A DNA stretch of 64,000 nucleotides. Origin: Deltaproteobacteria bacterium (GTDB lineage Bacteria > Desulfobacterota > Desulfobacteria > Desulfobacterales > Desulfosarcinaceae). Numbering within the stretch: the stretch's first letter is position 1; every line of letters begins with the position of its first letter. Shown here piece after piece: positions 1 through 64,000 of this stretch. Where the stretch lies: the NCBI GenBank assembly GCA_021824175.1, contig JAKALP010000008.1:1-64000 (forward strand), in the 5' to 3' direction. Below the pieces are notes generated by a model. That model saw only the letters and a program-made list of their open reading frames with translations. It ran no database searches and was not told the DNA's origin. The position numbers were made by a program, and so were the translations under genes.

Positions 1-1
1 C

Positions 2-100
2 CGATCTGTCGAGGCGAGCGATGTGCTGGCCATGAAGCCTCAAATTGATGAGGAAATTGAAAAGGCCAGAATTTTCCTGAAGCATACTGCTGGGGAGTAA
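2..100 (+). CDS. 3' end of an unidentified gene (partial)
   Basis: An open frame enters from the left edge and stops with TAA at 98-100, giving a 32-residue tail that ends IFLKHTAGE. The tail is charged and probably helical. It lies 6 bases before the MBL-fold gene and on the same strand, so the two are probably co-transcribed. The visible part is too short to assign a family. Confidence 0.6.
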   Translation, partial: RSVEASDVLAMKPQIDEEIEKARIFLKHTAGE

Positions 101-106
101 AGAGAA

Positions 107-1027
107 ATGCGACTTAAATTTTGGGGGGTTAGGGGCTCCATTCCCTGCCCAGGGCCGGCCACCGTGAAATATGGTGGCAATACCGCTTGTCTGGAATTGA
201 ACATCGATGAGATCCATCGCCGCATTATCATTGATGCCGGCTCCGGCATTCGCCAGCTTGGGAATCAAATGATGGCCGAAAAAAACGGCGGTGCCGACTC
301 TATCCAGGCGGAAATATTCCTGACCCATACCCACTGGGACCACATCATGGGATTTCCGTTCTTCACTCCCATTTACCAGCCCAACTCAAAGTTTACCATC
401 TACGGCCCGGTGACCTACGAAGAAGAACCGCTCAAAGAAGTGCTCAGCGGTCAGTGGACCTACCGCTACTTCCCGGTGCGGCATGAAGACCTCTCCTCCA
501 ATGTCAGCTATGCGCATCTCAAAGAAGGGGAGTATGATCTTGGCCAGGGAGTGGGACTGCACACCAAGTACCTGAATCATCCCCTTTTGTGTCTGGGATA
601 CCGCTTCGAATTCAAAGGTAAGGTGATTTGTACCGCCTACGACACCGAACCTTTTATCAATCTGTTCACCGCCGACCCGTCCGATCCGGCCTATGATGCC
701 GATATCTTCGCCCAGGGCGAACAAGTCGTGGCCGAGGAAAACGAACGTTTGGAGAAGTTCATCCACGGCGCGGACCTTCTGGTCTATGACACCCAGTACA
801 CGGCCCAGGAGTATCGCAAAAACCGCGTGGGATGGGGGCATTCGTCCATCGAGCAGGGCATTGAAATGGCCCGTAGAGGCAACGTTAAGCGCCTGGCGTT
901 GTTCCACCACGACATTCAGCGCTCCGATGCCCAATTGGATGACCTGACACAGCAACATTGCGGCAATGGCGGCGGTGCCACAGAGGTTTTCTTTGCCCGT
1001 GAGGGGATGGAAATTCACATTGGATGA
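107..1027 (+). CDS. MBL-fold metallo-hydrolase
   Basis: A 306-residue protein of the metallo-beta-lactamase superfamily. The N-terminus (MRLKFWGVRGSIPCPGP) is typical of a stand-alone group of soluble MBL hydrolases related to RNase Z and PhnP. The metal-binding HxHxDH motif is at residues 74-79 (HTHWDH), and later His and Asp residues (around NHP and YDTQY) fit the remaining ligands. It has no signal peptide or membrane segment, so it is cytoplasmic. The substrate cannot be read from sequence; a phosphodiester or cyclic nucleotide is plausible from the family. The start is chosen because GAGA lies just upstream and the family N-terminus begins there. Confidence 0.85.
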   Translation: MRLKFWGVRGSIPCPGPATVKYGGNTACLELNIDEIHRRIIIDAGSGIRQLGNQMMAEKNGGADSIQAEIFLTHTHWDHIMGFPFFTPIYQPNSKFTIYGPVTYEEEPLKEVLSGQWTYRYFPVRHEDLSSNVSYAHLKEGEYDLGQGVGLHTKYLNHPLLCLGYRFEFKGKVICTAYDTEPFINLFTADPSDPAYDADIFAQGEQVVAEENERLEKFIHGADLLVYDTQYTAQEYRKNRVGWGHSSIEQGIEMARRGNVKRLALFHHDIQRSDAQLDDLTQQHCGNGGGATEVFFAREGMEIHIG

Positions 1028-1327
1028 AACCGCTCCTCCCGGCAGCCTTTGCCTTCCCGGTCGGAAAAAAATACTAGGATCAATCCCATTCAATTTGTCC
1101 TGATGCGCGGCATGCAGCGTGCTATCAAGGGCAAAATGCCGTTTCAGAGCGACTCGTGATTATCGGCAATCATCTGAAATAATTATAACTATTGTCAAAT
1201 AGAAAAGTTGCGGCGGATTGTGGAATCGCAAAAAGATTGGAGCCGTGAAAATCGGATTAAAGTTGTGCACGGAATTTGCTGTAAGGCTTCTTAGATGACC
1301 ATTTAATCGTGCACAGGAGGTGCATTC
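1028..1327. other. Intergenic stretch with a possible promoter
   Basis: About 300 bases without a convincing gene. The 3' side holds a sigma-54-like motif and a strong Shine-Dalgarno (ACAGGAGG) for the gene at 1328. The middle (1180-1260) is AT-rich. I see no strong intrinsic terminator after the MBL gene. Confidence 0.5.
1265..1280 (+). promoter_or_regulatory. Possible sigma-54 promoter (weak)
   Basis: GTGCACG, four bases, then TTGCT. The -12 half (TTGCT) and the CACG of the -24 half fit the sigma-54 consensus, but the -24 GG doublet reads TG. It lies about 48 bases before the ATG at 1328. It is listed because two better matches occur nearby and a sigma-54 activator is encoded at 3023-4387. 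Confidence 0.3.
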
Positions 1328-1768
1328 ATGAAAATCAATTCCGGTGATAAGACGCAGCAAGCCCCCTTATCGCCCATAGCCAAGACCAAATCCGCCATGG
1401 TGCCGTCATCCAGCTTTGCCGAAGTGCTGAAAAAGACCACCAAACCGGAAACTGCCCAGGCAATTTCATCCCCCACGACCATCCGGCCGGTCATGCCTCC
1501 ATCATTGATGCCATCTGCTTCCGAGATCTATCGCGGCACCGAACGCATGCTCGAAGTCATGGAGCAATACCGAGCCCAGCTGGGCGACTCCAAGACCGAT
1601 TTGCGCGCTGTTGAACCAGCGGTCCGGCAAATGAAAAAAGAGATGTCCAGCCTGGAGTCAGTGATGGTCCGGACCCCCGAAAGCGACGCCATGAAGCCGA
1701 TTGCTCAGCAAACACTTCTGGCCGCCGCCAAAGAGATTGCGCGATTTGAAAGCGGATATTATAACTGA
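1328..1768 (+). CDS. Hypothetical protein, 146 residues
   Basis: I do not recognise this protein. It starts at ATG after a strong AGGAGG. The first 60 residues are low-complexity and rich in Pro, Ser, Thr and Lys, so probably disordered. The C-terminal 85 residues (from about SEIYRGTERMLEVMEQYRA) look helical with heptad-like spacing. No signal peptide or membrane segment is visible. The layout (disordered N-terminus, short helical C-terminus) and the PilZ and sigma-54 neighbours would suit an accessory motility or regulatory protein, but that is inference. It is convergent with the PilZ gene, with 7 bases between them. Confidence 0.7.
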   Translation: MKINSGDKTQQAPLSPIAKTKSAMVPSSSFAEVLKKTTKPETAQAISSPTTIRPVMPPSLMPSASEIYRGTERMLEVMEQYRAQLGDSKTDLRAVEPAVRQMKKEMSSLESVMVRTPESDAMKPIAQQTLLAAAKEIARFESGYYN

Positions 1769-1775
1769 AAGGATT

Positions 1776-2486
1776 CTACTCGTCGTATCTAAGACGGTTT
1801 CTCAGATAGTCCCGCTGCAGTTCGTAGACGATTTCGGTAAGCCGCACCTTCTCCGTGGTGTTGAGGCGTAGAAATTCGAAGGCCAGACCAAAACTGCGCG
1901 GTCGTGTGCGGCCTTCAATGCGCCGCACTATGGCCCGATCGATGGAAAGGGTGTAGCGCCCGCCGCCAAAGGAAAAGATCAACTCCATATTATCCAACGT
2001 CAATTCGGGTGTTATCGACTCCTTGACGCTGTTGGGACAGTGGCAGTAGATACCGCCCAGGCTGATGTTATCCACCACCATGGTGATTTCGGCATCCTCG
2101 ATCATCACCACCGCCTGAGCATTGGCCGGTGCTTTGATCCGGAAATTATTCCGAAGCTGGTAGCGTTCAATGTACTCCGGCAGACTGATCCAGATTCCTT
2201 GGCCCGTGGCGCGAATTTCAGCCTCAAAGCGATGCGTCAGCCTGGCTTCGTTTGAGAATTCAAAAGTTAAGGTTTTGAGGGATTTCTTTTGAAGGGCCGC
2301 CTTCAATTCTTCCGGCGGATCGATTTGGAAGCAAGCCCCGCTACGGTCATTTTTAATGCCGGTAATGATGGTCAACTGCTCAAGGTCCGTTCCCGGCACG
2401 GCCATTTTCACCAATCTCTTTTCCTTGATTAAAGCCTCGATGAGACTGGCAACGCTCTCCTTGGGAATCTTTTCAAAACTCTGCAT
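1776..2486 (-). CDS. PilZ domain c-di-GMP receptor (YcgR-like layout)
   Basis: A 236-residue protein with a YcgR-like N-terminal domain (about 1-105) and a C-terminal PilZ domain. Both c-di-GMP motifs are present: RxxxR at 112-116 (RNNFR) and DNxSxxG at 139-145 (DNISLGG). Such proteins bind cyclic di-GMP and commonly act on flagellar motor, pilus or exopolysaccharide output. It is the last gene of a minus-strand operon with a receiver protein and a sigma-54 regulator. I prefer the ATG at 2486, with GAGGTG 12 bases upstream; an in-frame GTG at 2501 would add five residues. Confidence 0.88.
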   Translation of the reverse strand: MQSFEKIPKESVASLIEALIKEKRLVKMAVPGTDLEQLTIITGIKNDRSGACFQIDPPEELKAALQKKSLKTLTFEFSNEARLTHRFEAEIRATGQGIWISLPEYIERYQLRNNFRIKAPANAQAVVMIEDAEITMVVDNISLGGIYCHCPNSVKESITPELTLDNMELIFSFGGGRYTLSIDRAIVRRIEGRTRPRSFGLAFEFLRLNTTEKVRLTEIVYELQRDYLRNRLRYDE

Positions 2487-2538
2487 GGCGCCGCGATACA
2501 CCTCAGTGGTTTGAATTTATACCCATGGGCAATGCCCA

Positions 2539-2988
2539 TTAAATCCCAGACACATTCTTGGCAAAGTCCGGGTCCTGGAAGAGCCGTTTGGCGAATTTGA
2601 GGTATTTTTCGGCGATGGCGCGTACCGCCAGTTGCAAGGCGTAGGGTTTGATCGGCTTTTCCAGCAGGTGGTTGACATCGGAAGCAATGCACATATTGAC
2701 GATGTCATCGCTGGCATTGCCCGTGATGATGATGGCGTCCGAGTGGGCCGTGGGGAAGCGATTCTCCACCTTGTCCAAGAAGTAAAAGCCGCTGACACCG
2801 CCCAAGAAGACATCGACGATAAAAATAGCCACCCCGATATCACGGCGGGTGCAATACTTCAGAGCCTCATCGGTATCGGAGAAGGTGATGACCTCGCCCC
2901 AAGTGTAAAAGCGCTTGATGATGGTGGCAATCAGATCGCACACCGTAGGATCGTCGTCCACTATGATCACATCCAACCCGTCTGACAT
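2539..2988 (-). CDS. Single-domain response regulator
   Basis: A 149-residue CheY-like receiver protein. The acidic pocket is IIVDDDP (about 8-14), the phospho-acceptor is Asp59 (IFIVDVF), and a Lys in EKPIKP lies near the C-terminus. It has no output domain, so it probably signals by protein contact. The ATG at 2988 is chosen over one at 3009 because GAGGAG sits 6 bases before it. It lies 34 bases downstream of the sigma-54 regulator gene and about 50 bases upstream of the PilZ gene, consistent with one operon. Confidence 0.88.
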   Translation of the reverse strand: MSDGLDVIIVDDDPTVCDLIATIIKRFYTWGEVITFSDTDEALKYCTRRDIGVAIFIVDVFLGGVSGFYFLDKVENRFPTAHSDAIIITGNASDDIVNMCIASDVNHLLEKPIKPYALQLAVRAIAEKYLKFAKRLFQDPDFAKNVSGI

Positions 2989-3022
2989 GGCGTTCTCCTC
3001 TTTATGCACTCATTATTTTTTT

Positions 3023-4387
3023 TCAGTTTGGTGTTTCGTTTACCACGATGCGATACTTCTCCATTTTGCGGTACACGGTCGTCAAATTGATCCCCAGCAA
3101 TTTGGCGGCTTCGGCCTTATTGCCTCTGACGTGCTCCAACGCGCGGGTAATCAGCACCCGCTCATGATCCATCAGATTGAAATTATTCTCCCCGATCTTA
3201 TGGCCGGAATTCATGGATTGGACCTCCGGCGGCAAATCCGCGGCATGGATGGTGTCATCGATGCCCAGGGCAAAGGCCCGTTCAATCACGTTTTCAAGCT
3301 GGCGCACATTGCCCGGCCAATCATACTTGATCAGCAGATCCATGGCGTCAGGAGAAATGCGGTTGACCACGCGGTGGCTCTCCCGGCTGAATTTTTTCAG
3401 AAAATGGTGCACCAGATGGGGAATGTCCTCTTTGATCTCCCGCAACGCCGGCATATGTATGGAGATCACATTCAGGCGGTAGTAGAGATCTTCCCGAAAG
3501 GTTTTAATTTTGATGGCCTCTTCGAGATTCTTATTGGTGGCCGCGATGACCCGCACATCCACCTCGTTTTCTTTGGTATCCCCCACGGCCCGGATTTTTC
3601 TTTCCTGAAGCGCCCGCAGCAGCTTGACTTGCAGCGTCGGCGGGACTTCAGCAATTTCATCCAAAAAAATGGTTCCGCCGTTGGCGGCCCGGAACAATCC
3701 GATATTGTCTTTGATAGCGCCGGTGAAGGCGCCCTTGACATGGCCAAAGAGCTCGCTTTCCAGTAAACCTTCGGCAATGGCGCCGCAGTTGACCGGGATA
3801 AACGGTTTGTTGCGGCGCACGCTGTTCTGGTGAGTCACATTGGCCACCAGTTCCTTGCCCGTGCCGCTTTCCCCTCGAATCAAAATAGTGGGGCTGCCGC
3901 TGCTGATGCGGTCGATGACCTCGTAGATTTGCTGCATCTTTTCACTTTTGCCCACGAGTTGGTCGAAGTTGTAGCGATCCTTGAGGCGCCGTTTGATCAG
4001 CACGTTTTCCAGCAGCAGCTTTTTCTTTTCGATAATTCGATCAATGAGGATTTTCAGCCGTTCAAAATTGATGGGCTTTTGCAGATAATCATAGCTGCCC
4101 CGTTTGAGAGCCTCGATGGCCGACTCGATGGTGCCATAGCCGGTGACAATGATCACCTCGGTGGTCGGGCTGGTTTCCTTGATCGCTTTGAGCAGATCCA
4201 GGCCGCTGATTTCGGGCATAATCAAGTCAGTGAAAATGGCGGCATACTCTTTTTGCTTCAATTTCTCCATGGCGGCCGGCCCGCTGTTGACCGCATCCAC
4301 CGAATATCCATTGCGCGTCAGATAGGTTACGACCACGCTAAGGATTTGCTGGTCATCGTCGACAAAAAGAATGGGAAAATCTTCCAT
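3023..4387 (-). CDS. Sigma-54-dependent response regulator (NtrC/FlrC type)
   Basis: A 454-residue enhancer-binding protein with receiver, AAA+ and Fis-type HTH domains in that order. The receiver has DDD at 10-12, Asp54 as phospho-acceptor and Lys104 in QKP. The AAA+ domain has Walker A GESGTGKE at 172-179 and the sigma-54 contact loop GAFTGA at 219-224. The C-terminal helix-turn-helix is around GNKAEAAKLLGINLTT. It activates RNA polymerase carrying RpoN. It is the first gene of a minus-strand operon and is divergent from a soluble histidine kinase at 4813, its likely partner. The layout resembles FlrBC or FlgSR flagellar regulators, but NtrC and AtoC relatives look the same. Confidence 0.93.
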   Translation of the reverse strand: MEDFPILFVDDDQQILSVVVTYLTRNGYSVDAVNSGPAAMEKLKQKEYAAIFTDLIMPEISGLDLLKAIKETSPTTEVIIVTGYGTIESAIEALKRGSYDYLQKPINFERLKILIDRIIEKKKLLLENVLIKRRLKDRYNFDQLVGKSEKMQQIYEVIDRISSGSPTILIRGESGTGKELVANVTHQNSVRRNKPFIPVNCGAIAEGLLESELFGHVKGAFTGAIKDNIGLFRAANGGTIFLDEIAEVPPTLQVKLLRALQERKIRAVGDTKENEVDVRVIAATNKNLEEAIKIKTFREDLYYRLNVISIHMPALREIKEDIPHLVHHFLKKFSRESHRVVNRISPDAMDLLIKYDWPGNVRQLENVIERAFALGIDDTIHAADLPPEVQSMNSGHKIGENNFNLMDHERVLITRALEHVRGNKAEAAKLLGINLTTVYRKMEKYRIVVNETPN

Positions 4388-4599
4388 GCCTCGCCATGCC
4401 GGTTGTTTTAAGGGGACTGACCCAGGTTAGACTGATTTGTGTATCCGATAATCCAATACGGCAATTATCATTACTACAAAATGTATGCCACCGGAAGGAG
4501 CGAGTGTCAAGGCTTCGAAAAAGCAATATATCCCATATCCTTGGAAGACACGGCCCGCTGTAGGTGTCGGAATGATGGCTCAGCGCCTTTTACCTTTAC

Positions 4600-4632
4600 G
4601 AATCACCGAATCAACCAATCAACGAATCAACC
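4600..4632. repeat. Octamer tandem repeat GAATCAAC
   Basis: About four degenerate tandem copies of an 8-base unit (GAATCAAC or CAATCAAC). The reverse complement of the same octamer is repeated again at 31661-31705, so the unit recurs in this genome. Confidence 0.7.
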
Positions 4633-4736
4633 GCCTTTTAGCTACCGTCAATTCATTGACCCATCTGGAACCCCGCGGCCATCCGTCATATTTATAATAA
4701 ATTGGAATTACAACAATATTTGCGTTATTGGGTTGA

Positions 4737-4752
4737 TGGTATACTCGTTGCA
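4737..4752 (+). promoter_or_regulatory. Sigma-54 promoter of the kinase gene
   Basis: TGGTATA, four bases, TTGCA. It fits the sigma-54 consensus (YTGGYAYR, N4, TTGCW), with the invariant GG and GC exactly ten bases apart. It lies about 61 bases before the ATG at 4813. The sigma-54 activator encoded divergently is the natural candidate regulator. Confidence 0.6.
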
Positions 4753-4812
4753 CTGCCATGGGCTCAATAGCAAGAGGAAGGGACGGGAAGATCGATCCGC
4801 TGGAGAGTCCAT

Positions 4813-6165
4813 ATGCAAAAGAATGCAGTCGCCGAAAATAGTGTCTTAACCCCGGAACACGGTCAGGCCATTCTTCCTCTCATGACGGCCCTGTTCGTGG
4901 ATGGCCTTGGTCCTGTGCAGTCCGGTCCGTTCACCCGTGCGGAATGGTTCGGGCCAAACCCTGCTTTGCAGCAGAAGGCTAGAATTTTTCGTCTACCCAT
5001 TGATGCCGATGGCCACTTGCCCGTTGTCGACCGCACGTCGTTGAAAAGGAGCATCGAGGGCTCCAAAGAAACCCAAGATAGAAATACCATTGAGCAGCTC
5101 TATGGGCGGGGCACCGGTGTCCGCCCTTTGATCCAAGGCATTTCGCATCACTTTAATAATCTGTTGATGGGCATCTGGGGCAACGTGACCCTGATCCGCC
5201 TGCAGCTCGAGAATAACCATCCCCTCTACCCGTGCGCCATTGAAATGGAACGGCTCATCCAGAGCGGTGCCTATATGATCCATCTGGTCCTTGGGTATCT
5301 GGGCGAAAGAAGAACCGCGGCCAAGCGCCTGCGGTTGAACCAGTTGATCGCCCAGATCCACAGTGAACTGCCGGAGGAAAAGCAACTGGAAGCCCATTGG
5401 GATTTTGAAGCCAGGCTCAAATGGGCCGCCCGCGTGCAGCGGCCCCGCCTGATTGCCTGCAGCACGGCCCGGGTATTGGAGTTGTTGTTCAACAGCATCC
5501 AAGCCCATGCCAAGGTCATGCATGCCTCTCCAGAAGCCGGCGCCTGCATCCGAAAAAAAATCGACACTATCGACGCCTTGGTGCAGCGTGGTCTGGATCT
5601 GACCCACCGGCTTCGATTGTATGCCGGTGACATCAGGATGCGCATGACCCGCATCGACCTCAACATCTTCATCCGGCGCATGACGGCTCAGTTCACCGGC
5701 CCAGCCCCGCGGGTTCGCGTGAGCAGCTGGATCAGTCCCCAATTGCCTGCCGTGCGTGCCGACCGCACCTGCTTGAAGTGGGTTTTAAAAGAGATCGTTG
5801 ACAATGCGGCCAATGCCATGCCCGATGGGGGAAAGCTGGATATCACCGTGCGCACCCTGCAGGAACAAGCGCCGCAAGAGCGATGTGGCGTGCTCAAGGG
5901 AAGCGATTACATCGTCATTACTTTTAAAGACAGTGGCTGCGGGCTCAGTCTTAAACATCAAAAGCGCATTTTCGAGCCGTTTTTCACCCATCCCAGAAAA
6001 CACGGGCATGCCGGGCTCGGGCTGTCGGCCGCGGCTGGCGTTCTGATGGCCCATAACGGCTATATCCAGGTCCGGTCCACGGAAAAGGCCGGCAGTATTA
6101 TAACCGTCTACCTGCCCATCGCCGGAGCCGCGGTCCAGGAACAGCAAATCAAAGAAGCATATTAG
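4813..6165 (+). CDS. Soluble sensor histidine kinase
   Basis: A 450-residue kinase without membrane segments. The H-box is GISHHFNNLLMG (about 109-120), of the type seen in kinases with an HDFNNLL signature. The ATPase domain shows the N-box (EIVDNAANAM), G1 (DSGCGLS), F-box (FEPFF) and G2 (GHAGLGLS). The first 100 residues match no sensor domain I recognise, and there is no PAS, HAMP or receiver domain. It probably phosphorylates the divergently encoded sigma-54 regulator. Upstream it has a sigma-54 promoter motif and GGAGAG at the ATG; downstream it has a strong terminator. Autoregulation through the pair is a reasonable inference. Confidence 0.85.
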   Translation: MQKNAVAENSVLTPEHGQAILPLMTALFVDGLGPVQSGPFTRAEWFGPNPALQQKARIFRLPIDADGHLPVVDRTSLKRSIEGSKETQDRNTIEQLYGRGTGVRPLIQGISHHFNNLLMGIWGNVTLIRLQLENNHPLYPCAIEMERLIQSGAYMIHLVLGYLGERRTAAKRLRLNQLIAQIHSELPEEKQLEAHWDFEARLKWAARVQRPRLIACSTARVLELLFNSIQAHAKVMHASPEAGACIRKKIDTIDALVQRGLDLTHRLRLYAGDIRMRMTRIDLNIFIRRMTAQFTGPAPRVRVSSWISPQLPAVRADRTCLKWVLKEIVDNAANAMPDGGKLDITVRTLQEQAPQERCGVLKGSDYIVITFKDSGCGLSLKHQKRIFEPFFTHPRKHGHAGLGLSAAAGVLMAHNGYIQVRSTEKAGSIITVYLPIAGAAVQEQQIKEAY

Positions 6166-6197
6166 CAACCATCATTGAAACATCCCACGAACGACCT

Positions 6198-6232
6198 GCA
6201 TTGGCGCTGGAAACCAGCGCCAATGCTTTTTT
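6198..6232 (+). terminator. Intrinsic terminator after the kinase
   Basis: A 13-base perfect stem (GCATTGGCGCTGG with its complement) around an AAA loop, followed by six T. It separates the regulatory block from the glycan island. Confidence 0.9.
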
Positions 6233-6375
6233 CAGAACATCAAAGACTTCTCAAGCCAAGGGGCGTCGGATTTAAGCTTAATTCTCTCCGTCAATATCTT
6301 GACTTCATGGGGCCCGACGCCAGCCACGAACAGATTAAATATCTATAATAATTAAATAAATATCCTGTTCGGCAA

Positions 6376-6393
6376 TTGGTATATGGCTTGCAA
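6376..6393 (+). promoter_or_regulatory. Sigma-54 promoter at the head of the glycan island
   Basis: TTGGTATA, four bases, TTGCAA. GG and GC are ten bases apart, matching the degenerate sigma-54 consensus. It is the only promoter-like motif I can read before the first glycosyltransferase, and it would place the island under the sigma-54 regulator encoded 2 kb upstream. Only motif matching supports it. Confidence 0.55.
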
Positions 6394-6548
6394 AAGACAT
6401 CTTTGGAAAAGGTAAAGTTAAAGCTGAAGTTGAAGTTCCCTTAATACGCGTCATCTCTTTGGTTCAGAAGAAATTGGGGGCCAGGCGAAATCCGCTATCG
6501 TTAATTGGAATCGACCAGGCGGAGCTATATGATCAAGGGGGTTATTCG

Positions 6549-7625
6549 TTGAAAGCCGTTGAAAATACTCTTTCGGGTTCCTGCAAGCCCACTCCGACGC
6601 AAGATTTTATCTCGCCGCCGTCAGGGATGGATTCGTCCATGGTGGTTTTGGAAAGATGCAAAGATATTCTTTCCAATGACCGCGCCTCACTGAGCGAAAA
6701 ATCCAAGGCCTATGAAACCATGGGCGATATAAGCGCCAAAATGGGTCAGTTCGATGAAGCCCGTAAGTATTACACTCTGTCGTCTTATGCCAGTCCGTTC
6801 AATGAAGAGCTGTACCGCAAGCGTCTGTCCCTGATCCAACGTAACACCTTACCCCGAATCGCTTTGTCGGTGGTGATTTCCAGTTATTATCGATTCAGCA
6901 GTTTGGTCAGGACAGTAGAAAATGTCCGGGCCAATACGTTTTTCCCCCATCAGATCATCGTAGTGGTCGACAAATGCGACGACGGCACCGTCGAATATGT
7001 CCGCGAACAACACGGCAAAAATAGCTTCGTGGGCCTGGTCAACGAAAGACATCAGGGCAATGTCGCCAGCTTGATCAAAGGCATGTGTCAATCCCAGGGT
7101 AATTACATAGCGCTGCTCGGTGACGATATCCGGCTGATGCCAGGCTGGGATCTGGAAGTGGTGTTGACCATCGAAAATGATCCCCAGGCCGGTTGCGGCG
7201 TACCATTGATTCTCGATCCTGATGGCGACATCGATTCCGCCGGCAAGTTCAATGAATTCTGCAGCCCTAAATTCGAATGGATCGGGCGTTTAAAACAATT
7301 TCGCACCGATTACGCCTGCGGGAAAAATATGCTGAATTTTCCAGAGCTGCATCACCCTAGAGAGTGCGACTATGGCGTAGCGCCGGTGTTAAAAAGAAAA
7401 TGCCTTGAACAAATTGGCAGGGTCGATGGGGCTTACCGGCACTATTTCTTTGATCCTGATCTGGGCTACACTCTGCAAGAGCATGGCTGGAAGAATATCT
7501 ATTGTCCTACCTCCGTGATGGTTCACAATCAACGGCAGAGCGAATCGGACGACAAAGAACGCAATCAAAAGGCCGCTCCGGAATATTACTACTTTGTTCA
7601 TAAATGGGGTCTACATCTACCATGA
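6549..7625 (+). CDS. Family 2 glycosyltransferase with short TPR-like N-terminus
   Basis: A GT-A fold glycosyltransferase of about 358 residues. A TPR-like segment (KAYETMGDISAKMGQFDEA) precedes the GT2 core, which begins at IALSVVISSYYR. It has the nucleotide-sugar region VVVDKCDDGT and the acidic motif LLGDDIR. The start is unclear: no ATG occurs before 6627. I chose TTG at 6549 because AAGGGGG sits 7 bases upstream; TTG 6459 and ATG 6627 are alternatives, and the frame stays open further upstream. The stop overlaps the next gene (ATGA). Donor and acceptor are unknown. Confidence 0.8.
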   Translation: MKAVENTLSGSCKPTPTQDFISPPSGMDSSMVVLERCKDILSNDRASLSEKSKAYETMGDISAKMGQFDEARKYYTLSSYASPFNEELYRKRLSLIQRNTLPRIALSVVISSYYRFSSLVRTVENVRANTFFPHQIIVVVDKCDDGTVEYVREQHGKNSFVGLVNERHQGNVASLIKGMCQSQGNYIALLGDDIRLMPGWDLEVVLTIENDPQAGCGVPLILDPDGDIDSAGKFNEFCSPKFEWIGRLKQFRTDYACGKNMLNFPELHHPRECDYGVAPVLKRKCLEQIGRVDGAYRHYFFDPDLGYTLQEHGWKNIYCPTSVMVHNQRQSESDDKERNQKAAPEYYYFVHKWGLHLP

Positions 7626-8377
7626 ACGGGTCAGAGAATGCCATGACCAAATCGGAAGTAAATACCCAAGACATCCAGGTCGCCATTCTGGCCGGAGGGC
7701 TGGGAACCCGTCTCAGGTCCGTCATTTCGGATCGCAATAAAGTGGTGGCCGATGTCAATGGCACGCCCTTTATCGATTACCTGTTATACCGGCTGGAAAA
7801 CGCGGGATTTAGCGAAGTGATTCTTTGCAGCGGCTACAAGCACGAAGACCTCTTCGCCCGTTTGGGAACGCACTACCATCAAATGCGTCTGCACTATTCG
7901 CCCGAACCTGCGCCCCTCGGAACAGCGGGCGCTCTCCGACATGCTCTGCCGCTGTTTACCAGCGAGTACATCCTTGTGCTCAACGGTGACTCCTACTGTG
8001 ACCTGGATTTCGAAAGGCTCATTCGCCAGCATTTCCGGCAGCGATCCCAAGCGACACTTGCAACCGTATGGGTGGAAGATACTCGCCGTTATGGAACCCT
8101 TTTGATCAGCCCCACTGGCGAATTAATTGAATTCCAGGAAAAAAGCAGCGATTCCACTAACGGCTTTATCAATGCGGGCATATATTTATTGCCAAAGTTA
8201 TTAATTGAGACCATCCCGGCCAGACGTGCACTCTCGCTGGAGCAGGATATCTTTCCGGTTTGGACCAAAAAACGATTGATCACGGTGTATCATCATAACG
8301 GCCATTTTATCGATATCGGCACAGCGGCGTCCTATCGCCAAGCCCAAGCAATACTGCCATCCATCGCATCCATATAA
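7622..8377 (+). CDS. hddC: Sugar-1-phosphate nucleotidyltransferase (HddC-like)
   Basis: A 251-residue nucleotidyltransferase. The signature VAILAGGLGTRLRSV is at the N-terminus, followed by the Lys of NKVVADVNG and the metal-binding motif LNGDSYCD. The single-domain size and motif wording fit the HddC group, which makes GDP-D-glycero-alpha-D-manno-heptose from the 1-phosphate. A HddA-like kinase and a Gmd-like dehydratase nearby support this. Other NDP-sugar pyrophosphorylases of this size remain possible. The ATG at 7622 forms an ATGA overlap with the upstream gene; an in-frame ATG at 7604 also exists. Confidence 0.75.
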   Translation: MNGSENAMTKSEVNTQDIQVAILAGGLGTRLRSVISDRNKVVADVNGTPFIDYLLYRLENAGFSEVILCSGYKHEDLFARLGTHYHQMRLHYSPEPAPLGTAGALRHALPLFTSEYILVLNGDSYCDLDFERLIRQHFRQRSQATLATVWVEDTRRYGTLLISPTGELIEFQEKSSDSTNGFINAGIYLLPKLLIETIPARRALSLEQDIFPVWTKKRLITVYHHNGHFIDIGTAASYRQAQAILPSIASI

Positions 8378-8379
8378 GC

Positions 8380-8508
8380 GAGGGGTCGGGGAGTTCTTCG
8401 CACAACCCCCGTCATTCCCGCGAAAGCGGGAATCCAGGTTCACAGGATGCAACCCCGCTGGATGCCCGCCTACGCGGGCATGACGAAAGAAACTCCCCGA
8501 TACCTGAT
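8380..8508 (+). repeat. REP-like double-hairpin element, type I, copy 1
   Basis: Two adjacent stems (ATTCCCGC..GCGGGAAT and ATGCCCGC..GCGGGCAT) enclosed by an outer inverted repeat (TCGGGGAGTT paired with AACTCCCCGA). It fills the gap between the nucleotidyltransferase and the dehydratase. The same design recurs at 19246, 31706 and 37557, with a variant at 9558. Confidence 0.9.
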
Positions 8509-8535
8509 ATAAGCAAGAAGTGGATTAAGAAAGAT

Positions 8536-9549
8536 ATGACCAAAAAAGCTTTGATCACGGGTATTACCGGCATGGTCGGATCGCACCTGGCCGATTTCCT
8601 GCTTGCAAATACCGATTGGGATATCTACGGCCTGTGCCGTTGGCGCAGCCCCTTGGACAATGTGGAACATCTACTCCCGCGTGCGAACAAAAAGGAAAGA
8701 ATCACTTTTCTTTACGGTGATTTGAGCGATTTCATTTCACTTCAAAAAGCCGTGGAGGAGAGCAGGCCCGATTTTGTGTTTCACCTGGCGGCCCAGAGTT
8801 ATCCCTCCACCAGCTTTACTTCCCCATTGCAGACCCTGGATATTAACATCCTGGGCACCGAACGATTGCTTGAAGCGCTGCGGCAGAGCAAGCAGAGTAA
8901 TCCAGTCATTCATGTGTGCGCCTCTTCCGAGGTTTTCGGACGCGTGCCAAAAGAAAAACTTCCCATAAGCGAAGAATGCTCCTTTCATCCCGCTTCACCC
9001 TATGCCATTTCCAAAATCGGCACGGATATGGTCGGCCGGTTTCACGCCGAGGCCTACCGTCAAAAGGTGGTGGTGACGCGGATGTTCACCCACACCGGCC
9101 CCCGGCGGGGCGATGTCTTCGCCGAATCCACATTTGCCAAACAGATCGCCATGATCGAAGCCGGCTTAATCCCACCCATCGTCAAAACCGGGAATCTGAA
9201 CTCCATGCGCACCTGGTCCGATGTGCGTGACGCGGTGCGCGCTTACTATATGCTGGTCACCGTCAACCCCATCCCAGGAGAATACTACAACATCGGCGGA
9301 ACCTATTCTTGCACCGTCGGTGACATGCTCCACTATTTGATCTCCATTTCCACTGTTTCCGGAATTCAAGTTGAAACAGAAGAAAGCCGGTTGCGCCCGC
9401 TGGATGCTGATCTGCAAGTGCCCGATACCCGCAAATTCCAGCAGCACACCGGTTGGCAGCCGGAAATTCCGTTTGAAACCACGATGCAGGATTTATTGGA
9501 TTATTGGCGGCAAAGGATTAAGGCCGGCAAACAATTCTTGACCCGCTGA
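8536..9549 (+). CDS. GDP-mannose 4,6-dehydratase-like sugar nucleotide dehydratase
   Basis: A 337-residue extended short-chain dehydrogenase. The NAD(P)-binding glycine motif is GITGMVGSHL near the N-terminus, the catalytic region is SSEVFG, and the active-site YxxxK is YAISK. Wording such as HPASPYAISK and THTGPRRGD is typical of GDP-mannose 4,6-dehydratase and close relatives. It sits between HddC-like and HddA-like genes, so the substrate may be GDP-D-glycero-manno-heptose (a DmhA-type step towards 6-deoxy-heptose) rather than GDP-mannose. That choice is inference. A REP-like element lies on each side. Confidence 0.8.
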   Translation: MTKKALITGITGMVGSHLADFLLANTDWDIYGLCRWRSPLDNVEHLLPRANKKERITFLYGDLSDFISLQKAVEESRPDFVFHLAAQSYPSTSFTSPLQTLDINILGTERLLEALRQSKQSNPVIHVCASSEVFGRVPKEKLPISEECSFHPASPYAISKIGTDMVGRFHAEAYRQKVVVTRMFTHTGPRRGDVFAESTFAKQIAMIEAGLIPPIVKTGNLNSMRTWSDVRDAVRAYYMLVTVNPIPGEYYNIGGTYSCTVGDMLHYLISISTVSGIQVETEESRLRPLDADLQVPDTRKFQQHTGWQPEIPFETTMQDLLDYWRQRIKAGKQFLTR

Positions 9550-9557
9550 GTAATTCG

Positions 9558-9677
9558 GGCATCAGGGAATTACTTTCGTCATGCCCGTCCCGCATAAATT
9601 CGGGATAAACTGCGGCGGGCATCCAGAAAAATAGATTTTAAGAAACCTGGATTCCCGCTTTCGCGGGAATGACAGAG
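9558..9677 (-). repeat. REP-like element, type I variant (reverse orientation)
   Basis: A reverse-oriented relative of the type I element. It contains TTTCGTCATGCCCG, then an extra small hairpin (TCCCGC..GCGGG region), CGGGCATCCAG, and the second stem ATTCCCGC..GCGGGAAT at 9651-9670. The outer arms are degraded. Confidence 0.75.
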
Positions 9678-9736
9678 CAATGAACGAAGAACTTTCCAAA
9701 CCAATGTGTATTTCCTATCCCAGCTAAGGTGACCCC

Positions 9737-10792
9737 ATGATATTTACCAAGACCCCCTATCGCATCTCCTTTTTCGGCGGCGGCACGGACTATCCCACCT
9801 GGTACCTCAAACATGGGGGTGAAGTGCTCTCCACGACCATCGACAAATACTGCTACCTGTCGTGCCGTCATCTGCCGCCCTTTTTCAACATCAAGCACCG
9901 CGTGGTCTGGTCGCACATTGAAACCGTCTCCCAGATCTCCGAAATTCTACACCCGGCCGTGCGCGAGGGGTTGCGGTATCTTGGTTTCGACGATGCCGTG
10001 GGATTGGAGATCCATCATCAAGGTGATCTGCCGGCCCGCACCGGCATGGGCTCCAGTTCGTCTTTTGCCGTGGGGCTCATTAAGGCCCTGACCGCGTTAA
10101 AAGGCCAGATGATCGGCAAGCACGACCTGGCCATGAAAGCTATTGAACTGGAACAGAAGATCCTCAAGGACAATGTCGGCTCCCAGGACCAGGTGGCCGC
10201 GGCCCACGGCGGCTTCAACCGCATTCACTTCCATACTTCGGGAGATATCCAAGTGGAGCCTATCATCCTGCCGACCCAGCGCCTGGCCGCCCTGGAAGCA
10301 AATCTGATGATGGTATACACCGGCGCCAGCCGCATTGCTTCCGAAATCGCCGGCCAAATCATCGCCAGTCTGGAGGAAAAGGAAAGGGTCTTGAACCAGA
10401 TGCGGCTTCTCACCGAAAAAGCCGTATCCATTCTCTCCTCCAGCCAGGACTTGGATGGTTTCGGCGCCCTTTTGGATGAAAACTGGATGCTCAAGCGCAG
10501 TCTGACCCAAACCATCTCCAATACGCGCATCGACAAAATCTACACCAAAGCCAAAAACGCCGGTGCACTGGGCGGCAAATTGCTGGGTGCCGGCGGCGCG
10601 GGCTTCATGGTCTTCTATGTGCCTAAAGCCAAACGCCCGGCCGTCAGGGAAGCCCTGGATAATTACTTGATGGTTCCCTTCAAGTTCGAACACGAAGGCA
10701 GTAGTATCATCTTCTACAATCCTCAAGAGTGCGACCAGTATGGCGAAGCATGCGAGTCCACCGACCCGCCCCGCATGTCGGCGGCAGGGTAG
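9737..10792 (+). CDS. hddA: GHMP sugar kinase (HddA-like heptose-7-phosphate kinase)
   Basis: A 351-residue GHMP-family kinase. The N-terminal substrate region is PYRISFFGGGTDYP, the ATP-binding motif GMGSSSSFAVG is at about 101-112, and a C-terminal GAGGAGFM is the third motif. These wordings are typical of D-glycero-alpha-D-manno-heptose-7-phosphate 1-kinases; fucokinase-type relatives are an alternative. With the HddC-like gene it would supply GDP-heptose. No GmhA isomerase or GmhB phosphatase is in the window, so those steps must be encoded elsewhere. AAGGTG lies 6 bases before the ATG. Confidence 0.78.
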   Translation: MIFTKTPYRISFFGGGTDYPTWYLKHGGEVLSTTIDKYCYLSCRHLPPFFNIKHRVVWSHIETVSQISEILHPAVREGLRYLGFDDAVGLEIHHQGDLPARTGMGSSSSFAVGLIKALTALKGQMIGKHDLAMKAIELEQKILKDNVGSQDQVAAAHGGFNRIHFHTSGDIQVEPIILPTQRLAALEANLMMVYTGASRIASEIAGQIIASLEEKERVLNQMRLLTEKAVSILSSSQDLDGFGALLDENWMLKRSLTQTISNTRIDKIYTKAKNAGALGGKLLGAGGAGFMVFYVPKAKRPAVREALDNYLMVPFKFEHEGSSIIFYNPQECDQYGEACESTDPPRMSAAG

Positions 10793-10816
10793 CACTCAGG
10801 AGGATACTTCTAATCC

Positions 10817-12322
10817 ATGACCTTAAACTCCGCTCAACAACAAGTCAGCGCCTTGTTCCAGGCACACGGCCAGGCCGCCGTGGAGACGGCTTTGGCCGGC
10901 TGGTATCTCAACAAGGCGCTATCAGGCGCCGATCAGGCCGATTCACAGGCGATCATCGCCAAGGCGCTGGCCTTAAACTGCGAGGAGACCAATTATCGAC
11001 TGGCTGAATTCAACAAATGGAAAAAGAATTTTCATGAGGCCGCGCAATACTACAAAACCGCCTTTGTGGTAAATCCTTCCAACCTCCAACGCAGAAGTGA
11101 CATCGGAGAATTTTTGCTGCGATACGCTACACAGAAGGATATTTTTGATTTCTTTTCTCATATCCATAAGATAGACCAGACCGATACCCTGGCCCATTAT
11201 ATCGTCAGATTTTTCGAATATTTTGTTTGGCTCCAAAAAGAAATCGTCGAAAATGTCGGCCCCGCCATCAATAGTTCGAACGGCAACCGAACGTTGATCA
11301 TGCAGCTTGTCTTCTGGGGGCCCCGATACACTCATATCCTGTTGGACTACTTTCTTCCGGCATTATGCGCCTCCGGCAATTTGCCGGCGATTTTCAAGAA
11401 ATATAAAATTCACTTTATTTTCTGCACGGATCAGAACGGCGAGGAAGCCTTAAAATCTCATCCCAGTCTCAATCGGATCAGGCCATTTGTGACTCCCTAT
11501 ACAATTGTATTTCCGAAACCCTTTATGGATTTTATTGCGCATTATCACGAACTCTTCGGACCTGGCTGGAATATTCCTGCCGGCCTGATGACCCAGTCAG
11601 GGTATTACTCCGTCCTTGAGCTTGGCAGACGAACTGGCTCTCATGTGCTCAATTTTTCCCCGGACCACATCATCCCTAACCGATTCATGGTTGAATTGGA
11701 TTGCTTGCTGGAACAAGAGCCTCCTGCCGTCACCGGACCCGGTTACCGCCTCTACTATAACAAACCGATCCTCAACGAGATCGAATCCAATTACCGCAAT
11801 ACAGAAGGTGCCATCGACATATCCGAATCCAGCATGATTCAATTGCTGATCCGTCATCTTCCCGTCCAAAATTACGTGGATTCGGATCAATACTCCAATT
11901 TCCCCATCTATCTGTGCTGGCGCGTTCCAGGCGAAGGTATCATTGCCCATGTCAATCATTTTCATCCCTGGGTCGTCAAAGGCGATTGCTTGAACAGCCC
12001 CATGGAATTGACCGTTGATCCCATAGACGGCTACTTTCTGAGCAGAAAATTAGATCACAAGGAATCCATTGTGTTCGCTCCCACCGGAATGATCACCTTT
12101 GATCTGGGCGACAATCCCTTGCTTCTGCCGGTCACTCGTAATCCCTTCAGCCCAAGCAAAGTCGGTCAGTGGCTAAGTCCCTACCTGACGCCACTTCATG
12201 AGCGTTACTTTTTACGCCCCAATTACTATCGAAGCATTCCAGGCAACCCTTCATCGGAATTCAGACAAACCGCAGCCCAGGCTTTGGCCACCGTAAAGGA
12301 GATCATCGAATATGCCCGATAG
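10817..12322 (+). CDS. Unidentified 501-residue protein of the glycan island
   Basis: I do not recognise a named family. Residues 1-115 are helical with one TPR-like unit (FHEAAQYYKTAFVVNPSN). The rest is a mixed alpha/beta body. Its strands (LIMQLVFWGPRY, IHFIFCTDQNG) are followed by a conserved-looking DQYSNFPIYLCWRVPGEG region. There is no membrane segment or signal peptide. Size, TPR-like start and neighbours suggest a glycosyltransferase or other sugar-acting enzyme, but no catalytic motif is clear. AGGAGG precedes the ATG at a long 13-base spacing. The stop overlaps the start of the next radical SAM gene by 11 bases. Confidence 0.7.
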   Translation: MTLNSAQQQVSALFQAHGQAAVETALAGWYLNKALSGADQADSQAIIAKALALNCEETNYRLAEFNKWKKNFHEAAQYYKTAFVVNPSNLQRRSDIGEFLLRYATQKDIFDFFSHIHKIDQTDTLAHYIVRFFEYFVWLQKEIVENVGPAINSSNGNRTLIMQLVFWGPRYTHILLDYFLPALCASGNLPAIFKKYKIHFIFCTDQNGEEALKSHPSLNRIRPFVTPYTIVFPKPFMDFIAHYHELFGPGWNIPAGLMTQSGYYSVLELGRRTGSHVLNFSPDHIIPNRFMVELDCLLEQEPPAVTGPGYRLYYNKPILNEIESNYRNTEGAIDISESSMIQLLIRHLPVQNYVDSDQYSNFPIYLCWRVPGEGIIAHVNHFHPWVVKGDCLNSPMELTVDPIDGYFLSRKLDHKESIVFAPTGMITFDLGDNPLLLPVTRNPFSPSKVGQWLSPYLTPLHERYFLRPNYYRSIPGNPSSEFRQTAAQALATVKEIIEYAR

Positions 12323-13316
12323 CCGCCGTCGCGCGCTGGATCATCATTCGGGTCGTGCCAACCTTGGCCCCATCATACCCAAGGCCGATCACAACTATGT
12401 GGCTTTCTTCCTGACCCTGAGCTGCAACCTGAAATGCCCCTATTGCATCAATCTTCATGACCATGTGCATCGAATCGATCAAGCGCGCCGCAAAATGATG
12501 ACCGCCGATGAGTGGATTTCAGCCGCCGATCGCTTGACCCTGCGCGACGATCTGCCGCTGACCCTGCAAGGGGGTGAACCCACCCTTCACAAAGGCTTTT
12601 TCCGCATTGTCAATGAAGTCAAGCCGGAGATCAAAATGGATCTGATGACCAACATGATGTTTGATGTCCGGCAATTCATTGAGAATGTCCCCACTTGGCG
12701 CTTCGACCGCCAGGCGCCCTACGCGCCCATTCGCGTCAGTTATCATCCCGGCCAGAATGATATCGAAGATCTGATCCGGAAGACCTTTAAGCTTCAGGAT
12801 GCGGGATTCAGGGTCGGGCTGTACGGCATTGCGCACCCGGACGCAACCATTGCCAAACATATCCAGGACGTGCAAGCGCGCTGCCTCAAACTGGGCATCG
12901 ACTTCCGCACCAAAGAATTTCTGGGCTTTCATGAAGACAAGCTATACGGCACATTCAAATACGACGGCAGCATAAACGGCGCCGCCCATTGCGCCTGCGA
13001 GTGCCGCACGACCGAAATCATCGTTGACCCCAGCGGCAATGTATTTCGCTGCCACTCGGATCTCTACAAAGGGCGTTTGCCCATCGCCCATATTCTGGAT
13101 GCTGATTTCAACGAAGAGAGCATTGATGTCTTTCGTAGCTGCCAAAATTTCGGAGACTGCAACCCGTGTGATGTCAAAGTAAAGACCAATCGCCATCAGA
13201 TTTTCGGGCACACCAGTGTGGAAATTCGTGACATTCGCAACACAAAAGATGATGGGACCATAAAAAGTAGCACAGTGCCTCTTAATGTCATCCCCGCGCA
13301 GGCGGGGAACCAGTAA
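12312..13316 (+). CDS. Radical SAM protein with SPASM-like C-terminus
   Basis: A 334-residue radical SAM enzyme. The CxxxCxxC cluster motif is C38, C42, C45 (CNLKCPYC), and LQGGEPTL is the SAM-binding glycine region. A cysteine-rich C-terminus (CACEC, FRCHSD, CQNFGDCNPC) probably binds a further iron-sulfur cluster, as in SPASM proteins. The substrate is unknown; the neighbours suggest a nucleotide sugar or glycan precursor. The last 11 or so codons (NVIPAQAGNQ) are read out of a REP-like repeat, so the natural C-terminus may have been replaced when the repeat inserted. Confidence 0.85.
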   Translation: MPDSRRRALDHHSGRANLGPIIPKADHNYVAFFLTLSCNLKCPYCINLHDHVHRIDQARRKMMTADEWISAADRLTLRDDLPLTLQGGEPTLHKGFFRIVNEVKPEIKMDLMTNMMFDVRQFIENVPTWRFDRQAPYAPIRVSYHPGQNDIEDLIRKTFKLQDAGFRVGLYGIAHPDATIAKHIQDVQARCLKLGIDFRTKEFLGFHEDKLYGTFKYDGSINGAAHCACECRTTEIIVDPSGNVFRCHSDLYKGRLPIAHILDADFNEESIDVFRSCQNFGDCNPCDVKVKTNRHQIFGHTSVEIRDIRNTKDDGTIKSSTVPLNVIPAQAGNQ

Positions 13317-13360
13317 AAGCAAGTGGTTCTGGACTCCCGCTTGCGCGGGAGAGACGATTC
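13283..13360 (+). repeat. REP-like double-hairpin element, type II, copy 1
   Basis: Two stems (ATCCCCGC..GGCGGGGA and ACTCCCGC..GCGGGAG) joined by CCAGTAAAAGCAAGTGGTTCTGG. It overlaps the 3' end of the radical SAM gene before it. Related copies lie at 34017 and 37393. Confidence 0.8.
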
Positions 13361-13427
13361 CTGGACCTTTAGCAAGCCCGTCAGCTTTTACGGGTCCAGA
13401 AATAATTTCAAATGTCGGTTAGCTAAC

Positions 13428-14495
13428 ATGGGGAAATATAATTTTGATGGCCATAAACTGGCCTACCATCCGGAGAGAGTTTCGGAATATCTGCGCAGCG
13501 GCGACTGCTTCCCCCTCTATGTGGAAATCAGCCCGGTGGGCGGTTGTAATCATCGCTGTTTGTTCTGCGCCTATGATTTTATCGGTCACCCCAACCGCCG
13601 GCTCACCACGGGACGTCTGTTGACCATTCTGACTGACATGGCGGCTTGCGGGGTCAAAAGCATCGTATTCGCCGGCGAAGGCGAGCCATTGCTGCATCCG
13701 GATATCGCCGTCCATATCGCCCATGCCAAAGCCGCGGGCATCGATATCGGACTGTTCACCAATGGGCAACTGCTCAACGAAGCGCTGGCCATAAAAATAC
13801 TGCCGCACCTGAGTTTCGTGCGCTTCAGCTTTAACGGCGGCACCGCACAAGACTACGCTACCGTGCATCAAGTGGCTCCCAAAGTATTTGAAACGGTGGT
13901 GGACCACCTGCGGCAGGCAGTCATCCTTAAAAAGTCCAATGGCTGGGAGGTCGATATCGGCGCCCAGTTTGTTTTGATCCCAGAAAATAAAGATTCCCTG
14001 CTGGCCGCCGCGGCACTGCTCAAGGATGCCGGGCTGGACTATCTGGCGGTCAAACCGTTTGTGCACCAGCGGTCGGAGCAATTTTACCACTTGGAGGACG
14101 CCTACGATCCAGCGGACCTGGAGACTTTGTTCGCGCAGCTCAACGCCTTATCCGATGACCATTTTTCCGCTCTGGTGCGAACCGACGCGTTTATGAACTC
14201 CGGCCCGCGTACTTATAAGGAATGCCGGGGTTGTTCGTTCATCACGGTGCTCAACTCGGCCGGCGACCTGGCCTCTTGTCTGCCCTACTGGGACAAGCCC
14301 GAGTTTGTCTTCGGCAATATCTACGAGGCCGATTTCCGCACCATCTGGCAGAGTCACCGGCGTAAACAACTTCAACATTTTCTTGAAAGCACATTAGACG
14401 TCAGCCAGTGCCCGGCCAATTGCCGACCCAATGCCATCAACGCTTTTTTAAGCGAGATAAGTAAACCTTCCGTGAGACATGTGAACTTCATATGA
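13428..14495 (+). CDS. Radical SAM/SPASM protein
   Basis: A 355-residue radical SAM enzyme. The cluster motif is C40, C44, C47 (CNHRCLFC), and FAGEGEPLLHP is the SAM region. The C-terminal SPASM-like part has CRGC, SAGDLASCLPYW and CPANC. It ends NAINAFLSEISKPSVRHVNFI, a terminus shared in pattern with the protein at 18090 (NAINDFL...HINFI), so the two are paralogues. The ATG at 13428 is preferred; an earlier in-frame start at 13323 would only translate the repeat. The stop overlaps the heptosyltransferase start (ATGA), so the two are translationally coupled. Confidence 0.87.
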   Translation: MGKYNFDGHKLAYHPERVSEYLRSGDCFPLYVEISPVGGCNHRCLFCAYDFIGHPNRRLTTGRLLTILTDMAACGVKSIVFAGEGEPLLHPDIAVHIAHAKAAGIDIGLFTNGQLLNEALAIKILPHLSFVRFSFNGGTAQDYATVHQVAPKVFETVVDHLRQAVILKKSNGWEVDIGAQFVLIPENKDSLLAAAALLKDAGLDYLAVKPFVHQRSEQFYHLEDAYDPADLETLFAQLNALSDDHFSALVRTDAFMNSGPRTYKECRGCSFITVLNSAGDLASCLPYWDKPEFVFGNIYEADFRTIWQSHRRKQLQHFLESTLDVSQCPANCRPNAINAFLSEISKPSVRHVNFI

Positions 14496-15487
14496 AACCC
14501 AATACCGACAAAATGAAAATCCTGATCATCAAACTCGGCTACTCCGAGACCCTGGACCCGGAGATCGGCAAAGTGGTCAGCCTGGGCGATGTCATCCGAA
14601 CCACGCCCATCCTGTGGGCACTCAAGGAGAAATACCCGGACTCGCATATCACCTGGGTGATTTCCGAACAGGCCGAACCGTTGCTCTACCGCAATCCCTT
14701 TGTGGACCGGCCCCTAGTCTGGGATCACTTCGTTCCCTTTCAGCTCATGAAGGAGAAGTTCGATATCCTGATCAACCTAGAGAAGATTCCCGGCGTATGC
14801 GCCCTGGCCGACATGATCGACGCCTGGGGCAAGTACGGGTTTCGCTTCGAGACCGTCGGCGGCACCTATCACGGTTATGAAAAGGGCTTAAGTTTTATCA
14901 GCTATATCGAAGGCAAGACTTCGGTCCAGGCGCGCGGCTACTGGCAGCAGGTTCTGATCCAGATGCTAGGCGTCCGGTGGAAGAAGCAGAAGTATATTTT
15001 GGGGTATAAGGCCAAACAAGGCGCCGCCGCTGATATCGGGTTCAATTATGAGGTGGGTTCCAAATGGCCCCATAAGGCCATGGACATGGAACTGTGGAAG
15101 CAATTGGAGCAGCGTCTGACCGCTCAAGGCTACAGCGTTTCCTGGCAGGAGGGCAAAACCAATCTGTTCAAATATATGGATTGGATCAATTCCTGCCGGC
15201 TGATCATCACCAATGACAGCCTGGGACTGCATCTGGCCTTTGCCTTGAATAAAAAAGTGGTCGGCCTCTTCGGCCCCACTGATCCGGATGAAGTCTATTT
15301 CTACAACGGTAGCCAGGTGATTACCTCCGACCAGGAATGCCCTCACATGCCCTGTTGCGCCACGACCTGCAAATCCGGGCTGTACTGCATGAAATCGTTG
15401 GATGTCGCCAAAATCGAGAACGCGGTGAATACCCTGTTCGGCCGCAAACCCGAAGATAACACCCTTTTAAGGACCGGCACCGAATGA
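14492..15487 (+). CDS. Family 9 glycosyltransferase (heptosyltransferase-like)
   Basis: A 331-residue GT-B enzyme of the lipopolysaccharide heptosyltransferase family. The N-terminal domain begins MKILIIKLGYSE, with the GDVIRTTPIL region. The C-terminal nucleotide-sugar domain has IITNDSLGLHLAFALNKKVVGLFGPTDP, the classic GT9 signature. The local GDP-heptose genes suggest heptose as donor, although classical heptosyltransferases use ADP-heptose. A Cys-rich stretch (CPHMPCCATTCKSGLYC) near the C-terminus is unusual for bacterial GT9. It overlaps both neighbours by four bases. Confidence 0.88.
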   Translation: MKPNTDKMKILIIKLGYSETLDPEIGKVVSLGDVIRTTPILWALKEKYPDSHITWVISEQAEPLLYRNPFVDRPLVWDHFVPFQLMKEKFDILINLEKIPGVCALADMIDAWGKYGFRFETVGGTYHGYEKGLSFISYIEGKTSVQARGYWQQVLIQMLGVRWKKQKYILGYKAKQGAAADIGFNYEVGSKWPHKAMDMELWKQLEQRLTAQGYSVSWQEGKTNLFKYMDWINSCRLIITNDSLGLHLAFALNKKVVGLFGPTDPDEVYFYNGSQVITSDQECPHMPCCATTCKSGLYCMKSLDVAKIENAVNTLFGRKPEDNTLLRTGTE

Positions 15488-16269
15488 AGCCACTATCCGA
15501 TACCGCCAAAGAGATTCGCAAAACCATCATCGAAATGGCCCACCGCTCCAAAAGCCCGCATGTGGGATCGAGCCTTTCGTGCGCGGATATTCTGACCACA
15601 CTATACTTCGATACCATGCGCCTCGACCCTTGGGAGCAGCGCGATGTCTTCATTCTCAGCAAAGCGCATGCGGCCATGGCATTATACAGTACCCTGGCGC
15701 ATAAGGGCATCATGAGCCGGCCACAGATCGAAGGCTACTATCAAAACGGAGGCACGTTACCGGCCCACCTCGATCGCGCCCCGCAATGCGGAGTCGAGGT
15801 TTCAGGTGGATCTCTCGGCCACGGCTTCAATATGGGCATCGGGTTGGCATTTGGATTCAAACGAAAAAATCAGAACCGCAAAGTATATGCCCTGATCGGC
15901 GACGGCGAAAGCCAGGAAGGCTCCATCTGGGAAGGGGCCCTGTTTGCGCCCAAGGTTGGTGCCGACAATTTCACGGCCATCATGGATCACAACAATTTGC
16001 AGGGCTATGGCAGACCCACCCAGATATGCTGTTTCGACCCCATGCGAGATAAGTGGGAAGCATTTGGCTGGCACACGCTGGAAGTAAACGGGCACGATTT
16101 CGAAGCGCTTCGGTGCGCGCTGAAGGAAGACTCCCAGGGCAAACCCAAAATGATCATTGCCCGGACCACCAAGGGCAAAGGGGTTTCCTTCATGCAAGAT
16201 CAGTTGATCTGGCACTACTACATTGTGACCGATGATCACAAACACCAAGCCCTGGAGGAGCTCGCATGA
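15484..16269 (+). CDS. Transketolase, N-terminal subunit
   Basis: A 261-residue split transketolase subunit holding the diphosphate-binding domain. The thiamine diphosphate motif starts with GDG at about 139 (IGDGESQEGSIWEG) and ends with the Asn of DHNNLQ. It is followed at once by the C-terminal subunit gene. Its place between heptosyltransferase and sugar reductase genes suggests it transfers a two-carbon ketol unit to or from a sugar in the glycan pathway, rather than serving central metabolism. The usual SKGHA reads SKAHA. Confidence 0.88.
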   Translation: MKPLSDTAKEIRKTIIEMAHRSKSPHVGSSLSCADILTTLYFDTMRLDPWEQRDVFILSKAHAAMALYSTLAHKGIMSRPQIEGYYQNGGTLPAHLDRAPQCGVEVSGGSLGHGFNMGIGLAFGFKRKNQNRKVYALIGDGESQEGSIWEGALFAPKVGADNFTAIMDHNNLQGYGRPTQICCFDPMRDKWEAFGWHTLEVNGHDFEALRCALKEDSQGKPKMIIARTTKGKGVSFMQDQLIWHYYIVTDDHKHQALEELA

Positions 16270-17234
16270 GAAATGCTTTTATCGACACTATCCTGACCGC
16301 CTGCCGCGAGCGTGAAGATATTTTCATCCTCAGCGGCGATGCCGGCCTGGGTGTGTTCGACGACTTCAAAAAGGACTTTCCCGAGCGGTTTTTGAACCTG
16401 GGCGTGGCCGAGCAGAATACCATCAGTTTCGCGGCCGGCTTGAGCATGAGCGGCCATAAGGTGCTGGTCTACAACATCATTCCATTTCTGCTGTATCGTT
16501 GCTACGAGCAGGTCCGCAACGACATCTGCTATCAGCAATTGCCCATCATCATGGCCGGCATCGGCTGCGGTCTGACCTATGCCCCCCAGGGCATGACCCA
16601 TTACTCCGTGGAAGACATCGGCATTGCCCGCGGCCTGCCCAACCTGACCGTGCTTTCCCCGGCCGATCCCATCGAAGCCAAAAGCGCGGCGCTGTTCGCC
16701 CTCCAAAGCGATGCTCCGGTGTATGTGCGGTTGGCCAAACGCGGCGAGCCCAACCTGCATACTGACCATACGCTCGACATTGGCCAACCCCTTGTGCTGG
16801 CCGAAGGAGAGCGCATCGCCGTGCTTTGTCATAGCGTCATTGCCGAAGAGGCGCTTAAAGCTAGAACAAAACTTGCCAACGTGGGCATCTATCCCCGGAT
16901 CATTTCCATCCCCATGCTGCAACCGATGAATAAAGCGGCGCTGGTGGAGATGTTAAAGGATGTCCGCATAGTATTGTCCGTGGAGGAGCATTATGTCTCC
17001 TGTGGCCTGGGCGCTCTCCTGCTCGAACTGGTTCATGAGTTCGGACTGAATCACACATTGCTGCGACTAGGTCTGCCGGACCATTTCATTCATGACATCT
17101 ACAATACAGCCGGCATGCGCGCCCATTTCGGGATCGACGCCAATGGTATCGCCGCCGCTGTCCATCGTCTTTTGGATCAAAAAATTATTCCGGCCGGAGC
17201 CGAACATGCCTACCCAGCCTCCCTTCAACCATAA
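16266..17234 (+). CDS. Transketolase, C-terminal subunit
   Basis: A 322-residue partner of the preceding gene, carrying the pyrimidine-binding and C-terminal transketolase domains. The typical FLNLGVAEQNTISFAAGL segment supplies the glutamate that activates thiamine diphosphate. MTHYSVEDIGIARGLPNL is the second family signature. ATGA overlap with the N-terminal subunit gene implies equal synthesis. The last codons overlap the start of the reductase gene by 29 bases. Confidence 0.88.
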   Translation: MRNAFIDTILTACREREDIFILSGDAGLGVFDDFKKDFPERFLNLGVAEQNTISFAAGLSMSGHKVLVYNIIPFLLYRCYEQVRNDICYQQLPIIMAGIGCGLTYAPQGMTHYSVEDIGIARGLPNLTVLSPADPIEAKSAALFALQSDAPVYVRLAKRGEPNLHTDHTLDIGQPLVLAEGERIAVLCHSVIAEEALKARTKLANVGIYPRIISIPMLQPMNKAALVEMLKDVRIVLSVEEHYVSCGLGALLLELVHEFGLNHTLLRLGLPDHFIHDIYNTAGMRAHFGIDANGIAAAVHRLLDQKIIPAGAEHAYPASLQP

Positions 17235-18093
17235 TCCTCAAAAACGGCTATTGCTCTTCGGCGCCGGCGGGAAACTGGGAACCGCTTTGCGCAAGGCTTT
17301 CGGGCCGGACCATCAGCTATTTTTCAAAGACAGCCGGACATTGGATGTTCGTGATACCGTCCAGGTCCGCCGCTATGTGGAAGAGATTGCACCGGATCTG
17401 GTCATCAATGCCGCGGCCTATGTCGGCATCGATGCTTGCGAACAACACCCGGAAACAGCGCTGGCGATCAATACGCTTTTCCCGAAAGAGCTGGCGCGGC
17501 TCTCGAATCAAATGGGCTTTGTGCTGGCGCAGATCAGCACCGATGCGGTCTTCGATAGCTGCAAAGAGGATTACTACGATGAAGCCGACTGCCCCCGGCC
17601 GGTCAATGTTTACGGCCTGAGCAAATACGGCGCGGATTGTCTTGTCGCGGCTATTGCCCAACGCTGCTATATCTTCAGGATTCCACTCTTGTTCGGCCCA
17701 AACCCGCGCAACAATCAATTCGTTGAAAAAATGCTGGCCCGCATCCGCGACGGCGCCGCCGAACTGCGCATTTCCAGCGATATCATTACTTCGCCTAGCT
17801 ACAGCTATGATATTGCGCAAGCCATCCGAACCATAACCGAAACGGGGACCGCTTTCGGCACCTATCACATCGCTAATCAGGGGACTGCTTCGCTCCTGGA
17901 CCTGATGAATCAATTGATAAAGAATCTGAAGCTTGACGTTAAAATCACCGGCTGCCCGCATACCGCCTTTCCATCCCTGGGCATCAAGAACACATATACT
18001 CCGCTGCGTTCGGGCAAGCTGGAGTCCTTACGCCCCTGGCAGGAGGCGCTTGAATCTTACTGCCGCGAGATTAAACACGAGGTGATGGCATGA
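17206..18093 (+). CDS. RmlD-like dTDP-4-dehydrorhamnose reductase family protein
   Basis: A 295-residue NAD(P)-dependent sugar reductase. It has the glycine motif LFGAGGKLGTAL, VINAAAYVGIDACE, STDAVFD and an intact YxxxK (YGLSK), all as in RmlD. In the family it reduces a 4-keto group of a nucleotide sugar. Here it could act on the product of the Gmd-like dehydratase. The ATG at 17206 is chosen over an upstream in-frame start because GGAG lies 7 bases before it and the Rossmann motif follows. The stop overlaps the next radical SAM gene (ATGA). Confidence 0.83.
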   Translation: MPTQPPFNHNPQKRLLLFGAGGKLGTALRKAFGPDHQLFFKDSRTLDVRDTVQVRRYVEEIAPDLVINAAAYVGIDACEQHPETALAINTLFPKELARLSNQMGFVLAQISTDAVFDSCKEDYYDEADCPRPVNVYGLSKYGADCLVAAIAQRCYIFRIPLLFGPNPRNNQFVEKMLARIRDGAAELRISSDIITSPSYSYDIAQAIRTITETGTAFGTYHIANQGTASLLDLMNQLIKNLKLDVKITGCPHTAFPSLGIKNTYTPLRSGKLESLRPWQEALESYCREIKHEVMA

Positions 18094-19181
18094 ATGACCG
18101 CACTTACCGCATGGACAGTCACAAACTCTATTGGCACCTGGATCGGCTCCAGGCCTGGGCCAAAGGAGAAAGGATCGCGCCCATCCATATCGATGTCGGA
18201 CTCAGCAAAGGCTGCAATATCAAGTGCCATTACTGTTTCGGCGCGCTGCAGGGCAATCTCTATAAGCAGGGCCGCGACCAGTACTTCCAGCGGGAACCCT
18301 TGCTGCGTTACATGCGCGATGCCGGCAAAGTCGGCGTGCGTTCCATGGCATTCATCGGCGAGGCCGAACCGCTGCTCAATCCCCATGTGTACGAGGCCAT
18401 CGACGTGGCTACCCAGGCCGGCGTGGATATCGGCTTAGGAACCAACGGCGTTTTGTTTGATATTGGCGCGGCCGGCGAAAAGGCGCTGGAACAACTGATC
18501 TGGATACGCTTCAATATCAGCGCGGCCTCCGATGATGCTTACCGGCGGCTTCATGGCAGCAAGGATTTTTCCACCTTTGTGGAAAAGGTTAAATTCTGTG
18601 TGGCTACCAAAGCCAAAAAAGGATTGCCGGTGACCATCGGCTTCCAGATGGTGCTGACCCCCCAGGACGTGGGCGAAGTGCTGCCGCTGACTGAACTGGC
18701 CAAAAATCTGGGCATCGATTACTTCGAAATCAAGCACTGCGGAGACACCAAGCAAAACGACTTGGGCATTTACAAAAAGCTCGACCAATATGACGAATTC
18801 ACCGAAGTGCTCGAAAAAGCCGAAACCCAAGGCAGTGATCACTTCAAAGTCATTGTCAAATGGAACAATATCTCCAAAAAAGGCCGGCGCACCTACGACT
18901 GCTGCCTCGGCGCGCCCTTTTTGCTCTATTCCAGCGGCGACGGCAAACTCTATCATTGCGGGCTTTTCTTTTCACATCGCGAAGCGGAATTTCGCCTCGG
19001 CGATCTCAACACCGAATCCTTTGCCGACATCGTTAACGGCGATCGCTACTGGGAGATCATGCGGCGCATCGAGAACGGCATCGATGTGCACAAGGAGTGC
19101 TATACCAGTTGCAAGACCAATGCGATCAATGATTTCCTGTTTCAGCTTAAGCAACCGCCTAAACATATCAATTTTATATAG
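18090..19181 (+). CDS. Radical SAM/SPASM protein
   Basis: A 363-residue radical SAM enzyme. The cluster motif is C42, C46, C49 (CNIKCHYC), and FIGEAEPLLNP is the SAM region. The C-terminal cysteines (CCLGAP, YHCGLF, CYTSCK) fit a SPASM-like auxiliary cluster. It ends with the NAINDFLFQLKQPP and HINFI pattern seen in the protein at 13428. GAGGTG precedes the ATG. The substrate is unknown. It is the last gene of the tightly overlapping run that starts at 13428. Confidence 0.87.
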   Translation: MNDRTYRMDSHKLYWHLDRLQAWAKGERIAPIHIDVGLSKGCNIKCHYCFGALQGNLYKQGRDQYFQREPLLRYMRDAGKVGVRSMAFIGEAEPLLNPHVYEAIDVATQAGVDIGLGTNGVLFDIGAAGEKALEQLIWIRFNISAASDDAYRRLHGSKDFSTFVEKVKFCVATKAKKGLPVTIGFQMVLTPQDVGEVLPLTELAKNLGIDYFEIKHCGDTKQNDLGIYKKLDQYDEFTEVLEKAETQGSDHFKVIVKWNNISKKGRRTYDCCLGAPFLLYSSGDGKLYHCGLFFSHREAEFRLGDLNTESFADIVNGDRYWEIMRRIENGIDVHKECYTSCKTNAINDFLFQLKQPPKHINFI

Positions 19182-19245
19182 GGAATAAAGTTTACTAAAA
19201 AATCGTTACACCCACCCCTTCACCCCCACAAGCGCTAACTTAATT

Positions 19246-19374
19246 GAGGGGTAGGGGAGTTTCTCAAACAAAGTTGCGTCATTCCCGCGAAGGCGGGAAT
19301 CCAGTTTTCTTGATTGCTATCCCGCTGGATGCCCGCCTGCGCGGGCATGACGAAAGAAACACCCCGAGGCCTGA
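19246..19374 (+). repeat. REP-like double-hairpin element, type I, copy 2
   Basis: Same design as the copy at 8380: outer arms GGGGAGTTTCT and AACACCCCGA, and stems ATTCCCGC..GCGGGAAT and ATGCCCGC..GCGGGCAT. It fills most of the 303-base gap 19182-19484, in which I see nothing else except C-rich sequence at 19209-19230. Confidence 0.9.
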
Positions 19375-19484
19375 CTTAATTGAATATCGAATATCGAACA
19401 AGAAACAGCAGAATGCCGAAAGAACTTAGACGGTATGAGCTTGAGGTATATCGGTTCTTCCCATACCCCCCTTAGGAGCAGTAC

Positions 19485-20165
19485 ATGCAAGCCCGACCAA
19501 TCAGCGACCAACATATAGAATACTCCGCCGAAGAAAAGCGCGTGCATCTGGGCATGATGTCCGGTCACCGCTGGCACATGGACCCCAAGGTGCTGCTTTT
19601 CTCCATGGCGCGTTATAAATTCGTGGCCAAGATGCTGACCGGAACAGCCTCAGTACTTGAAGTCGGATGCGGCGACGGCTGGGGAACCCATCTGGTGGCC
19701 CATGAAGTGCAATCCATCCATGCCGTGGACATCGACCCGGTCATGGTGGCGGAATGCCGGAAAACCCAAACCGACGACCGCATCACATTTGCCGTTCACG
19801 ACATGCAGGCCGCGCCGCTTGAAAAGCATTTTGATGCCGTCTATCTGCTCGATGTTCTGGAACATGTCCAGGCGCAAGCGGAAGATCAATTTTTGCGCCA
19901 CGTGACGCGTTCCCTGGGGCCGGATGGCGTCTGCATCGTCGGCCTTCCCAGTCTTGAAAGCCAGGCGTATGCTTCCGCGCCCAGCCGGGCCACCCACGTC
20001 AATTGCAAGAGCGGCAAGGATTTTAAGAAATTACTGCAGCGCTATTTCAAGAATGTCTTTTTATTCAGCATGAATGATGAAGTGGTGCATACCGGTTTTA
20101 CGCCAATGGCGCACTATCTGCTGTGCCTTTGCGTCGGCGTCCGGCAGGAGATTCAACATGGCTAA
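19485..20165 (+). CDS. Class I SAM-dependent methyltransferase
   Basis: A 226-residue Rossmann methyltransferase. Motif I is VLEVGCGDGWGTHL (about 53-66), an acidic residue follows in HAVDIDP, and YLLDVLEHV is motif IV. It is soluble. AGGAG lies 7 bases before the ATG. It overlaps the next gene by 8 bases, so it is coupled to the B12-type radical SAM enzyme. It probably O- or N-methylates a sugar or protein in this pathway; the target is not readable. Confidence 0.83.
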   Translation: MQARPISDQHIEYSAEEKRVHLGMMSGHRWHMDPKVLLFSMARYKFVAKMLTGTASVLEVGCGDGWGTHLVAHEVQSIHAVDIDPVMVAECRKTQTDDRITFAVHDMQAAPLEKHFDAVYLLDVLEHVQAQAEDQFLRHVTRSLGPDGVCIVGLPSLESQAYASAPSRATHVNCKSGKDFKKLLQRYFKNVFLFSMNDEVVHTGFTPMAHYLLCLCVGVRQEIQHG

Positions 20166-21585
20166 GAAACGCCTCATTCTGGCCTATCCCAACATGCGCT
20201 GGCAAAAAGAAGATCTGGTGACCATGTGGAATCTGGAACCCACCACGCTTTGTCTGCTGGCCCAGATGGTGCGCGACATGGTCGAGGTGAAGATCATCGA
20301 TGCCCAGTTCCATGACATGGGCCGCGAGCAGTTTGTCGCCCAAGTGGCCGCTTACAAACCCGATTACGTGGGCCTTTCGCTTTTAACTTCCGAGTATGCC
20401 GAGACTCTGGATATCGCGGCCGGCCTGATCAAAAAAATCGATCCGGCCATCACGGTGATCGTTGGCGGCGTGCATGCCACCACCATGCCCGAATTCGTCA
20501 TGCGCAACCACCATATTGACTACTGCGTCATCGGCGAAGGTGAGTATGTGCTGCGCGATTTGCTGCTGTACTTCCAAGGAGAAGGGGAGCTGCCCGCCGA
20601 AGGGTTGGCTTATCGGCACCAAGAAGAGCTGATCATCCAGAAAGCGGCCAGGGTGGCGGACCTGACCCGGCTGCCCTGGCCAGCCTACGACCTGGTCGAT
20701 TACAGCGCCTACCTCAGCAAGGTGCAGCGCAGTTACAGCGCCAACAACCCGCCGGAATTTCCCTTTGTGCGCATGGTCACCACCCGCGGCTGCCCCTTTG
20801 GCTGTCTCTTTTGTCAGGTGGAGACCATTGCCGGTCGCAAGGTGCGCGCCCGCGACCCGGAAGATGTAGTAAAAGAACTGCTCTATTTGAAGAAAACCTA
20901 CGGCATCCGCTCGCTGGTCTTTGATGAAGACAACCTGCTCATGGGGCCTAACGACTATGCCCGGCGTCTTTTCTCCCTCATGGTGGAGCACAAGGTAGGG
21001 CTTAAATGGATTGCTTCGGCCTTTGCGCTTTTTTTGTTGAACGATGAGCTGCTCGACCTGATGAAGGCTTCGGGCTGCGTGGGCATCAATGTGGCCATCG
21101 AATCGGGCAACCCCCGAGTGCTCAAGGAGATTGTGGGCAAGCCCATCAAGGATTTGGAACGGGTCCCGGCCATCATCGACAGCATTACCCGCCGCGGCAT
21201 TTACTGCATCGCCAATTTCATCATCGGCTTTCCGGGCGAGACCTGGGATGAGATCCGCGAGACCATAGCCTTTGCCGAACGCTGCGGCGCCGATTACGTT
21301 AAAATCTACGGCGCGGTCCCCCTTTACAAGACCAGACTCTTCGGTCTGGCCAAGGAAAAAGGGCTGCTGGTGTGCAACGACGAAATCCCCAAAGTGGATT
21401 GGCGTTACGGACAGATTCTTTCGGATGAATGGACGCCAAAAGACATCAGCATTCTGAGGGCCTACGAGTGGGACAGGATCAATTTCAGACCTGAAAAATT
21501 AATGCGTCTTCAAGATATTACTGGCGCAACGCTCGAAGAGATCAAGCGTATGCGAAAAATGACTAGAGATAGTCTTATATTTTGA
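20158..21585 (+). CDS. B12-binding radical SAM protein
   Basis: A 475-residue enzyme with an N-terminal cobalamin-binding-like Rossmann domain (about 1-140; DYVGLSLLTSEY, VIVGGVHATTMPE) and a radical SAM domain with C212, C216, C219 (CPFGCLFC). The classical DxHxxG cobalamin motif is not obvious: DAQFHDMG is close. Family members perform methylations and rearrangements. ATG 20158 is preferred because AGGAG lies before it and the family N-terminus (LILAYPNMRW) starts there. A co-transcribed methyltransferase gene precedes it; an AT-rich patch follows. Confidence 0.87.
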   Translation: MAKKRLILAYPNMRWQKEDLVTMWNLEPTTLCLLAQMVRDMVEVKIIDAQFHDMGREQFVAQVAAYKPDYVGLSLLTSEYAETLDIAAGLIKKIDPAITVIVGGVHATTMPEFVMRNHHIDYCVIGEGEYVLRDLLLYFQGEGELPAEGLAYRHQEELIIQKAARVADLTRLPWPAYDLVDYSAYLSKVQRSYSANNPPEFPFVRMVTTRGCPFGCLFCQVETIAGRKVRARDPEDVVKELLYLKKTYGIRSLVFDEDNLLMGPNDYARRLFSLMVEHKVGLKWIASAFALFLLNDELLDLMKASGCVGINVAIESGNPRVLKEIVGKPIKDLERVPAIIDSITRRGIYCIANFIIGFPGETWDEIRETIAFAERCGADYVKIYGAVPLYKTRLFGLAKEKGLLVCNDEIPKVDWRYGQILSDEWTPKDISILRAYEWDRINFRPEKLMRLQDITGATLEEIKRMRKMTRDSLIF

Positions 21586-21672
21586 CCTGTCCGCGAATCG
21601 AAAAATATCCGAGATACGATTTTTCTATATTCCAGCTATTGGCAACCAACTGAAAATAATATCGATCAAAGT

Positions 21673-22581
21673 TTGATAATAGGAGCTACCGCATTGGGTC
21701 TTCTTGCACCACTCGCCGAAATGTTTTTCATTGAAAATGCATACCGCCCATTCAGAGGTAACGTCCTGTTTATTGGCAGGCAGGACATTTTTATCACGAT
21801 AGGTGCATTAATTCGTCTGTTTGAAAAATATAAGATCAACGCCATGCCGAAAGCGGGACTAGAATTCAACCCATCGAACCCCCATTTGATTTTGGATAAG
21901 AGCTTTATGAGCTTGTTTGAAATCAGCTCTTTGGATTTTATGGATGTGTCAGATTATGAGGGTGCGAATATTATTTGGGATCTGGGAAAACCAGTTCCAG
22001 AAGCACTGCATGGACGATATGACCTTATCTATAATGGTTCCTGCCTGGATAATATGTTCAACCCAGCTCAGGCGATACTGAATCTCACCAATATGCTGAA
22101 GCCCAATGGACGTATCATCCATCTCGAACATGCCAGCAATTTCAATGGACCATACTTGATGTATTCGCCTGGCTGGTTTTTTGACTATTACGTTCAAAAT
22201 GGATTTGCGGATTGCAAGGTATACCTTGCGGAATTCAAAGATTCACCCACGCTATATTTTGGCCCATGGGATTTGTTTCTTTACGATTGGAACAAAAATC
22301 CAGCCGGACACATGCCAACCTGCCAGAATAACAGCCATTTTATGTTGGTTGTAATTGCAGAAAAAAAAGCGGACGCATCGGTAAATAAGCTCCCCATTCA
22401 GCTTCAATATAGAAAAGATGAAATGACCATGCTGGAGTTTAAAAGAAATTTGATTCAGATTCTTACTGCCGAGAGGCCGATTGTTAATATGACGGTCAAA
22501 CGCAATCCGCAGCGTGAAGAATTTATCAGGCTTGGCATGTTAAGTTCCGATTTGTATAATGGCGTATACCCGCCTCTATAA
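21673..22581 (+). CDS. Methyltransferase-like protein (TTG start uncertain)
   Basis: A protein of about 302 residues with a SAM-methyltransferase-like half: YDLIYNGSCLDNMFNP and LKPNGRIIHLEHASN resemble motifs IV and V. The glycine-rich motif I is weak (NVLFIGRQD). No ATG precedes residue 17; TTG at 21673 is taken as start, but the frame is open back to the upstream stop at 21583 and encodes a plausible extension. Either a rare start codon is used or a start was lost. The sequence is AT-rich compared with its neighbours. Function is probably methylation of a sugar; low certainty. Confidence 0.62.
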   Translation: MIIGATALGLLAPLAEMFFIENAYRPFRGNVLFIGRQDIFITIGALIRLFEKYKINAMPKAGLEFNPSNPHLILDKSFMSLFEISSLDFMDVSDYEGANIIWDLGKPVPEALHGRYDLIYNGSCLDNMFNPAQAILNLTNMLKPNGRIIHLEHASNFNGPYLMYSPGWFFDYYVQNGFADCKVYLAEFKDSPTLYFGPWDLFLYDWNKNPAGHMPTCQNNSHFMLVVIAEKKADASVNKLPIQLQYRKDEMTMLEFKRNLIQILTAERPIVNMTVKRNPQREEFIRLGMLSSDLYNGVYPPL

Positions 22582-22649
22582 TAGGTCTCTCCCCAAGTGT
22601 ACGCCACCCATAAATGAACCCAACCAGACACACTGTGTGCTAATAAAAA

Positions 22650-23705
22650 ATGAGCCAGAAATGTAAAGTGCTTATCGCTTGTGTAAAGTGGGCTGACTTG
22701 AACCCACGAAGACCACTTTGTCCGAGTTCTTTTACACTCATTGATACGCTGCAAAAGTCTGATATAGGCGTGCCCTATGCATTTTTCTGCGACGAACATG
22801 CATACAAGACAAAAACTCAGTGCGATGAAAGTTTTTTGAATTATTGTTATCAGGTTCAACCCGATTTTTTGCTTTTATTTCCAACTCAGCTCGATATGAG
22901 TATTGCCTTGCCAAGCAACGATAATCGACATCAGCCACTCTATGCATTCCCTAGAAATGAAACCATACGATTCGTTCGAGACAAGCTAAGTATCCCCGTT
23001 ATAACAGCAGTGGGTGATGCATGGGGCAATGCCGCCTTTGAACGTTTTGAAGCTATGAAGGATTTCTCCGATAAGATATTGTTATTTGATCCTGCTTCAG
23101 ATTTCCTAATAAAAACAAAAACACCCCAAAAATATGCCATACTCTGGTTTCCAGTCGACCAGAAGATCTTTTATAAAACAGATTTACCACAGGATATTCC
23201 AATAAGTTTCATCGGAAGAACCCATCCAGTGCCTGAAAACGGCAGTATTTCCGCAGAAAGTTCACTACATCAATATGTATATCGGACCCACTTGCTGCAA
23301 AAAATGATCAGCTTGGGATGTCCAATCTTTCAAGCCGGCGGAGTTCAAAGCACCTATCCATTATCCGTTGAGATGGTTGCCAATTATCTTCAGCGAAGTA
23401 AGATTTCAATAAGTATTACCTATCATACCCCCACAAAACGTCTCTTTAGAGGTAGAACTTGGGAGGCGACTAATTGCGGAACGATGCTGCTAGAGGAGGA
23501 TAATGACTCCATTCGCCATTTCTTTGAACCCTTGAAGCACTATGTTCCTTTTTTAGACCCGGAAGAGGGGATTGATCGAGCCAATTTTTTTCTTCATCAT
23601 GAGGGGTTTCGAATGGAAATCGCCAAAGCCGCACACGAACTGGTCCAGCAAGAGTATAATGAAAGAAATTTTTGGTACAAATTGCTTCATTTGGCTAATG
23701 TTTGA
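22650..23705 (+). CDS. CgeB-like glycosyltransferase, paralogue 1
   Basis: A 351-residue GT-B-like protein. The C-terminal half has GRTWEATNCGTMLLEED, the pattern found in CgeB/DUF3880-type glycosyltransferases (RGRTFEA..CGG.LLTE). SFIGRTHP resembles the start of the C-terminal Rossmann domain. It is a clear paralogue of the protein at 25686, sharing CDEH, TQLDM or TQLDI, INAVGDAYG or ITAVGDAWG, and LHQY. CgeB-type enzymes are common in flagellin or spore glycosylation. The DNA is AT-rich and the Shine-Dalgarno weak. Donor and acceptor are unknown. Confidence 0.75.
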   Translation: MSQKCKVLIACVKWADLNPRRPLCPSSFTLIDTLQKSDIGVPYAFFCDEHAYKTKTQCDESFLNYCYQVQPDFLLLFPTQLDMSIALPSNDNRHQPLYAFPRNETIRFVRDKLSIPVITAVGDAWGNAAFERFEAMKDFSDKILLFDPASDFLIKTKTPQKYAILWFPVDQKIFYKTDLPQDIPISFIGRTHPVPENGSISAESSLHQYVYRTHLLQKMISLGCPIFQAGGVQSTYPLSVEMVANYLQRSKISISITYHTPTKRLFRGRTWEATNCGTMLLEEDNDSIRHFFEPLKHYVPFLDPEEGIDRANFFLHHEGFRMEIAKAAHELVQQEYNERNFWYKLLHLANV

Positions 23706-23797
23706 TGCTGTTAATTAAAGACAATCTTGTATACCTTCCACAGACTAAAAATTTAGCGAAACGCTGAAAATATGCTGCAACCATTTGGTGAACTAAT

Positions 23798-25702
23798 ATG
23801 AAAAGATTCTTGCTGGTCAAAAAACCGTACTCATTTTTTCCCATCGGTTTGGCGCACGTCATGACCGCCTTGCGTAAAAACGGAATTCCCTATGAGTTCC
23901 AAGACCTGAATTTCAATCGAGTAGATTGGATAAAACGCTTGCGCGAGGGGCAATATTGCGGCGTGGGCATCGGCGGACTCTATGCGGATTTCAACTTTAT
24001 CTCCGAGTTTGCCCAAAACGTAAAACGCTCCTCACCCCAAACCCCCCTTGTGTTGGGCGGTAGCATGACCTCTGATATCCGCATGGATATCCTCTTCGAA
24101 CACACGCCCATAGACTTTGCCGTGGTGGGTGAGGGCGAGCACACATTGGTGGAGTTGATTCGGGGGTTTCATTCGGGGCAGACCGATTTCAGCGCCATCG
24201 ACGGCATTGTTTATCGGGATGTTCAAGGAAAGCCCGTGGCCACCAAACGCAGGAAGATCATCGACCTCAAGGATGAAAACTTATATCCAACCTGGGACGA
24301 CATTAATATCGAACACTACCTTGCGGTGGGCTATCCGGGGTATGAAAAGTTCACGGCCATGCCGGTGCTCACCGGACGCGGCTGCACGGGCAAGTGCATC
24401 TTTTGTTCACCGACCAACGGCCGTTACCGGATGCGCCCCATCGACCAGGTCATCCAAGAGCTCAAACATTTAAGTTCGCGCTATTGCTTCACGGGATTCG
24501 CATTTCTCAATGAAATCATGTATCCGACCCAGAAGATGATGTTCGAATTCCTGGAAGCCTACAAAGCCTCGGGAATCAACAAGCCGTGGATTGCCTGCCT
24601 CAGAGTCGATATCGGCATCGATTTGCTTAAAGCCATGAAAGAGGCCGGTTGCGTGGGCGCCAACTGCGGCATCGAAAGCGGCAACGACCGTGTCTTGCGT
24701 CAGATGCGCAAAAATATCACAGTTCAACAGGTTAAGGAGTTCTATCGGAATTGCAAAGAAGTTGGCTTAACAGCCCAGGGATCGATCATGTTCGGCAGTG
24801 AAACCGAAACCGATGAAGAATTGAAAGAGACCATCGATTTGATGATCCATGAGGATATTCATTCCCTCGGCGGCGCTTTGTTGATTTCTTATCCCGGAAC
24901 CGAAGTGTATCAACGCGCGGTCGAACAGGGCCGCATCAAGGACGAATACCAATATCTTAAAGATCTGGATTTCAGCGATATCAGCCTCACGGGCAATTTC
25001 AGAAATGTGAATTACTTGAATGTCAGCGGCATGTCCGATGAAACGCTGTTCCGCACCATGGTCAAGCAAGCATGCCGGCATCGCACTTACAACTACTACC
25101 GATTCGCGGCCACTGATGTCGATTTGGATTCGCTTCAAGGAAGATGCCCGGTGTGTCATGCGGTCGTGGAGTTGAAGATAAACCCAAACTGCATGCTCAA
25201 TTGTGTCGCTTACTGCGAACATTGCTATTCCCCGGCCTTTTTCCATCTGTATGATCAACCAATGTTTAAGCTGCATTTAGATACTTTGAGATCCCTTGTT
25301 TCGAAAAGCGGGCGCATCGCAATCTATGGAACAGGTATCAACGCGCAATATCTTCATCTTCATGATGTGCTTTGGCTGGATCTGGACAGCCTGGTGTGCG
25401 CGTTAGATGAATTGGGCACTTGGAACAAGCCGTACTTTTTCAATGAACCGGTGATCTCTTTGGAAAAATTGCCGACCATGAAACCCGATTTGGTTTTGAT
25501 CGCTGATACGGTCAGCCCGGTGTATGCTCGAACCAACCTCGAGAGAGTTGATCTCCCTCAAGAAATGATCCTTCCATTGCTTCCTCCGGCTTGGAACGAC
25601 TTTGTATGGAAGCTCTACGAAAATCGACACAAAATGGTGGCCAACACCGGCACTCAACACCCAAGCGCGAAGGAATTGAAAAACTATGCTCAAGTTGGAT
25701 AA
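23798..25702 (+). CDS. B12-binding radical SAM protein with C-terminal zinc-ribbon and Rossmann-like extension
   Basis: A 634-residue enzyme. The order is an N-terminal cobalamin-binding-like domain (about 1-130; LGGSMTSD), a radical SAM core with C196, C200, C203 (CTGKCIFC), and a long C-terminal extension. The extension has a four-Cys ribbon (CPVC..CEHC, near residues 450-475) and then a Rossmann-like segment (RIAIYGTGINAQYL). That last segment resembles the small NAD-like or capping domains attached to sugar enzymes. Such triple architecture is unusual. It overlaps the CgeB-like gene at 25686 by 17 bases. The substrate is unknown. Confidence 0.85.
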   Translation: MKRFLLVKKPYSFFPIGLAHVMTALRKNGIPYEFQDLNFNRVDWIKRLREGQYCGVGIGGLYADFNFISEFAQNVKRSSPQTPLVLGGSMTSDIRMDILFEHTPIDFAVVGEGEHTLVELIRGFHSGQTDFSAIDGIVYRDVQGKPVATKRRKIIDLKDENLYPTWDDINIEHYLAVGYPGYEKFTAMPVLTGRGCTGKCIFCSPTNGRYRMRPIDQVIQELKHLSSRYCFTGFAFLNEIMYPTQKMMFEFLEAYKASGINKPWIACLRVDIGIDLLKAMKEAGCVGANCGIESGNDRVLRQMRKNITVQQVKEFYRNCKEVGLTAQGSIMFGSETETDEELKETIDLMIHEDIHSLGGALLISYPGTEVYQRAVEQGRIKDEYQYLKDLDFSDISLTGNFRNVNYLNVSGMSDETLFRTMVKQACRHRTYNYYRFAATDVDLDSLQGRCPVCHAVVELKINPNCMLNCVAYCEHCYSPAFFHLYDQPMFKLHLDTLRSLVSKSGRIAIYGTGINAQYLHLHDVLWLDLDSLVCALDELGTWNKPYFFNEPVISLEKLPTMKPDLVLIADTVSPVYARTNLERVDLPQEMILPLLPPAWNDFVWKLYENRHKMVANTGTQHPSAKELKNYAQVG

Positions 25703-26747
25703 AAGATTAAAAGTCCTGATCGTGAGCCTCAAATGGACCGATGCCACTCCTGGGCGCCCTTTGAGCAGTGCCTATATTTTCGTGAATACACTCCTTAGGT
25801 CCGGGCTCGGCACGCCCATAACTTTCTTTTGTGACGAACATATTCATAAAAACCATACGGAATGCGATGAGGCCTTTATCAAAATATGTCACCAAGAACA
25901 TCCGGACTTGCTTTTTCTGCTTCCGACACAGCTCGATATTCAAACACAAATTAATAATGGAACTCAAAGCAGACCTAAATTCTATTTGTTTCCGCGTAAC
26001 CATTGCATTCAATGGGTTAGAAGCAAGTTCGGAATTCCCGTTATTAATGCGGTGGGTGATGCATACGGTCGGGACGCGTTTAATCGTTTTGAAAGCATGT
26101 CCGCATTCTCAGACAAGATCCTGCTGTTCGATCCTGAATCCGATTTTTTGAAATGGACTGCAACACCGAAGAAGTACGCCCTACTGTGGTGTCCGGTTTC
26201 CCAGGGGCTTTATAACAGTAATGGTCAGCAGCGGGATATCTCCATCAGCTTCATCGGCCGTACGCATTCACTTAACATTGGCGAACAGATAGCTCCAGAA
26301 AATCCATTGCACCAATACGCCTATCGTGAACAATTTTTGCAAAAAATCATCAGTCAGGGTGTACCTGTCTTCCGAGCCGGCGGCGCTCAAAATCATCACC
26401 CCTTGAGCGCCGAAATGGTCGCCAACTATTTTCAACGATCCAAAATTGCGCTGAACCTCACTTACCAATCCCCTGGTAAACAACTTATCCGCGGCCGGTC
26501 ATGGGAAGCGCTTAATTGCGGCGCCATGCTGCTTGAGGAAGAAAACAGGGCCATTCGATATTTTTTAGAGCCCATGAAGCATTACGTCCCATTTGCCGGT
26601 GTGGACGATGCGATTGAAAAGAGTTCCTACTTTTTATCGAATGATACTGAAAGGCAGAGCATAGCCGAACATGGGTATCAGATTGTCCGTGATCGGTACA
26701 ATGAAGCCGGGTTTTGGTCCGAGTGCCTGAAGTTGATCTACCGTTAA
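25686..26747 (+). CDS. CgeB-like glycosyltransferase, paralogue 2
   Basis: A 353-residue paralogue of the protein at 22650, similar over the whole length. The C-terminal nucleotide-sugar region is GRSWEALNCGAMLLEEE, with FIGRTHS before it. Base composition is closer to the island average than in paralogue 1, so the copies diverged or arrived separately. It overlaps the end of the radical SAM gene and probably works on the same glycan. Confidence 0.77.
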   Translation: MLKLDKRLKVLIVSLKWTDATPGRPLSSAYIFVNTLLRSGLGTPITFFCDEHIHKNHTECDEAFIKICHQEHPDLLFLLPTQLDIQTQINNGTQSRPKFYLFPRNHCIQWVRSKFGIPVINAVGDAYGRDAFNRFESMSAFSDKILLFDPESDFLKWTATPKKYALLWCPVSQGLYNSNGQQRDISISFIGRTHSLNIGEQIAPENPLHQYAYREQFLQKIISQGVPVFRAGGAQNHHPLSAEMVANYFQRSKIALNLTYQSPGKQLIRGRSWEALNCGAMLLEEENRAIRYFLEPMKHYVPFAGVDDAIEKSSYFLSNDTERQSIAEHGYQIVRDRYNEAGFWSECLKLIYR

Positions 26748-26811
26748 GCCAGATCTTCAAAGTAGAATAAACAAGCGTAATGAGAATAAACATCGCCATG
26801 AGGTAAGAGTA

Positions 26812-27825
26812 ATGGATATTCAATTCAATGAGCTAGATATTATTTCTTTTCATGTCGGAGGCTACGGGGATTACAGCCACATCAACATCATTGGCATGCT
26901 CTATCCTCAAAAAACCGTCTATGTCGCTTTCGAAGCACGGGATTCCGGCGACGACGAGGTAGTGAAGCAAGAGTATCTGGACAGGGGCATCCGCTCCGTT
27001 CTTGTGCAAAAATGCATCGCAGACAAAAAGGGAATCAATCCTTTTAACATCAACGTCTCCCCGGCAAGCAGCAGTATGTATAAAGCGAGCTCGGAAGCCA
27101 TGACCGAACATATGCCCGATCAGGAATCGCTTCCCATGTGGGGCAGCCACTCCACAACGGAAAGAACCATTCAAGTTGAAACCACCACCATTGATGACGT
27201 GGTGCAAGAATACCGACTGCCCGCTCCTGACATTCTGAGCATTGATGCCCAAGGGGCCGAATTTGGGATTATGAAAGGCGGGGTGAATTGCATCGCTAAC
27301 AGCGTAATGGCTGTTGTGACGGAAGTCGAATTTTATCCGATTTACCAAAATCAACCTCTATTTCATCAGCAGTTCGAACTTTTATTCCAGAAAGGCTTTC
27401 GGCTGGCCGATGTCTTGGCCATGCAATATTGGCATCCGGTGGCGCGGGTCGGGCAGGGCCTGCTGACGGTCGGCGAAGCGCTGTTCATGCGCTATGGCCA
27501 GGATTATCTGGAATCGCTCAATATGGTTCAGCTCATTAAATATGCGGCGATCGCGCTTGCATTCAACCGCCTATCTCTGGCGGTGCACGCCATGAATATC
27601 GCCATCCAGCGATTCGGTTCCCAAGTAATCGAGATATTAAATATGAATCAGGAATTTTCCGAATTGCTCCGCCTGCAGCACTACATCCTGAAGAACATGG
27701 AACAGTATCAGAAAAACGCCTTCTATTTTGAAAACGATGAAACGCTTCGCGATCGATATGGAGTATACCAAAACTTGACCAACCGATCCCTGCAACCCAT
27801 GTACCTGCAAAAGGCCTCCCATTGA
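26812..27825 (+). CDS. FkbM-family methyltransferase
   Basis: A 337-residue protein with the FkbM signature in the middle: TTTIDDVV, then PDILSIDAQGAEFGIMKG and TEVEFYPIY. FkbM enzymes O-methylate hydroxyls of sugars or polyketides using SAM. The C-terminal 110 residues (from about GQDYLESLN) are an extra helical domain not needed for catalysis. GAGGTAAGAG precedes the ATG. The stop overlaps the TTG start of the next radical SAM gene (TTGA). Confidence 0.83.
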   Translation: MDIQFNELDIISFHVGGYGDYSHINIIGMLYPQKTVYVAFEARDSGDDEVVKQEYLDRGIRSVLVQKCIADKKGINPFNINVSPASSSMYKASSEAMTEHMPDQESLPMWGSHSTTERTIQVETTTIDDVVQEYRLPAPDILSIDAQGAEFGIMKGGVNCIANSVMAVVTEVEFYPIYQNQPLFHQQFELLFQKGFRLADVLAMQYWHPVARVGQGLLTVGEALFMRYGQDYLESLNMVQLIKYAAIALAFNRLSLAVHAMNIAIQRFGSQVIEILNMNQEFSELLRLQHYILKNMEQYQKNAFYFENDETLRDRYGVYQNLTNRSLQPMYLQKASH

Positions 27826-29684
27826 GCAAAAAAAATTCTGCAATTATTGTCACTATCGCCCCTCATCACCGCTCGGGGGGCATCTTATTATCTCCAAGCC
27901 CATTCGCATTAAAATCCTATGCCATGTCTATGATGGCCGCGGAGAATATCAACCACATTGGAATAGAGGCACAAGTATTTCCCCACGAAACATCTGCTGA
28001 GGAGGTCGCTGAGTTCATTATCGGCTCCAATGCAGAGCTTGTCGGTTTCTCCATGTACATCTGGAACTTCTCTGTATTGCGCAAAAGCGCAGAGCTGACC
28101 AAAGAACGCCGTCCCGATATCAAAATCCTTTTGGGCGGGCCGCAAGTGTCTCCTATTGCGCACGATGTGATCAAAGCAAACTGGTTTGTTGATATTATTC
28201 CATACGTGACCGTGCCGGGCGAGAACATCTTCTTTCAGATTTTAAAAGCTCAGGCAGGACTGCAAGATTTTAAAAACGTAAATAACATCTACTTCCGGGA
28301 TAACCGAAAGATTGTAATGACGCCGGCGGCCGATGAGGATGTCGACCTCGCAACTATTCCATCTCCCCTATTAGATGGCACCATTGAGCTGAATGGTACC
28401 TCCAATTACCAGATTGTGCTTGAGTCGTCCCGAGGCTGCTTGATGCGCTGTGCTTACTGTTTCTGGAGCGGGGAAAGCAGATGTGTAAGATATTTTCCAA
28501 TGGAGCGAACACTGGCCGAGATAGAGAAGATTTACTCCGATCCACGCGTTACCCATGTCATTTTTGCCGATCCCGATATTCTCGTTAATCGAGAACGCGC
28601 CAATATAATTGTCGATAAGGTGATGTCCTACGGGAACCGCATCTCGACGTTTTTCGAAGTCGATGCGATTCGAATCACCGAATCATCCAAAGAAATATTG
28701 GAAAAGATCGCATCATTAGACAGATCCCTGATCAAGTTTGCCATTCAATCATCAAACCCGGAAACGTTGCGGATCATGAATCGACGCGCCGGCTTTTCTA
28801 CCTATGTCAAGAAAGCGGAGCTGGTCCGTTCCTGGATTCCGGGCGTTGAACTTTGCATAGAGAATATGCTCCCCCTTCCCGGCGACACTCTCGCCACCTT
28901 CATGAATACGATTAACGATTCGTTGTCCCTTGAACCGGCAAGGGTCCACACGAACTACCCTGTCTATCTGCTGCCTGGAACAGCCTACTTCAATGAGCGG
29001 ACGGCTCTGGGCATTACTGACACGGGCGAGCCGAACTTTACGATTATTGAGACGGAAACATTTTCGAAAAAGGACATTGGCGCCGCTGTCCGCCTTGCAC
29101 TTTATGCTGAACTTCTGACCTACTATCATCCTATAATTGCAAAAATTTTGTACTCCCTCTCTCGGGTGGACACAAGTGAACGCAGTGTTGATCGCTTGGC
29201 GCGTTGGATGACAGCAATTGAACAGCGCTTAAATCTGCTCGGGCAGTATGGCGACATCGTCGCAAAAATCACCGAATCGGTTGATAACCTCAACGTGATC
29301 AAAGGTAATTTTCTTCACTCGGCATGCAGCCCTTCAGAGAGCGTGGTGATCTATCAAACCATTCTTGAACAGGAAAGCAGATTCCAAGAGGCTACTGAGG
29401 AACTTCGAGTGGGGATAGCAGTATTCGAGCAAATTGCAGCCCTATCCTCAGAGAGCGAACATTCTCCCTATGATAACCTTGATCTAATTTTCCCAAGGGG
29501 GTCTGCACCAGGCGCTGTTTCCGGATTAGACACGATCCTTAAATTCGTACCGCGTTTCGATTTTAGGGGGCGCATTGGCGGTGTGGGCGATCCGGATGAG
29601 AATGAATCCTACCCATTGAAAAATCCGGTGTACTCGATCAAAAAAGGATTTCCCTATGAAACACCTCTCCATAGAACTTTATAA
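27822..29684 (+). CDS. B12-binding radical SAM protein
   Basis: A 620-residue enzyme with a cobalamin-binding-like N-terminal domain (about 1-150; LLGGPQVSP), a radical SAM core with C206, C210, C213 (CLMRCAYC), and a long C-terminal helical part. It starts with TTG, placed so that TTGA overlaps the FkbM stop; AAAGG lies 7 bases upstream. The layout matches cobalamin-type radical SAM enzymes such as methyltransferases. The 3' end overlaps E1 alpha by 29 bases. Confidence 0.85.
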   Translation: MSKKNSAIIVTIAPHHRSGGILLSPSPFALKSYAMSMMAAENINHIGIEAQVFPHETSAEEVAEFIIGSNAELVGFSMYIWNFSVLRKSAELTKERRPDIKILLGGPQVSPIAHDVIKANWFVDIIPYVTVPGENIFFQILKAQAGLQDFKNVNNIYFRDNRKIVMTPAADEDVDLATIPSPLLDGTIELNGTSNYQIVLESSRGCLMRCAYCFWSGESRCVRYFPMERTLAEIEKIYSDPRVTHVIFADPDILVNRERANIIVDKVMSYGNRISTFFEVDAIRITESSKEILEKIASLDRSLIKFAIQSSNPETLRIMNRRAGFSTYVKKAELVRSWIPGVELCIENMLPLPGDTLATFMNTINDSLSLEPARVHTNYPVYLLPGTAYFNERTALGITDTGEPNFTIIETETFSKKDIGAAVRLALYAELLTYYHPIIAKILYSLSRVDTSERSVDRLARWMTAIEQRLNLLGQYGDIVAKITESVDNLNVIKGNFLHSACSPSESVVIYQTILEQESRFQEATEELRVGIAVFEQIAALSSESEHSPYDNLDLIFPRGSAPGAVSGLDTILKFVPRFDFRGRIGGVGDPDENESYPLKNPVYSIKKGFPYETPLHRTL

Positions 29685-30618
29685 GAAGATGTTCTTGATC
29701 CGGAGCGCGGAACTCCAGATCCAGGAGATCTACGCCCAGGACGAAATGAAAACTCCGATGCATATGTCCATGGGCGAAGAGGCCATTGTAGCCGGGGTGG
29801 TGGGGGCCCTGAATGCAGAGGATCAGGTGCTGGGCACCTATCGCAGTCATGCGCTGTATCTGGCCAAGACCGGCGACACCGAACGTTTCTATGCAGAGAT
29901 GTTCGGCAAGGTGGGTGGCTGCGCACGGGGTAAAGCCGGCTCCATGCATTTGAGCGCCTTGGGCCAGGGGCTGCTGTGCTGCTCCGCCATTGTGGCCAGC
30001 GGAATTCCGGTGGCCATGGGCGCGGCCTTTGCCAATAAGTACAAGAACAACGGCAAGCGCGTGGCGGTCTTTTTCGGCGACGGCGCCATGGATGAGGGCG
30101 TGTTCTGGGAAACCATCAATTTCTGCGGCCTGCACAAGCTGCCGATCCTTTTCATTTGCGAAGACAACGGCTTTGCCGTGCACACGCGGCGTGAAAAGCG
30201 CCAAAGGTTCTCTTCGGACCATCAGCTATTCGAAAATTTCGGAATCAAAGCTTTCGAAGAAAACACCACCGATCCCGAGATCATTTACAACACGACCCGT
30301 AACGCCCTGAACCATCTTCAAACCACCGGTCAGCCCTGCTTCCTGCGCTTCCATTACTATCGCTACCTTGAGCATGTGGGCATCAATGAAGATTTCGATG
30401 CCGGCTATCGGGACCGGGAGGAGTTTTTGGCCTGGCGCGAGAAAGATCCGCTGAGGATGCAAAGGCAGAAGCTGCTCGGCCAGGGTGTAAGCCTGGCGCT
30501 GATCGAGGCCCTGGAGCACGAAATCAATGCAAAGGTCGAAGCCGGCATTCGCTTTGCCAGGCAGTCGTCCTTTCCAGCGGAATGCGAAACATATCAGGGG
30601 GTGTTCCAATGCGCATGA
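29656..30618 (+). CDS. Thiamine-diphosphate dehydrogenase E1, alpha subunit
   Basis: A 320-residue protein of the 2-oxo acid (pyruvate/acetoin) dehydrogenase E1 alpha family. The thiamine diphosphate motif is FGDGAMDEG (about 140-148) with the terminal Asn in CEDNGFAV. YRSHALYLAKTG and GGCARGKAGSMH are family signatures. No E2 acyltransferase, E3 or lipoyl domain is encoded in the window, so a complete dehydrogenase complex is unlikely. Orphan E1 pairs in sugar clusters (AviB1/AviB2 of avilamycin is the case I recall) attach two-carbon branches to sugars; that role is inferred here. AAGGA precedes the ATG. Confidence 0.87.
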   Translation: MKHLSIELYKKMFLIRSAELQIQEIYAQDEMKTPMHMSMGEEAIVAGVVGALNAEDQVLGTYRSHALYLAKTGDTERFYAEMFGKVGGCARGKAGSMHLSALGQGLLCCSAIVASGIPVAMGAAFANKYKNNGKRVAVFFGDGAMDEGVFWETINFCGLHKLPILFICEDNGFAVHTRREKRQRFSSDHQLFENFGIKAFEENTTDPEIIYNTTRNALNHLQTTGQPCFLRFHYYRYLEHVGINEDFDAGYRDREEFLAWREKDPLRMQRQKLLGQGVSLALIEALEHEINAKVEAGIRFARQSSFPAECETYQGVFQCA

Positions 30619-31649
30619 TCACCTATTGCGATGCCATCAACGAGGCCCTCATCCAGGAGATGGAGCGCGACCCATCCGTATTTATCTACGGCATCGGCGT
30701 GCCCGATCACAAGAAGATCTTCGGCACCACCAAGGGCATTTTGGAGAAGTTCGGCCCGGCGCGCTGTTTCGATACGCCCATTGCCGAAGACTCCATGACC
30801 GGCCTGGCCCTGGGAGCGGCCATCAACGGGCTGCGGCCCATTCATGTGCATATTCGCGTCGATTTTTTGCTGCTGGCCATGAACCAGATCGCCAATTTGA
30901 TTTCCAGCTTCAGCTACGGCTGCGGCGGGGCGGCGGGCGCGCCTTTGGTGATCCGGGCCATTGTGGGCCGGGGCTGGGGCCAGGGCTTTCAGCACAGCAA
31001 AAGCATGCACGGCACCTTTGCCAAAATCCCGGGGCTGAAAGTCATCTGCCCCACGACGCCCGAAGATGCCAAGGGCTTGATGATTACCGCCATCCGCGAC
31101 AACGACCCGGTGCTGGTTTTCGAGCATCGCTGGCTCTACTGGCAGACCGGCGAAGTGGCCAAAGATTCATTCACCATTCCCCTGGGCCGTGGGCGGGTTG
31201 TAAAGGAGGGCAAGGATCTCACCATCGTGGCCACCTCCTGGATGAACGTGGAAGCTCTGCACGCCGCCCGCATTCTGGAACGGCACGGAGTTGACGTGGA
31301 GATCATCGACCCGCGCAGCATCGTGCCGCTGGACGAAGAGATCATCGTCAACTCGGTGAACAAAACCGGCCGCTGCCTGGTGGCAGATAATGACTGGACC
31401 TATTGCGGCTTCAGCGCCGAGGTGGCGGCGCTGGTGTCGTCGCGCTGCTTTGGCCGGTTGCATGCGCCGGTGGAGCGCCTCGGTTTTGCCCAGACGCCAT
31501 GTCCCACGGTGCGGCGGCTGGAGAATGTCTTTTATCCCAATGCCGAAAAGATTGTACGCCGGGTGGAGAAGATGACGGGGTTGGCGCCCATCGATTTGAG
31601 TGGTGAGGTGTTTTACAGCCATGAGAATCGGTTCAAGGGGCCGTTTTGA
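30609..31649 (+). CDS. Thiamine-diphosphate dehydrogenase E1, beta subunit
   Basis: A 346-residue partner of E1 alpha, with typical E1 beta motifs: RCFDTPIAEDSMTGLALGAA (activating glutamate region), HGTFAKIPGLKVICP and a C-terminal LGRGRVVKEG domain. The ATG at 30609 overlaps the alpha gene by 10 bases with AGGGGG upstream; an in-frame start at 30582 is less likely. Coupled expression with alpha implies a 1:1 complex. The last residues (YSHENRFKGPF) run up to an octamer repeat. Confidence 0.87.
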   Translation: MRMITYCDAINEALIQEMERDPSVFIYGIGVPDHKKIFGTTKGILEKFGPARCFDTPIAEDSMTGLALGAAINGLRPIHVHIRVDFLLLAMNQIANLISSFSYGCGGAAGAPLVIRAIVGRGWGQGFQHSKSMHGTFAKIPGLKVICPTTPEDAKGLMITAIRDNDPVLVFEHRWLYWQTGEVAKDSFTIPLGRGRVVKEGKDLTIVATSWMNVEALHAARILERHGVDVEIIDPRSIVPLDEEIIVNSVNKTGRCLVADNDWTYCGFSAEVAALVSSRCFGRLHAPVERLGFAQTPCPTVRRLENVFYPNAEKIVRRVEKMTGLAPIDLSGEVFYSHENRFKGPF

Positions 31650-31660
31650 TTCCAGGGCTT

Positions 31661-31705
31661 GGTTGATTCGTTGATTCGTTGATTGGTTTATTGGTTGATT
31701 CGTTT
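31661..31705. repeat. Octamer tandem repeat GTTGATTC
   Basis: About five to six degenerate copies of an 8-base unit (GTTGATTC, with variants GTTGATTG and GTTTATTG). This is the reverse complement of the octamer repeated at 4600-4632. It lies just after the E1 beta stop and abuts a REP-like element. Confidence 0.8.
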
Positions 31706-31834
31706 GAGGGGTCGGGGAGTTTTTCGCACAACACCTTGTCATTCCTGCGAAGGCGGGAATCCAGTCTCTTAAAATGCCACCTTGCTGGATGCCCGCCTGC
31801 GCGGGCATGACGAAAGAAACACCCCGAGTCCTGA
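31706..31834 (+). repeat. REP-like double-hairpin element, type I, copy 3
   Basis: Same double-stem design as at 8380, with outer arms TCGGGGAGTTTTTCG and CGAAAGAAACACCCCGA. It separates the E1 genes from the next methyltransferase. Confidence 0.9.
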
Positions 31835-31896
31835 AATTTCTCATCCCTGAATGATCACCGCAGCGATCCAGGGAATCGACAATAGAAGAGATAATT

Positions 31897-32823
31897 ATGC
31901 CTAACATAACAATAGCCGATTTTGCCCGTTCTTTTGGTGCTGCGCCGGAAGAGTTTTCAGCCCGGTGTCTGGCGGCCATCGAAGAGAGTGATTTTTCCTA
32001 TCGCCGTTTTTCCCAGGCCGAGCGGGATGCCGTTATTCTTGAAGTATTGCGCAAGATCGAAACCGATCAGCAGGTGATTGCCGCGCCTGAGCGCAGAGAA
32101 GTATGGCAGCGCGGCTGGGCGGAAAATCTTGAACTATTTAAGAAAAGCGGGTTCGATCCCCGGGCCCTGGTGCCTAAGTTTTTACGCGAAAATCAACCCA
32201 TCCGCTATGACGGCGACTACATCCTGCCGGCCAATGCCCGCTTTGAATATGACTACATGACGGTCTTTCGCATCTGGCTCTTTCAGAAGTACTTCGTTGG
32301 GTTGCCGGGCGTTTACGAGTTCGGCTGCGGCACAGGTCTTAATCTGGTGCTGATGGCCGGTTTGCATCCCGGCGGAGATTACCATGGTCTTGATTTCGTG
32401 CCGGCCGCCGTGGAGCTGGTCAACAGCATCGGGCAACACGGGGATTGGCGCATCCAGGGCCATCTCTTTGACATGCTGCATCCCGATTCCGCTTTTAAGA
32501 TCGAGCCCGGCAGCGGGGTGCTGACCTTTGGCGCCCTGGAGCAACTGGCTAGCCAACATGAAGCATTTTTGCAATATCTCTTGAAGCAGCAACCGGCCGT
32601 GGTGGTGCATGTGGAGCCTACCATCGAACTTTACGATGAAGCCAAACTCTTCGATTATCTGGCAGCGGCGTTCCATCGCAAGCGCGGATATACCCAAGGG
32701 CTTTTGCCGCGACTCCAAGAACTGGAAGGGCAGGGCCGGGTTAAGCTGCTGCATGTTAAACGCCTGGGGTTCGGCAGTTTGTTTATGGAAGGGTACACGG
32801 CCATTGTGTGGCAACCGGTTTGA
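31897..32823 (+). CDS. Class I SAM-dependent methyltransferase
   Basis: A 308-residue protein. The first 120 residues form a helical domain with no family I recognise. A Rossmann methyltransferase core follows, with motif I VYEFGCGTGLNLVL (about 135-148) and YHGLDFVP as the acidic strand. It is soluble. GAAGAG lies upstream of the ATG. The target is unknown; a sugar or lipid headgroup in the island pathway is likely. Confidence 0.8.
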   Translation: MPNITIADFARSFGAAPEEFSARCLAAIEESDFSYRRFSQAERDAVILEVLRKIETDQQVIAAPERREVWQRGWAENLELFKKSGFDPRALVPKFLRENQPIRYDGDYILPANARFEYDYMTVFRIWLFQKYFVGLPGVYEFGCGTGLNLVLMAGLHPGGDYHGLDFVPAAVELVNSIGQHGDWRIQGHLFDMLHPDSAFKIEPGSGVLTFGALEQLASQHEAFLQYLLKQQPAVVVHVEPTIELYDEAKLFDYLAAAFHRKRGYTQGLLPRLQELEGQGRVKLLHVKRLGFGSLFMEGYTAIVWQPV

Positions 32824-32866
32824 TAATCCCTAAAGTCTCGTTGGCCCAATGAAAAGGAGATGAACA

Positions 32867-33091
32867 ATGAACTGTTGGGAATTCAAGAAGTGCGGTCGAG
32901 AAGCTAATGGCGCAAAAGCCAAGGAACTCGGTGTTTGCCCGGCGTTTCCTGACCACGGAACACACTGCGCCCGTATTTCAGGTACGTTATGCGGTGGTAA
33001 AGTACAGGGTAGTTTTGCCATGAAACTCAAAAATTGCATGGAGTGCGACTTCTACAAGAGTTCAAATTATGACAGGACTTACCGGGGATAG
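32867..33091 (+). CDS. Two-CW domain small cysteine-rich protein
   Basis: A 74-residue protein with eight cysteines. It begins MNCWEFKKCGRE, the hallmark of the two-CW family, small proteins common in deltaproteobacteria and presumed to bind a metal or iron-sulfur centre. The cysteines lie at about 3, 9, 24, 34, 42, 57 and 60. AAGGAG sits 9 bases before the ATG. It is also found as a domain in signalling proteins; its role here is unknown. Confidence 0.82.
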   Translation: MNCWEFKKCGREANGAKAKELGVCPAFPDHGTHCARISGTLCGGKVQGSFAMKLKNCMECDFYKSSNYDRTYRG

Positions 33092-33182
33092 AAGAAATTT
33101 GGCGCCAATCACACAATCCACTCACCACTTTTAGTTATTACTACATAGAGGCTATACATTTAATGGGTATCTCAGTAAATCA

Positions 33183-33965
33183 ATGAATCTTGGATTAAAA
33201 GGCAAATACGCTCTAGTCACCGGAGGCAGCAGAGGGATTGGCCGAAGTATTGCTTTGAGCCTGGCCGGTGAAGGCTGCCATGTGGCGATTTGCTCCCGGC
33301 GGCCGGAAGACCTGCAACGCACGGTCGCTGAAATCCGGCAGCGCGGCGTAGAAGCCATCGGCATATTGGCGGATGTGATGAAGCCCGTAGATATCGCCGT
33401 TGTGGTCCGAGAAATCAAGCAGCGCTGGGGATTATTGCACATTCTGGTTAACAATGCCGGCGGTGGAGGCCGTTGGGGATCGGAGAATATTCTTGAGACC
33501 GCTGAAACGGTGTGGGCTGAAGTATTTGAAAAAAACACCATGGCGGCGGTTCGATTCACGACTGCGTTTCTTCCTCTGATGGTGCAGGCCAATTGGGGTC
33601 GCGTGGTGACCATTACCTCCATCTACGGCCGTGAAGGCGGAGGCCGCCCTTGGTTCAATATGGCCAAGGCCGCCCAGATGAGTTTGATGAAATCACTTGG
33701 GCTGCGGCCGGAGCTGGCCCGCGGCAATATCACCTTCAACAGCGTGGCGCCTGGGGCCGTCATGATTCCCAATACCGGCTGGGCTGTCGAGCAAAAAAGT
33801 GACCCGCTGGCTTTTGATGCCATGCTTCAACGTGAGTTTACCCTGGGTCGGTTGGGAACGCCCGAGGAGGTCGCCGATGTGGTGACCTTTCTTTGTTCTG
33901 AGCGTGCTTCCCTGATCAACGGCGCCAGCATTGCCGTGGATGGCGGGCAGGGGCGAGCCTTTTAG
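33183..33965 (+). CDS. SDR-family oxidoreductase lacking the catalytic tyrosine
   Basis: A 260-residue classical short-chain dehydrogenase of FabG type. The cofactor motif TGGSRGIGRSI, NNAGGGG and the C-terminal GASIAVDGGQG are in place. The active site, normally Ser..YxxxK, reads TSIYGREGGGRPW then FNMAK: the Tyr position is Phe (TTC at about 33654-33656), while Ser and Lys are kept. Either the enzyme uses another proton donor (a Tyr lies in SIYGRE) or it is not a conventional dehydrogenase. The Shine-Dalgarno is weak. The substrate is unknown. Confidence 0.82.
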   Translation: MNLGLKGKYALVTGGSRGIGRSIALSLAGEGCHVAICSRRPEDLQRTVAEIRQRGVEAIGILADVMKPVDIAVVVREIKQRWGLLHILVNNAGGGGRWGSENILETAETVWAEVFEKNTMAAVRFTTAFLPLMVQANWGRVVTITSIYGREGGGRPWFNMAKAAQMSLMKSLGLRPELARGNITFNSVAPGAVMIPNTGWAVEQKSDPLAFDAMLQREFTLGRLGTPEEVADVVTFLCSERASLINGASIAVDGGQGRAF

Positions 33966-34016
33966 GGATGCGGAAAAATTTGAAATACTGATTCAAAAAG
34001 TGATGGGTTGGGAAAA

Positions 34017-34107
34017 AACCCGAAAGGGCGTCACCCCCGCGAAGGCGGGGGTCCAGAACAACATAATTTTACTGGTTCCCCGCCTTCGCGGGGATGACCC
34101 TAACGGC
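34017..34107 (-). repeat. REP-like double-hairpin element, type II, copy 2 (reverse)
   Basis: The reverse-oriented counterpart of the element at 37393: stems ACCCCCGC..GCGGGGGT and TCCCCGCC..GCGGGGA, linked by CCAGAACAACATAATTTTAC. It lies after the SDR gene. Confidence 0.85.
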
Positions 34108-34136
34108 GGTCGTGCCACTTTTAAGGTTGCGCTTAT

Positions 34137-34173
34137 GCCCTCTCCACCTGGCGAGAGGGTCGGGGTGAGGGGT
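34137..34173. repeat. Short hairpin repeat supplying a Shine-Dalgarno
   Basis: CCCTCTCC and GGAGAGGG form a stem around ACCTGGC, followed by GGGGTGAGGGG. The final GAGGGG serves as Shine-Dalgarno for the ATG at 34182. A related G-rich stretch lies at 45169-45198. Such hairpins are common dispersed repeats. Confidence 0.55.
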
Positions 34174-34181
34174 AAATCATT

Positions 34182-35168
34182 ATGATCAAAGAAGAAGTAC
34201 TTCAAAGTTTTAAGGGCAGCAATGTGCTGGTCACCGGCGGCTCGGGTTTGATCGGCCGTCAAATCGTCCGGATGCTGTGCAATGCCGGCGCGCATGTCCA
34301 GATCGTCTCCCTGGACAAAATCCAGGTAGACGCCCGGGCGTCCCACGTTTATGGCGATCTCACCGATTTCAACCTCTGCAAGGAGCTGACGCGGGGCAAG
34401 GAGTATGTCTTTCACCTGGCCGGCATCAAAGGCTCCATCGAGGTGACCAAAACCAAGCCGGCCAGCTTTTTCGTGCCCTTGCTGATGTTCAACACCAATG
34501 TGCTGGAAGCCTGCCGCATCAACAAGGTCCGAAAGGTGGTTTATACTAGTTCCATCGGGGCCTATCCCAGCGCCGAGGTGTTCGTCGAATCCCAGGGCAA
34601 CGATGGGCCGCCCATGGACATGTTTCCGGGCTGGGCCAAACGCATGGCCGAGATGCAGATCCAAGCCTACAAATTGCAGTACGGCCTCGACAATTTCTCC
34701 ATCGTGCGACCGTGCAATGTTTATGGTCCGGGCGACAACTTTGATCCTAAAAATGCCATGGTCATTCCCACCTTGATGTACCGGATCTTCCAAAAAGAAA
34801 ATCCGGTGAGCATCTGGGGCGATGGCTCCGCGGTGCGCGATTTTGCTTTCAGCCGCGATGTGGCCGAGGGCACGATTCTGGCGCTCTATCACGGGACCAA
34901 GGATGCGCCTTTCGTTAATCTGGGCAGCGGCAAGGGTGTTACGATCAAAGAACTGGTGGAGACATTGCAGCTATTTCTGGACTTCAATCCCTGGTTCGAT
35001 GCCGCCAAGCCTTCGGGATTTCCCAAGCGTGTTATGGATATCTCACTGGCCAGGGAGTTGATTGACTACAATCCTACTACCACCTTGGAGCAGGGCCTGC
35101 GGGAAACCTGGGATTGGTTTATCAATAACCAGGATGAATATCTTCAAAAGAAAAATTACTTTAAGTAA
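34182..35168 (+). CDS. NAD-dependent sugar epimerase/dehydratase family protein without the YxxxK tyrosine
   Basis: A 328-residue extended SDR. The cofactor motif is VTGGSGLIGRQIVR, followed by FHLAGIKG, YTSSIGAY and the C-terminal RPCNVYGPGDNFDP and WGDGSAVRDF typical of nucleotide-sugar epimerases. Where YxxxK is expected the sequence reads PGWAK, so the Tyr is Pro. The related protein at 37746 shows VGWMK at the same place. Substrate and reaction are open; 3,5-epimerisation/reduction (GDP-fucose synthase-like) is one guess. Confidence 0.8.
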   Translation: MIKEEVLQSFKGSNVLVTGGSGLIGRQIVRMLCNAGAHVQIVSLDKIQVDARASHVYGDLTDFNLCKELTRGKEYVFHLAGIKGSIEVTKTKPASFFVPLLMFNTNVLEACRINKVRKVVYTSSIGAYPSAEVFVESQGNDGPPMDMFPGWAKRMAEMQIQAYKLQYGLDNFSIVRPCNVYGPGDNFDPKNAMVIPTLMYRIFQKENPVSIWGDGSAVRDFAFSRDVAEGTILALYHGTKDAPFVNLGSGKGVTIKELVETLQLFLDFNPWFDAAKPSGFPKRVMDISLARELIDYNPTTTLEQGLRETWDWFINNQDEYLQKKNYFK

Positions 35169-35410
35169 GGCTGAAGGAAGAAGGTAGAAGGTTGAAGGTT
35201 GATGTGTTTTATAACAAGCAGTTTTTAGAATTAAGTTTAAAGTTTAAAGCGTAGGTGTTCCGTCTGATTTTTAAAACCCATATAAACCCGCTTTCCATTG
35301 GTAGAATTCCTTAACTTTAAACTTTATCTTTACACTTAAAACTCTTCTTTTCTTTCATATTGGGTATTTTACCTTGAGTTAATGACATTGATTAAAAGGT
35401 GTAGATAACC
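35169..35410. other. AT-rich spacer with an inverted repeat
   Basis: 242 bases with no gene. It holds an imperfect inverted repeat (TTAAGTTTAAAGTTTAAAG near 35232 and TTAACTTTAAACTTTAT near 35311), preceded by short GAAGGT-type repeats at 35170-35200. It may fold in RNA or act as a terminator and promoter region for the next gene. Confidence 0.45.
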
Positions 35411-36847
35411 ATGAGAATACTATTCTGCATCTACCAGTTGGACTATGCCGATCACATCGCGTTGGCCTATTTGTCCGCCATCGCCAAACAAAAGGGCCAC
35501 GCGACCTTTTTGTGTTGCATGCAGGACAGGGAGCTCAGCGCAGCCATAGCCGAATACCAACCGGATATCGTAGCCTACTCCGCCAATGTCTACGGCTTCG
35601 AGCAGATGGTGGCGGCCCATAAGAAGGCCAAAGCCAACCACCGGTTCATCTCCATCATGGGCGGGCCGCATCCCACTTATGTACCGGAAACTTTCGCCCA
35701 GGCGGAAGTGGATGCCTATTGTGTCGGTGAGGGCGAGTTGGCATTTGGCGATTTTTTAGACTGCATTGAAAAAGGGCAGCCATTTGACGGGGTTCCCAAC
35801 CTCATTACGGCCAAGGGCGCGAATCCGGTTCGTCCTCTCATTCGCGATTTGGATACTCTGCCGTTTCCGGATCGGGATTTGACCTTGGCCAACTCCTTTC
35901 TGAAAAATACTCCCAAAAAGACCTTTTATGCCACCCGGGGGTGTCCCTATCGCTGCAAGTACTGCTGCAACAATGCCTATCACGCCCTGTACCGCGGCAA
36001 AGGACCGGCGGTGCGGCGTTTCTCGGTGGAGCGCATCATCCGGGAAATCGAATATGTGAAATCGCGTTACCGCACGGAATTCATAAAATTCGGCGATGAC
36101 ATCTTCGCCATCAAGGCCGATGAGTGGCTCAAGGAGTTCTCCGATCAGTATGTCCGCCGGATCGGAATTCCATTCAATTGCTACTTGCGCATCGACAGGG
36201 TCAAGCCAGAAGTACTGCAACTGCTCAAAAGCGCCGGATGCTACTCCGTGCATCTGTCCATCGACAGCACCTCGTCGTTGGTCCGTGAAAAGATATTGGG
36301 CCGGCAGATGAAAGAGATCGACCTCATCGCGCCGCTGAAACTGATTCGCAGCTACGGCATTAACACTTGGGTCAACTTCATGCTGGCCGCTCCTGAATCC
36401 ACTTTGCAAGATGATCTGAATACGATTCGTGTGGCCCGAGAAGGCCGCGTGACCTATGCCGCCTATTCTACTACGGTGCCCATGAAGGGGACCGAGTTGT
36501 ATGATTACAGCGTCGCTCACCGGCTCATTGATCCTGTGACCCACAAGGGGGATATGACCGGCTGCACCCAGCCCACGGCTTTGCAGGGCTTTACCGAGCG
36601 GGAGAAGAACATACGCTATAATGTATATCTTCTCGGCGCCATCATCGCCAAGCTGCCGCCCATTTTTCATGAGATCGCCATGGGCCTGATCCGGATCATT
36701 CCGCCCAACCGCTTGTTCAAGAAAATGCGGGATGCTTTCTACAAATACAGCATCGAAAATACGATTTTCAGATTGCATCGACCCGTAGAATGCAAGGCGT
36801 CCTCGCCGCTGGCAACATCCACCTATTGCGAGAATAAAGCATCATGA
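35411..36847 (+). CDS. B12-binding radical SAM protein
   Basis: A 478-residue enzyme with an N-terminal cobalamin-binding-like domain (about 1-130; IMGGPHPTYVPE) and a radical SAM core with C178, C182, C185 (CPYRCKYC). The C-terminal region is helical and contains a hydrophobic stretch (VYLLGAIIAKLPPIF), as in many members of this group (BchE/HpnJ-like). The stop overlaps the start of the RmlC-like gene (ATGA). The reaction is unknown; methylation or carbon-skeleton change of a sugar or lipid is possible. Confidence 0.86.
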   Translation: MRILFCIYQLDYADHIALAYLSAIAKQKGHATFLCCMQDRELSAAIAEYQPDIVAYSANVYGFEQMVAAHKKAKANHRFISIMGGPHPTYVPETFAQAEVDAYCVGEGELAFGDFLDCIEKGQPFDGVPNLITAKGANPVRPLIRDLDTLPFPDRDLTLANSFLKNTPKKTFYATRGCPYRCKYCCNNAYHALYRGKGPAVRRFSVERIIREIEYVKSRYRTEFIKFGDDIFAIKADEWLKEFSDQYVRRIGIPFNCYLRIDRVKPEVLQLLKSAGCYSVHLSIDSTSSLVREKILGRQMKEIDLIAPLKLIRSYGINTWVNFMLAAPESTLQDDLNTIRVAREGRVTYAAYSTTVPMKGTELYDYSVAHRLIDPVTHKGDMTGCTQPTALQGFTEREKNIRYNVYLLGAIIAKLPPIFHEIAMGLIRIIPPNRLFKKMRDAFYKYSIENTIFRLHRPVECKASSPLATSTYCENKAS

Positions 36848-37356
36848 TTGTAGAAAAAACCAATCTAAAGGAAGTACTGTTGATCAAGCCCGAGGCCTTC
36901 GAGGACCATCGCGGCCAATATGTGGAACTTTACAATGATGAGTTGTACCGGAAGCACGGTATTGGCGTGACTTTTGTCCAGGACGACATCTCCGTTTCCC
37001 ATCGTCATGTGCTGCGGGGCATCCACGGCGATGGAGAAACATGGAAGCTCATCTCCTGTCTGCACGGCAGCTTTTACTTTGTGGTGGTCAATTGCGATAC
37101 CGCTTCACCAGACTTTGGCCAATGGCAATCCTTTACCTTGTCCGAAAGCAATCGCCATCAGGTGCTGGTGCCGCCCAAACACGGCAACGCCCATCTGGTG
37201 ATCAGCGAAAGCGCCATCTTCCACTACAAACAAACCACCTACTACAATCCCAAGGGGCAATTCACTTACGTGTGGAATGACCCTCGTCTGAATATCTGGT
37301 GGCCGATCAAAACTCCGATTTTATCCCGCCGGGATGAGATGGGCCGTTTCGTTTGA
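36844..37356 (+). CDS. RmlC-like dTDP-4-dehydrorhamnose 3,5-epimerase family protein
   Basis: A 170-residue cupin of the RmlC family. DHRGQYVELYN, LRGIHGDG (with the catalytic His), KLISCLHGSFYFVVVNC and VLVPPKHGNAHLV (second His) follow the family order. YKQTTYYNP matches the tyrosine region. It would epimerise C3 and/or C5 of a 4-keto sugar nucleotide, for example the product of the Gmd-like enzyme. The ATGA overlap couples it to the radical SAM gene. Confidence 0.83.
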   Translation: MIVEKTNLKEVLLIKPEAFEDHRGQYVELYNDELYRKHGIGVTFVQDDISVSHRHVLRGIHGDGETWKLISCLHGSFYFVVVNCDTASPDFGQWQSFTLSESNRHQVLVPPKHGNAHLVISESAIFHYKQTTYYNPKGQFTYVWNDPRLNIWWPIKTPILSRRDEMGRFV

Positions 37357-37392
37357 TATTGATGGCCTCGTAATAATTCGCACAGCAATCGT

Positions 37393-37475
37393 TAATGTCA
37401 TCCCCGCGAAGGCTGGGAACCAGTAAAAACGGGTTGTTCTGGACCCCCGGCTTCTCGGGGGTGACGCCCTTTCGG
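37393..37475 (+). repeat. REP-like double-hairpin element, type II, copy 3
   Basis: Stems ATCCCCGC..GCTGGGAA (one mismatch) and ACCCCCGG..CGGGGGT, linked by CCAGTAAAAACGGGTTGTTCTGG, and ending GTGACGCCCTTTCGG. It lies in the 389-base gap 37357-37745, together with a type I copy. Confidence 0.85.
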
Positions 37476-37556
37476 ACTTTTTACGAACCCATCAATATTG
37501 AATTACAAAGTTTTCCTTCAACATTTTGCTGTTCCTTGTTCGATATTCATTTAAGT

Positions 37557-37685
37557 GAGGGGTCGGGGAGTTTTTCGTTTAGCGGCCCGTCATTCCCGCG
37601 AAGGCGGGAATCCAGATTCTTATGGTGCCATTACGCTGGATGCCCGCCTGCGCGGGCATGACGAAAGAAACTCCCCGATGCCTGA
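37557..37685 (+). repeat. REP-like double-hairpin element, type I, copy 4
   Basis: The best-preserved type I copy: outer arms TCGGGGAGTTTTTCG and CGAAAGAAACTCCCCGA, with inner stems ATTCCCGC..GCGGGAAT and ATGCCCGC..GCGGGCAT. It sits 80 bases downstream of a type II copy. Confidence 0.9.
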
Positions 37686-37745
37686 TTTAAATTGGCGCAT
37701 ATGGGGGAAACCCTCCCAATTTCAAGAAGATGAATAGGATACCCA

Positions 37746-38711
37746 ATGTTCAAGAATAAAAAGGTTCTGGTTACCGGCGGCGCAGGCTTTGTGGGCGCCA
37801 ATCTGGTTCAAAGATTGCTGAAAGAAGGCGTCTCGGTGCGGGCCACGCTGCACCGCAAAGATGCCGTCATCAAAGATAAGCGGGTGGAGTACATTCGCTG
37901 CGACCTTCAAAATACCGATGACGCCCGGCGGGTGTGCCAGGGCATGGATTACGTGTTCTTATGCGCGGCCAATACGTCCGGCGCGGCGGTCATTGAGAAG
38001 ACGCCGCTGGTGCATCTGACCCCCAATCTGGTCATGAACGCCTTGATGCTGGAAGCAGCTTATGCAGCCGGCGTTCAGAAAGTGCTTTTTATCAGCAGCA
38101 ATACGGTCTACCCGTTGACCGATTATCCAGTCAAGGAAGAAGATGCCTGCTACGATTTCTATGAAAAGTACTTTATTGTCGGCTGGATGAAGCGCTTTTC
38201 AGAGATCGTGTGCGAAATGTATGCGACCAAGATCAAAAAGCCCATGGCCACCATCGTGGTGCGACCCGGCAATATCTACGGTCCCCTGGATGACTTTGAC
38301 TGGGAAACTTCCCATGTGCTGCCGGCCCTGATCCGCAAAGTGGTGGAGCGCATGGACCCCATACCGGTATGGGGCGATGGGATGGACATCAAGGATTTCA
38401 TCTACATCGATGACTTTATCGACGCCCTGCTGCTGGCCATGGAGAAAATACAGGGATTCGATGTGGTCAATGTCGCCGGCGGCAAACCCTATGTGCTCAG
38501 AGATTTGTTGAATATCATCATCGCGGCGGACGGCTACAAAAATCCCCGCATTGCCTATGACAGCAGCAAGCCCACCATGATCCCCAAGCGACTGATCGAC
38601 GGAGCCAAGGCGCGTGAAATTCTCGGATTTTCTCCCAAAACGCCCATCGAGGAAGGACTTCGCCGGACCATTGCCTGGTATCGTCGATCACTGCAAAGGA
38701 AAGCGGCCTGA
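37746..38711 (+). CDS. NAD-dependent sugar epimerase/dehydratase family protein without the YxxxK tyrosine
   Basis: A 321-residue extended SDR with VTGGAGFVGANLVQ, CAANTSGAAV, ISSNTVYP, RPGNIYGPLDDFDW and WGDGMDIKDFIYIDD. The region expected to hold YxxxK reads YFIVGWMKR, so Val stands at the Tyr position and the nearest Tyr is seven residues before the Lys. It is homologous to the protein at 34182, and the pair may act in sequence or as a heteromer. The ATG follows AGGAT. The stop overlaps the start of the giant glycosyltransferase (TGATG). Confidence 0.8.
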   Translation: MFKNKKVLVTGGAGFVGANLVQRLLKEGVSVRATLHRKDAVIKDKRVEYIRCDLQNTDDARRVCQGMDYVFLCAANTSGAAVIEKTPLVHLTPNLVMNALMLEAAYAAGVQKVLFISSNTVYPLTDYPVKEEDACYDFYEKYFIVGWMKRFSEIVCEMYATKIKKPMATIVVRPGNIYGPLDDFDWETSHVLPALIRKVVERMDPIPVWGDGMDIKDFIYIDDFIDALLLAMEKIQGFDVVNVAGGKPYVLRDLLNIIIAADGYKNPRIAYDSSKPTMIPKRLIDGAKAREILGFSPKTPIEEGLRRTIAWYRRSLQRKAA

Positions 38712-41700
38712 TGATCCGATTTGATCACAACCAATCGACATCAACCGGTTCATTGCCGTTGGTGTCGATTTTTTGTTTTTGCAAGAATGCGGCCGGTACG
38801 ATTCGACGATGTATCGACAGCATGCTTGCACAGGACTATCCCAACATTGAAATCGTAGTGCAAGACGGTGCTTCCACGGACGGCACCCTGGAGATCTTGC
38901 ATTCCTATGATCGTCGCATCGATCTGGTTTCCGAGCCGGATAGAGGATCAGGGGATGCCATGTTCCGCGTTTTGCGACGAATTAATGGAGAATTTTTCGG
39001 TTCCTGCCTCTCAGATGAAGTAATGATGCCCACGGCTGTGTCATGGGCCATGGAGAATTTCAAACAAAGGCCCAAGGCGGCGGCCATATATGGCGATTTT
39101 TTCCTGCTGGATAAGGCCGGCCGGATCATCGGCACCGAATATCCCATTGATTGGGATTATGCCAAATTGCTGTCGTCTGAATTCATTCCTCCATTTTGCG
39201 CATCCTTCTTCCAGAAAAATTGTTTCGACGCCATTGACCTAAATGAATATACCGGCTGTGGCGAGTTTGAGTTCTGGGCGCGATTGGGAGCGCGGTTTCC
39301 AATTTATCATGTGCCTGGTATCGTTGCTAAATACTGTGTTCATCAAGAGCAACTCAGCAGCCGGGTAGAACTTTTGGCGGACCAGGCCCAAGCCAGGAAG
39401 GCGGCAGTAGAAAGGATTTTTGCCGATCCGAGCATGCCCGCAAATTTGCGAACCCTTCAAGCCGATGCATTGGATGGCATCCAATCCTGGCTAACGGTAA
39501 GCTACTGCCACGCCAATGCATGGGAATTGGCCAGGAAGAGTTTCCTGGGCAGCATTGATCACGACCGCAATAAACAACGCCTACGCGGCATCGGAGATCG
39601 GTTGATCGCCTACGGAGTAAAACTCTTTAAAGCCGGCCGGCTTGAAGAAGCAAAATCTTATTTGGAAATCCCATTGCATGCGAAAGAGTTGTTTGACCCC
39701 GAAGAGGTGGAGAAGGTCTCGTCTATCTGGTCCAAAGCTTTTGCATCAAATGAGATTCAACCTTCTAAAGCATTTGAAAGTGAGCTGAATCAGGTCATCC
39801 CAGCCGAAATTAAAAATGATGCTTTTCATCGTCTGATTCAAAAGTTGGCGGCTGACGAGAATGTGGTTCATATCCTTGAGATTGGCAGCTCAGCCGGTCA
39901 AGGAAGTACGGCCGCCTTTGTGGATGCCTTGCGCAAAAGAAGAGTACCTGGTCATCTATATTGCCTGGAGATCTCCGCTCCCCGTTTTGAACAACTTCAG
40001 CACTGTTATAGGGCGGATGCTTTTGTCCATTGTCACCAGTGGTCCTCGGTTGATCAGAACGGTTTTGCCGATGAAGAGGCTGTACACAATTTTTACCACC
40101 AAATTCGATCTCCGCTGAATCAATACTCATTCGACAGGGTATTAGGGTGGTTGCGGCAAGACAAGGAATATATCCAGCATCATCAAATCAATACCGGCGG
40201 AGTCAACCGCATAAAGTCCAAATATGGTATCGAGCAGTTTGATATGGTGCTCATCGATGGTTCGGAATTCACCGGGCAGGCTGAGCTGGAGCTGGTTTAC
40301 GGCGCCCGGTTCATCCTGCTGGATGATATCAATACTTTTAAAAATCACTCCAATTATCAGCGTCTGAGCAAAGATCCACAATATTCACTTCTTGCCGAAG
40401 ATAAGGTGTTGCGCAATGGATATGCTGTCTTTGAACGCCGCGCTGAAGTATTGCCCACACACTTCTTCACCATTGTCCTCAACGGCATGCCCTTCATCGA
40501 GTACCATATCGAAGTGTTCAAGGCGTTGAATCTGCCCTGGCATTGGCACATCATCGAAGGTGTGGCGGATCATGCCCATGACACGGCCTGGGGCAAGGCC
40601 AATGGCGGGCGCATTCCGGCCGAGTATCACCACAACGGCCTGAGCGTGGATGGCACCACGGCCTATTTGGATGAACTGGCCCGCCGTCATCCCGCACACA
40701 TCACGTTGTACCGGCCCCTGGCCGGCCGTTTCTGGGACGGCAAGCTGGCCATGGTCTCCGCGCCGATGGCCAATCTTCCCGCTGAGTGTCTGCTGTGGCA
40801 GATCGACGCGGATGAGTTATGGACCGCCGACCAGATCCGGCGGATGCATGCCATGTTCATGGCCCAGCCCATGCGCACGGCGGCTCATTTTCATTGCCAT
40901 TTCTTCGTGGGCCCGGAGCTGGTGACCATCTCAACCAATGCTTACAGCCATCACAACGATTATGAGTGGTTCCGCGTTTGGCGGTATCGGCAGGGGATGC
41001 GCTGGCAAAGTCATGAGCCACCCCGCTTGATGGTAAATCAGGCGGAGCAGTGGCGCGACGTGGCCAAGATCCATCCCTTTACTCACAAGGAGACTGAAGC
41101 CGCCGGACTGGTCTTCACCCATTACGCCTATGTCTATGAGCACCAGGTGCAATTCAAGGAAGCGTATTACGGGTACAAAGGGGCGGTGCAGCAGTGGCGG
41201 CGTTTGCAACAGGCCGAAGTACTTCCGGCGCGGCTGAAAGAGTATCTGGCCTGGGTTAAAGATTCGGCCTGCGCGGATCGGGTGGAAAAACGCACCATCG
41301 GCCATGGGGTGGCGCCGGTGCGGTGGCGCTTTGAGGAGTCAAAGCTGGAAAGTGCTTCGAAGAAGATTCATATCGTCATCGACGGCGTGATCTTCCAATT
41401 GCAGCATCGGCAGCCCATGGGCATCAGCCGGGTGTGGCGGAATTTACTGCCTGAACTGATTAAGGTCTTGCCCGATGCGCGGTTTACCATTCTTGAGCGG
41501 CGTGGGTTTACGGTGCCCTTTGATGCAATACCGCGGCACACGATTGCTCCTTATATTTTTGGTGGCGAAAAAGCCCTGGATCATGATGACGAAATGCTGC
41601 GCCGGGTCTGCCAGGAACTCAAGGCGGATCTGTTCATCTCCACCTATTTTACCAGAGCGCCTGGAATCAAGAACATAGTCCTGGTGCATGATCTGATCCC

Positions 41701-44700
41701 GGAAATCATGGGGCATGATTTATCCCAGCCGGAATGGCGTTCCAAGATTCGCGCCCTGGATTACGCCGATGCCCTGGCGGCAATATCCAAACGCACCCTT
41801 GATGATCTCAAAGGCCACTATCCCCATGCAGCCGTGCGTCCGGCCGCTGTGGTGCCCAATGGTTTGAGTGCGCCGTTTGGAGCCGTGGACGAAATGAAAA
41901 TTGCGGCCTTCAGGCAGCAACACCATTTAGATGCCCCGTATGTGCTGATGGTGGGCAACCGGTACCTTTATAAAAACGGCGAGTTTGTTTTCAAATGCTT
42001 GCGGCATCCGCAATGGGCGCCGGGGTTGCGTTTGCTTTGCGTGGGCGGCGAAGTCCGTCTCACTGATCTGGAAGAACGCATGGCGCGGGAGGGCAGGGCG
42101 GTTTTTCTACCGCGCTTGACCGATGAAGAGCTATCGGTAGCCTATGCCGGCGCCGAAGCATATCTGTGTGCCTCCAAGTATGAAGGATTTGGTCTGCCGA
42201 TTCTTGAGGCCATGGCGTGTGGATGCCCGGTCATCACCACGGCGGGCGGCGCGCTGCCGGAGACCGCCGGTGATGCGGCCTTATACGTGGATGGGGATTC
42301 AGCTGAAACATTGTTGATGGCCATAGATAAAGTGCGCCAGCCGGAACAGCGCCGGGAATGGGTCGCCCGTGGCTTGATGCGGGCGGCGGGCTTTTCCTGG
42401 ACCCGGAGCGCCGAAAGCATGGCGGAGCTCATCCTGGAGGTCGTCCAACGGCCGGCCATCCTCATTTCGGCCATTGTTTCCACTTATAACAGCGAGCGCT
42501 TCATGCGGGGGTGCCTGGAAGATCTGTTGTCCCAAACAGCGGCCGACCGCCTGGAGATCGTGGTCATCGACAGTGCCTCCGGCCAGAATGAAAGGGCCAT
42601 TGTCCGGGAATTTCAAAGGTATTGCGCTAATATCAAATACATCCGCACCCAAAACCGAGAGCCGCTCTATGCGGCCTGGAATCGCGGTATAAAACTTGCA
42701 CAAGGTAAGTATGTCACCAGCGCCAATACCGATGACCGCCACCGGCGCAATGGCTTGGAGCAGATGGCGGCGGTGCTGGAGACGCAACCGCGGGTGGCCC
42801 TGGTTTATGCCGATGTGATCAAAACGGCCACGGAGAACGAGACTTTTAGTAAATGCACGCCCGCCGGTATGCTGTGCTGGTTTGATTGGGACCGCCGGCG
42901 GTTGCTGAGCGATGGCTGTTTTATGGGGCCGCAACCCATGTGGCGGCGTTCGGTGCATGACGTTTTCAGATATTTTGACGAAAGTTTGACGGTATCTTCG
43001 GACTATGAGTTCTGGTTGCGCATATCCCAGATATTTGACTTCCAACGCCTTGCCAGCCCTTTGGGGCTCTATTTGGAACGGGCCGACAGCGTCGAGCATG
43101 CCGACCACCAGAAAAAGCTGGCTGAGGATGGCACGGTTCATGCCACTTATCTTCGTGCCCTGGAAGAAAAGAGGATCATCGGGTTCGAGCCGTTTGAGCA
43201 TTTGCGCCGGGGAGATTTAGCGCAACAGCGCCAAGCCGTGGCGCGGATTCAGAATCTTGTTGCAATGGGGGGCTTTGAAGCAGCGGCCGGGCTGAGAAGA
43301 CTTTGTAACGAGTTGAATGACAACCTGGTTCGCGGTGCAGTGGACCAGGAAAATATCGAAGATTTTATCAAACATGTCAGCCATCACTTTCTGGCCCGCC
43401 ATGGGGTATTGATCGGCGGTGCAGGCCAGGCTGACCTAAGGGAATCGGAAGACGCGGCAGTGACCACCCAGGCCCTGATCAACCGAACTGAACCATCGCC
43501 CCAAGGAGGCGCACTTATGCATTTCGCGGAAAAGATTCATCAAGGGATTCATCTTTTGCTGCAAAACGGCCATACTGAAATAGCCCAGTGGATGCTGGAG
43601 AAGCTGGTGGCCGATTTCCCCCAGCATGCCCAGGCCCATCATGAGCGCGCCATCCTGGCTCACAAGCTTTCCGATATCCATACCGCCGCCATTCACTTCA
43701 AGCGCGCGGCTGAGTTGGCCCCCGGAGATATTCAGATTCAGAAGAGTTTGGGCGATTTCTACCACGTGAGCCAGGGGCGTACCGAAGAAGCCCTCGCCCA
43801 GTATAAGAAGGTGTTGAGCCTCAACCCGCGTGAACTGGAAACATTGCTGACCACGGCCCATCTGCTGGTGTCCCAACGGCGCTTTGACGAGGCCCGCGGC
43901 TATTATGAGAAAGTACTGGCCATTGATCCCCATCAGGCCGAGGCCCGGCAGATCCTGAATAAATTGAACGCCCGCATGACGCCTCCCGCGCCCACGGAAT
44001 CGGCCGAGTCGCTGTATCAGAAGGCGACCTCCCAGGCCAAGGCCGGTCAGCGCCGGGAATCCGTCAACACCCTGGAAATACTTCTTTCCATGGAGCCCAA
44101 TCATGCTTCGGCCCACAATGATTTAGGTGTCCTTTATTATGAATCCGGCGATTCCAACAAAGCGCAATTGCATTATGAGAAAGCGGCTGAACTGGAGCCG
44201 GAAAATTTAACTTACCTGAAGAATTTGGCTGATTTTTACTTCCTGGATCAGGCCAACGCGGAAAAGGCGCTGAAGCTGTATATCCAAGTCTTGACCATCA
44301 ATCCACAGGATGTCGAGGCGTTGATGGGCTGCGGCTATATTTGTAAAACGCTGGGACGCGATGAAGATGCCCGCGTGTTCTTCAATCGTGTGCTTGAAAT
44401 CGAACCCTGGCACAACGATGCCGGCCAGCTATTGCAGCAGCTGGATACCCAAACGGCGAAAGCACCGGTTCCGGGTTGGCAAGACAACTCGCTGGATCTA
44501 TATCAGCAGGCCCAAGACAGGGCCGCTGCCCGTGACAGCAATGGCGCTGTTGAGTCTCTTCAACAATTGATTGCCCGGCAACCCAGGCATGCCATGGCTT
44601 ACAATGATTTGGGGGTTTTGTTCTACGAAAAAGGCGATAAGAATCAGGCTTTGCGCCACTATGAAGAGGCCTATCGCCTGGAGCCGATGAATCCCACCAT

Positions 44701-44995
44701 CATGAAGAATTTAGCGGACTTCTACTTCATCGAACAGGGCCGGATCGAGGATGCATTGACGCTCTACGTCAAGGTGCTTGAATCCAATCGCGAGGACACC
44801 GACGCCTTGATGGCTGCCGGAACCATTTGCTCGTCCATGAATAACATGGAAGATGCCCGCATCTTTTACACCAGGGTCCTGGAAATTGACCCCTGGCATG
44901 AACGCGCCCGCCAGGAGTTGGATCGTATGGAGAAGGCCGCGTCCCAGAATTTTGGGAGCAGGATAGCGGCGTTTGGGCAGAAGATAGCGAGTTAA
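38711..44995 (+). CDS. Giant multi-domain glycosyltransferase/methyltransferase with TPR tail
   Basis: A 2094-residue fusion. In order I read: GT2 (about 16-225; VSIFCFCKNAAG); helical linker; class I methyltransferase-like domain (about 380-575; HILEIGSSAGQGST, FDMVLIDGS); GT-A-like domain (about 580-800; LLWQIDADELW); GT4 GT-B domain (about 885-1240; IVIDGVIFQL, YEGFGLPILEAMACGCPV); a second GT2 (about 1247-1500; ISAIVSTYNSERF, ANTDDRH); then TPR units (about 1600-2094) built of three tandem blocks of about 160 residues. No membrane segment or signal peptide. It could assemble much of an oligosaccharide on one scaffold, with the TPRs binding the acceptor protein. I see no frameshift. Confidence 0.88.
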   Translation: MIRFDHNQSTSTGSLPLVSIFCFCKNAAGTIRRCIDSMLAQDYPNIEIVVQDGASTDGTLEILHSYDRRIDLVSEPDRGSGDAMFRVLRRINGEFFGSCLSDEVMMPTAVSWAMENFKQRPKAAAIYGDFFLLDKAGRIIGTEYPIDWDYAKLLSSEFIPPFCASFFQKNCFDAIDLNEYTGCGEFEFWARLGARFPIYHVPGIVAKYCVHQEQLSSRVELLADQAQARKAAVERIFADPSMPANLRTLQADALDGIQSWLTVSYCHANAWELARKSFLGSIDHDRNKQRLRGIGDRLIAYGVKLFKAGRLEEAKSYLEIPLHAKELFDPEEVEKVSSIWSKAFASNEIQPSKAFESELNQVIPAEIKNDAFHRLIQKLAADENVVHILEIGSSAGQGSTAAFVDALRKRRVPGHLYCLEISAPRFEQLQHCYRADAFVHCHQWSSVDQNGFADEEAVHNFYHQIRSPLNQYSFDRVLGWLRQDKEYIQHHQINTGGVNRIKSKYGIEQFDMVLIDGSEFTGQAELELVYGARFILLDDINTFKNHSNYQRLSKDPQYSLLAEDKVLRNGYAVFERRAEVLPTHFFTIVLNGMPFIEYHIEVFKALNLPWHWHIIEGVADHAHDTAWGKANGGRIPAEYHHNGLSVDGTTAYLDELARRHPAHITLYRPLAGRFWDGKLAMVSAPMANLPAECLLWQIDADELWTADQIRRMHAMFMAQPMRTAAHFHCHFFVGPELVTISTNAYSHHNDYEWFRVWRYRQGMRWQSHEPPRLMVNQAEQWRDVAKIHPFTHKETEAAGLVFTHYAYVYEHQVQFKEAYYGYKGAVQQWRRLQQAEVLPARLKEYLAWVKDSACADRVEKRTIGHGVAPVRWRFEESKLESASKKIHIVIDGVIFQLQHRQPMGISRVWRNLLPELIKVLPDARFTILERRGFTVPFDAIPRHTIAPYIFGGEKALDHDDEMLRRVCQELKADLFISTYFTRAPGIKNIVLVHDLIPEIMGHDLSQPEWRSKIRALDYADALAAISKRTLDDLKGHYPHAAVRPAAVVPNGLSAPFGAVDEMKIAAFRQQHHLDAPYVLMVGNRYLYKNGEFVFKCLRHPQWAPGLRLLCVGGEVRLTDLEERMAREGRAVFLPRLTDEELSVAYAGAEAYLCASKYEGFGLPILEAMACGCPVITTAGGALPETAGDAALYVDGDSAETLLMAIDKVRQPEQRREWVARGLMRAAGFSWTRSAESMAELILEVVQRPAILISAIVSTYNSERFMRGCLEDLLSQTAADRLEIVVIDSASGQNERAIVREFQRYCANIKYIRTQNREPLYAAWNRGIKLAQGKYVTSANTDDRHRRNGLEQMAAVLETQPRVALVYADVIKTATENETFSKCTPAGMLCWFDWDRRRLLSDGCFMGPQPMWRRSVHDVFRYFDESLTVSSDYEFWLRISQIFDFQRLASPLGLYLERADSVEHADHQKKLAEDGTVHATYLRALEEKRIIGFEPFEHLRRGDLAQQRQAVARIQNLVAMGGFEAAAGLRRLCNELNDNLVRGAVDQENIEDFIKHVSHHFLARHGVLIGGAGQADLRESEDAAVTTQALINRTEPSPQGGALMHFAEKIHQGIHLLLQNGHTEIAQWMLEKLVADFPQHAQAHHERAILAHKLSDIHTAAIHFKRAAELAPGDIQIQKSLGDFYHVSQGRTEEALAQYKKVLSLNPRELETLLTTAHLLVSQRRFDEARGYYEKVLAIDPHQAEARQILNKLNARMTPPAPTESAESLYQKATSQAKAGQRRESVNTLEILLSMEPNHASAHNDLGVLYYESGDSNKAQLHYEKAAELEPENLTYLKNLADFYFLDQANAEKALKLYIQVLTINPQDVEALMGCGYICKTLGRDEDARVFFNRVLEIEPWHNDAGQLLQQLDTQTAKAPVPGWQDNSLDLYQQAQDRAAARDSNGAVESLQQLIARQPRHAMAYNDLGVLFYEKGDKNQALRHYEEAYRLEPMNPTIMKNLADFYFIEQGRIEDALTLYVKVLESNREDTDALMAAGTICSSMNNMEDARIFYTRVLEIDPWHERARQELDRMEKAASQNFGSRIAAFGQKIAS

Positions 44996-45001
44996 GGGCG
45001 T

Positions 45002-45154
45002 TTGCCCGTTTGCCCGTCAAACACCTTAATTTTTTTTCGATCAGATGTTTGATCCCGCCGGGCTTTGGCGGGGTTGGCCCGTTAGCCCGTCAAACACCTT
45101 ATTGTTATCAATCAGATGTTTGATCCCGCTGTTCTTTAGCGGGGTTTGCCCGTG
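45002..45154 (+). repeat. Inverted repeat, left copy (two tandem 70-base units)
   Basis: Two tandem units, each containing GTCAAACACCTTA, ATCAGATGTTTGATCCCGC and a small GCGGG hairpin, with TTTGCCCG octamers at the left edge. The reverse complement recurs almost unchanged at 46875-47030. The two copies flank the glycosyltransferase gene at 45216. Confidence 0.85.
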
Positions 45155-45215
45155 TTCGTTGTGATCTTCTTCGGGGAGAGAGGGCCGGGGTGCGGGGCCA
45201 GATAGAGCCAGGATA

Positions 45216-46718
45216 ATGACCACCAGCATTGAATCCGCTCACGCTCGTTTCATGCAGCTCACGGAAGCGCTGAAGACCGATGCGCTTCCACCACCCGAAG
45301 TTCTTCAACAATATTGTGATCTGGCCGCCGCCGCAGAGCGGTTGGACACTGCCCGCCAAACGCTTTTCTTCCTCAAAGAAAAACACCCCAAAGACATCGG
45401 CATTCACAGCCGCTATATCACCCTTTGTATCCAGATGGGAGATGGAGCCGAGGCCATGGCCACCATTGAATCCATGGCCGGCCGAATGAAGCTGACCGAT
45501 GAATTTATTGATGCCGCCCTGTCCGTGCGAAAACGGCTCGGCCCCACGCCTTTGCCCAAAGATAAGTCTGATTCGCTTTCCCTTTGCATGATCGCGCGCA
45601 ACGAAAGTAAATTCATGGGAGCGTGTTTATTAGGCGTCAAGCCGCTCATCGATGAAATCATTCTGGTGGATACCGGTTCCAATGACCGCACCGCCGATAT
45701 TGGTCGTCTATTCGGCGCCCAGGTGTTTCACTTCCAATGGTGCGACGATTTTTCAGCGGCCCGCAATTTCGGTCTGTCCAAAGCCACGGGGCAATGGATT
45801 TTGATCCTGGATGCCGACGAAGCCATTGCGCCCTCGGAATTTGCTGCTCTGCGCGCTCTGATCCGCAACCACGAGAAGAAATCCGCGGCCTTTGCCATCG
45901 AGACCCGCAATTACTGCTACACGGCCAACACCCTGGGGTGGATGGCCAACAGCGGCCGCTACCCGGCCCATGAAGCTGGTTTGGGGTGGTTTCCCAGCAC
46001 CAAGGTGCGTCTGTTTCGGCGTCAGGATCAAATTCAATTCCATTTCCCGGTCCATGAGCGGGTCGAGCCCTCCTTGCGCGCCGCCGGGATTGCCGTTAAG
46101 CCTTGCAAGGTGCCGGTTCATCACTACGGCCACCTGAACGAATCCCGCAACCAGGCCAAAGCGCGCAAGTACTTCGAACTGGGAATCGCCAAACTGGAAG
46201 CAATGGCCGATGATCCGGGTGCGGTTCGCGAACTTGCGGTTCAAGCCGGCCAGCTTGAAAAATGGCCGGAAGCCCTTTCTTTATGGCAGCAATTGCTGCG
46301 CTTGCGCCCCGGCTACCCCGAAGCTTTGATCAATCTGGCCGGAGCCTGCTGGCAACTCGGCCAATACACTCAAAGCCTGGAGTGGGCGCTGCGCGCCGTG
46401 GCCGCTGACAAGGGTATGAAAGAGGCCCATTTCAATGAGGCCCTGAGTCATATGATGCTGGCCGAATTCCCAACGGCACAGAGAATCCTGGAGGAATTAT
46501 TAAAAGGGAACAAAGACTACGTGGCCGCGCAGTTCATGCTCGGCGTGGTCTACTGTGCTTCCGGCAAAATGGACAAGGGGCGCGGAGTTTTCAACCATCT
46601 CAAGACCACCAACGCCCGTACTGCTCTGCCCCAGGCATTGGAAGATATCGGCCAGCGTCTGATGAAGGCCGGGCTTGCCCAGGCGGCTGAAAATCTCAAA
46701 GCGATTTGCCTTGCTTAA
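45216..46718 (+). CDS. Family 2 glycosyltransferase with TPR domains
   Basis: A 500-residue protein. Residues 1-110 are helical and TPR-like. A GT2 domain of the kind often called SunS-like or TPR-GT2 follows (about 120-330; LSLCMIARNESKFM, ILVDTGSNDRT, LILDADEAI). A C-terminal TPR array (about 330-490) ends it. Such soluble TPR glycosyltransferases typically modify proteins or peptides. The gene is enclosed by a pair of long inverted repeats (45002-45154 and 46875-47030). CCAGGA precedes the ATG. Donor and acceptor are unknown. Confidence 0.85.
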   Translation: MTTSIESAHARFMQLTEALKTDALPPPEVLQQYCDLAAAAERLDTARQTLFFLKEKHPKDIGIHSRYITLCIQMGDGAEAMATIESMAGRMKLTDEFIDAALSVRKRLGPTPLPKDKSDSLSLCMIARNESKFMGACLLGVKPLIDEIILVDTGSNDRTADIGRLFGAQVFHFQWCDDFSAARNFGLSKATGQWILILDADEAIAPSEFAALRALIRNHEKKSAAFAIETRNYCYTANTLGWMANSGRYPAHEAGLGWFPSTKVRLFRRQDQIQFHFPVHERVEPSLRAAGIAVKPCKVPVHHYGHLNESRNQAKARKYFELGIAKLEAMADDPGAVRELAVQAGQLEKWPEALSLWQQLLRLRPGYPEALINLAGACWQLGQYTQSLEWALRAVAADKGMKEAHFNEALSHMMLAEFPTAQRILEELLKGNKDYVAAQFMLGVVYCASGKMDKGRGVFNHLKTTNARTALPQALEDIGQRLMKAGLAQAAENLKAICLA

Positions 46719-46734
46719 ATCAAGGCATTCGGCA

Positions 46735-46861
46735 CACGGCTGTTGCTTAGCAAAGAGATCGAATCATGTTTGTCGTACTCGTACTCGTACGCGAATTGTT
46801 CTAAAAGTAGTTCGAGTACGAGTACGCGTACGAGTACGACCTGCGCGAAGCAACAGCCGTG
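46735..46861. repeat. Nested hairpin with GTACTC hexamer repeats
   Basis: A 14-base perfect outer stem (CACGGCTGTTGCTT at 46735-46748, its complement at 46848-46861) encloses an inner pair of arms made of TCGTAC/GTACGA hexamers (about 46771-46793 and 46813-46840). It lies between the glycosyltransferase stop and the right inverted repeat. It may act as terminator or be a small palindromic mobile element. Confidence 0.8.
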
Positions 46862-46874
46862 ACTTTCACTCGCA

Positions 46875-47030
46875 CACGGGCCAACCCCGCTAAAGAACAG
46901 CGGGATCAAACATCTGATTGAAAAGAAATTAAGGTGTTTGACGGGCCAACGGGCCAACCCCGCCAAAGCCCGGCGGGATCAAACATCTGATCGAAAAAAA
47001 ATTAAGGTGTTTGACGGGCCAACGGGCCAA
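46875..47030 (-). repeat. Inverted repeat, right copy
   Basis: Reverse complement of 45002-45154 with only scattered differences. Two units carry GCGGGATCAAACATCTGAT, AATTAAGGTGTTTGACGGG and a GCGGG hairpin each. Confidence 0.85.
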
Positions 47031-47060
47031 CGGACCAACGGGCAAACGGGCAAACGAACC
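47013..47060. repeat. Octamer tandem repeat ACGGGCCA
   Basis: Six tandem 8-base units (ACGGGCCA twice, ACGGACCA, ACGGGCAA twice, ACGAACCA) immediately before the GT41 start codon. Copy-number change here would alter the spacing upstream of the gene. Confidence 0.8.
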
Positions 47061-47064
47061 AATT

Positions 47065-49107
47065 ATGACCCCAGCCAAACACTACGCCACGCTCTACGAA
47101 AAAGCGCTTGCCTGCCATAAACAGGGGCAGCTCATGACGGCCGTCGAAGGCTATCAGGCTGTACTGACCGCCCAGCCCAATTTTGTTCCCGCGCAGCTTA
47201 ATCTAGGGGTCGCGTTTTTCCAAAAAGGTGACTACCCCGCGGCTTTGACCTGCTTTCAGGCCGCGCTGCGCCTGGATCCCAGTATGGCCGAAGCCTGGTA
47301 TAACGGCGGCAACGCCATGCGCCTGCTTGAGCGTACGAAAGAAGCATTTGATTGGTATCTGCGAGCCATCGAACTCAACCCCGGTCACGCCGACGCCCAT
47401 TACAATCTCGGCAATCTGTGTAAGGACGCGGGCAATCTCCACGATGCCGGTGTTCATTATCGCAACGCTCTGGCAGTGGCGCCAAAATCGGACATGGCGT
47501 GGAACAATTTAGGCGTCGTGCGGATGGAAGCCGGCCAAACGCAGGAAGCCAAGGAATGTTTTCTCAAGGCCAAAGCCATTCGTCCGGATAACCTGGATGC
47601 CCTGCTAAATCTGGCCCTCAGCTTCAAATATTTAGGCCGGGTGGCTGATGCCTTGAGCCATGTGGAACAGGTGCTGACGCGTTGCTCCTGTCATGGGCCG
47701 GCGCTGGCGCTGTATGTTTCATTGCTGCAGCAGAACTGCGAGTGGCGCAGCCTGCGATCCGCGCTGCAACGTCTGGAAGCGGCCACCCGGGCGCAATTGG
47801 CCCATGGTCGGCAACCCGCTGAATCTCCATTTCTAAGCTTTACCCGCGCTGCCGACCCGAAGCACAACTTGATCATCGCCCAGAGCTGGAGCCATACCCT
47901 TGCCCGGCGATTTGCTTCCGCGCGTCAAAGCCTGGATGCGAAGGTCCGGTGTCCGGGAACCCACGACGGGGTGCTGACCATTGGATATCTCTCAGAGCAG
48001 TTCCGTAATGGAGCCACGGCCCATTTGACCGCGGCGCTGTTCGGATGCCATGATCGCGGTCAATTTCAAATCAATGCCTACTCTCTGGGAGCAGATGACG
48101 GCAGCAACTACCGCCGCCGCATTGAGCAGGGTGTGGATCGCTTCATTGATATCCGCAATCTGTCCATCACAGCGGCCGCCGAGCGGATTCGTTCCGACGG
48201 TGTGGACATTCTGGTGGATCTCATCGGCTGGATGCACGGTCACCGCATGGGGATTCTGGCGCTGCGGTCAGCGCCCATCCAGGTGAACTACTTGGGGTTT
48301 CCCGGCACCAGCGGCGCGGATTTCATGGATTACATCGTGGCCGACCGCACGATCATTCCTCCCGAACATCAACCCTTTTATTCGGAGAAAGTGGTTTGTC
48401 TTCCCCATTGCTATCAGGCGACCGACCCCACGCCGCCAGTTTATGGCAAGACGCTTTCGCGGCGCGAGTGTGGACTGCCCGCCCAGGGCTTTGTCTTTGC
48501 TTCCTTTAATACCGATTATAAAATTGAACCGGAACTCTTCAGCGTTTGGATGCATATTCTGCGAGCGGTTCCCGGAGCAGTACTCTGGCTGCTGGTGCGG
48601 ACCGACACCGCCCAACACAATCTGCGGCATGAGGCCGCGAGCATGGGCGTCGACCCGCGCCGCCTGATTTTTGCCGAGTCGCTGCCCAAGGAGCGCCATC
48701 TGGCACGGCTTAAGCTGGTCGATTTGGCCCTGGATACCGTCACGGTCAATGGTCACACCACCACCACCGACGCCATCTGGTCCGGCGTGCCGGTGGTGAC
48801 CCTCCAGGGTACTCACTTTGCTTCCCGGGTGGCTTCCAGCATATTGCTTGCGGATGGCATGGAAGAATTGATCACCCACAGCCTGGAAGAGTATCAGAAG
48901 CTGGCCATCCGGCTGGCCATGGAGCCGGAACTGCTGGGTGCGACAAAGAAGAAATTGAGCGCCAATAAGCAAAGCTATCCGCTCTTTGATATCCGCCGCT
49001 TTGCACGTAACCTGGAAAGCGCTTACCTGACCATGTGGGACCTTTATAAAAATGGGCGCCCGCCGGTGGGATTTGAGGTGAAAGAGATCGACACATATTT
49101 AAACTGA
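47065..49107 (+). CDS. TPR / GT41 O-linked GlcNAc transferase-like (OGT/SPINDLY) protein
   Basis: A protein of about 680 residues. An N-terminal TPR array (about 1-235; repeats such as AWYNGGNAMRLLERTKEAFDW) is followed by the two-lobed GT41 catalytic domain. Signatures: IGYLSEQFRNGATAHL, VDILVDLIGWMHGHR, APIQVNYLGFPGTSG, VFASFNTDYKIEPELF, TTTTDAIWSGVPVVTL and FASRVASSIL. GT41 enzymes add GlcNAc or fucose to Ser/Thr of cytoplasmic proteins. ATG 47065 is preferred to 47011, whose first 18 residues are only the octamer repeat read as protein. A terminator follows. Confidence 0.9.
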   Translation: MTPAKHYATLYEKALACHKQGQLMTAVEGYQAVLTAQPNFVPAQLNLGVAFFQKGDYPAALTCFQAALRLDPSMAEAWYNGGNAMRLLERTKEAFDWYLRAIELNPGHADAHYNLGNLCKDAGNLHDAGVHYRNALAVAPKSDMAWNNLGVVRMEAGQTQEAKECFLKAKAIRPDNLDALLNLALSFKYLGRVADALSHVEQVLTRCSCHGPALALYVSLLQQNCEWRSLRSALQRLEAATRAQLAHGRQPAESPFLSFTRAADPKHNLIIAQSWSHTLARRFASARQSLDAKVRCPGTHDGVLTIGYLSEQFRNGATAHLTAALFGCHDRGQFQINAYSLGADDGSNYRRRIEQGVDRFIDIRNLSITAAAERIRSDGVDILVDLIGWMHGHRMGILALRSAPIQVNYLGFPGTSGADFMDYIVADRTIIPPEHQPFYSEKVVCLPHCYQATDPTPPVYGKTLSRRECGLPAQGFVFASFNTDYKIEPELFSVWMHILRAVPGAVLWLLVRTDTAQHNLRHEAASMGVDPRRLIFAESLPKERHLARLKLVDLALDTVTVNGHTTTTDAIWSGVPVVTLQGTHFASRVASSILLADGMEELITHSLEEYQKLAIRLAMEPELLGATKKKLSANKQSYPLFDIRRFARNLESAYLTMWDLYKNGRPPVGFEVKEIDTYLN

Positions 49108-49134
49108 AAGTTCAAATCGGTAACCGCCATATGC

Positions 49135-49168
49135 AAAGGCTCCCCTCGGGGGGCCTTTCTATTTTCAT
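49135..49168 (+). terminator. Intrinsic terminator after the GT41 gene
   Basis: AAAGGCTCCCC and GGGGGGCCTTT form a stem with a short TC loop, followed by the T-rich CTATTTTCATT. It closes the glycan island. Confidence 0.75.
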
Positions 49169-49202
49169 TCTTGACCTTGCTTCAGTGATATTGTAGCCAT
49201 TC

Positions 49203-49367
49203 AGAGTGTTTGAGCGGCCCAAGGGCCTTAATCGGGAAGACGGTGCGAATCCGTCGCGGACCCGCCGCCGTAACCGGGGACGACGACCGCAAAACGCCAC
49301 TGTTCAAAGCAACGGGAAGGCGCGGTCCGTAGGATGATCCGGAAGCCGGAAGACCTGCTCAGGTAAA
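49203..49367 (+). ncRNA. Cobalamin (AdoCbl) riboswitch
   Basis: The conserved blocks occur in order: GGGAAGACGGTGCGAATCC (49234-49252), CGCGGACCCGCC, GCCACTG (49296-49302), GGGAAGG (49314-49320) and AGGATGATCCGGAAGCC (49331-49347) followed by GAAGACCTGC. It controls the cobQ-cobD-cbiB operon and would shut it off when adenosylcobalamin is plentiful, through the terminator at 49432. Confidence 0.95.
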
Positions 49368-49431
49368 AGAGAATTGCCTTGCCTTTCGCGGAATAGGGTA
49401 AGGCGTCATGCGTCGGGATTAAAAACGGTAT

Positions 49432-49467
49432 CCCCGGACCTGCCTGTTCAGGTCTGGGGTTTTTTAT
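49432..49467 (+). terminator. Riboswitch expression-platform terminator
   Basis: CCCCGGACCTG and CAGGTCTGGGG form an 11-base stem (one G-U pair) around CCTGTT, followed by six T. It lies 65 bases after the riboswitch core and before the first ORF, so it is the likely regulated terminator. Confidence 0.85.
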
Positions 49468-49500
49468 TTCAAGGCATCTTCAGAAAGGATAAATTAAATC

Positions 49501-49674
49501 ATGCATCTGTATTGGCGGATTCAACAAGATTTAAACTGCATGGGAGAATTTCTTGTCTTTAACGACCCGTCTTTTAAGCGGTGCTTCCGGGATTGGATGA
49601 AGAAAAACGCCGTGGGACTGGCGTATGTCGAAGACTGGACACCCGCGCCACGGATGAAGGCCGCGTTGAATTAG
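49501..49674 (+). CDS. Small ORF (57 residues) between riboswitch and cobQ
   Basis: ATG at 49501 to TAG at 49672-49674. The product begins MHLYWRIQQDLNCMGEF and contains RCFRDWMKKNAVGLAYVEDW. It is rich in aromatic residues and Trp, not a low-complexity shadow. AAAGGA lies 13 bases upstream, and the stop is 19 bases before cobQ. I do not recognise it. It could be a small accessory protein of the cobalamin operon or a remnant gene. Confidence 0.5.
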   Translation: MHLYWRIQQDLNCMGEFLVFNDPSFKRCFRDWMKKNAVGLAYVEDWTPAPRMKAALN

Positions 49675-49693
49675 AGGCGGTTTCAGGGAAGAT

Positions 49694-51187
49694 GTGATGA
49701 CCCAACTTGCACGCTGCATCGCCATTCTTGGCACTGGTTCCGATGTGGGCAAAAGCGTGGTCGCCACGGCGTTGTGCCGCATATACGCCCAACAAGGGTT
49801 ACGCGTGGCGCCCTTCAAAGCCCAGAACATGTCCAACAACTCCGGTGTGACTGCCGAAGGCTTGGAGATGGGGCGCGCCCAGATTGTTCAGGCCGAAGCG
49901 GCCCGCGTGGCGCCCCATGTGGACATGAATCCGATCCTGATCAAACCCACCAGCGACGTGGGCGCTCAGGTGGTCGTACTTGGAGCGGCCAGGGCCAATA
50001 TGGCCGCCATGCAATACCATCAGCGCAAAGAAGAACTGCGCGCTACGGCCCAGGCTGCCCTGGACCGGTTGCGTGAAAAGTATGATCTGATCATCATGGA
50101 AGGCGCGGGATCGTGTGCCGAAGTCAACCTCATGGCCAACGATCTGGTCAATCTCCCGATGGCCGCTTACGCCGCCGCCCCGGTCATCCTGGTGGCCGAT
50201 ATCTACCGCGGCGGGGTATTTGCACAGATCGTGGGCACGCTGGAGTGTTTGGAAGAAGAACAGCGCCGTCGCATTAAGGGTTTCATCATCAATCGCTTCC
50301 GCGGCGATATCGAGCTGTTCAGGGACGGCGTGAAGTGGATCGAGGCACGCACGAAAAGACCGGTCTTCGGAGTGCTGCCCTGGTATTGGGACTTTAAGAT
50401 CGAAGATGAGGACGCCGTGGCCATAGCGCAGCCGGAAGCCAATGCCGATTTTTCCAATGGACCAGCCGTTGCCATCATCCGTCTGCCCCACATCTCCAAC
50501 TTCACTGATTTCGATCCGCTGCTCAAGCTGCGGGGCGTCCAGGTGGTTTATCTGGAGTCGCCCCGAAATTTGGAACCCTTCAAGGCGGTGATTCTGCCGG
50601 GCACTAAAAATACGCGCGGCGATCTATCCTGGCTTTCGGCTGTGGGTTGGCGCGATGCCATTGCCCGCTATGCAGCCGAAGGGGGGCATCTGCTAGGCAT
50701 CTGCGGCGGCTATCAAATGCTGGGCAGCGCGGTGTGCGATCCCCATGGGGTCGAAGATTTGCCCGGCGCCAGCCGCGGTTTGAATTTGCTGCCCGTTGAA
50801 ACGGAGTTGAAGAGTCCCAAGACCACCACGCGCACCCACTTCTCATGGGAAGGAAGCACTGGCCTGGGCTATGAAATTCACATGGGGCAATCCCGGCGCA
50901 CCGGCGGCAGCTCCTTATTCAAAATCCAGAGAAGAAATCAAATCGCATGCGAGGAAGAAGATGGCTGCTTGAGCGACAACCGTCGCGTATTGGGCACATA
51001 TTTACATGGACTTTTTGATGCGCCGGAAATCACCCGGCGCTGGCTTGATCATATCGGGCTCCAGCAGGTGGCCACCCCGGCCTTCCACGGTCCCGCGGCC
51101 CGCGATGCAGCTTATGATGCCTTGGCCGAGCATGCCAGGAAGTATTTGGACCTGGCGGGCATTGATAAGCTGGTCCGTCGCGCTTAA
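49694..51187 (+). CDS. cobQ: Cobyric acid synthase
   Basis: A 497-residue amidotransferase of cobalamin synthesis (CobQ/CbiP), which amidates four side chains of the corrin ring using glutamine and ATP. The N-terminal ATPase domain has LGTGSDVGKSVVATALCR. KAQNMSNNS is the family signature. The C-terminal class I glutaminase domain has the nucleophile Cys in LGICGGYQMLG and a His in the terminal LHGLFD. GGGAAG precedes the ATG. It follows the cobalamin riboswitch and lies 9 bases before cobD. Confidence 0.95.
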   Translation: MMTQLARCIAILGTGSDVGKSVVATALCRIYAQQGLRVAPFKAQNMSNNSGVTAEGLEMGRAQIVQAEAARVAPHVDMNPILIKPTSDVGAQVVVLGAARANMAAMQYHQRKEELRATAQAALDRLREKYDLIIMEGAGSCAEVNLMANDLVNLPMAAYAAAPVILVADIYRGGVFAQIVGTLECLEEEQRRRIKGFIINRFRGDIELFRDGVKWIEARTKRPVFGVLPWYWDFKIEDEDAVAIAQPEANADFSNGPAVAIIRLPHISNFTDFDPLLKLRGVQVVYLESPRNLEPFKAVILPGTKNTRGDLSWLSAVGWRDAIARYAAEGGHLLGICGGYQMLGSAVCDPHGVEDLPGASRGLNLLPVETELKSPKTTTRTHFSWEGSTGLGYEIHMGQSRRTGGSSLFKIQRRNQIACEEEDGCLSDNRRVLGTYLHGLFDAPEITRRWLDHIGLQQVATPAFHGPAARDAAYDALAEHARKYLDLAGIDKLVRRA

Positions 51188-51196
51188 GGAGAAAAG

Positions 51197-52291
51197 ATGA
51201 TCCACGGTCACGGTGGCAATATCTACGCGCTGGCGCTCAAGTTGGGGTGCCGGCCGGAAGAGATTATGGACGTCAGCAGCAATATCAATCCGCTGGGACC
51301 GCCGCCGGGATTGATGGTTTATCTGAAGGATCATCTCCCATCGATTTGCGCCCTGCCCGAAGTGGACAGTAAAACCGCTGTTACCCAAATGGCGTCGCTT
51401 TTGAACCTCGATCCAGAATCTCTTCTGGCCGGGGCCGGCACGACCCAGTTCATCTATGCCATGTTTGCCGCCCTGCGGTCGCGCAAGGTGCTCATTGTCG
51501 GCCCAACATATGCCGACTATGCCGATGCCTGCCGGATGCAGCATTTGGAGCCGAATTACTATACAGCCGAGAAAGACCAATGCTTCGAGCCCGACATGGC
51601 CGCTTTAACCCAGCAAGCCGGCGATTATGACACTGTGATCATCTGCAATCCCAACAACCCCACCGGCGTGTTGATTCCCAGATCGTCTTTGCTCAATCTG
51701 TGTCGATGCCACCCCGATACCCGCTTTGTCATCGATGAATCCTATCTGCCTTTCGTGCCGGAGGCCGAAACATTGAGCATGGCCGGCTGTGGTCTGGCTA
51801 ATGTGCTGGTGCTGCATTCCCTTTCGAAAATCTACCGGCTGCCCGGTTTGCGCATCGGCTTTCTGATCGCCTCGCCGGGGCTCATTGAATGTTTTAGGGG
51901 ATTGCTCCTGCCCTGGGGCCTGAACAGTCTGGCCCAGGCCGCGGTCCAATTTCTTTACTTCCATCGGGACAGCGTGGAACGTTTTGTATGGGAAACCCTG
52001 AGCTGCATTGCCGCCGAACGCTTCCGGCTGCTAATGCGGATTGAACAGTTGAACGGCTGGATACCTTTTCCAAGCGTGACCTCCTTTTTTCTGATTCAAC
52101 TGCCCGCTCATTGGACGGCCCGCCAATTGAGTGAGCGCTTCGCCCTGGATCGTATTCTGGTGCGCGATTGCGGCAATTTCTTGGGCCTTGGGGATCGTTT
52201 CATCCGCATTGCCGTCAATAAACCCAATATCAATGACCTGATTGTGGAAAGGCTTTCAGCCTATGTCGCTGACTTTCGAGCTCATCCATAA
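51197..52291 (+). CDS. cobD: Threonine-phosphate decarboxylase
   Basis: A 364-residue PLP enzyme of the class I/II aminotransferase fold. MIHGHGGNIYALA, followed by MDVSSNINPLGPP, is the CobD/CobC signature. NPNNPTG binds the cofactor, and the Lys in LHSLSKIYRLPGLRIGF forms the Schiff base. It makes (R)-1-aminopropan-2-yl phosphate, the linker joined to the corrin by CbiB, encoded next. AAGGAG stands at ideal spacing before the ATG. The 3' end overlaps cbiB by 29 bases. Confidence 0.92.
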   Translation: MIHGHGGNIYALALKLGCRPEEIMDVSSNINPLGPPPGLMVYLKDHLPSICALPEVDSKTAVTQMASLLNLDPESLLAGAGTTQFIYAMFAALRSRKVLIVGPTYADYADACRMQHLEPNYYTAEKDQCFEPDMAALTQQAGDYDTVIICNPNNPTGVLIPRSSLLNLCRCHPDTRFVIDESYLPFVPEAETLSMAGCGLANVLVLHSLSKIYRLPGLRIGFLIASPGLIECFRGLLLPWGLNSLAQAAVQFLYFHRDSVERFVWETLSCIAAERFRLLMRIEQLNGWIPFPSVTSFFLIQLPAHWTARQLSERFALDRILVRDCGNFLGLGDRFIRIAVNKPNINDLIVERLSAYVADFRAHP

Positions 52292-53249
52292 GTTCTGGCC
52301 CGCCTTGCCCGCGGCCATAGCCCTGGATCTGCTGGTGGGTGATCCCCAGGGCTGGCCTCACCCGGTGCGATGGATGGGACGGGCCATCGAGCGCTTTGAG
52401 CCGGTCTGCCGCCGGACCATTAAAAACGAGCGTTTGGCCGGAGCAGTTTTTGCAGTCGCCTTGATCGCCGCGACCTGGGGTCTGACCTTCATGCTTCTGA
52501 AAGCCCTGTTCGCGCTTCATCCGGCCATCGGTCTGATCGCCGAAACCGTTTGTATTTACTTCTGCCTGTCCATCTGTTCGCTCAAAGAAGCGGCCATGGA
52601 GATATATGATCTGCTTTCCAGCGGCCGGATTACGGTCGCGCGTCAAAAGCTCTCCTGGATCGTCAGCCGCGACGTGGGCCACTATGACAGCGAAGATATC
52701 GCCCGGGCCACGGTGGAGACCGTGGCGGAGAATTTCGTGGACGGCGTCTTATCTCCACTCTTCTGGGCAGCCATCGGCGGCGCGCCGCTGATGATGGCTT
52801 ACAAAATGATCAACACCCTGGACTCCATGGTGGGGTACAAAAATGAGCGCTATCGTCGCTTCGGCACGGCGGCGGCGCGCATCGATGACGCAGCCAATTT
52901 TATTCCGGCCAGGCTTTCTTTTTGGATTATCGCTTTGGCAACGCAGCTATTATCCAGACATGACGGCAAACGCGCCCTTCAAACCGCCTGGATTGAAGGC
53001 CGCCACCACACCAGCCCCAATGCCGGTTACCCGGAAGCCGCCTTTGCCGGCGCCCTGGCCGTCAAAATCAACGGCCCCAATTACTACCACGGACGGTTGG
53101 TGGAAAAACCATATATCGGGATTGCCTTCGGGCCGGTGACGGTTTCCAAAATCATCGCAGCCTGCCAACTGATGCTTGTCTCCGCGCTTTTATCCGGAGC
53201 GTTTGTTTGGTTGCCGCGGGTGTGTTTGGGATTTATCCTCTTCAGGTAG
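52263..53249 (+). CDS. cbiB: Adenosylcobinamide-phosphate synthase
   Basis: A 328-residue inner-membrane enzyme that attaches the aminopropanol linker to adenosylcobyric acid. ALDLLVGDPQGWPHPVRWMG is the CbiB N-terminal signature, and DVGHYDSEDIARATVETVAEN with DGVLSPLFWA is the conserved core. Several hydrophobic segments are visible. I prefer ATG 52263 over TTG 52242 because the family N-terminus starts near it. It is the last visible gene of the cobalamin operon; hairpin element A follows. Confidence 0.93.
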   Translation: MSLTFELIHKFWPALPAAIALDLLVGDPQGWPHPVRWMGRAIERFEPVCRRTIKNERLAGAVFAVALIAATWGLTFMLLKALFALHPAIGLIAETVCIYFCLSICSLKEAAMEIYDLLSSGRITVARQKLSWIVSRDVGHYDSEDIARATVETVAENFVDGVLSPLFWAAIGGAPLMMAYKMINTLDSMVGYKNERYRRFGTAAARIDDAANFIPARLSFWIIALATQLLSRHDGKRALQTAWIEGRHHTSPNAGYPEAAFAGALAVKINGPNYYHGRLVEKPYIGIAFGPVTVSKIIAACQLMLVSALLSGAFVWLPRVCLGFILFR

Positions 53250-53399
53250 CCGCCACGACTGCGTCATAAACGTGCGAGTTCGACCGGCGCGATGGACCAT
53301 ATTTGCAATACTACTGATTTACACTCTAAACAGGCGCCTGGCTTGACAACCCGCATCAATCCAATTACAAGCGCTACGTCGTGTTGAGGTAGCTATCTT

Positions 53400-53541
53400 C
53401 AAGCCATCTCAAAATAAGGATTTTGGGCCAAAATCGCGGCGGAGACAAATTTTAAACCGGAGACATACTAAAGTATTTCGAGGATTTAAAATTTGCCTCC
53501 AACAAAGAGTTTGGGCCAAAAAACTATTTTGAGATGGCTTG
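53400..53541 (+). repeat. Structured hairpin element, copy A
   Basis: A 17-base perfect inverted repeat (CAAGCCATCTCAAAATA at 53400-53416, complement at 53525-53541) encloses a core with GGCGGAGACAAATTTTAAAC, CATACTAAAGTATTTCGAGG and AAAATTTGCCTCCAAC. The same core occurs in copies B (56582) and C (63709), but the arms here are different in sequence. The rest of the gap 53250-53399 shows nothing I can identify. Confidence 0.85.
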
Positions 53542-53569
53542 TTGTAACCCGCTTCTTGTTTGGTTCGCC

Positions 53570-56563
53570 ATGCCGCCCACCCGCAAGACTCACTCTGCGC
53601 AAAAGCCATCTAAAAGCCCTGAAACTTCAGTGCATACAGCACCGGTGGGCTCGCGGGAGTTGGATCGCCTTGAATTTTTCCGGCACGGCAAAGCCTTGAT
53701 GCCCGATCCGGATGATCCGTACCCGGCCATTGCTTATGACGCCAAAACCGGTGACGGTTATATGGATTATACTTTCTGTTCCTGTACCCGTTCAGGCCGG
53801 ACCACCTGCGCGCATTTGAAGGCGCTCTATCGGATCACCCATCATTTCGAATCATTGTATGCGCCCAATGCCGCCGAAGCCTTCAAAGCCAGCGTTTGGC
53901 ATCGAATGGCGGCAGTCCTGGCCGATGGTGCCCGTGATTCGGTTGAAAACATCACGTTGATGCGCAACGGCCAGGGCAAGGAGAACGCCTTGGTGATGGC
54001 GGGGCAGGCCCAGGAACCGTTGCTGTTTTACCTGTCCCAGGGCGAGGACCGCTCGCGGCTCATTTCCCGTTGTTCACTCTCAACCAGTGATGCCACCGTG
54101 CCCAGCCGCGCCGATGTGTTGAAGCAGTTGACCTTCATGACCATGGCTGAAAATGAAAGGGTCCTCAGTGACAGAGGACTGAAGAGCGCCCGGCAGACCT
54201 TCGAAAACAGCTTCTGGTATCGATTTGCCTATCAATTATTCAAGGAGTTCGGTTGCCAGGAGTGCCGATTACATCCGGCCATTGATGACCTTAGCGGCGA
54301 ATTTATCCTCAACGCCAAGGACGGCTCGGATCAAGTGATATTCTACTTGCCCGTACCACGGGCCAAGGTCAAGCGTCTTCTGGTGGAGCTCAAGGACGCC
54401 TTTACCAACCAGCACGGCCTGAATATCCAACCCCTTGCGCTGGATTCAGTTTTCGACGTCCGCCTCAACGAAGGCCTGGATATGGAAATCCAGCCCATGT
54501 TGCGACTGATCCAGCAAAACGGAGAGCTGCGTTTTTTTAAAAGAGAAGATTTGCGTAAGTTTCAATATGGCCATTTATACTACATCAAGGAGCTGGGGCT
54601 GCTGGTGGAAGATAACGCGCCCGGTTCGGCCGCCAGGATCGCGGAGCCCGCGCGCACGGTGATTCAGCGCGGCCAGGTGCCGCAGTTTTTGAGTGAGCAT
54701 GGACTGCTTCTCAATGGTGAATTGTATCGGCTCGATGAAAAACTGCGACGGTTTGAGATTATGACCTCCTTTGACCGCATCGCAATCTTTCCCAAGGCCG
54801 TTGAAAAAAGTTGGTGCTGGCTGGATGTGACCTATGGGGATGGCAACCAATCGATTTCCCTGGCCTCCATCCTGGCCGCTAAAAAAGCCGGACAGCGCTT
54901 TGTCGCCACCCGCCACGGATGGGTGGATTGTCAATCGCCGCCATTTGCCCATGCGGATGAATTGGTCAAGCACCAGCCACCCGAAACTCAGGGCGACCAA
55001 GAAGGTGTGCCTTTGCCGAGGTTCGACCTTTTCCGCATCACTGCCCTGAACGAATGCCCCGTGGAGATTGACCGGCAATCCGATCAAGCGAACCAGTTGA
55101 AGCAAATGCTGGCTCTTCAGCCGTTGAAATCCCCGCTTAAGGTCATGGGCTTGACCTCCGGCCTGCGAGGGTATCAGGAACTGGGCGTCCAATGGCTCTG
55201 GTTTTTATTTGAAAACGGGTTCGGTGGACTGCTGTGTGATGACATGGGACTGGGGAAAACCCATCAGGTCATGGCTTTCATGGTGGGGTTGCGTGAAACC
55301 GATCAGGCGCGTCACCCCTTCTTGGTAGTCTGCCCCACGTCGGTCATCAGCCATTGGGAACGTAAAATCGCCGAGCATGCGCCGGGCTTAAAGGCCGTGG
55401 CCTACTATGGCGGCCAGCGTGATTTGGCGGGCAGCATTGCCCAGTCCCATGTGGTGATTACTTCCTATGGTGTGCTCCGGCGGGATTATAAACTGCTCCA
55501 GGCGCGGACCTTCGACCTGATTGTTTTCGATGAGATCCAGGTCATCAAGAATGCCGAAACTCAATCCTACAAAGCCGCTCAAGAATTGAGCGCCGGCATG
55601 AAAATCGGTTTGACCGGAACCCCCATTGAGAACCGGATTGATGAACTCAAGACGTTGATGGATGTGGTGGTGCCAGGCTATCTGGGCAGTGATAAGTACT
55701 TCGCCGGCCGATATCGGATTCCCATCGAAAAAGACGGCGATGTGTCGCGCAAGAGGCAATTGAGCCGTCTGGTATCTCCTTTTACGCTGCGGCGTCTGAA
55801 GAAAACGGTTCTAAAAGATTTGCCTCCCAAGATTGAAGATTCGCGCACCTGCCGGTTGAGCGAAGATCAAATCAAGCTGTATCGCGACGCCATCGACCGA
55901 CGCGGCCGCGAGCTGCGGCTGGCTCTTTCCCAGGAGAATTTACCGGTCCCCTACATTCATATCTTCGCGTTGCTCAATTTGCTGAAGCAGATCTGCAACC
56001 ATCCCGCCTTGGTGGAAAAGAGGGTCAAAGGCTACAGGGATTATGCTTCCGGCAAGTGGGATCTTTTTGTAGAGCTTTTAGAAGAAAGTCTGGACAGCGG
56101 GCAGAAAATCGTGGTGTACAGCCAATTTCTAGGAATGATTGAAATCATCGGGCAGTACTTAACCGATTTGAAAATCGGTTTTGTTGCGTTAACCGGCGCA
56201 AGCCGCGGACGCGGCGCCATTATCGAGCGCTTTGAAAAGGACCCGGAGTGCCGGGTTTTCGTGGGCAGTTTAAAGGCCGGCGGGGTAGGCATCGACCTGG
56301 TATCCGCGTCGGTAGTCATTCATTATGACCGCTGGTGGAACGCGGCCCGGGAAGATCAGGCCACGGATCGGGTTCACCGCATCGGCCAGCGACGCGGCGT
56401 GCAAGTGTTTAAACTGATCACCGAAGGCACGCTGGAGGAGAAAATCGCCGCCATTATCGAGAAGAAGCGCCATCTCATGGACAGCATTGTCGAGGAAGAT
56501 GATCCCACCTTATTAAAAAGTTTCACCCGGCCGGAGTTGTTGGATTTGATAGCTCCATTATAA
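53570..56563 (+). CDS. SWIM zinc-finger SNF2-family helicase
   Basis: A 997-residue HepA/RapA-type translocase. A SWIM finger near the N-terminus has CSC..CAH spacing (about 70-85; CSCTRSGRTTCAHLK). A poorly conserved middle domain follows, then the SNF2 ATPase: Walker A DDMGLGKTH (about 556), DEIQ box (about 653), TGTPIENR, and the helicase C domain with ATDRVHRIGQ. It remodels nucleic acid-protein complexes; the bacterial substrate is unclear. ATG 53534 lies inside the right arm of hairpin element A, so ATG 53570 is a better start. Confidence 0.9.
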   Translation: MPPTRKTHSAQKPSKSPETSVHTAPVGSRELDRLEFFRHGKALMPDPDDPYPAIAYDAKTGDGYMDYTFCSCTRSGRTTCAHLKALYRITHHFESLYAPNAAEAFKASVWHRMAAVLADGARDSVENITLMRNGQGKENALVMAGQAQEPLLFYLSQGEDRSRLISRCSLSTSDATVPSRADVLKQLTFMTMAENERVLSDRGLKSARQTFENSFWYRFAYQLFKEFGCQECRLHPAIDDLSGEFILNAKDGSDQVIFYLPVPRAKVKRLLVELKDAFTNQHGLNIQPLALDSVFDVRLNEGLDMEIQPMLRLIQQNGELRFFKREDLRKFQYGHLYYIKELGLLVEDNAPGSAARIAEPARTVIQRGQVPQFLSEHGLLLNGELYRLDEKLRRFEIMTSFDRIAIFPKAVEKSWCWLDVTYGDGNQSISLASILAAKKAGQRFVATRHGWVDCQSPPFAHADELVKHQPPETQGDQEGVPLPRFDLFRITALNECPVEIDRQSDQANQLKQMLALQPLKSPLKVMGLTSGLRGYQELGVQWLWFLFENGFGGLLCDDMGLGKTHQVMAFMVGLRETDQARHPFLVVCPTSVISHWERKIAEHAPGLKAVAYYGGQRDLAGSIAQSHVVITSYGVLRRDYKLLQARTFDLIVFDEIQVIKNAETQSYKAAQELSAGMKIGLTGTPIENRIDELKTLMDVVVPGYLGSDKYFAGRYRIPIEKDGDVSRKRQLSRLVSPFTLRRLKKTVLKDLPPKIEDSRTCRLSEDQIKLYRDAIDRRGRELRLALSQENLPVPYIHIFALLNLLKQICNHPALVEKRVKGYRDYASGKWDLFVELLEESLDSGQKIVVYSQFLGMIEIIGQYLTDLKIGFVALTGASRGRGAIIERFEKDPECRVFVGSLKAGGVGIDLVSASVVIHYDRWWNAAREDQATDRVHRIGQRRGVQVFKLITEGTLEEKIAAIIEKKRHLMDSIVEEDDPTLLKSFTRPELLDLIAPL

Positions 56564-56581
56564 GGCGGCTTGCACATTGTT

Positions 56582-56726
56582 TAGTACTTGAACGAAAACC
56601 CCTTATTTTTCCAAGTTCAAGGCGGAGGTAAAATTATAACCGCAGGAATACATGTAGTATTTCGAGGATTGAAATTTTGCCCCAACGCGGAAATTGGGAA
56701 AATAAGGGGTTTTCGTTCAAGTACTA
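56582..56726 (+). repeat. Structured hairpin element, copy B
   Basis: A 28-base perfect inverted repeat (beginning TAGTACTTGAACG at 56582, complement ending 56726) encloses the conserved core: GGCGGAGGTAAAATTATAAC, ATACATGTAGTATTTCGAGG and GAAATTTTGCCCCAACGC. It sits exactly between the convergent helicase (ends 56563) and hybrid kinase genes; the kinase TAG stop lies in its right arm. A terminator or 3' UTR structure for both is likely. Confidence 0.9.
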
Positions 56727-58634
56727 TTTGGCCGCGATTACTTCCCGCATCACCCTCAGCATTTCCCGGAAGTTATAAGGTTTGGCAATGAAACCCTTGG
56801 CACGGCTCAGAACCTTGTCTACCTTGGGGTTGTCCATGGTATAGCCGCTGGAGATCAGGATTTTGGCCTTGGGATTAAAGTTCAGGATCTCCGCCATGCA
56901 TTGTTTGCCCCCCATGCCCGGCATGATCAAATCCAGGATTATCAGGGCAATGGCGTTCTTCTGCTGACGGTAGAACGTCAAACCCTCTTCGCCACTGCCG
57001 GCCATGATTACCTCATAGCCGTTTTTGACAAGCATATCGTTGGCCAGATCGCGCAGAAAGGGTTCATCGTCGATGACCAGGACTTTTTCGCCAATGCCTT
57101 TGCGGATTGGTTCCACGGGGTGCGCCGCTTCGGGTTGGGCAATGGCATCGATGGCGGGCAGATAAATGGAAAAGGTGGTGCCCACGCCGGGTGTGCTGGC
57201 GCAAGCCAGGTGGCCCTGGTGATTTTTGATGATGCCGTAGGCAATGGCCAAACCCAGGCCAGTACCCTGGCCGGCCTGTTTGGTGGTGAAGAACGGCTCG
57301 AAGATATGTTCCAATACTTCTTCGCTCATGCCATGGCCGTTGTCTCTGATCGTGATCAGCACATAGGGGCGTGGATTGTCATTCAAGTTCACCCTGCGAA
57401 AGGCATCGTCCGGTTGAAAATTGGCGGTTTCAAAGATGAGCTGGCCGCCGTCCGACATGGCGTCCTTGGCATTGATGCCGATGTTGAGAAGTACTTGTTC
57501 CAACTGGCCGGGGTCCGCATTGACGGTATGGACCGAGTCGGTCAGTCGCAACTCAATGGCGATCATTTTGGGAATGGTGCGTTTGAGCAGGGTTTCCACT
57601 TGCCGAATGACGTAGTTGACATCCACCGGTCTTGGATTGATTTCGACCTTGCGCCCGAAGGTCAGCAGCTGGCGCGTCAGATCCGTGGCGCGTTCAGCGG
57701 CTTTCTCAATCGCTTTGAGCCGCGCGAAGTCCGGATGACCGGCTTCGCGGTCGTTGAGCAGCATATGGGTATATCCCATCACCGCCTGCAGCAAATTGTT
57801 GAAATCGTGGGAAACCCCGCCCGCCAGGATGCCGATGGCCTCCATCTTTTGGGCCTGAAGCAATTGGGCTTCGAGCTGCTTGGTGGCTGTTAAATCGCGT
57901 TCAAAACCGCATAGGCCACTGATGGTCCCGGCTCCGCCGCCCATGGGCACCTTGATATTGTGGAAGGTTTTCTTATTGCGACCCACCCAACGAATCTCTT
58001 CGGTCTCGATAATCTCTCCACCTAAGACACGCAGTTCCGCCTCCTTGGCGTTTGGAGAGATATCCTGGCCGAAGATCTCCTCATCGGAGCGACCGATAAA
58101 GGCATCGGCTTTGAATCCATGGAGCCGTTCCATGGCTGGATTGACCAAGGTATATTTCAGATTGGTATCTTTGATATAGATGGCATCCCGGGCGCTCTCA
58201 AAGATGGTGCGGAATCGTTTTTCACTCTCTTTCAGCCGCTCTTCGGCCAGCCTTTTTTCTTCCCGGATCTGGATGATCTCGAAAATCCGCTGGAGTAAAT
58301 TGATGAGTTCCACCGGACGCACGGGTTTTTGCAGGTAGTGAAACGCCCCTTTTTCCAGGGCGTTGACCGCCGAATCCAGGTCCGCGAAGGCGGTCATCAA
58401 GGCGCAAATGCAATCCGGGTGATGTTCTTTGAGATTGGCCAGCAATTGAATGCCCGAATTGTCCGGAAGTTTAAGATCAAGCAGGGCCACCTTGGGATTG
58501 ACTTTAGCGGCCACGGTGACGGCATCGGCGCAAGTGGCCGCCGAATACAGCGTATAGCCTTCATCGCTGAGGATATCGGTCAAGTTGTCGGTCAAGGCCT
58601 CATCATCATCAACTAGTAATATGGTTTTCAGCAT
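56724..58634 (-). CDS. Hybrid sensor histidine kinase
   Basis: A 636-residue soluble hybrid kinase. The order is receiver (about 1-125, Asp53 in LLDLKLPD), PAS (about 140-260), HisKA with [11 protein letters not shown], HATPase ([28 protein letters not shown]) and a C-terminal receiver (about 510-636, IILDLIMPG). It has no membrane segment, so it takes input from its own receivers and PAS. It starts 12 bases after the double-receiver gene and is the last gene of a three-gene phosphorelay operon. Its stop codon falls within hairpin element B. Confidence 0.92.
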
Positions 58635-58646
58635 GGCCTGCTCCCG

Positions 58647-59411
58647 CTATGGCTTTTGAAAATCCCCTGTTTTTCTATTCTCGGCTGCCGTGTTCATCAA
58701 CTTCAATAGCCGATCCATGTCAATGGGCTTGGGCAGCATGGTGTAAGCGTTCTCTTCAATTGCCTGCCGGATAACTTCTTTCATCTCTTCGGCATAGCCA
58801 GTGATCAGGATGGTGATCACCTTGGGCTGCAGCGCTTTAATTCGTCGAAATATCTCCAACCCGTTCAATTCCTGGAACTTAAGATCCAACAGCAAAATAT
58901 CAAACCTCTGGTTCTGCGCCGCCTGGATGGCGCTGGGGCCATCGTTGGCCATGGCCACCCGGTAGCCATGTTCCGCCAGAGCGTCGTTCAAATTATCACA
59001 CAGGTTGCGGTCGTCATCGGCAATGAGCACGCAACCGCCGTCGGCACCGGATCTGGTCTCATGGATGATGCCGAGCAGTTGGGCCAGATCCAGCGGCTTT
59101 TTGAGTACGGCCAGAACACCATTGTCATGGGCCTGCTGGATCAGTTCATCCAAGGCATAGGCGGTAACCAATACGACTTTGAGGTCGGGGTCTTTATCTT
59201 TCAGGCGCAAAAAACACTCCACCCCGTTCATGCCGGGCATTTTGATGTCCATGAGCACCAGATCAAATGATCGTTGACCGGCGATCAGGCAGGCCTCTTC
59301 CCCGCTGTGGGCTGTGAGGACCTCACACTCCTCATCTTCCAAAACGTCCTTGATGTTGTCGACGAACTCTTTGTTATCGTCCACGAGCAGTATTGAGGCG
59401 TGCATCGACAA
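58647..59411 (-). CDS. Double-receiver response regulator
   Basis: A 254-residue protein of two tandem CheY-like receiver domains. The first has ILLVDDN and phospho-acceptor Asp55 (VLMDIKMPG). The second has VLIADDDRN and an Asp in LLLDLKFQ (about 180). There is no DNA-binding or enzymatic output, so it probably relays phosphate between the two kinases encoded on either side, with 6 and 12 base gaps. Confidence 0.92.
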   Translation of the reverse strand: MSMHASILLVDDNKEFVDNIKDVLEDEECEVLTAHSGEEACLIAGQRSFDLVLMDIKMPGMNGVECFLRLKDKDPDLKVVLVTAYALDELIQQAHDNGVLAVLKKPLDLAQLLGIIHETRSGADGGCVLIADDDRNLCDNLNDALAEHGYRVAMANDGPSAIQAAQNQRFDILLLDLKFQELNGLEIFRRIKALQPKVITILITGYAEEMKEVIRQAIEENAYTMLPKPIDMDRLLKLMNTAAENRKTGDFQKP

Positions 59412-59417
59412 TCCCTT

Positions 59418-62400
59418 CTATGCCCGGCAAGGCAGCTTCACGATGACGGTGGTACCTTGCCCAGGCTCTGATACCAAGTTGATTGACCCGTGGTGTTCGG
59501 CAATAATTTTCTTCACATTGGCCAGTCCGATGCCGGTGCCTCTGGCGCGGGTAGTAAACAAGGGTTCAAAGGCGTGTTGTTGGGTTTCCGCATTCATTCC
59601 AATGCCGTTGTCTATTACTTCTATCACCACTTGGTCATTGGAATGGTAGGCCGCGACTTTAATGGCGGGCCGATATCCCGTCGAATCTCCATTCTCTTTG
59701 CCTTGCTTGTCCTTAACCGCCAGAATGGCGTTGTCAATCAGATTGATAAGTACCCGGCGCATCTTTTCCGGATCGTGCGGCACGATGGGCAGTTTATCCG
59801 ACAGTTCACGATCAATGGCAATCGATTCCAACTCCTGGATCTGGGTGATCAGATCGTTGATCCAAGTCCGCATGTCCGCGAGAACCATGGACGCATTCCT
59901 GCCGCGGGTGTACTCCAGTAGATCGCCGACGATGGCGTCGCATTGGGTGACCTGCTCTTCAATGCGCTTAAAATGCTTGTCGATCTTTTCATCGCCGGAC
60001 TTTACTTTTCTTTGCAGGTAGTAATTGGAGGAACGGATTACACCCAACGGATTGCGCAGTTCGTGGCTCACCGTAGCCGTCAATTGGCCTAATACGGCCA
60101 ACTTTTCACGTTTGACCAACTCCTGTTGGGCCGCTTCCAAGGCCTTGGTTCTTTCAAGCACCATCTCTTCCAGGCGATGGCGGTACTTCTCCAGCTCTCG
60201 TTCCGTGCGCTTTTTTTCGGTGATATCCCGTGAAATGCCGAAAAAGCCAATGGGGTTGCCCGCCTCATCCCTGCGCAGCGAGGCCGACAATTCGATTACG
60301 GCTTCCGTTCCGTCTTCCCGCAGCAATTCATAATCAAAGATCTGGGCTGGAATTCCGGTTTTATAGACCTTATTGAAAATTTTATAGATCTCTTGGGACG
60401 TGTTGGGTTTTGAAAAGGATCGGTTGTTTTTACCGACCAATTCCTGGAGAGTGCTGCGATGAATCCGGGCTTCAGCTTCATTGACAAAGGTAAAAGTCCC
60501 CCGCAAGTCGACTTCCCAGTATCCTTCTTCGATATTTGCCAGGATGTTGCGATACCTTTGCTCGCTGGCCTCCAGGGCTATCTGGGTCCTTTTCAATTCA
60601 CCAATATCCACGGTCATGGCCAGAAGACAATCCTGACCCTTATAGCGGATGGGATTGACTGAAAAGAGGCTGTCGAGGATGCGTCCGTCCTTGGCACGCA
60701 ATTGAACCTCCATGCCATCCACGCGCCCATCGCGGTTGAATCTTTCCAGCATGCGCGCGCGCGCGGTGGGGTCCACATAGATATTCAGGTCATATGGCGT
60801 GCGTCCGACGGCCTCTTCTCGGGTGTATCCGGTGCGCCGGCAAAATGCTTCGTTGACTTGCATGTAACGCGAATCGGAAAGCCGTGTCACTACAACAGAG
60901 TAGGGGGCCGACTCCAGAATGGCGCGGTATCCCTCTTCGCTTTCGCGGAGGGCATTCTGATAGGTTTTAATTGCCGTGATGTCAACGGTGATCGTCAACA
61001 GGCAATCTTCTCCGCCATATCGAATGACTCTGGATGAGAGCATGCTTTCGAGGAGTATTTCATTTTTGTCGCGAAAGCGAAGTTCCAGCCCGTCGACTTG
61101 ACCCTCTTGGTGAAGGATCTCCAGCATCCGTCGCCTGTCATCGGGATTGTCGTATAACTTGAGCTCAAAGGCTGTATGACCGAGGATCTCTTCACGACGA
61201 TACCCGGTGCGCCGACAGAAGGCTTCGTTCACCTGCACGAACGTATTGTTCGATCGGCGGGTGATCGCGATGGAGTAAGGCGCGGCCTCCAAAATGGTGC
61301 GGTTGCGTTCTTCTCTTTCTTCCAGGGCCCGCTGGGTCTCTTTCAATGCCGTGACATCCGCTGATATGGCCAGCATGCAGTCTTCGTTCTTGAAACGGAT
61401 CGGTCTCACGGACAGCAGTGATTCCCTGAGGCTGCCATCTTTGGTGCGAAACCGGACCTCCATTCCATCCACCCGGCCCACTCGGCGATAGGTTTCAAGA
61501 ACACGTTCACGCTCGCCAGGGTCCGCAAATAGATCCAACTTAAGGGCGCTCACGCCGATGACTTCCGCCTTGCTGTATCCACTACGCTGGCAGAAACTTT
61601 CATTGACCTGCACATAAGCCATGTCGGAAAGCCTTGTGATCCCGATGGAAAACGGGGCGGTGTCCAATATGGTGCGGTGACTCTCTTCACTTTCCTCCAA
61701 AGCGCGCTGAGCGCTTTTGAGTTCCGAAATATTCGTGGAGATGAAAATCAGGCAAAGTTCATCTTTGAAATAGATGGCCCTGGCCGACGCCAACGCCTCC
61801 GTGGTGCGGCCGTCCTTGAGCCGGTAGGTGATTTCCATGTCCTCCACACGGCCCGTTTTTCGCAGTTTTTCAAGCATGCGTTCGCGGTCGGCCAGGTCGG
61901 CATAGATGTTCAGGTCCAGTGTGGTGCGGCCTAGTACTTCTTCCCGGCTGTATCCCGTATTTTCGCAAAACGCATCATTGACATGAATATACTTTCCATC
62001 CGCGATTCTTGAAATGGTGATGGCGTACGGAGCCGAATCCAAGATGGTCCGGTAACTCTTCTCGCTTTCCGTGATTACGCGTTGGGCCTCTTTGAGGGCG
62101 TCGATGTTGGTGGCGATGAACAAAATGCAGGGTTCGTTGCGGTAGAAGATAATGCGCGAGGAAACCAGAGCAGAACTTAAAGCCCCGTCCTTGGTGCGGA
62201 ACTTCATCTCCAGACCATCCACTTTATTATCGCGGCGGATGGTTTCGACCAAACGGTCTCGTTCGGCATCGTCACCAAAGTGATTAAAATCGAAAAACGA
62301 TTGGCCCAGGACTTCCTCCGCGCTGTACCCGGTGCGCGCGCTGAACGCCTGATTGACCAGCACATAGCGGAAATCGGTAATGCGGCTGATGGTAATCACA

Positions 62401-63674
62401 TGGGGTACGGTATCCAGGATGGCGCGGTAGCTCTCCTCGCTTTCCTGGAGCGCCCGCTGGGATGCTTTCAGTTCATTGATGTTTTTAGCGATCACCACCA
62501 AATGGGGTTCGCCGTGAAACTGCAAGGTGCGGCATGACCACAGATCAAGCGAGACGGAGCCATCCTTATTACGTATGGGCATTTCGATGTCTCTGACCAG
62601 ACCGGTTTTATTCAGCTCTGCCACCAAACGCGCACGATCCGCTGCATTCAAATAAAGGTTGATTTCAGTAGAAGTGCGGCCGATGATTTCTTCGGGGGTG
62701 TATCCGCTGCGTTGGTAAAAAGCGCTGTTGGCCTCGATATACTTTCCATCGCTGAGCCGGGTCAGGCAGATGGGATCTGGCGTAGCTTCCAGGATGGCGT
62801 GGTATCGCGCCTGGCTCTCCTGCAGGGCCTTTTGGGCCCCCTTGATGGGCGTGATATCCGTAGCGATGCTCAGATAGCACGGTTCACCGTTAAATCGTAC
62901 CGGCCGGGCCGACATGATGGTATCAATGATCCGGCCATCCTTGGTGCGGAAGGGCATTTCCAGCCGATCGATTCGGCGTTCCCGCTCCAATGCGGCGATC
63001 ACCTGTTGCTCATCTTCCGGGGTCAAGTGGAGATTGAGCTCCTTGGCGCTGCGGCCCACGGCTTCTTCCGCGCTGTAGCCGGTGTATTCGCAAAATCCCT
63101 TGCTGACTTGGACATAGCGCCCGTCTGAAATTCGGAAGACCGTGATGGAGTAGGGGGCCGACTCCATGATGTGTTGATATTTGTTTTCACTCTCGCGCAG
63201 CCTTTTCTTCAACACACTCTTTTCCGTGACATCCAGGGCCAGTCCGCCGAAGCCGGTCGCTTCCCCGGATGAGTCGGGCAGAAGGTGCAGCGCGGTTTCG
63301 GTTTCAAGCCGCGCGCCTTCTTTTGAAACGAAGACGATCGGCTTACGATCGGAAGATTGTTTGGTGCGATTGACTTCTTCGAAAGCGGCACGAATCATCG
63401 CGGCGCCATCAGCGGTCAGATGGGCGCTGATGGGGGATTGAATTACTTCCTGCTCCGGGCGTCCCAGCAGCCTGCAAAAAGCTGGATTGCAAAAAGTCAG
63501 CCGGCCATTCAGGTCAGTCTCAAAATAGGCTTCGGCCATTGATTCAAGAATCAGGCGATTGCGGCAGGTTTCATTGGAAACAGTTGATTGGCCCGTTCGA
63601 CGGACAACCTTGGGTCGCGGCGCTGTGGTCCGGGGCCGGCGTTTGGTCTTTGAATGGGTGATTCCAGTATCCAT
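59418..63674 (-). CDS. Histidine kinase with nine PAS domains
   Basis: A 1418-residue soluble kinase. After a basic N-terminus I count nine PAS units. Units 2 to 8 are a tandem array with a period of about 125 residues and repeated wording (ESEESYRAIL, SAPYSI, DGRYVQVNEAFC, TGYSREEVLG, EMRFRTKDG). The last PAS (DLRGTFTFVNEAEARI) differs. Then come a coiled coil, HisKA with His1204 (SHELRNPLG), N-box NLIDNAILAV, G1 DNGIGM and G2 GTGIGLAN. No membrane segment. It is first in an operon with a double-receiver protein and a hybrid kinase. The near-identical PAS units point to recent duplication. Confidence 0.92.
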   Translation of the reverse strand: MDTGITHSKTKRRPRTTAPRPKVVRRTGQSTVSNETCRNRLILESMAEAYFETDLNGRLTFCNPAFCRLLGRPEQEVIQSPISAHLTADGAAMIRAAFEEVNRTKQSSDRKPIVFVSKEGARLETETALHLLPDSSGEATGFGGLALDVTEKSVLKKRLRESENKYQHIMESAPYSITVFRISDGRYVQVSKGFCEYTGYSAEEAVGRSAKELNLHLTPEDEQQVIAALERERRIDRLEMPFRTKDGRIIDTIMSARPVRFNGEPCYLSIATDITPIKGAQKALQESQARYHAILEATPDPICLTRLSDGKYIEANSAFYQRSGYTPEEIIGRTSTEINLYLNAADRARLVAELNKTGLVRDIEMPIRNKDGSVSLDLWSCRTLQFHGEPHLVVIAKNINELKASQRALQESEESYRAILDTVPHVITISRITDFRYVLVNQAFSARTGYSAEEVLGQSFFDFNHFGDDAERDRLVETIRRDNKVDGLEMKFRTKDGALSSALVSSRIIFYRNEPCILFIATNIDALKEAQRVITESEKSYRTILDSAPYAITISRIADGKYIHVNDAFCENTGYSREEVLGRTTLDLNIYADLADRERMLEKLRKTGRVEDMEITYRLKDGRTTEALASARAIYFKDELCLIFISTNISELKSAQRALEESEESHRTILDTAPFSIGITRLSDMAYVQVNESFCQRSGYSKAEVIGVSALKLDLFADPGERERVLETYRRVGRVDGMEVRFRTKDGSLRESLLSVRPIRFKNEDCMLAISADVTALKETQRALEEREERNRTILEAAPYSIAITRRSNNTFVQVNEAFCRRTGYRREEILGHTAFELKLYDNPDDRRRMLEILHQEGQVDGLELRFRDKNEILLESMLSSRVIRYGGEDCLLTITVDITAIKTYQNALRESEEGYRAILESAPYSVVVTRLSDSRYMQVNEAFCRRTGYTREEAVGRTPYDLNIYVDPTARARMLERFNRDGRVDGMEVQLRAKDGRILDSLFSVNPIRYKGQDCLLAMTVDIGELKRTQIALEASEQRYRNILANIEEGYWEVDLRGTFTFVNEAEARIHRSTLQELVGKNNRSFSKPNTSQEIYKIFNKVYKTGIPAQIFDYELLREDGTEAVIELSASLRRDEAGNPIGFFGISRDITEKKRTERELEKYRHRLEEMVLERTKALEAAQQELVKREKLAVLGQLTATVSHELRNPLGVIRSSNYYLQRKVKSGDEKIDKHFKRIEEQVTQCDAIVGDLLEYTRGRNASMVLADMRTWINDLITQIQELESIAIDRELSDKLPIVPHDPEKMRRVLINLIDNAILAVKDKQGKENGDSTGYRPAIKVAAYHSNDQVVIEVIDNGIGMNAETQQHAFEPLFTTRARGTGIGLANVKKIIAEHHGSINLVSEPGQGTTVIVKLPCRA

Positions 63675-63708
63675 TCAGTCTTTTCTTATCTCCTTGATAA
63701 CCGTGGCG

Positions 63709-63904
63709 GCGCTTGAAGGAAAATCCCCTATTTCCCCAATTTCGGCGTTGTGGCAAAATTTTAATTCTCGAAATACTACGTGGATGTCTGCGGCTAAAAT
63801 TTTGCTTCCGCCTTCCCGCCCAGTCAAGCTTTGGAGCGGGTCGCAGATCCCGCCGCTCTTTGGCGGGAAGAACTTGGAAACATATGGGCTTTTCATTCAA
63901 GCGC
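63709..63904 (-). repeat. Structured hairpin element, copy C (reverse, with insert)
   Basis: Imperfect inverted arms of about 27 bases (GCGCTTGAAGGAAAATCCCC from 63709; complement ending 63904 with three or four mismatches) enclose the conserved core in reverse orientation (CTCGAAATACTACG, TAAAATTTTGCTTCCGCC). An extra 60 bases with GCGGGA hairpins is inserted at about 63810-63872. It lies just upstream of the nine-PAS kinase start. Beyond it, 63905-64000 shows nothing I can identify. Confidence 0.82.
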
Positions 63905-64000
63905 TATTTATCATGGAAATCTAACTGCGATACCGACTCCTTTCCGCGGCGATGCCGGTAACTTTGACTCGTGAGCCCAACAACCCAGAGTTTCAGTATC

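Follow-up and report, generated by a model that had tools for sequence, protein, structure and literature searches.

What would be built by a 43-kb gene island of a sulfate-reducer-type bacterium, spanning positions 6376-49107 of the window (the whole 64,000-nucleotide stretch analysed), in which seven radical SAM genes lie together with two split ThDP enzymes and a set of GDP-heptose-type genes (Table 1)? Our reading is that the island builds an unusual branched higher sugar, apparently an undescribed one, and attaches it, and we give the branched GDP-heptose interpretation as a whole a probability of about 0.5; more than one sugar may come from the island.

Radical SAM and putative GDP-heptose genes of the island

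All seven radical SAM genes listed in the preliminary description (rS1 to rS7) scored above the Pfam PF04055 cut-off, with an intact CxxxCxxC motif in 7/7. Both a B12-binding and a radical SAM domain were present in rS4, rS5, rS6 and rS7, a SPASM domain was found in rS2 and rS3, and rS1 had neither accessory domain. With 67 radical SAM matches in the whole genome, a stretch of the island's size should contain about 0.47 by chance, and a chance origin of the seven-gene cluster was rejected (P(>=7) ~7e-7). The whole gene set was found in synteny in other genomes.

Profile searches detected the HddC-, Gmd-, HddA-, RmlC- and RmlD-like genes reported earlier. At the sequence level, the top PDB match of the Gmd-like gene, of which a copy with 81% identity occurs in a Geobacteraceae genome (G291), was the GDP-heptose 4,6-dehydratase 7us5 (376 bits, runner-up 179); an assignment as a plain GDP-mannose 4,6-dehydratase was rejected because the GDP-heptose dehydratase score was twice as high. 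The closest PDB entries to the HddA-like kinase were heptose kinases (4usk with 136 bits, then 3k85 and 4n3o), and the RmlC-like gene was best matched by Campylobacter-type GDP-heptose epimerases (124-140 bits; dTDP enzymes 119). The suggested heptose origin was thus upheld by a dehydratase, an epimerase and a kinase, each closest to GDP-heptose enzymes. The HddC-like gene scored 148 bits against the NCBIfam mannose-1-phosphate guanylyltransferase and 137 bits against HddC, both below cut-off; the HddA and HddC scores were far under the curated equivalog cut-offs, though these are the closest relatives by family, and with such scores a sugar other than heptose could be the kinase's substrate. 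A gmhA-like gene (204 bits, cut-off 209) was located beside hldE on contig C30, and a GmhB-like gene (133 bits, cut-off 150) on contig C48; in Campylobacter jejuni, too, a GmhB gene lies outside the capsule cluster (PMC10680097).

As a family assignment, a GDP-6-deoxy-heptose route appears well supported and is quite likely. The Gmd-like enzyme, a strong family match, would yield GDP-6-deoxy-4-keto-heptose, which the RmlC-like enzyme could epimerise at C3/C5. The island resembles the C. jejuni GDP-6-deoxy-heptose pathway in its HddA- and HddC-like genes, its 4,6-dehydratase, its putative C3/C5 epimerase and a GDP-fucose-synthase-like reductase, but that route, as described, includes neither a ThDP enzyme nor a radical SAM enzyme, whereas the island has both.

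Among the four methyltransferase-type genes previously proposed, mt1, the FkbM-type gene and mt2 were retained, the last on a confident model and methyltransferase fold matches, its Pfam match being weak, while the gene at 21673 gave a weak match only. None of the seven radical SAM genes (0/7) reached the cut-off of a curated NCBIfam subfamily, all matches being far below, and their assignment to curated families was dropped. The proposal of C-methylation by these enzymes found no backing, as no curated methyltransferase subfamily was reached and the resemblance to AprD4, a sugar deoxygenation enzyme, was about equal to that to any methylase in 2/3 of the B12-type enzymes compared with solved structures. 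With AprD4, CysS and TokK the island enzymes share the B12-type radical SAM architecture and a weak sequence match, but the similarity is low (about 25-72 bits) and other substrates are expected. In two related loci (L027 and L028), rS5 was fused to gtB. The 501-aa protein encoded at 10817 had no match in Pfam or NCBIfam, and its predicted model, built from three sequences, was of low confidence.

Table 1. Genes of the island, with positions in the window.
Gene product	Position	Strand	Evidence
GT2 glycosyltransferase, N-terminal extension	6459..7625	+	Pfam
hddC-like sugar-1-phosphate guanylyltransferase	7604..8377	+	NTP_transferase; NCBIfam scores below cut-off
Gmd-like, best matched by GDP-heptose 4,6-dehydratase	8536..9549	+	PDB 7us5
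hddA-like GHMP kinase (heptose-7-P kinase family)	9737..10792	+	PDB 4usk, 3k85, 4n3o
Unknown-family protein, N-terminal helical repeats	10817..12322	+	no Pfam/NCBIfam match
Radical SAM rS1	12312..13316	+	Pfam; rS2 again its neighbour in relatives
SPASM radical SAM rS2	13428..14495	+	Pfam; distant BlsE/DesII similarity
GT9 glycosyltransferase (heptosyltransferase family)	14492..15487	+	Pfam
Split transketolase, N-terminal subunit (tkN)	15484..16269	+	Pfam Transketolase_N; PDB 6yak
Split transketolase, C-terminal subunit (tkC)	16266..17234	+	Pfam Transket_pyr + Transketolase_C
RmlD-like SDR reductase	17206..18093	+	Pfam; TIGR01214 186 bits, below cut-off; start probably near 17206
SPASM radical SAM rS3	18090..19181	+	Pfam; ThDP enzyme adjoining in most relatives
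Class I methyltransferase mt1	19485..20165	+	Pfam
B12-binding radical SAM rS4	20158..21585	+	Pfam; PDB 9ccb, AprD4
Putative methyltransferase-like protein	21673..22581	+	weak NCBIfam match only
Glycosyltransferase gtA	22650..23705	+	Pfam Glyco_trans_1_2
B12-binding radical SAM rS5	23798..25702	+	Pfam
Glycosyltransferase gtB	25686..26747	+	Pfam
FkbM-type methyltransferase	26812..27825	+	Pfam
B12-binding radical SAM rS6	27822..29684	+	Pfam; PDB CysS 72 bits
E1 alpha, putative C2-branching ThDP enzyme	29656..30618	+	Pfam; clade, loop, no E2/E3
E1 beta, putative C2-branching ThDP enzyme	30609..31649	+	Pfam; catalytic Glu/His
Core-cassette methyltransferase mt2	31897..32823	+	model pLDDT 92; methyltransferase fold matches
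Classical SDR, candidate branch-ketone reductase	33183..33965	+	Pfam; beside E1 beta/mt2 repeatedly
GDP-fucose-synthase-like SDR epi1	34182..35168	+	68-78% identity in window-like cassettes, several phyla
B12-binding radical SAM rS7, core-cassette member	35411..36847	+	Pfam; PDB AprD4 57 bits
RmlC-like C3/C5 epimerase	36844..37356	+	PDB: Campylobacter GDP-heptose epimerases
SDR epi2	37746..38711	+	Pfam
2094-aa multi-domain glycosyltransferase, TPR repeats	38711..44995	+	Pfam
GT2 glycosyltransferase, TPR repeats	45216..46718	+	Pfam
GT41-like protein glycosyltransferase, TPR repeats	47011..49107	+	Pfam Glyco_transf_41, 326 bits

The orphan E1 pair and its proposed role in sugar branching

Pfam confirmed the E1 alpha/beta pair. 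The E2 and E3 genes of the genome were located on other contigs (C47 and C11), none being found within the window, and E2/E3 accompanied the pair in 0/106 related loci, in agreement with its earlier description as an orphan; the same E2 probes were positive in 8/22 canonical E1 loci. Relatives of the pair were found in 80 loci from many phyla, and cultivable species such as Heliobacterium mobile and Solidesulfovibrio magneticus have E1 clusters of this kind. The E1 tree contained an 87-row clade (SH-aLRT 95) with all 22 controls outside, and the window sequence fell in a 71-row subclade (support 100). This clade has its own loop motif, RYLEHVG, where canonical E1 has RGH, the catalytic Glu and His were present in 85/85 E1 beta sequences, and almost every E1 alpha sequence in the alignment had the GDG motif. 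In many phyla, surface-sugar clusters contain genes of this E1 clade.

Within 6 kb of the E1 pair, hddA was found in 32/48 loci and either gmd (4,6-dehydratase) or a ColD-type 3-dehydratase gene in 34/48 (0/18 canonical E1 loci); at least one of the three was present in 43/48 E1-clade loci, as compared with 0/18 canonical ones. About 31 E1 loci encoded a DegT protein with a Lys-to-His exchange, which marks 3-dehydratases making the 3,6-dideoxy-4-keto sugars that are YerE's acceptor type; none of these loci was a window-like cassette (0/17, against 31/63 of the other loci, p=1e-4). The repeated association with makers of 4-keto sugars strengthened the idea of C2 branching, and judging from sequence and gene context the pair is likely to be a C2-branching enzyme. 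Pyruvate would be decarboxylated on ThDP and, because there is no E2 to receive the fragment, the C2 unit would be passed to the C4 ketone of the seven-carbon nucleotide sugar to leave a tertiary alcohol with a 4-C-acetyl group; an SDR could then reduce the branch ketone, and mt2 and the B12 radical SAM enzymes may decorate the sugar. The classical SDR (33183) was again found next to E1 beta/mt2 in related loci.

One difficulty for C2 branching is that, if E1 uses up the C4 ketone, two further reductase-type SDRs need another role, in a second sugar or in epimerisation. The pair might instead act before nucleotide activation in the manner of DXS: pyruvate and an aldose phosphate would be condensed to a 1-deoxy-ketose, to be activated by HddA and HddC, and this would extend the chain and leave no branch. 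The E1 genes often adjoin hddA/hddC, and aldehyde acceptors are common among ThDP enzymes, but we regard this as improbable, since the family co-occurs with makers of nucleotide-sugar 4-ketones (4,6-dehydratase, ColD-type 3-dehydratase, RmlC) that would be superfluous to it, and the characterised cluster-borne E1 pairs act on keto sugars (PMC12247030). Less probable still is that the pair lies in the island by coincidence and serves, with the cell's E2/E3, as the E1 of an ordinary pyruvate or acetoin dehydrogenase: the E1 fold and catalytic residues are retained and E2/E3 are indeed encoded elsewhere in the genome, but the lack of E2/E3 in all 106 loci, the separate clade with its altered loop and the consistent sugar-gene linkage argue against it. 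An ordinary PDH E1 was rejected on the missing E2/E3, the clade and the loop.

C2 branching has precedents in the E1 pairs AviB1/B2, Pau11/12 and KbDH (PMC4425429, PMC12247030). With AviB1/AviB2 (avilamycin), Pau11/Pau12 (paulomycin) and KbDH-alpha/beta (kibdelomycin), the window pair shares a stand-alone E1 pair in a sugar cluster, no E2/E3 and keto-sugar-forming neighbours, and at the gene level it has the features of alpha-KADH2 enzymes (E1 subunits with ThDP residues, no E2/E3, keto-sugar-making neighbours). Those pairs belong to antibiotic clusters with hexose-type sugars, whereas the window pair has a GDP-heptose-type surface-glycan setting and its clade, likened to them by gene content and context, comes from Gram-negative bacteria and candidate phyla. 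The transfer of a pyruvate C2 unit onto a 4-keto nucleotide sugar of a surface glycan would also be common to the YerE yersiniose pathway of the Yersinia O-antigen; sister E1 clusters, like that pathway, include 3-deoxygenation by a ColD/DdhC-type enzyme, but the window has no ColD-type gene, and YerE is a single-chain decarboxylase-family flavoprotein with a CDP-hexose substrate, unlike the E1 alpha/beta pair and its GDP-heptose set.

A 2025 review credits E1-type sugar branching to antibiotic clusters and branched surface sugars to YerE-type enzymes (PMC12247030), and a literature search for O-antigen or heptose clusters with an E1 pair found nothing relevant, which is not proof of absence. 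If the branched-heptose reading is correct, E1-type branching on heptose substrates would be a widespread feature of surface glycans among environmental and uncultured bacteria, bringing a new class of monosaccharide and new enzymes that form chiral tertiary alcohols; C4-branched GDP-heptoses (nonoses) for surface and flagellin glycans might then be a sugar class not yet seen. Such E1 enzymes, now labelled dehydrogenase subunits, could be picked from annotated genomes by their loop motif and gene linkage.

The split transketolase module and the probable glycan target

The split transketolase was also verified, Transketolase_N being found in one subunit and Transket_pyr with Transketolase_C in the other, and the N-terminal subunit matched the split-chain transketolase 6yak with 195 bits. 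In relatives, rS1 likewise adjoined rS2, and the slot between the matching radical SAM genes was occupied by an E1 pair or a short ThDP pair instead of the transketolase pair. SPASM radical SAM and ThDP enzymes form a second recurrent module, possibly new, and rS1, rS2, the split transketolase, RmlD and rS3 probably build a second unusual residue. By analogy, and speculatively, the radical SAM enzymes may make or edit a ketone to which the transketolase adds a hydroxyacetyl unit. The module offers a specific starting point for experiments on novel radical reactions of sugars. Split-gene transketolases in sugar clusters have been proposed for miharamycin and amipurimycin, but all reported cases are from Streptomyces (PMC12247030), and unlike them that of the window is paired with SPASM radical SAM enzymes. 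An open-access literature search combining flagellin, glycosylation, transketolase and radical SAM found nothing, which does not prove absence. That C4-branched GDP-heptoses from a phylum-spanning E1 family and a radical-plus-carboligation module are both new at once is unlikely.

A simpler role for the transketolase pair, that of supplying sedoheptulose-7-phosphate with no branching, is a tentative alternative: the GDP-heptose route starts from this compound (PMC10680097), and split transketolases are common among the relatives, but the genome already has a full-length transketolase (contig C41), the split pair is associated with SPASM radical SAM genes and not with gmhA/hddA, and E1 or short ThDP pairs stand in for it in relatives. 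As to where the glycan goes, flagellin is slightly favoured. The island of G291, which is orthologous and the closest intact relative, lies directly upstream of flagellin-FlbT-FlaF, and a flagellin-like gene was found near rS2-tkN-tkC in another genome (G119); both observations weigh against an O-antigen or capsule, as do the GT41/TPR glycosyltransferases, which are typical of protein glycosylation. An O-antigen or capsule is nevertheless a possible, if less probable, product, with general polysaccharide genes in related E1 clusters of other genomes and a GT9 heptosyltransferase-family gene in the island. If flagellin is the target, it probably receives the glycan from the glycosyltransferases of the island, the GT41-like one among them. 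In the window genome, flagellin, FlbT and FlaF are encoded on the contig of the island, about 75 kb away, and the flagellin gene is adjoined by its own glycosyltransferases, which counts against flagellin as the target.

Gene content and setting of the island

The contig, 249.6 kb long, belongs to a draft genome of 6.07 Mb, and the window is its first 64 kb. Every gene listed in the preliminary description was present, with seven radical SAM genes (rS1 to rS7) in a 43-kb stretch where 0.47 would be expected, and all seven carried the CxxxCxxC motif. All the island genes lay on a single strand and several runs (rS2 through rS3; fkbM through the E1 beta gene) overlapped by a few bases, suggesting that they are operons. 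The G+C content was 0.42-0.49 around rS5, gtA, gtB, fkbM and rS6, versus 0.50-0.58 on both sides, suggesting a mosaic origin of this region. Neither an E1 of the window's clade nor an rS3 homologue was found in ten other members of the genus, so the island was probably acquired by this genome.

The rS5 gene lies between two paralogous glycosyltransferase genes, gtA and gtB; a single fused protein of 981-990 aa takes the place of rS5 and gtB in two relatives. Cobalamin synthesis genes come immediately after the island, in the same orientation; they are not conserved beside the Geobacteraceae island, where flagellin comes next instead.

Coordinates of the features discussed
Feature	Location	Description
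rS1-rS7	window 12312, 13428, 18090, 20158, 23798, 27822, 35411	radical SAM; rS2, rS3 SPASM; rS4-rS7 B12-binding
Split transketolase	window 15484-16269, 16266-17234
Low-G+C region	window 21000-28000
gtA-rS5-gtB	window 22650-26747
fkbM	window 26812-27825
E1 alpha, E1 beta	window 29656-30618, 30609-31649
mt2, sdr, epi1, rmlC	window 31897-32823, 33183-33965, 34182-35168, 36844-37356
Cobalamin synthesis genes	window 49694-53249	CobQ/CbiP-, CobC/CobD-like, CbiB
Histidine kinase	window 59418-63674	1418 aa, ~nine PAS domains
rS5-gtB fusion	L027:6972-9944	one of two relatives
Short two-subunit ThDP proteins	L130:9583-11872, L136:2396-4696	212 and 174 aa
Second glycosyltransferase region	C42:98000-126500	contig carrying the window
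Flagellin-FlbT-FlaF	C42:124-126.5 kb
Flagellin-like gene and neighbours	L137:478-4221, 9483-12302	flagellin-like product 1247 aa

The E1 pair and its partner genes

A survey of 84,980 species genomes, using the five closest E1 alpha sequences as queries, yielded 80 loci from many phyla. The pair had been described as lacking E2 and E3, and none of 106 related loci matched this genome's E2 or E3, while the same probes detected E2 in 8/22 canonical control loci. The tree placed 87 cluster-borne rows of E1 alpha in one supported group (SH-aLRT 95) with all the controls outside, and gave a support of 100 to a 71-row subgroup including the window. Where canonical E1 has RGH, 86 of the 98 cluster-borne rows carried RYLEHVG or a close variant; since the canonical loop lies near the contact site for the E2 lipoyl domain, this change would fit a lost coupling to E2. 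The catalytic Glu and His of E1 beta were conserved in 85/85. Six clusters (L041, L056, L057, L063, L066 and L067) carried two different E1 alpha genes, and so two E1 pairs, side by side.

Genes within 6 kb of E1 were counted in 48 testable loci and 18 canonical E1 loci. The kinase gene hddA was found in 32/48, a 4,6-dehydratase or ColD-type 3-dehydratase in 34/48, at least one of these three in 43/48, and a B12 radical SAM gene in 32/48, versus 0/18 canonical loci in each case. The ColD type, assigned by a catalytic lysine to histidine motif, was present in about 31 of the 80 E1 loci. The window-type cassette (4,6-dehydratase, mt2, sdr, epi1, rS7 and rmlC) was found in 17 loci, none of which also carried a ColD-type gene (p = 1e-4), so that one E1 family would be fed by two routes to a 4-keto sugar. 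This pattern is our strongest argument that the E1 acceptor is a 4-keto nucleotide sugar. A cultured relative, Solidesulfovibrio magneticus RS-1, whose E1 was placed outside the main clade, has on plasmid pDMC1 a row of radical SAM, NUDIX, kinase, E1 alpha, E1 beta, SDR, DegT, epimerase and nucleotidyltransferase genes.

In avilamycin, paulomycin, aldgamycin and kibdelomycin, E1-type pairs of the alpha-KADH2 family have been assigned the addition of a pyruvate-derived C2 branch to keto sugars; the kibdelomycin pair has been assayed in vitro with sugar-like ketones (PMC4425429, PMC4753412, PMC12247030). In a review, the family is attributed to secondary metabolism, and lipopolysaccharide is given as the setting of YerE-type enzymes (PMC12247030). 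No report of an E1-type pair in a heptose or flagellin cluster was found in the literature searched.

The original finding on this island stands, strengthened in that the E1 pair belongs to a conserved, widespread sugar cassette, and weakened as to methylation and the role of the transketolase, both of which are putative.

Radical SAM enzymes and their ThDP partners

Homologues of rS3 were found in 14 of 291 relatives, each a different genus, and most of these relatives had a ThDP enzyme no more than a few genes away. This partner was a split transketolase in the window, G263, G063, G106 and G119, an E1 gene in G096, G289 and G204, and a short two-subunit ThDP pair in G214 and G059; the full arrangement was not seen in G046, G110, G191 and G287. 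The pairing is recurrent. In locus L028, four genes (rS2, rS3 and the two for the transketolase) encoded proteins only 33-36% identical to those of the window, versus 65-69% for the genes between and around them, as if the four had been swapped as one set. In L130 and L136, short two-subunit ThDP proteins adjoin SPASM rS2 homologues and occupy the position of the transketolase pair; an rS3 homologue also lies beside the L130 pair.

The best matches were the methylase CysS for rS6 (72 bits), the sugar deoxygenation enzyme AprD4 for rS7 (57 bits), and 9ccb (62 bits) and AprD4 (56 bits) for rS4, while rS2 was distantly similar to BlsE and DesII. Because the matches divide in this way, C-methylation would be one option among several. 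For mt2, a confident structure model predicted a methyltransferase-type fold.

Probable heptose route and flagellin

The structures nearest to the RmlC-like protein were Campylobacter-type GDP-heptose epimerases, and the HddA-like kinase was nearest to heptose kinases. A GmhA-like gene beside hldE and a GmhB-like gene were found elsewhere in the genome; in C. jejuni, GmhB is likewise encoded outside the capsule cluster (PMC10680097). The HddA and HddC scores were under the curated equivalog cut-offs, so the sugar phosphate used by these enzymes is one that we infer from similarity.

Nearly the entire island recurs in G291, a Geobacteraceae MAG, with identities mostly of 47-81%. After it come genes for large glycosyltransferases with TPR repeats and those for flagellin, a FlaG-like protein, FlbT and FlaF. 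The window's genome carries homologous flagellin-FlbT-FlaF genes, with glycosyltransferases of their own, apart from the island on the same contig. By analogy with the G291 arrangement, flagellin would be a likely target of the glycan. The second glycosyltransferase region of the contig has GT41/TPR genes adjoining flagellin, FlbT and FlaF, and L137 combines a flagellin-like gene with a nearby split transketolase, rS2 homologue and GT41-like gene.
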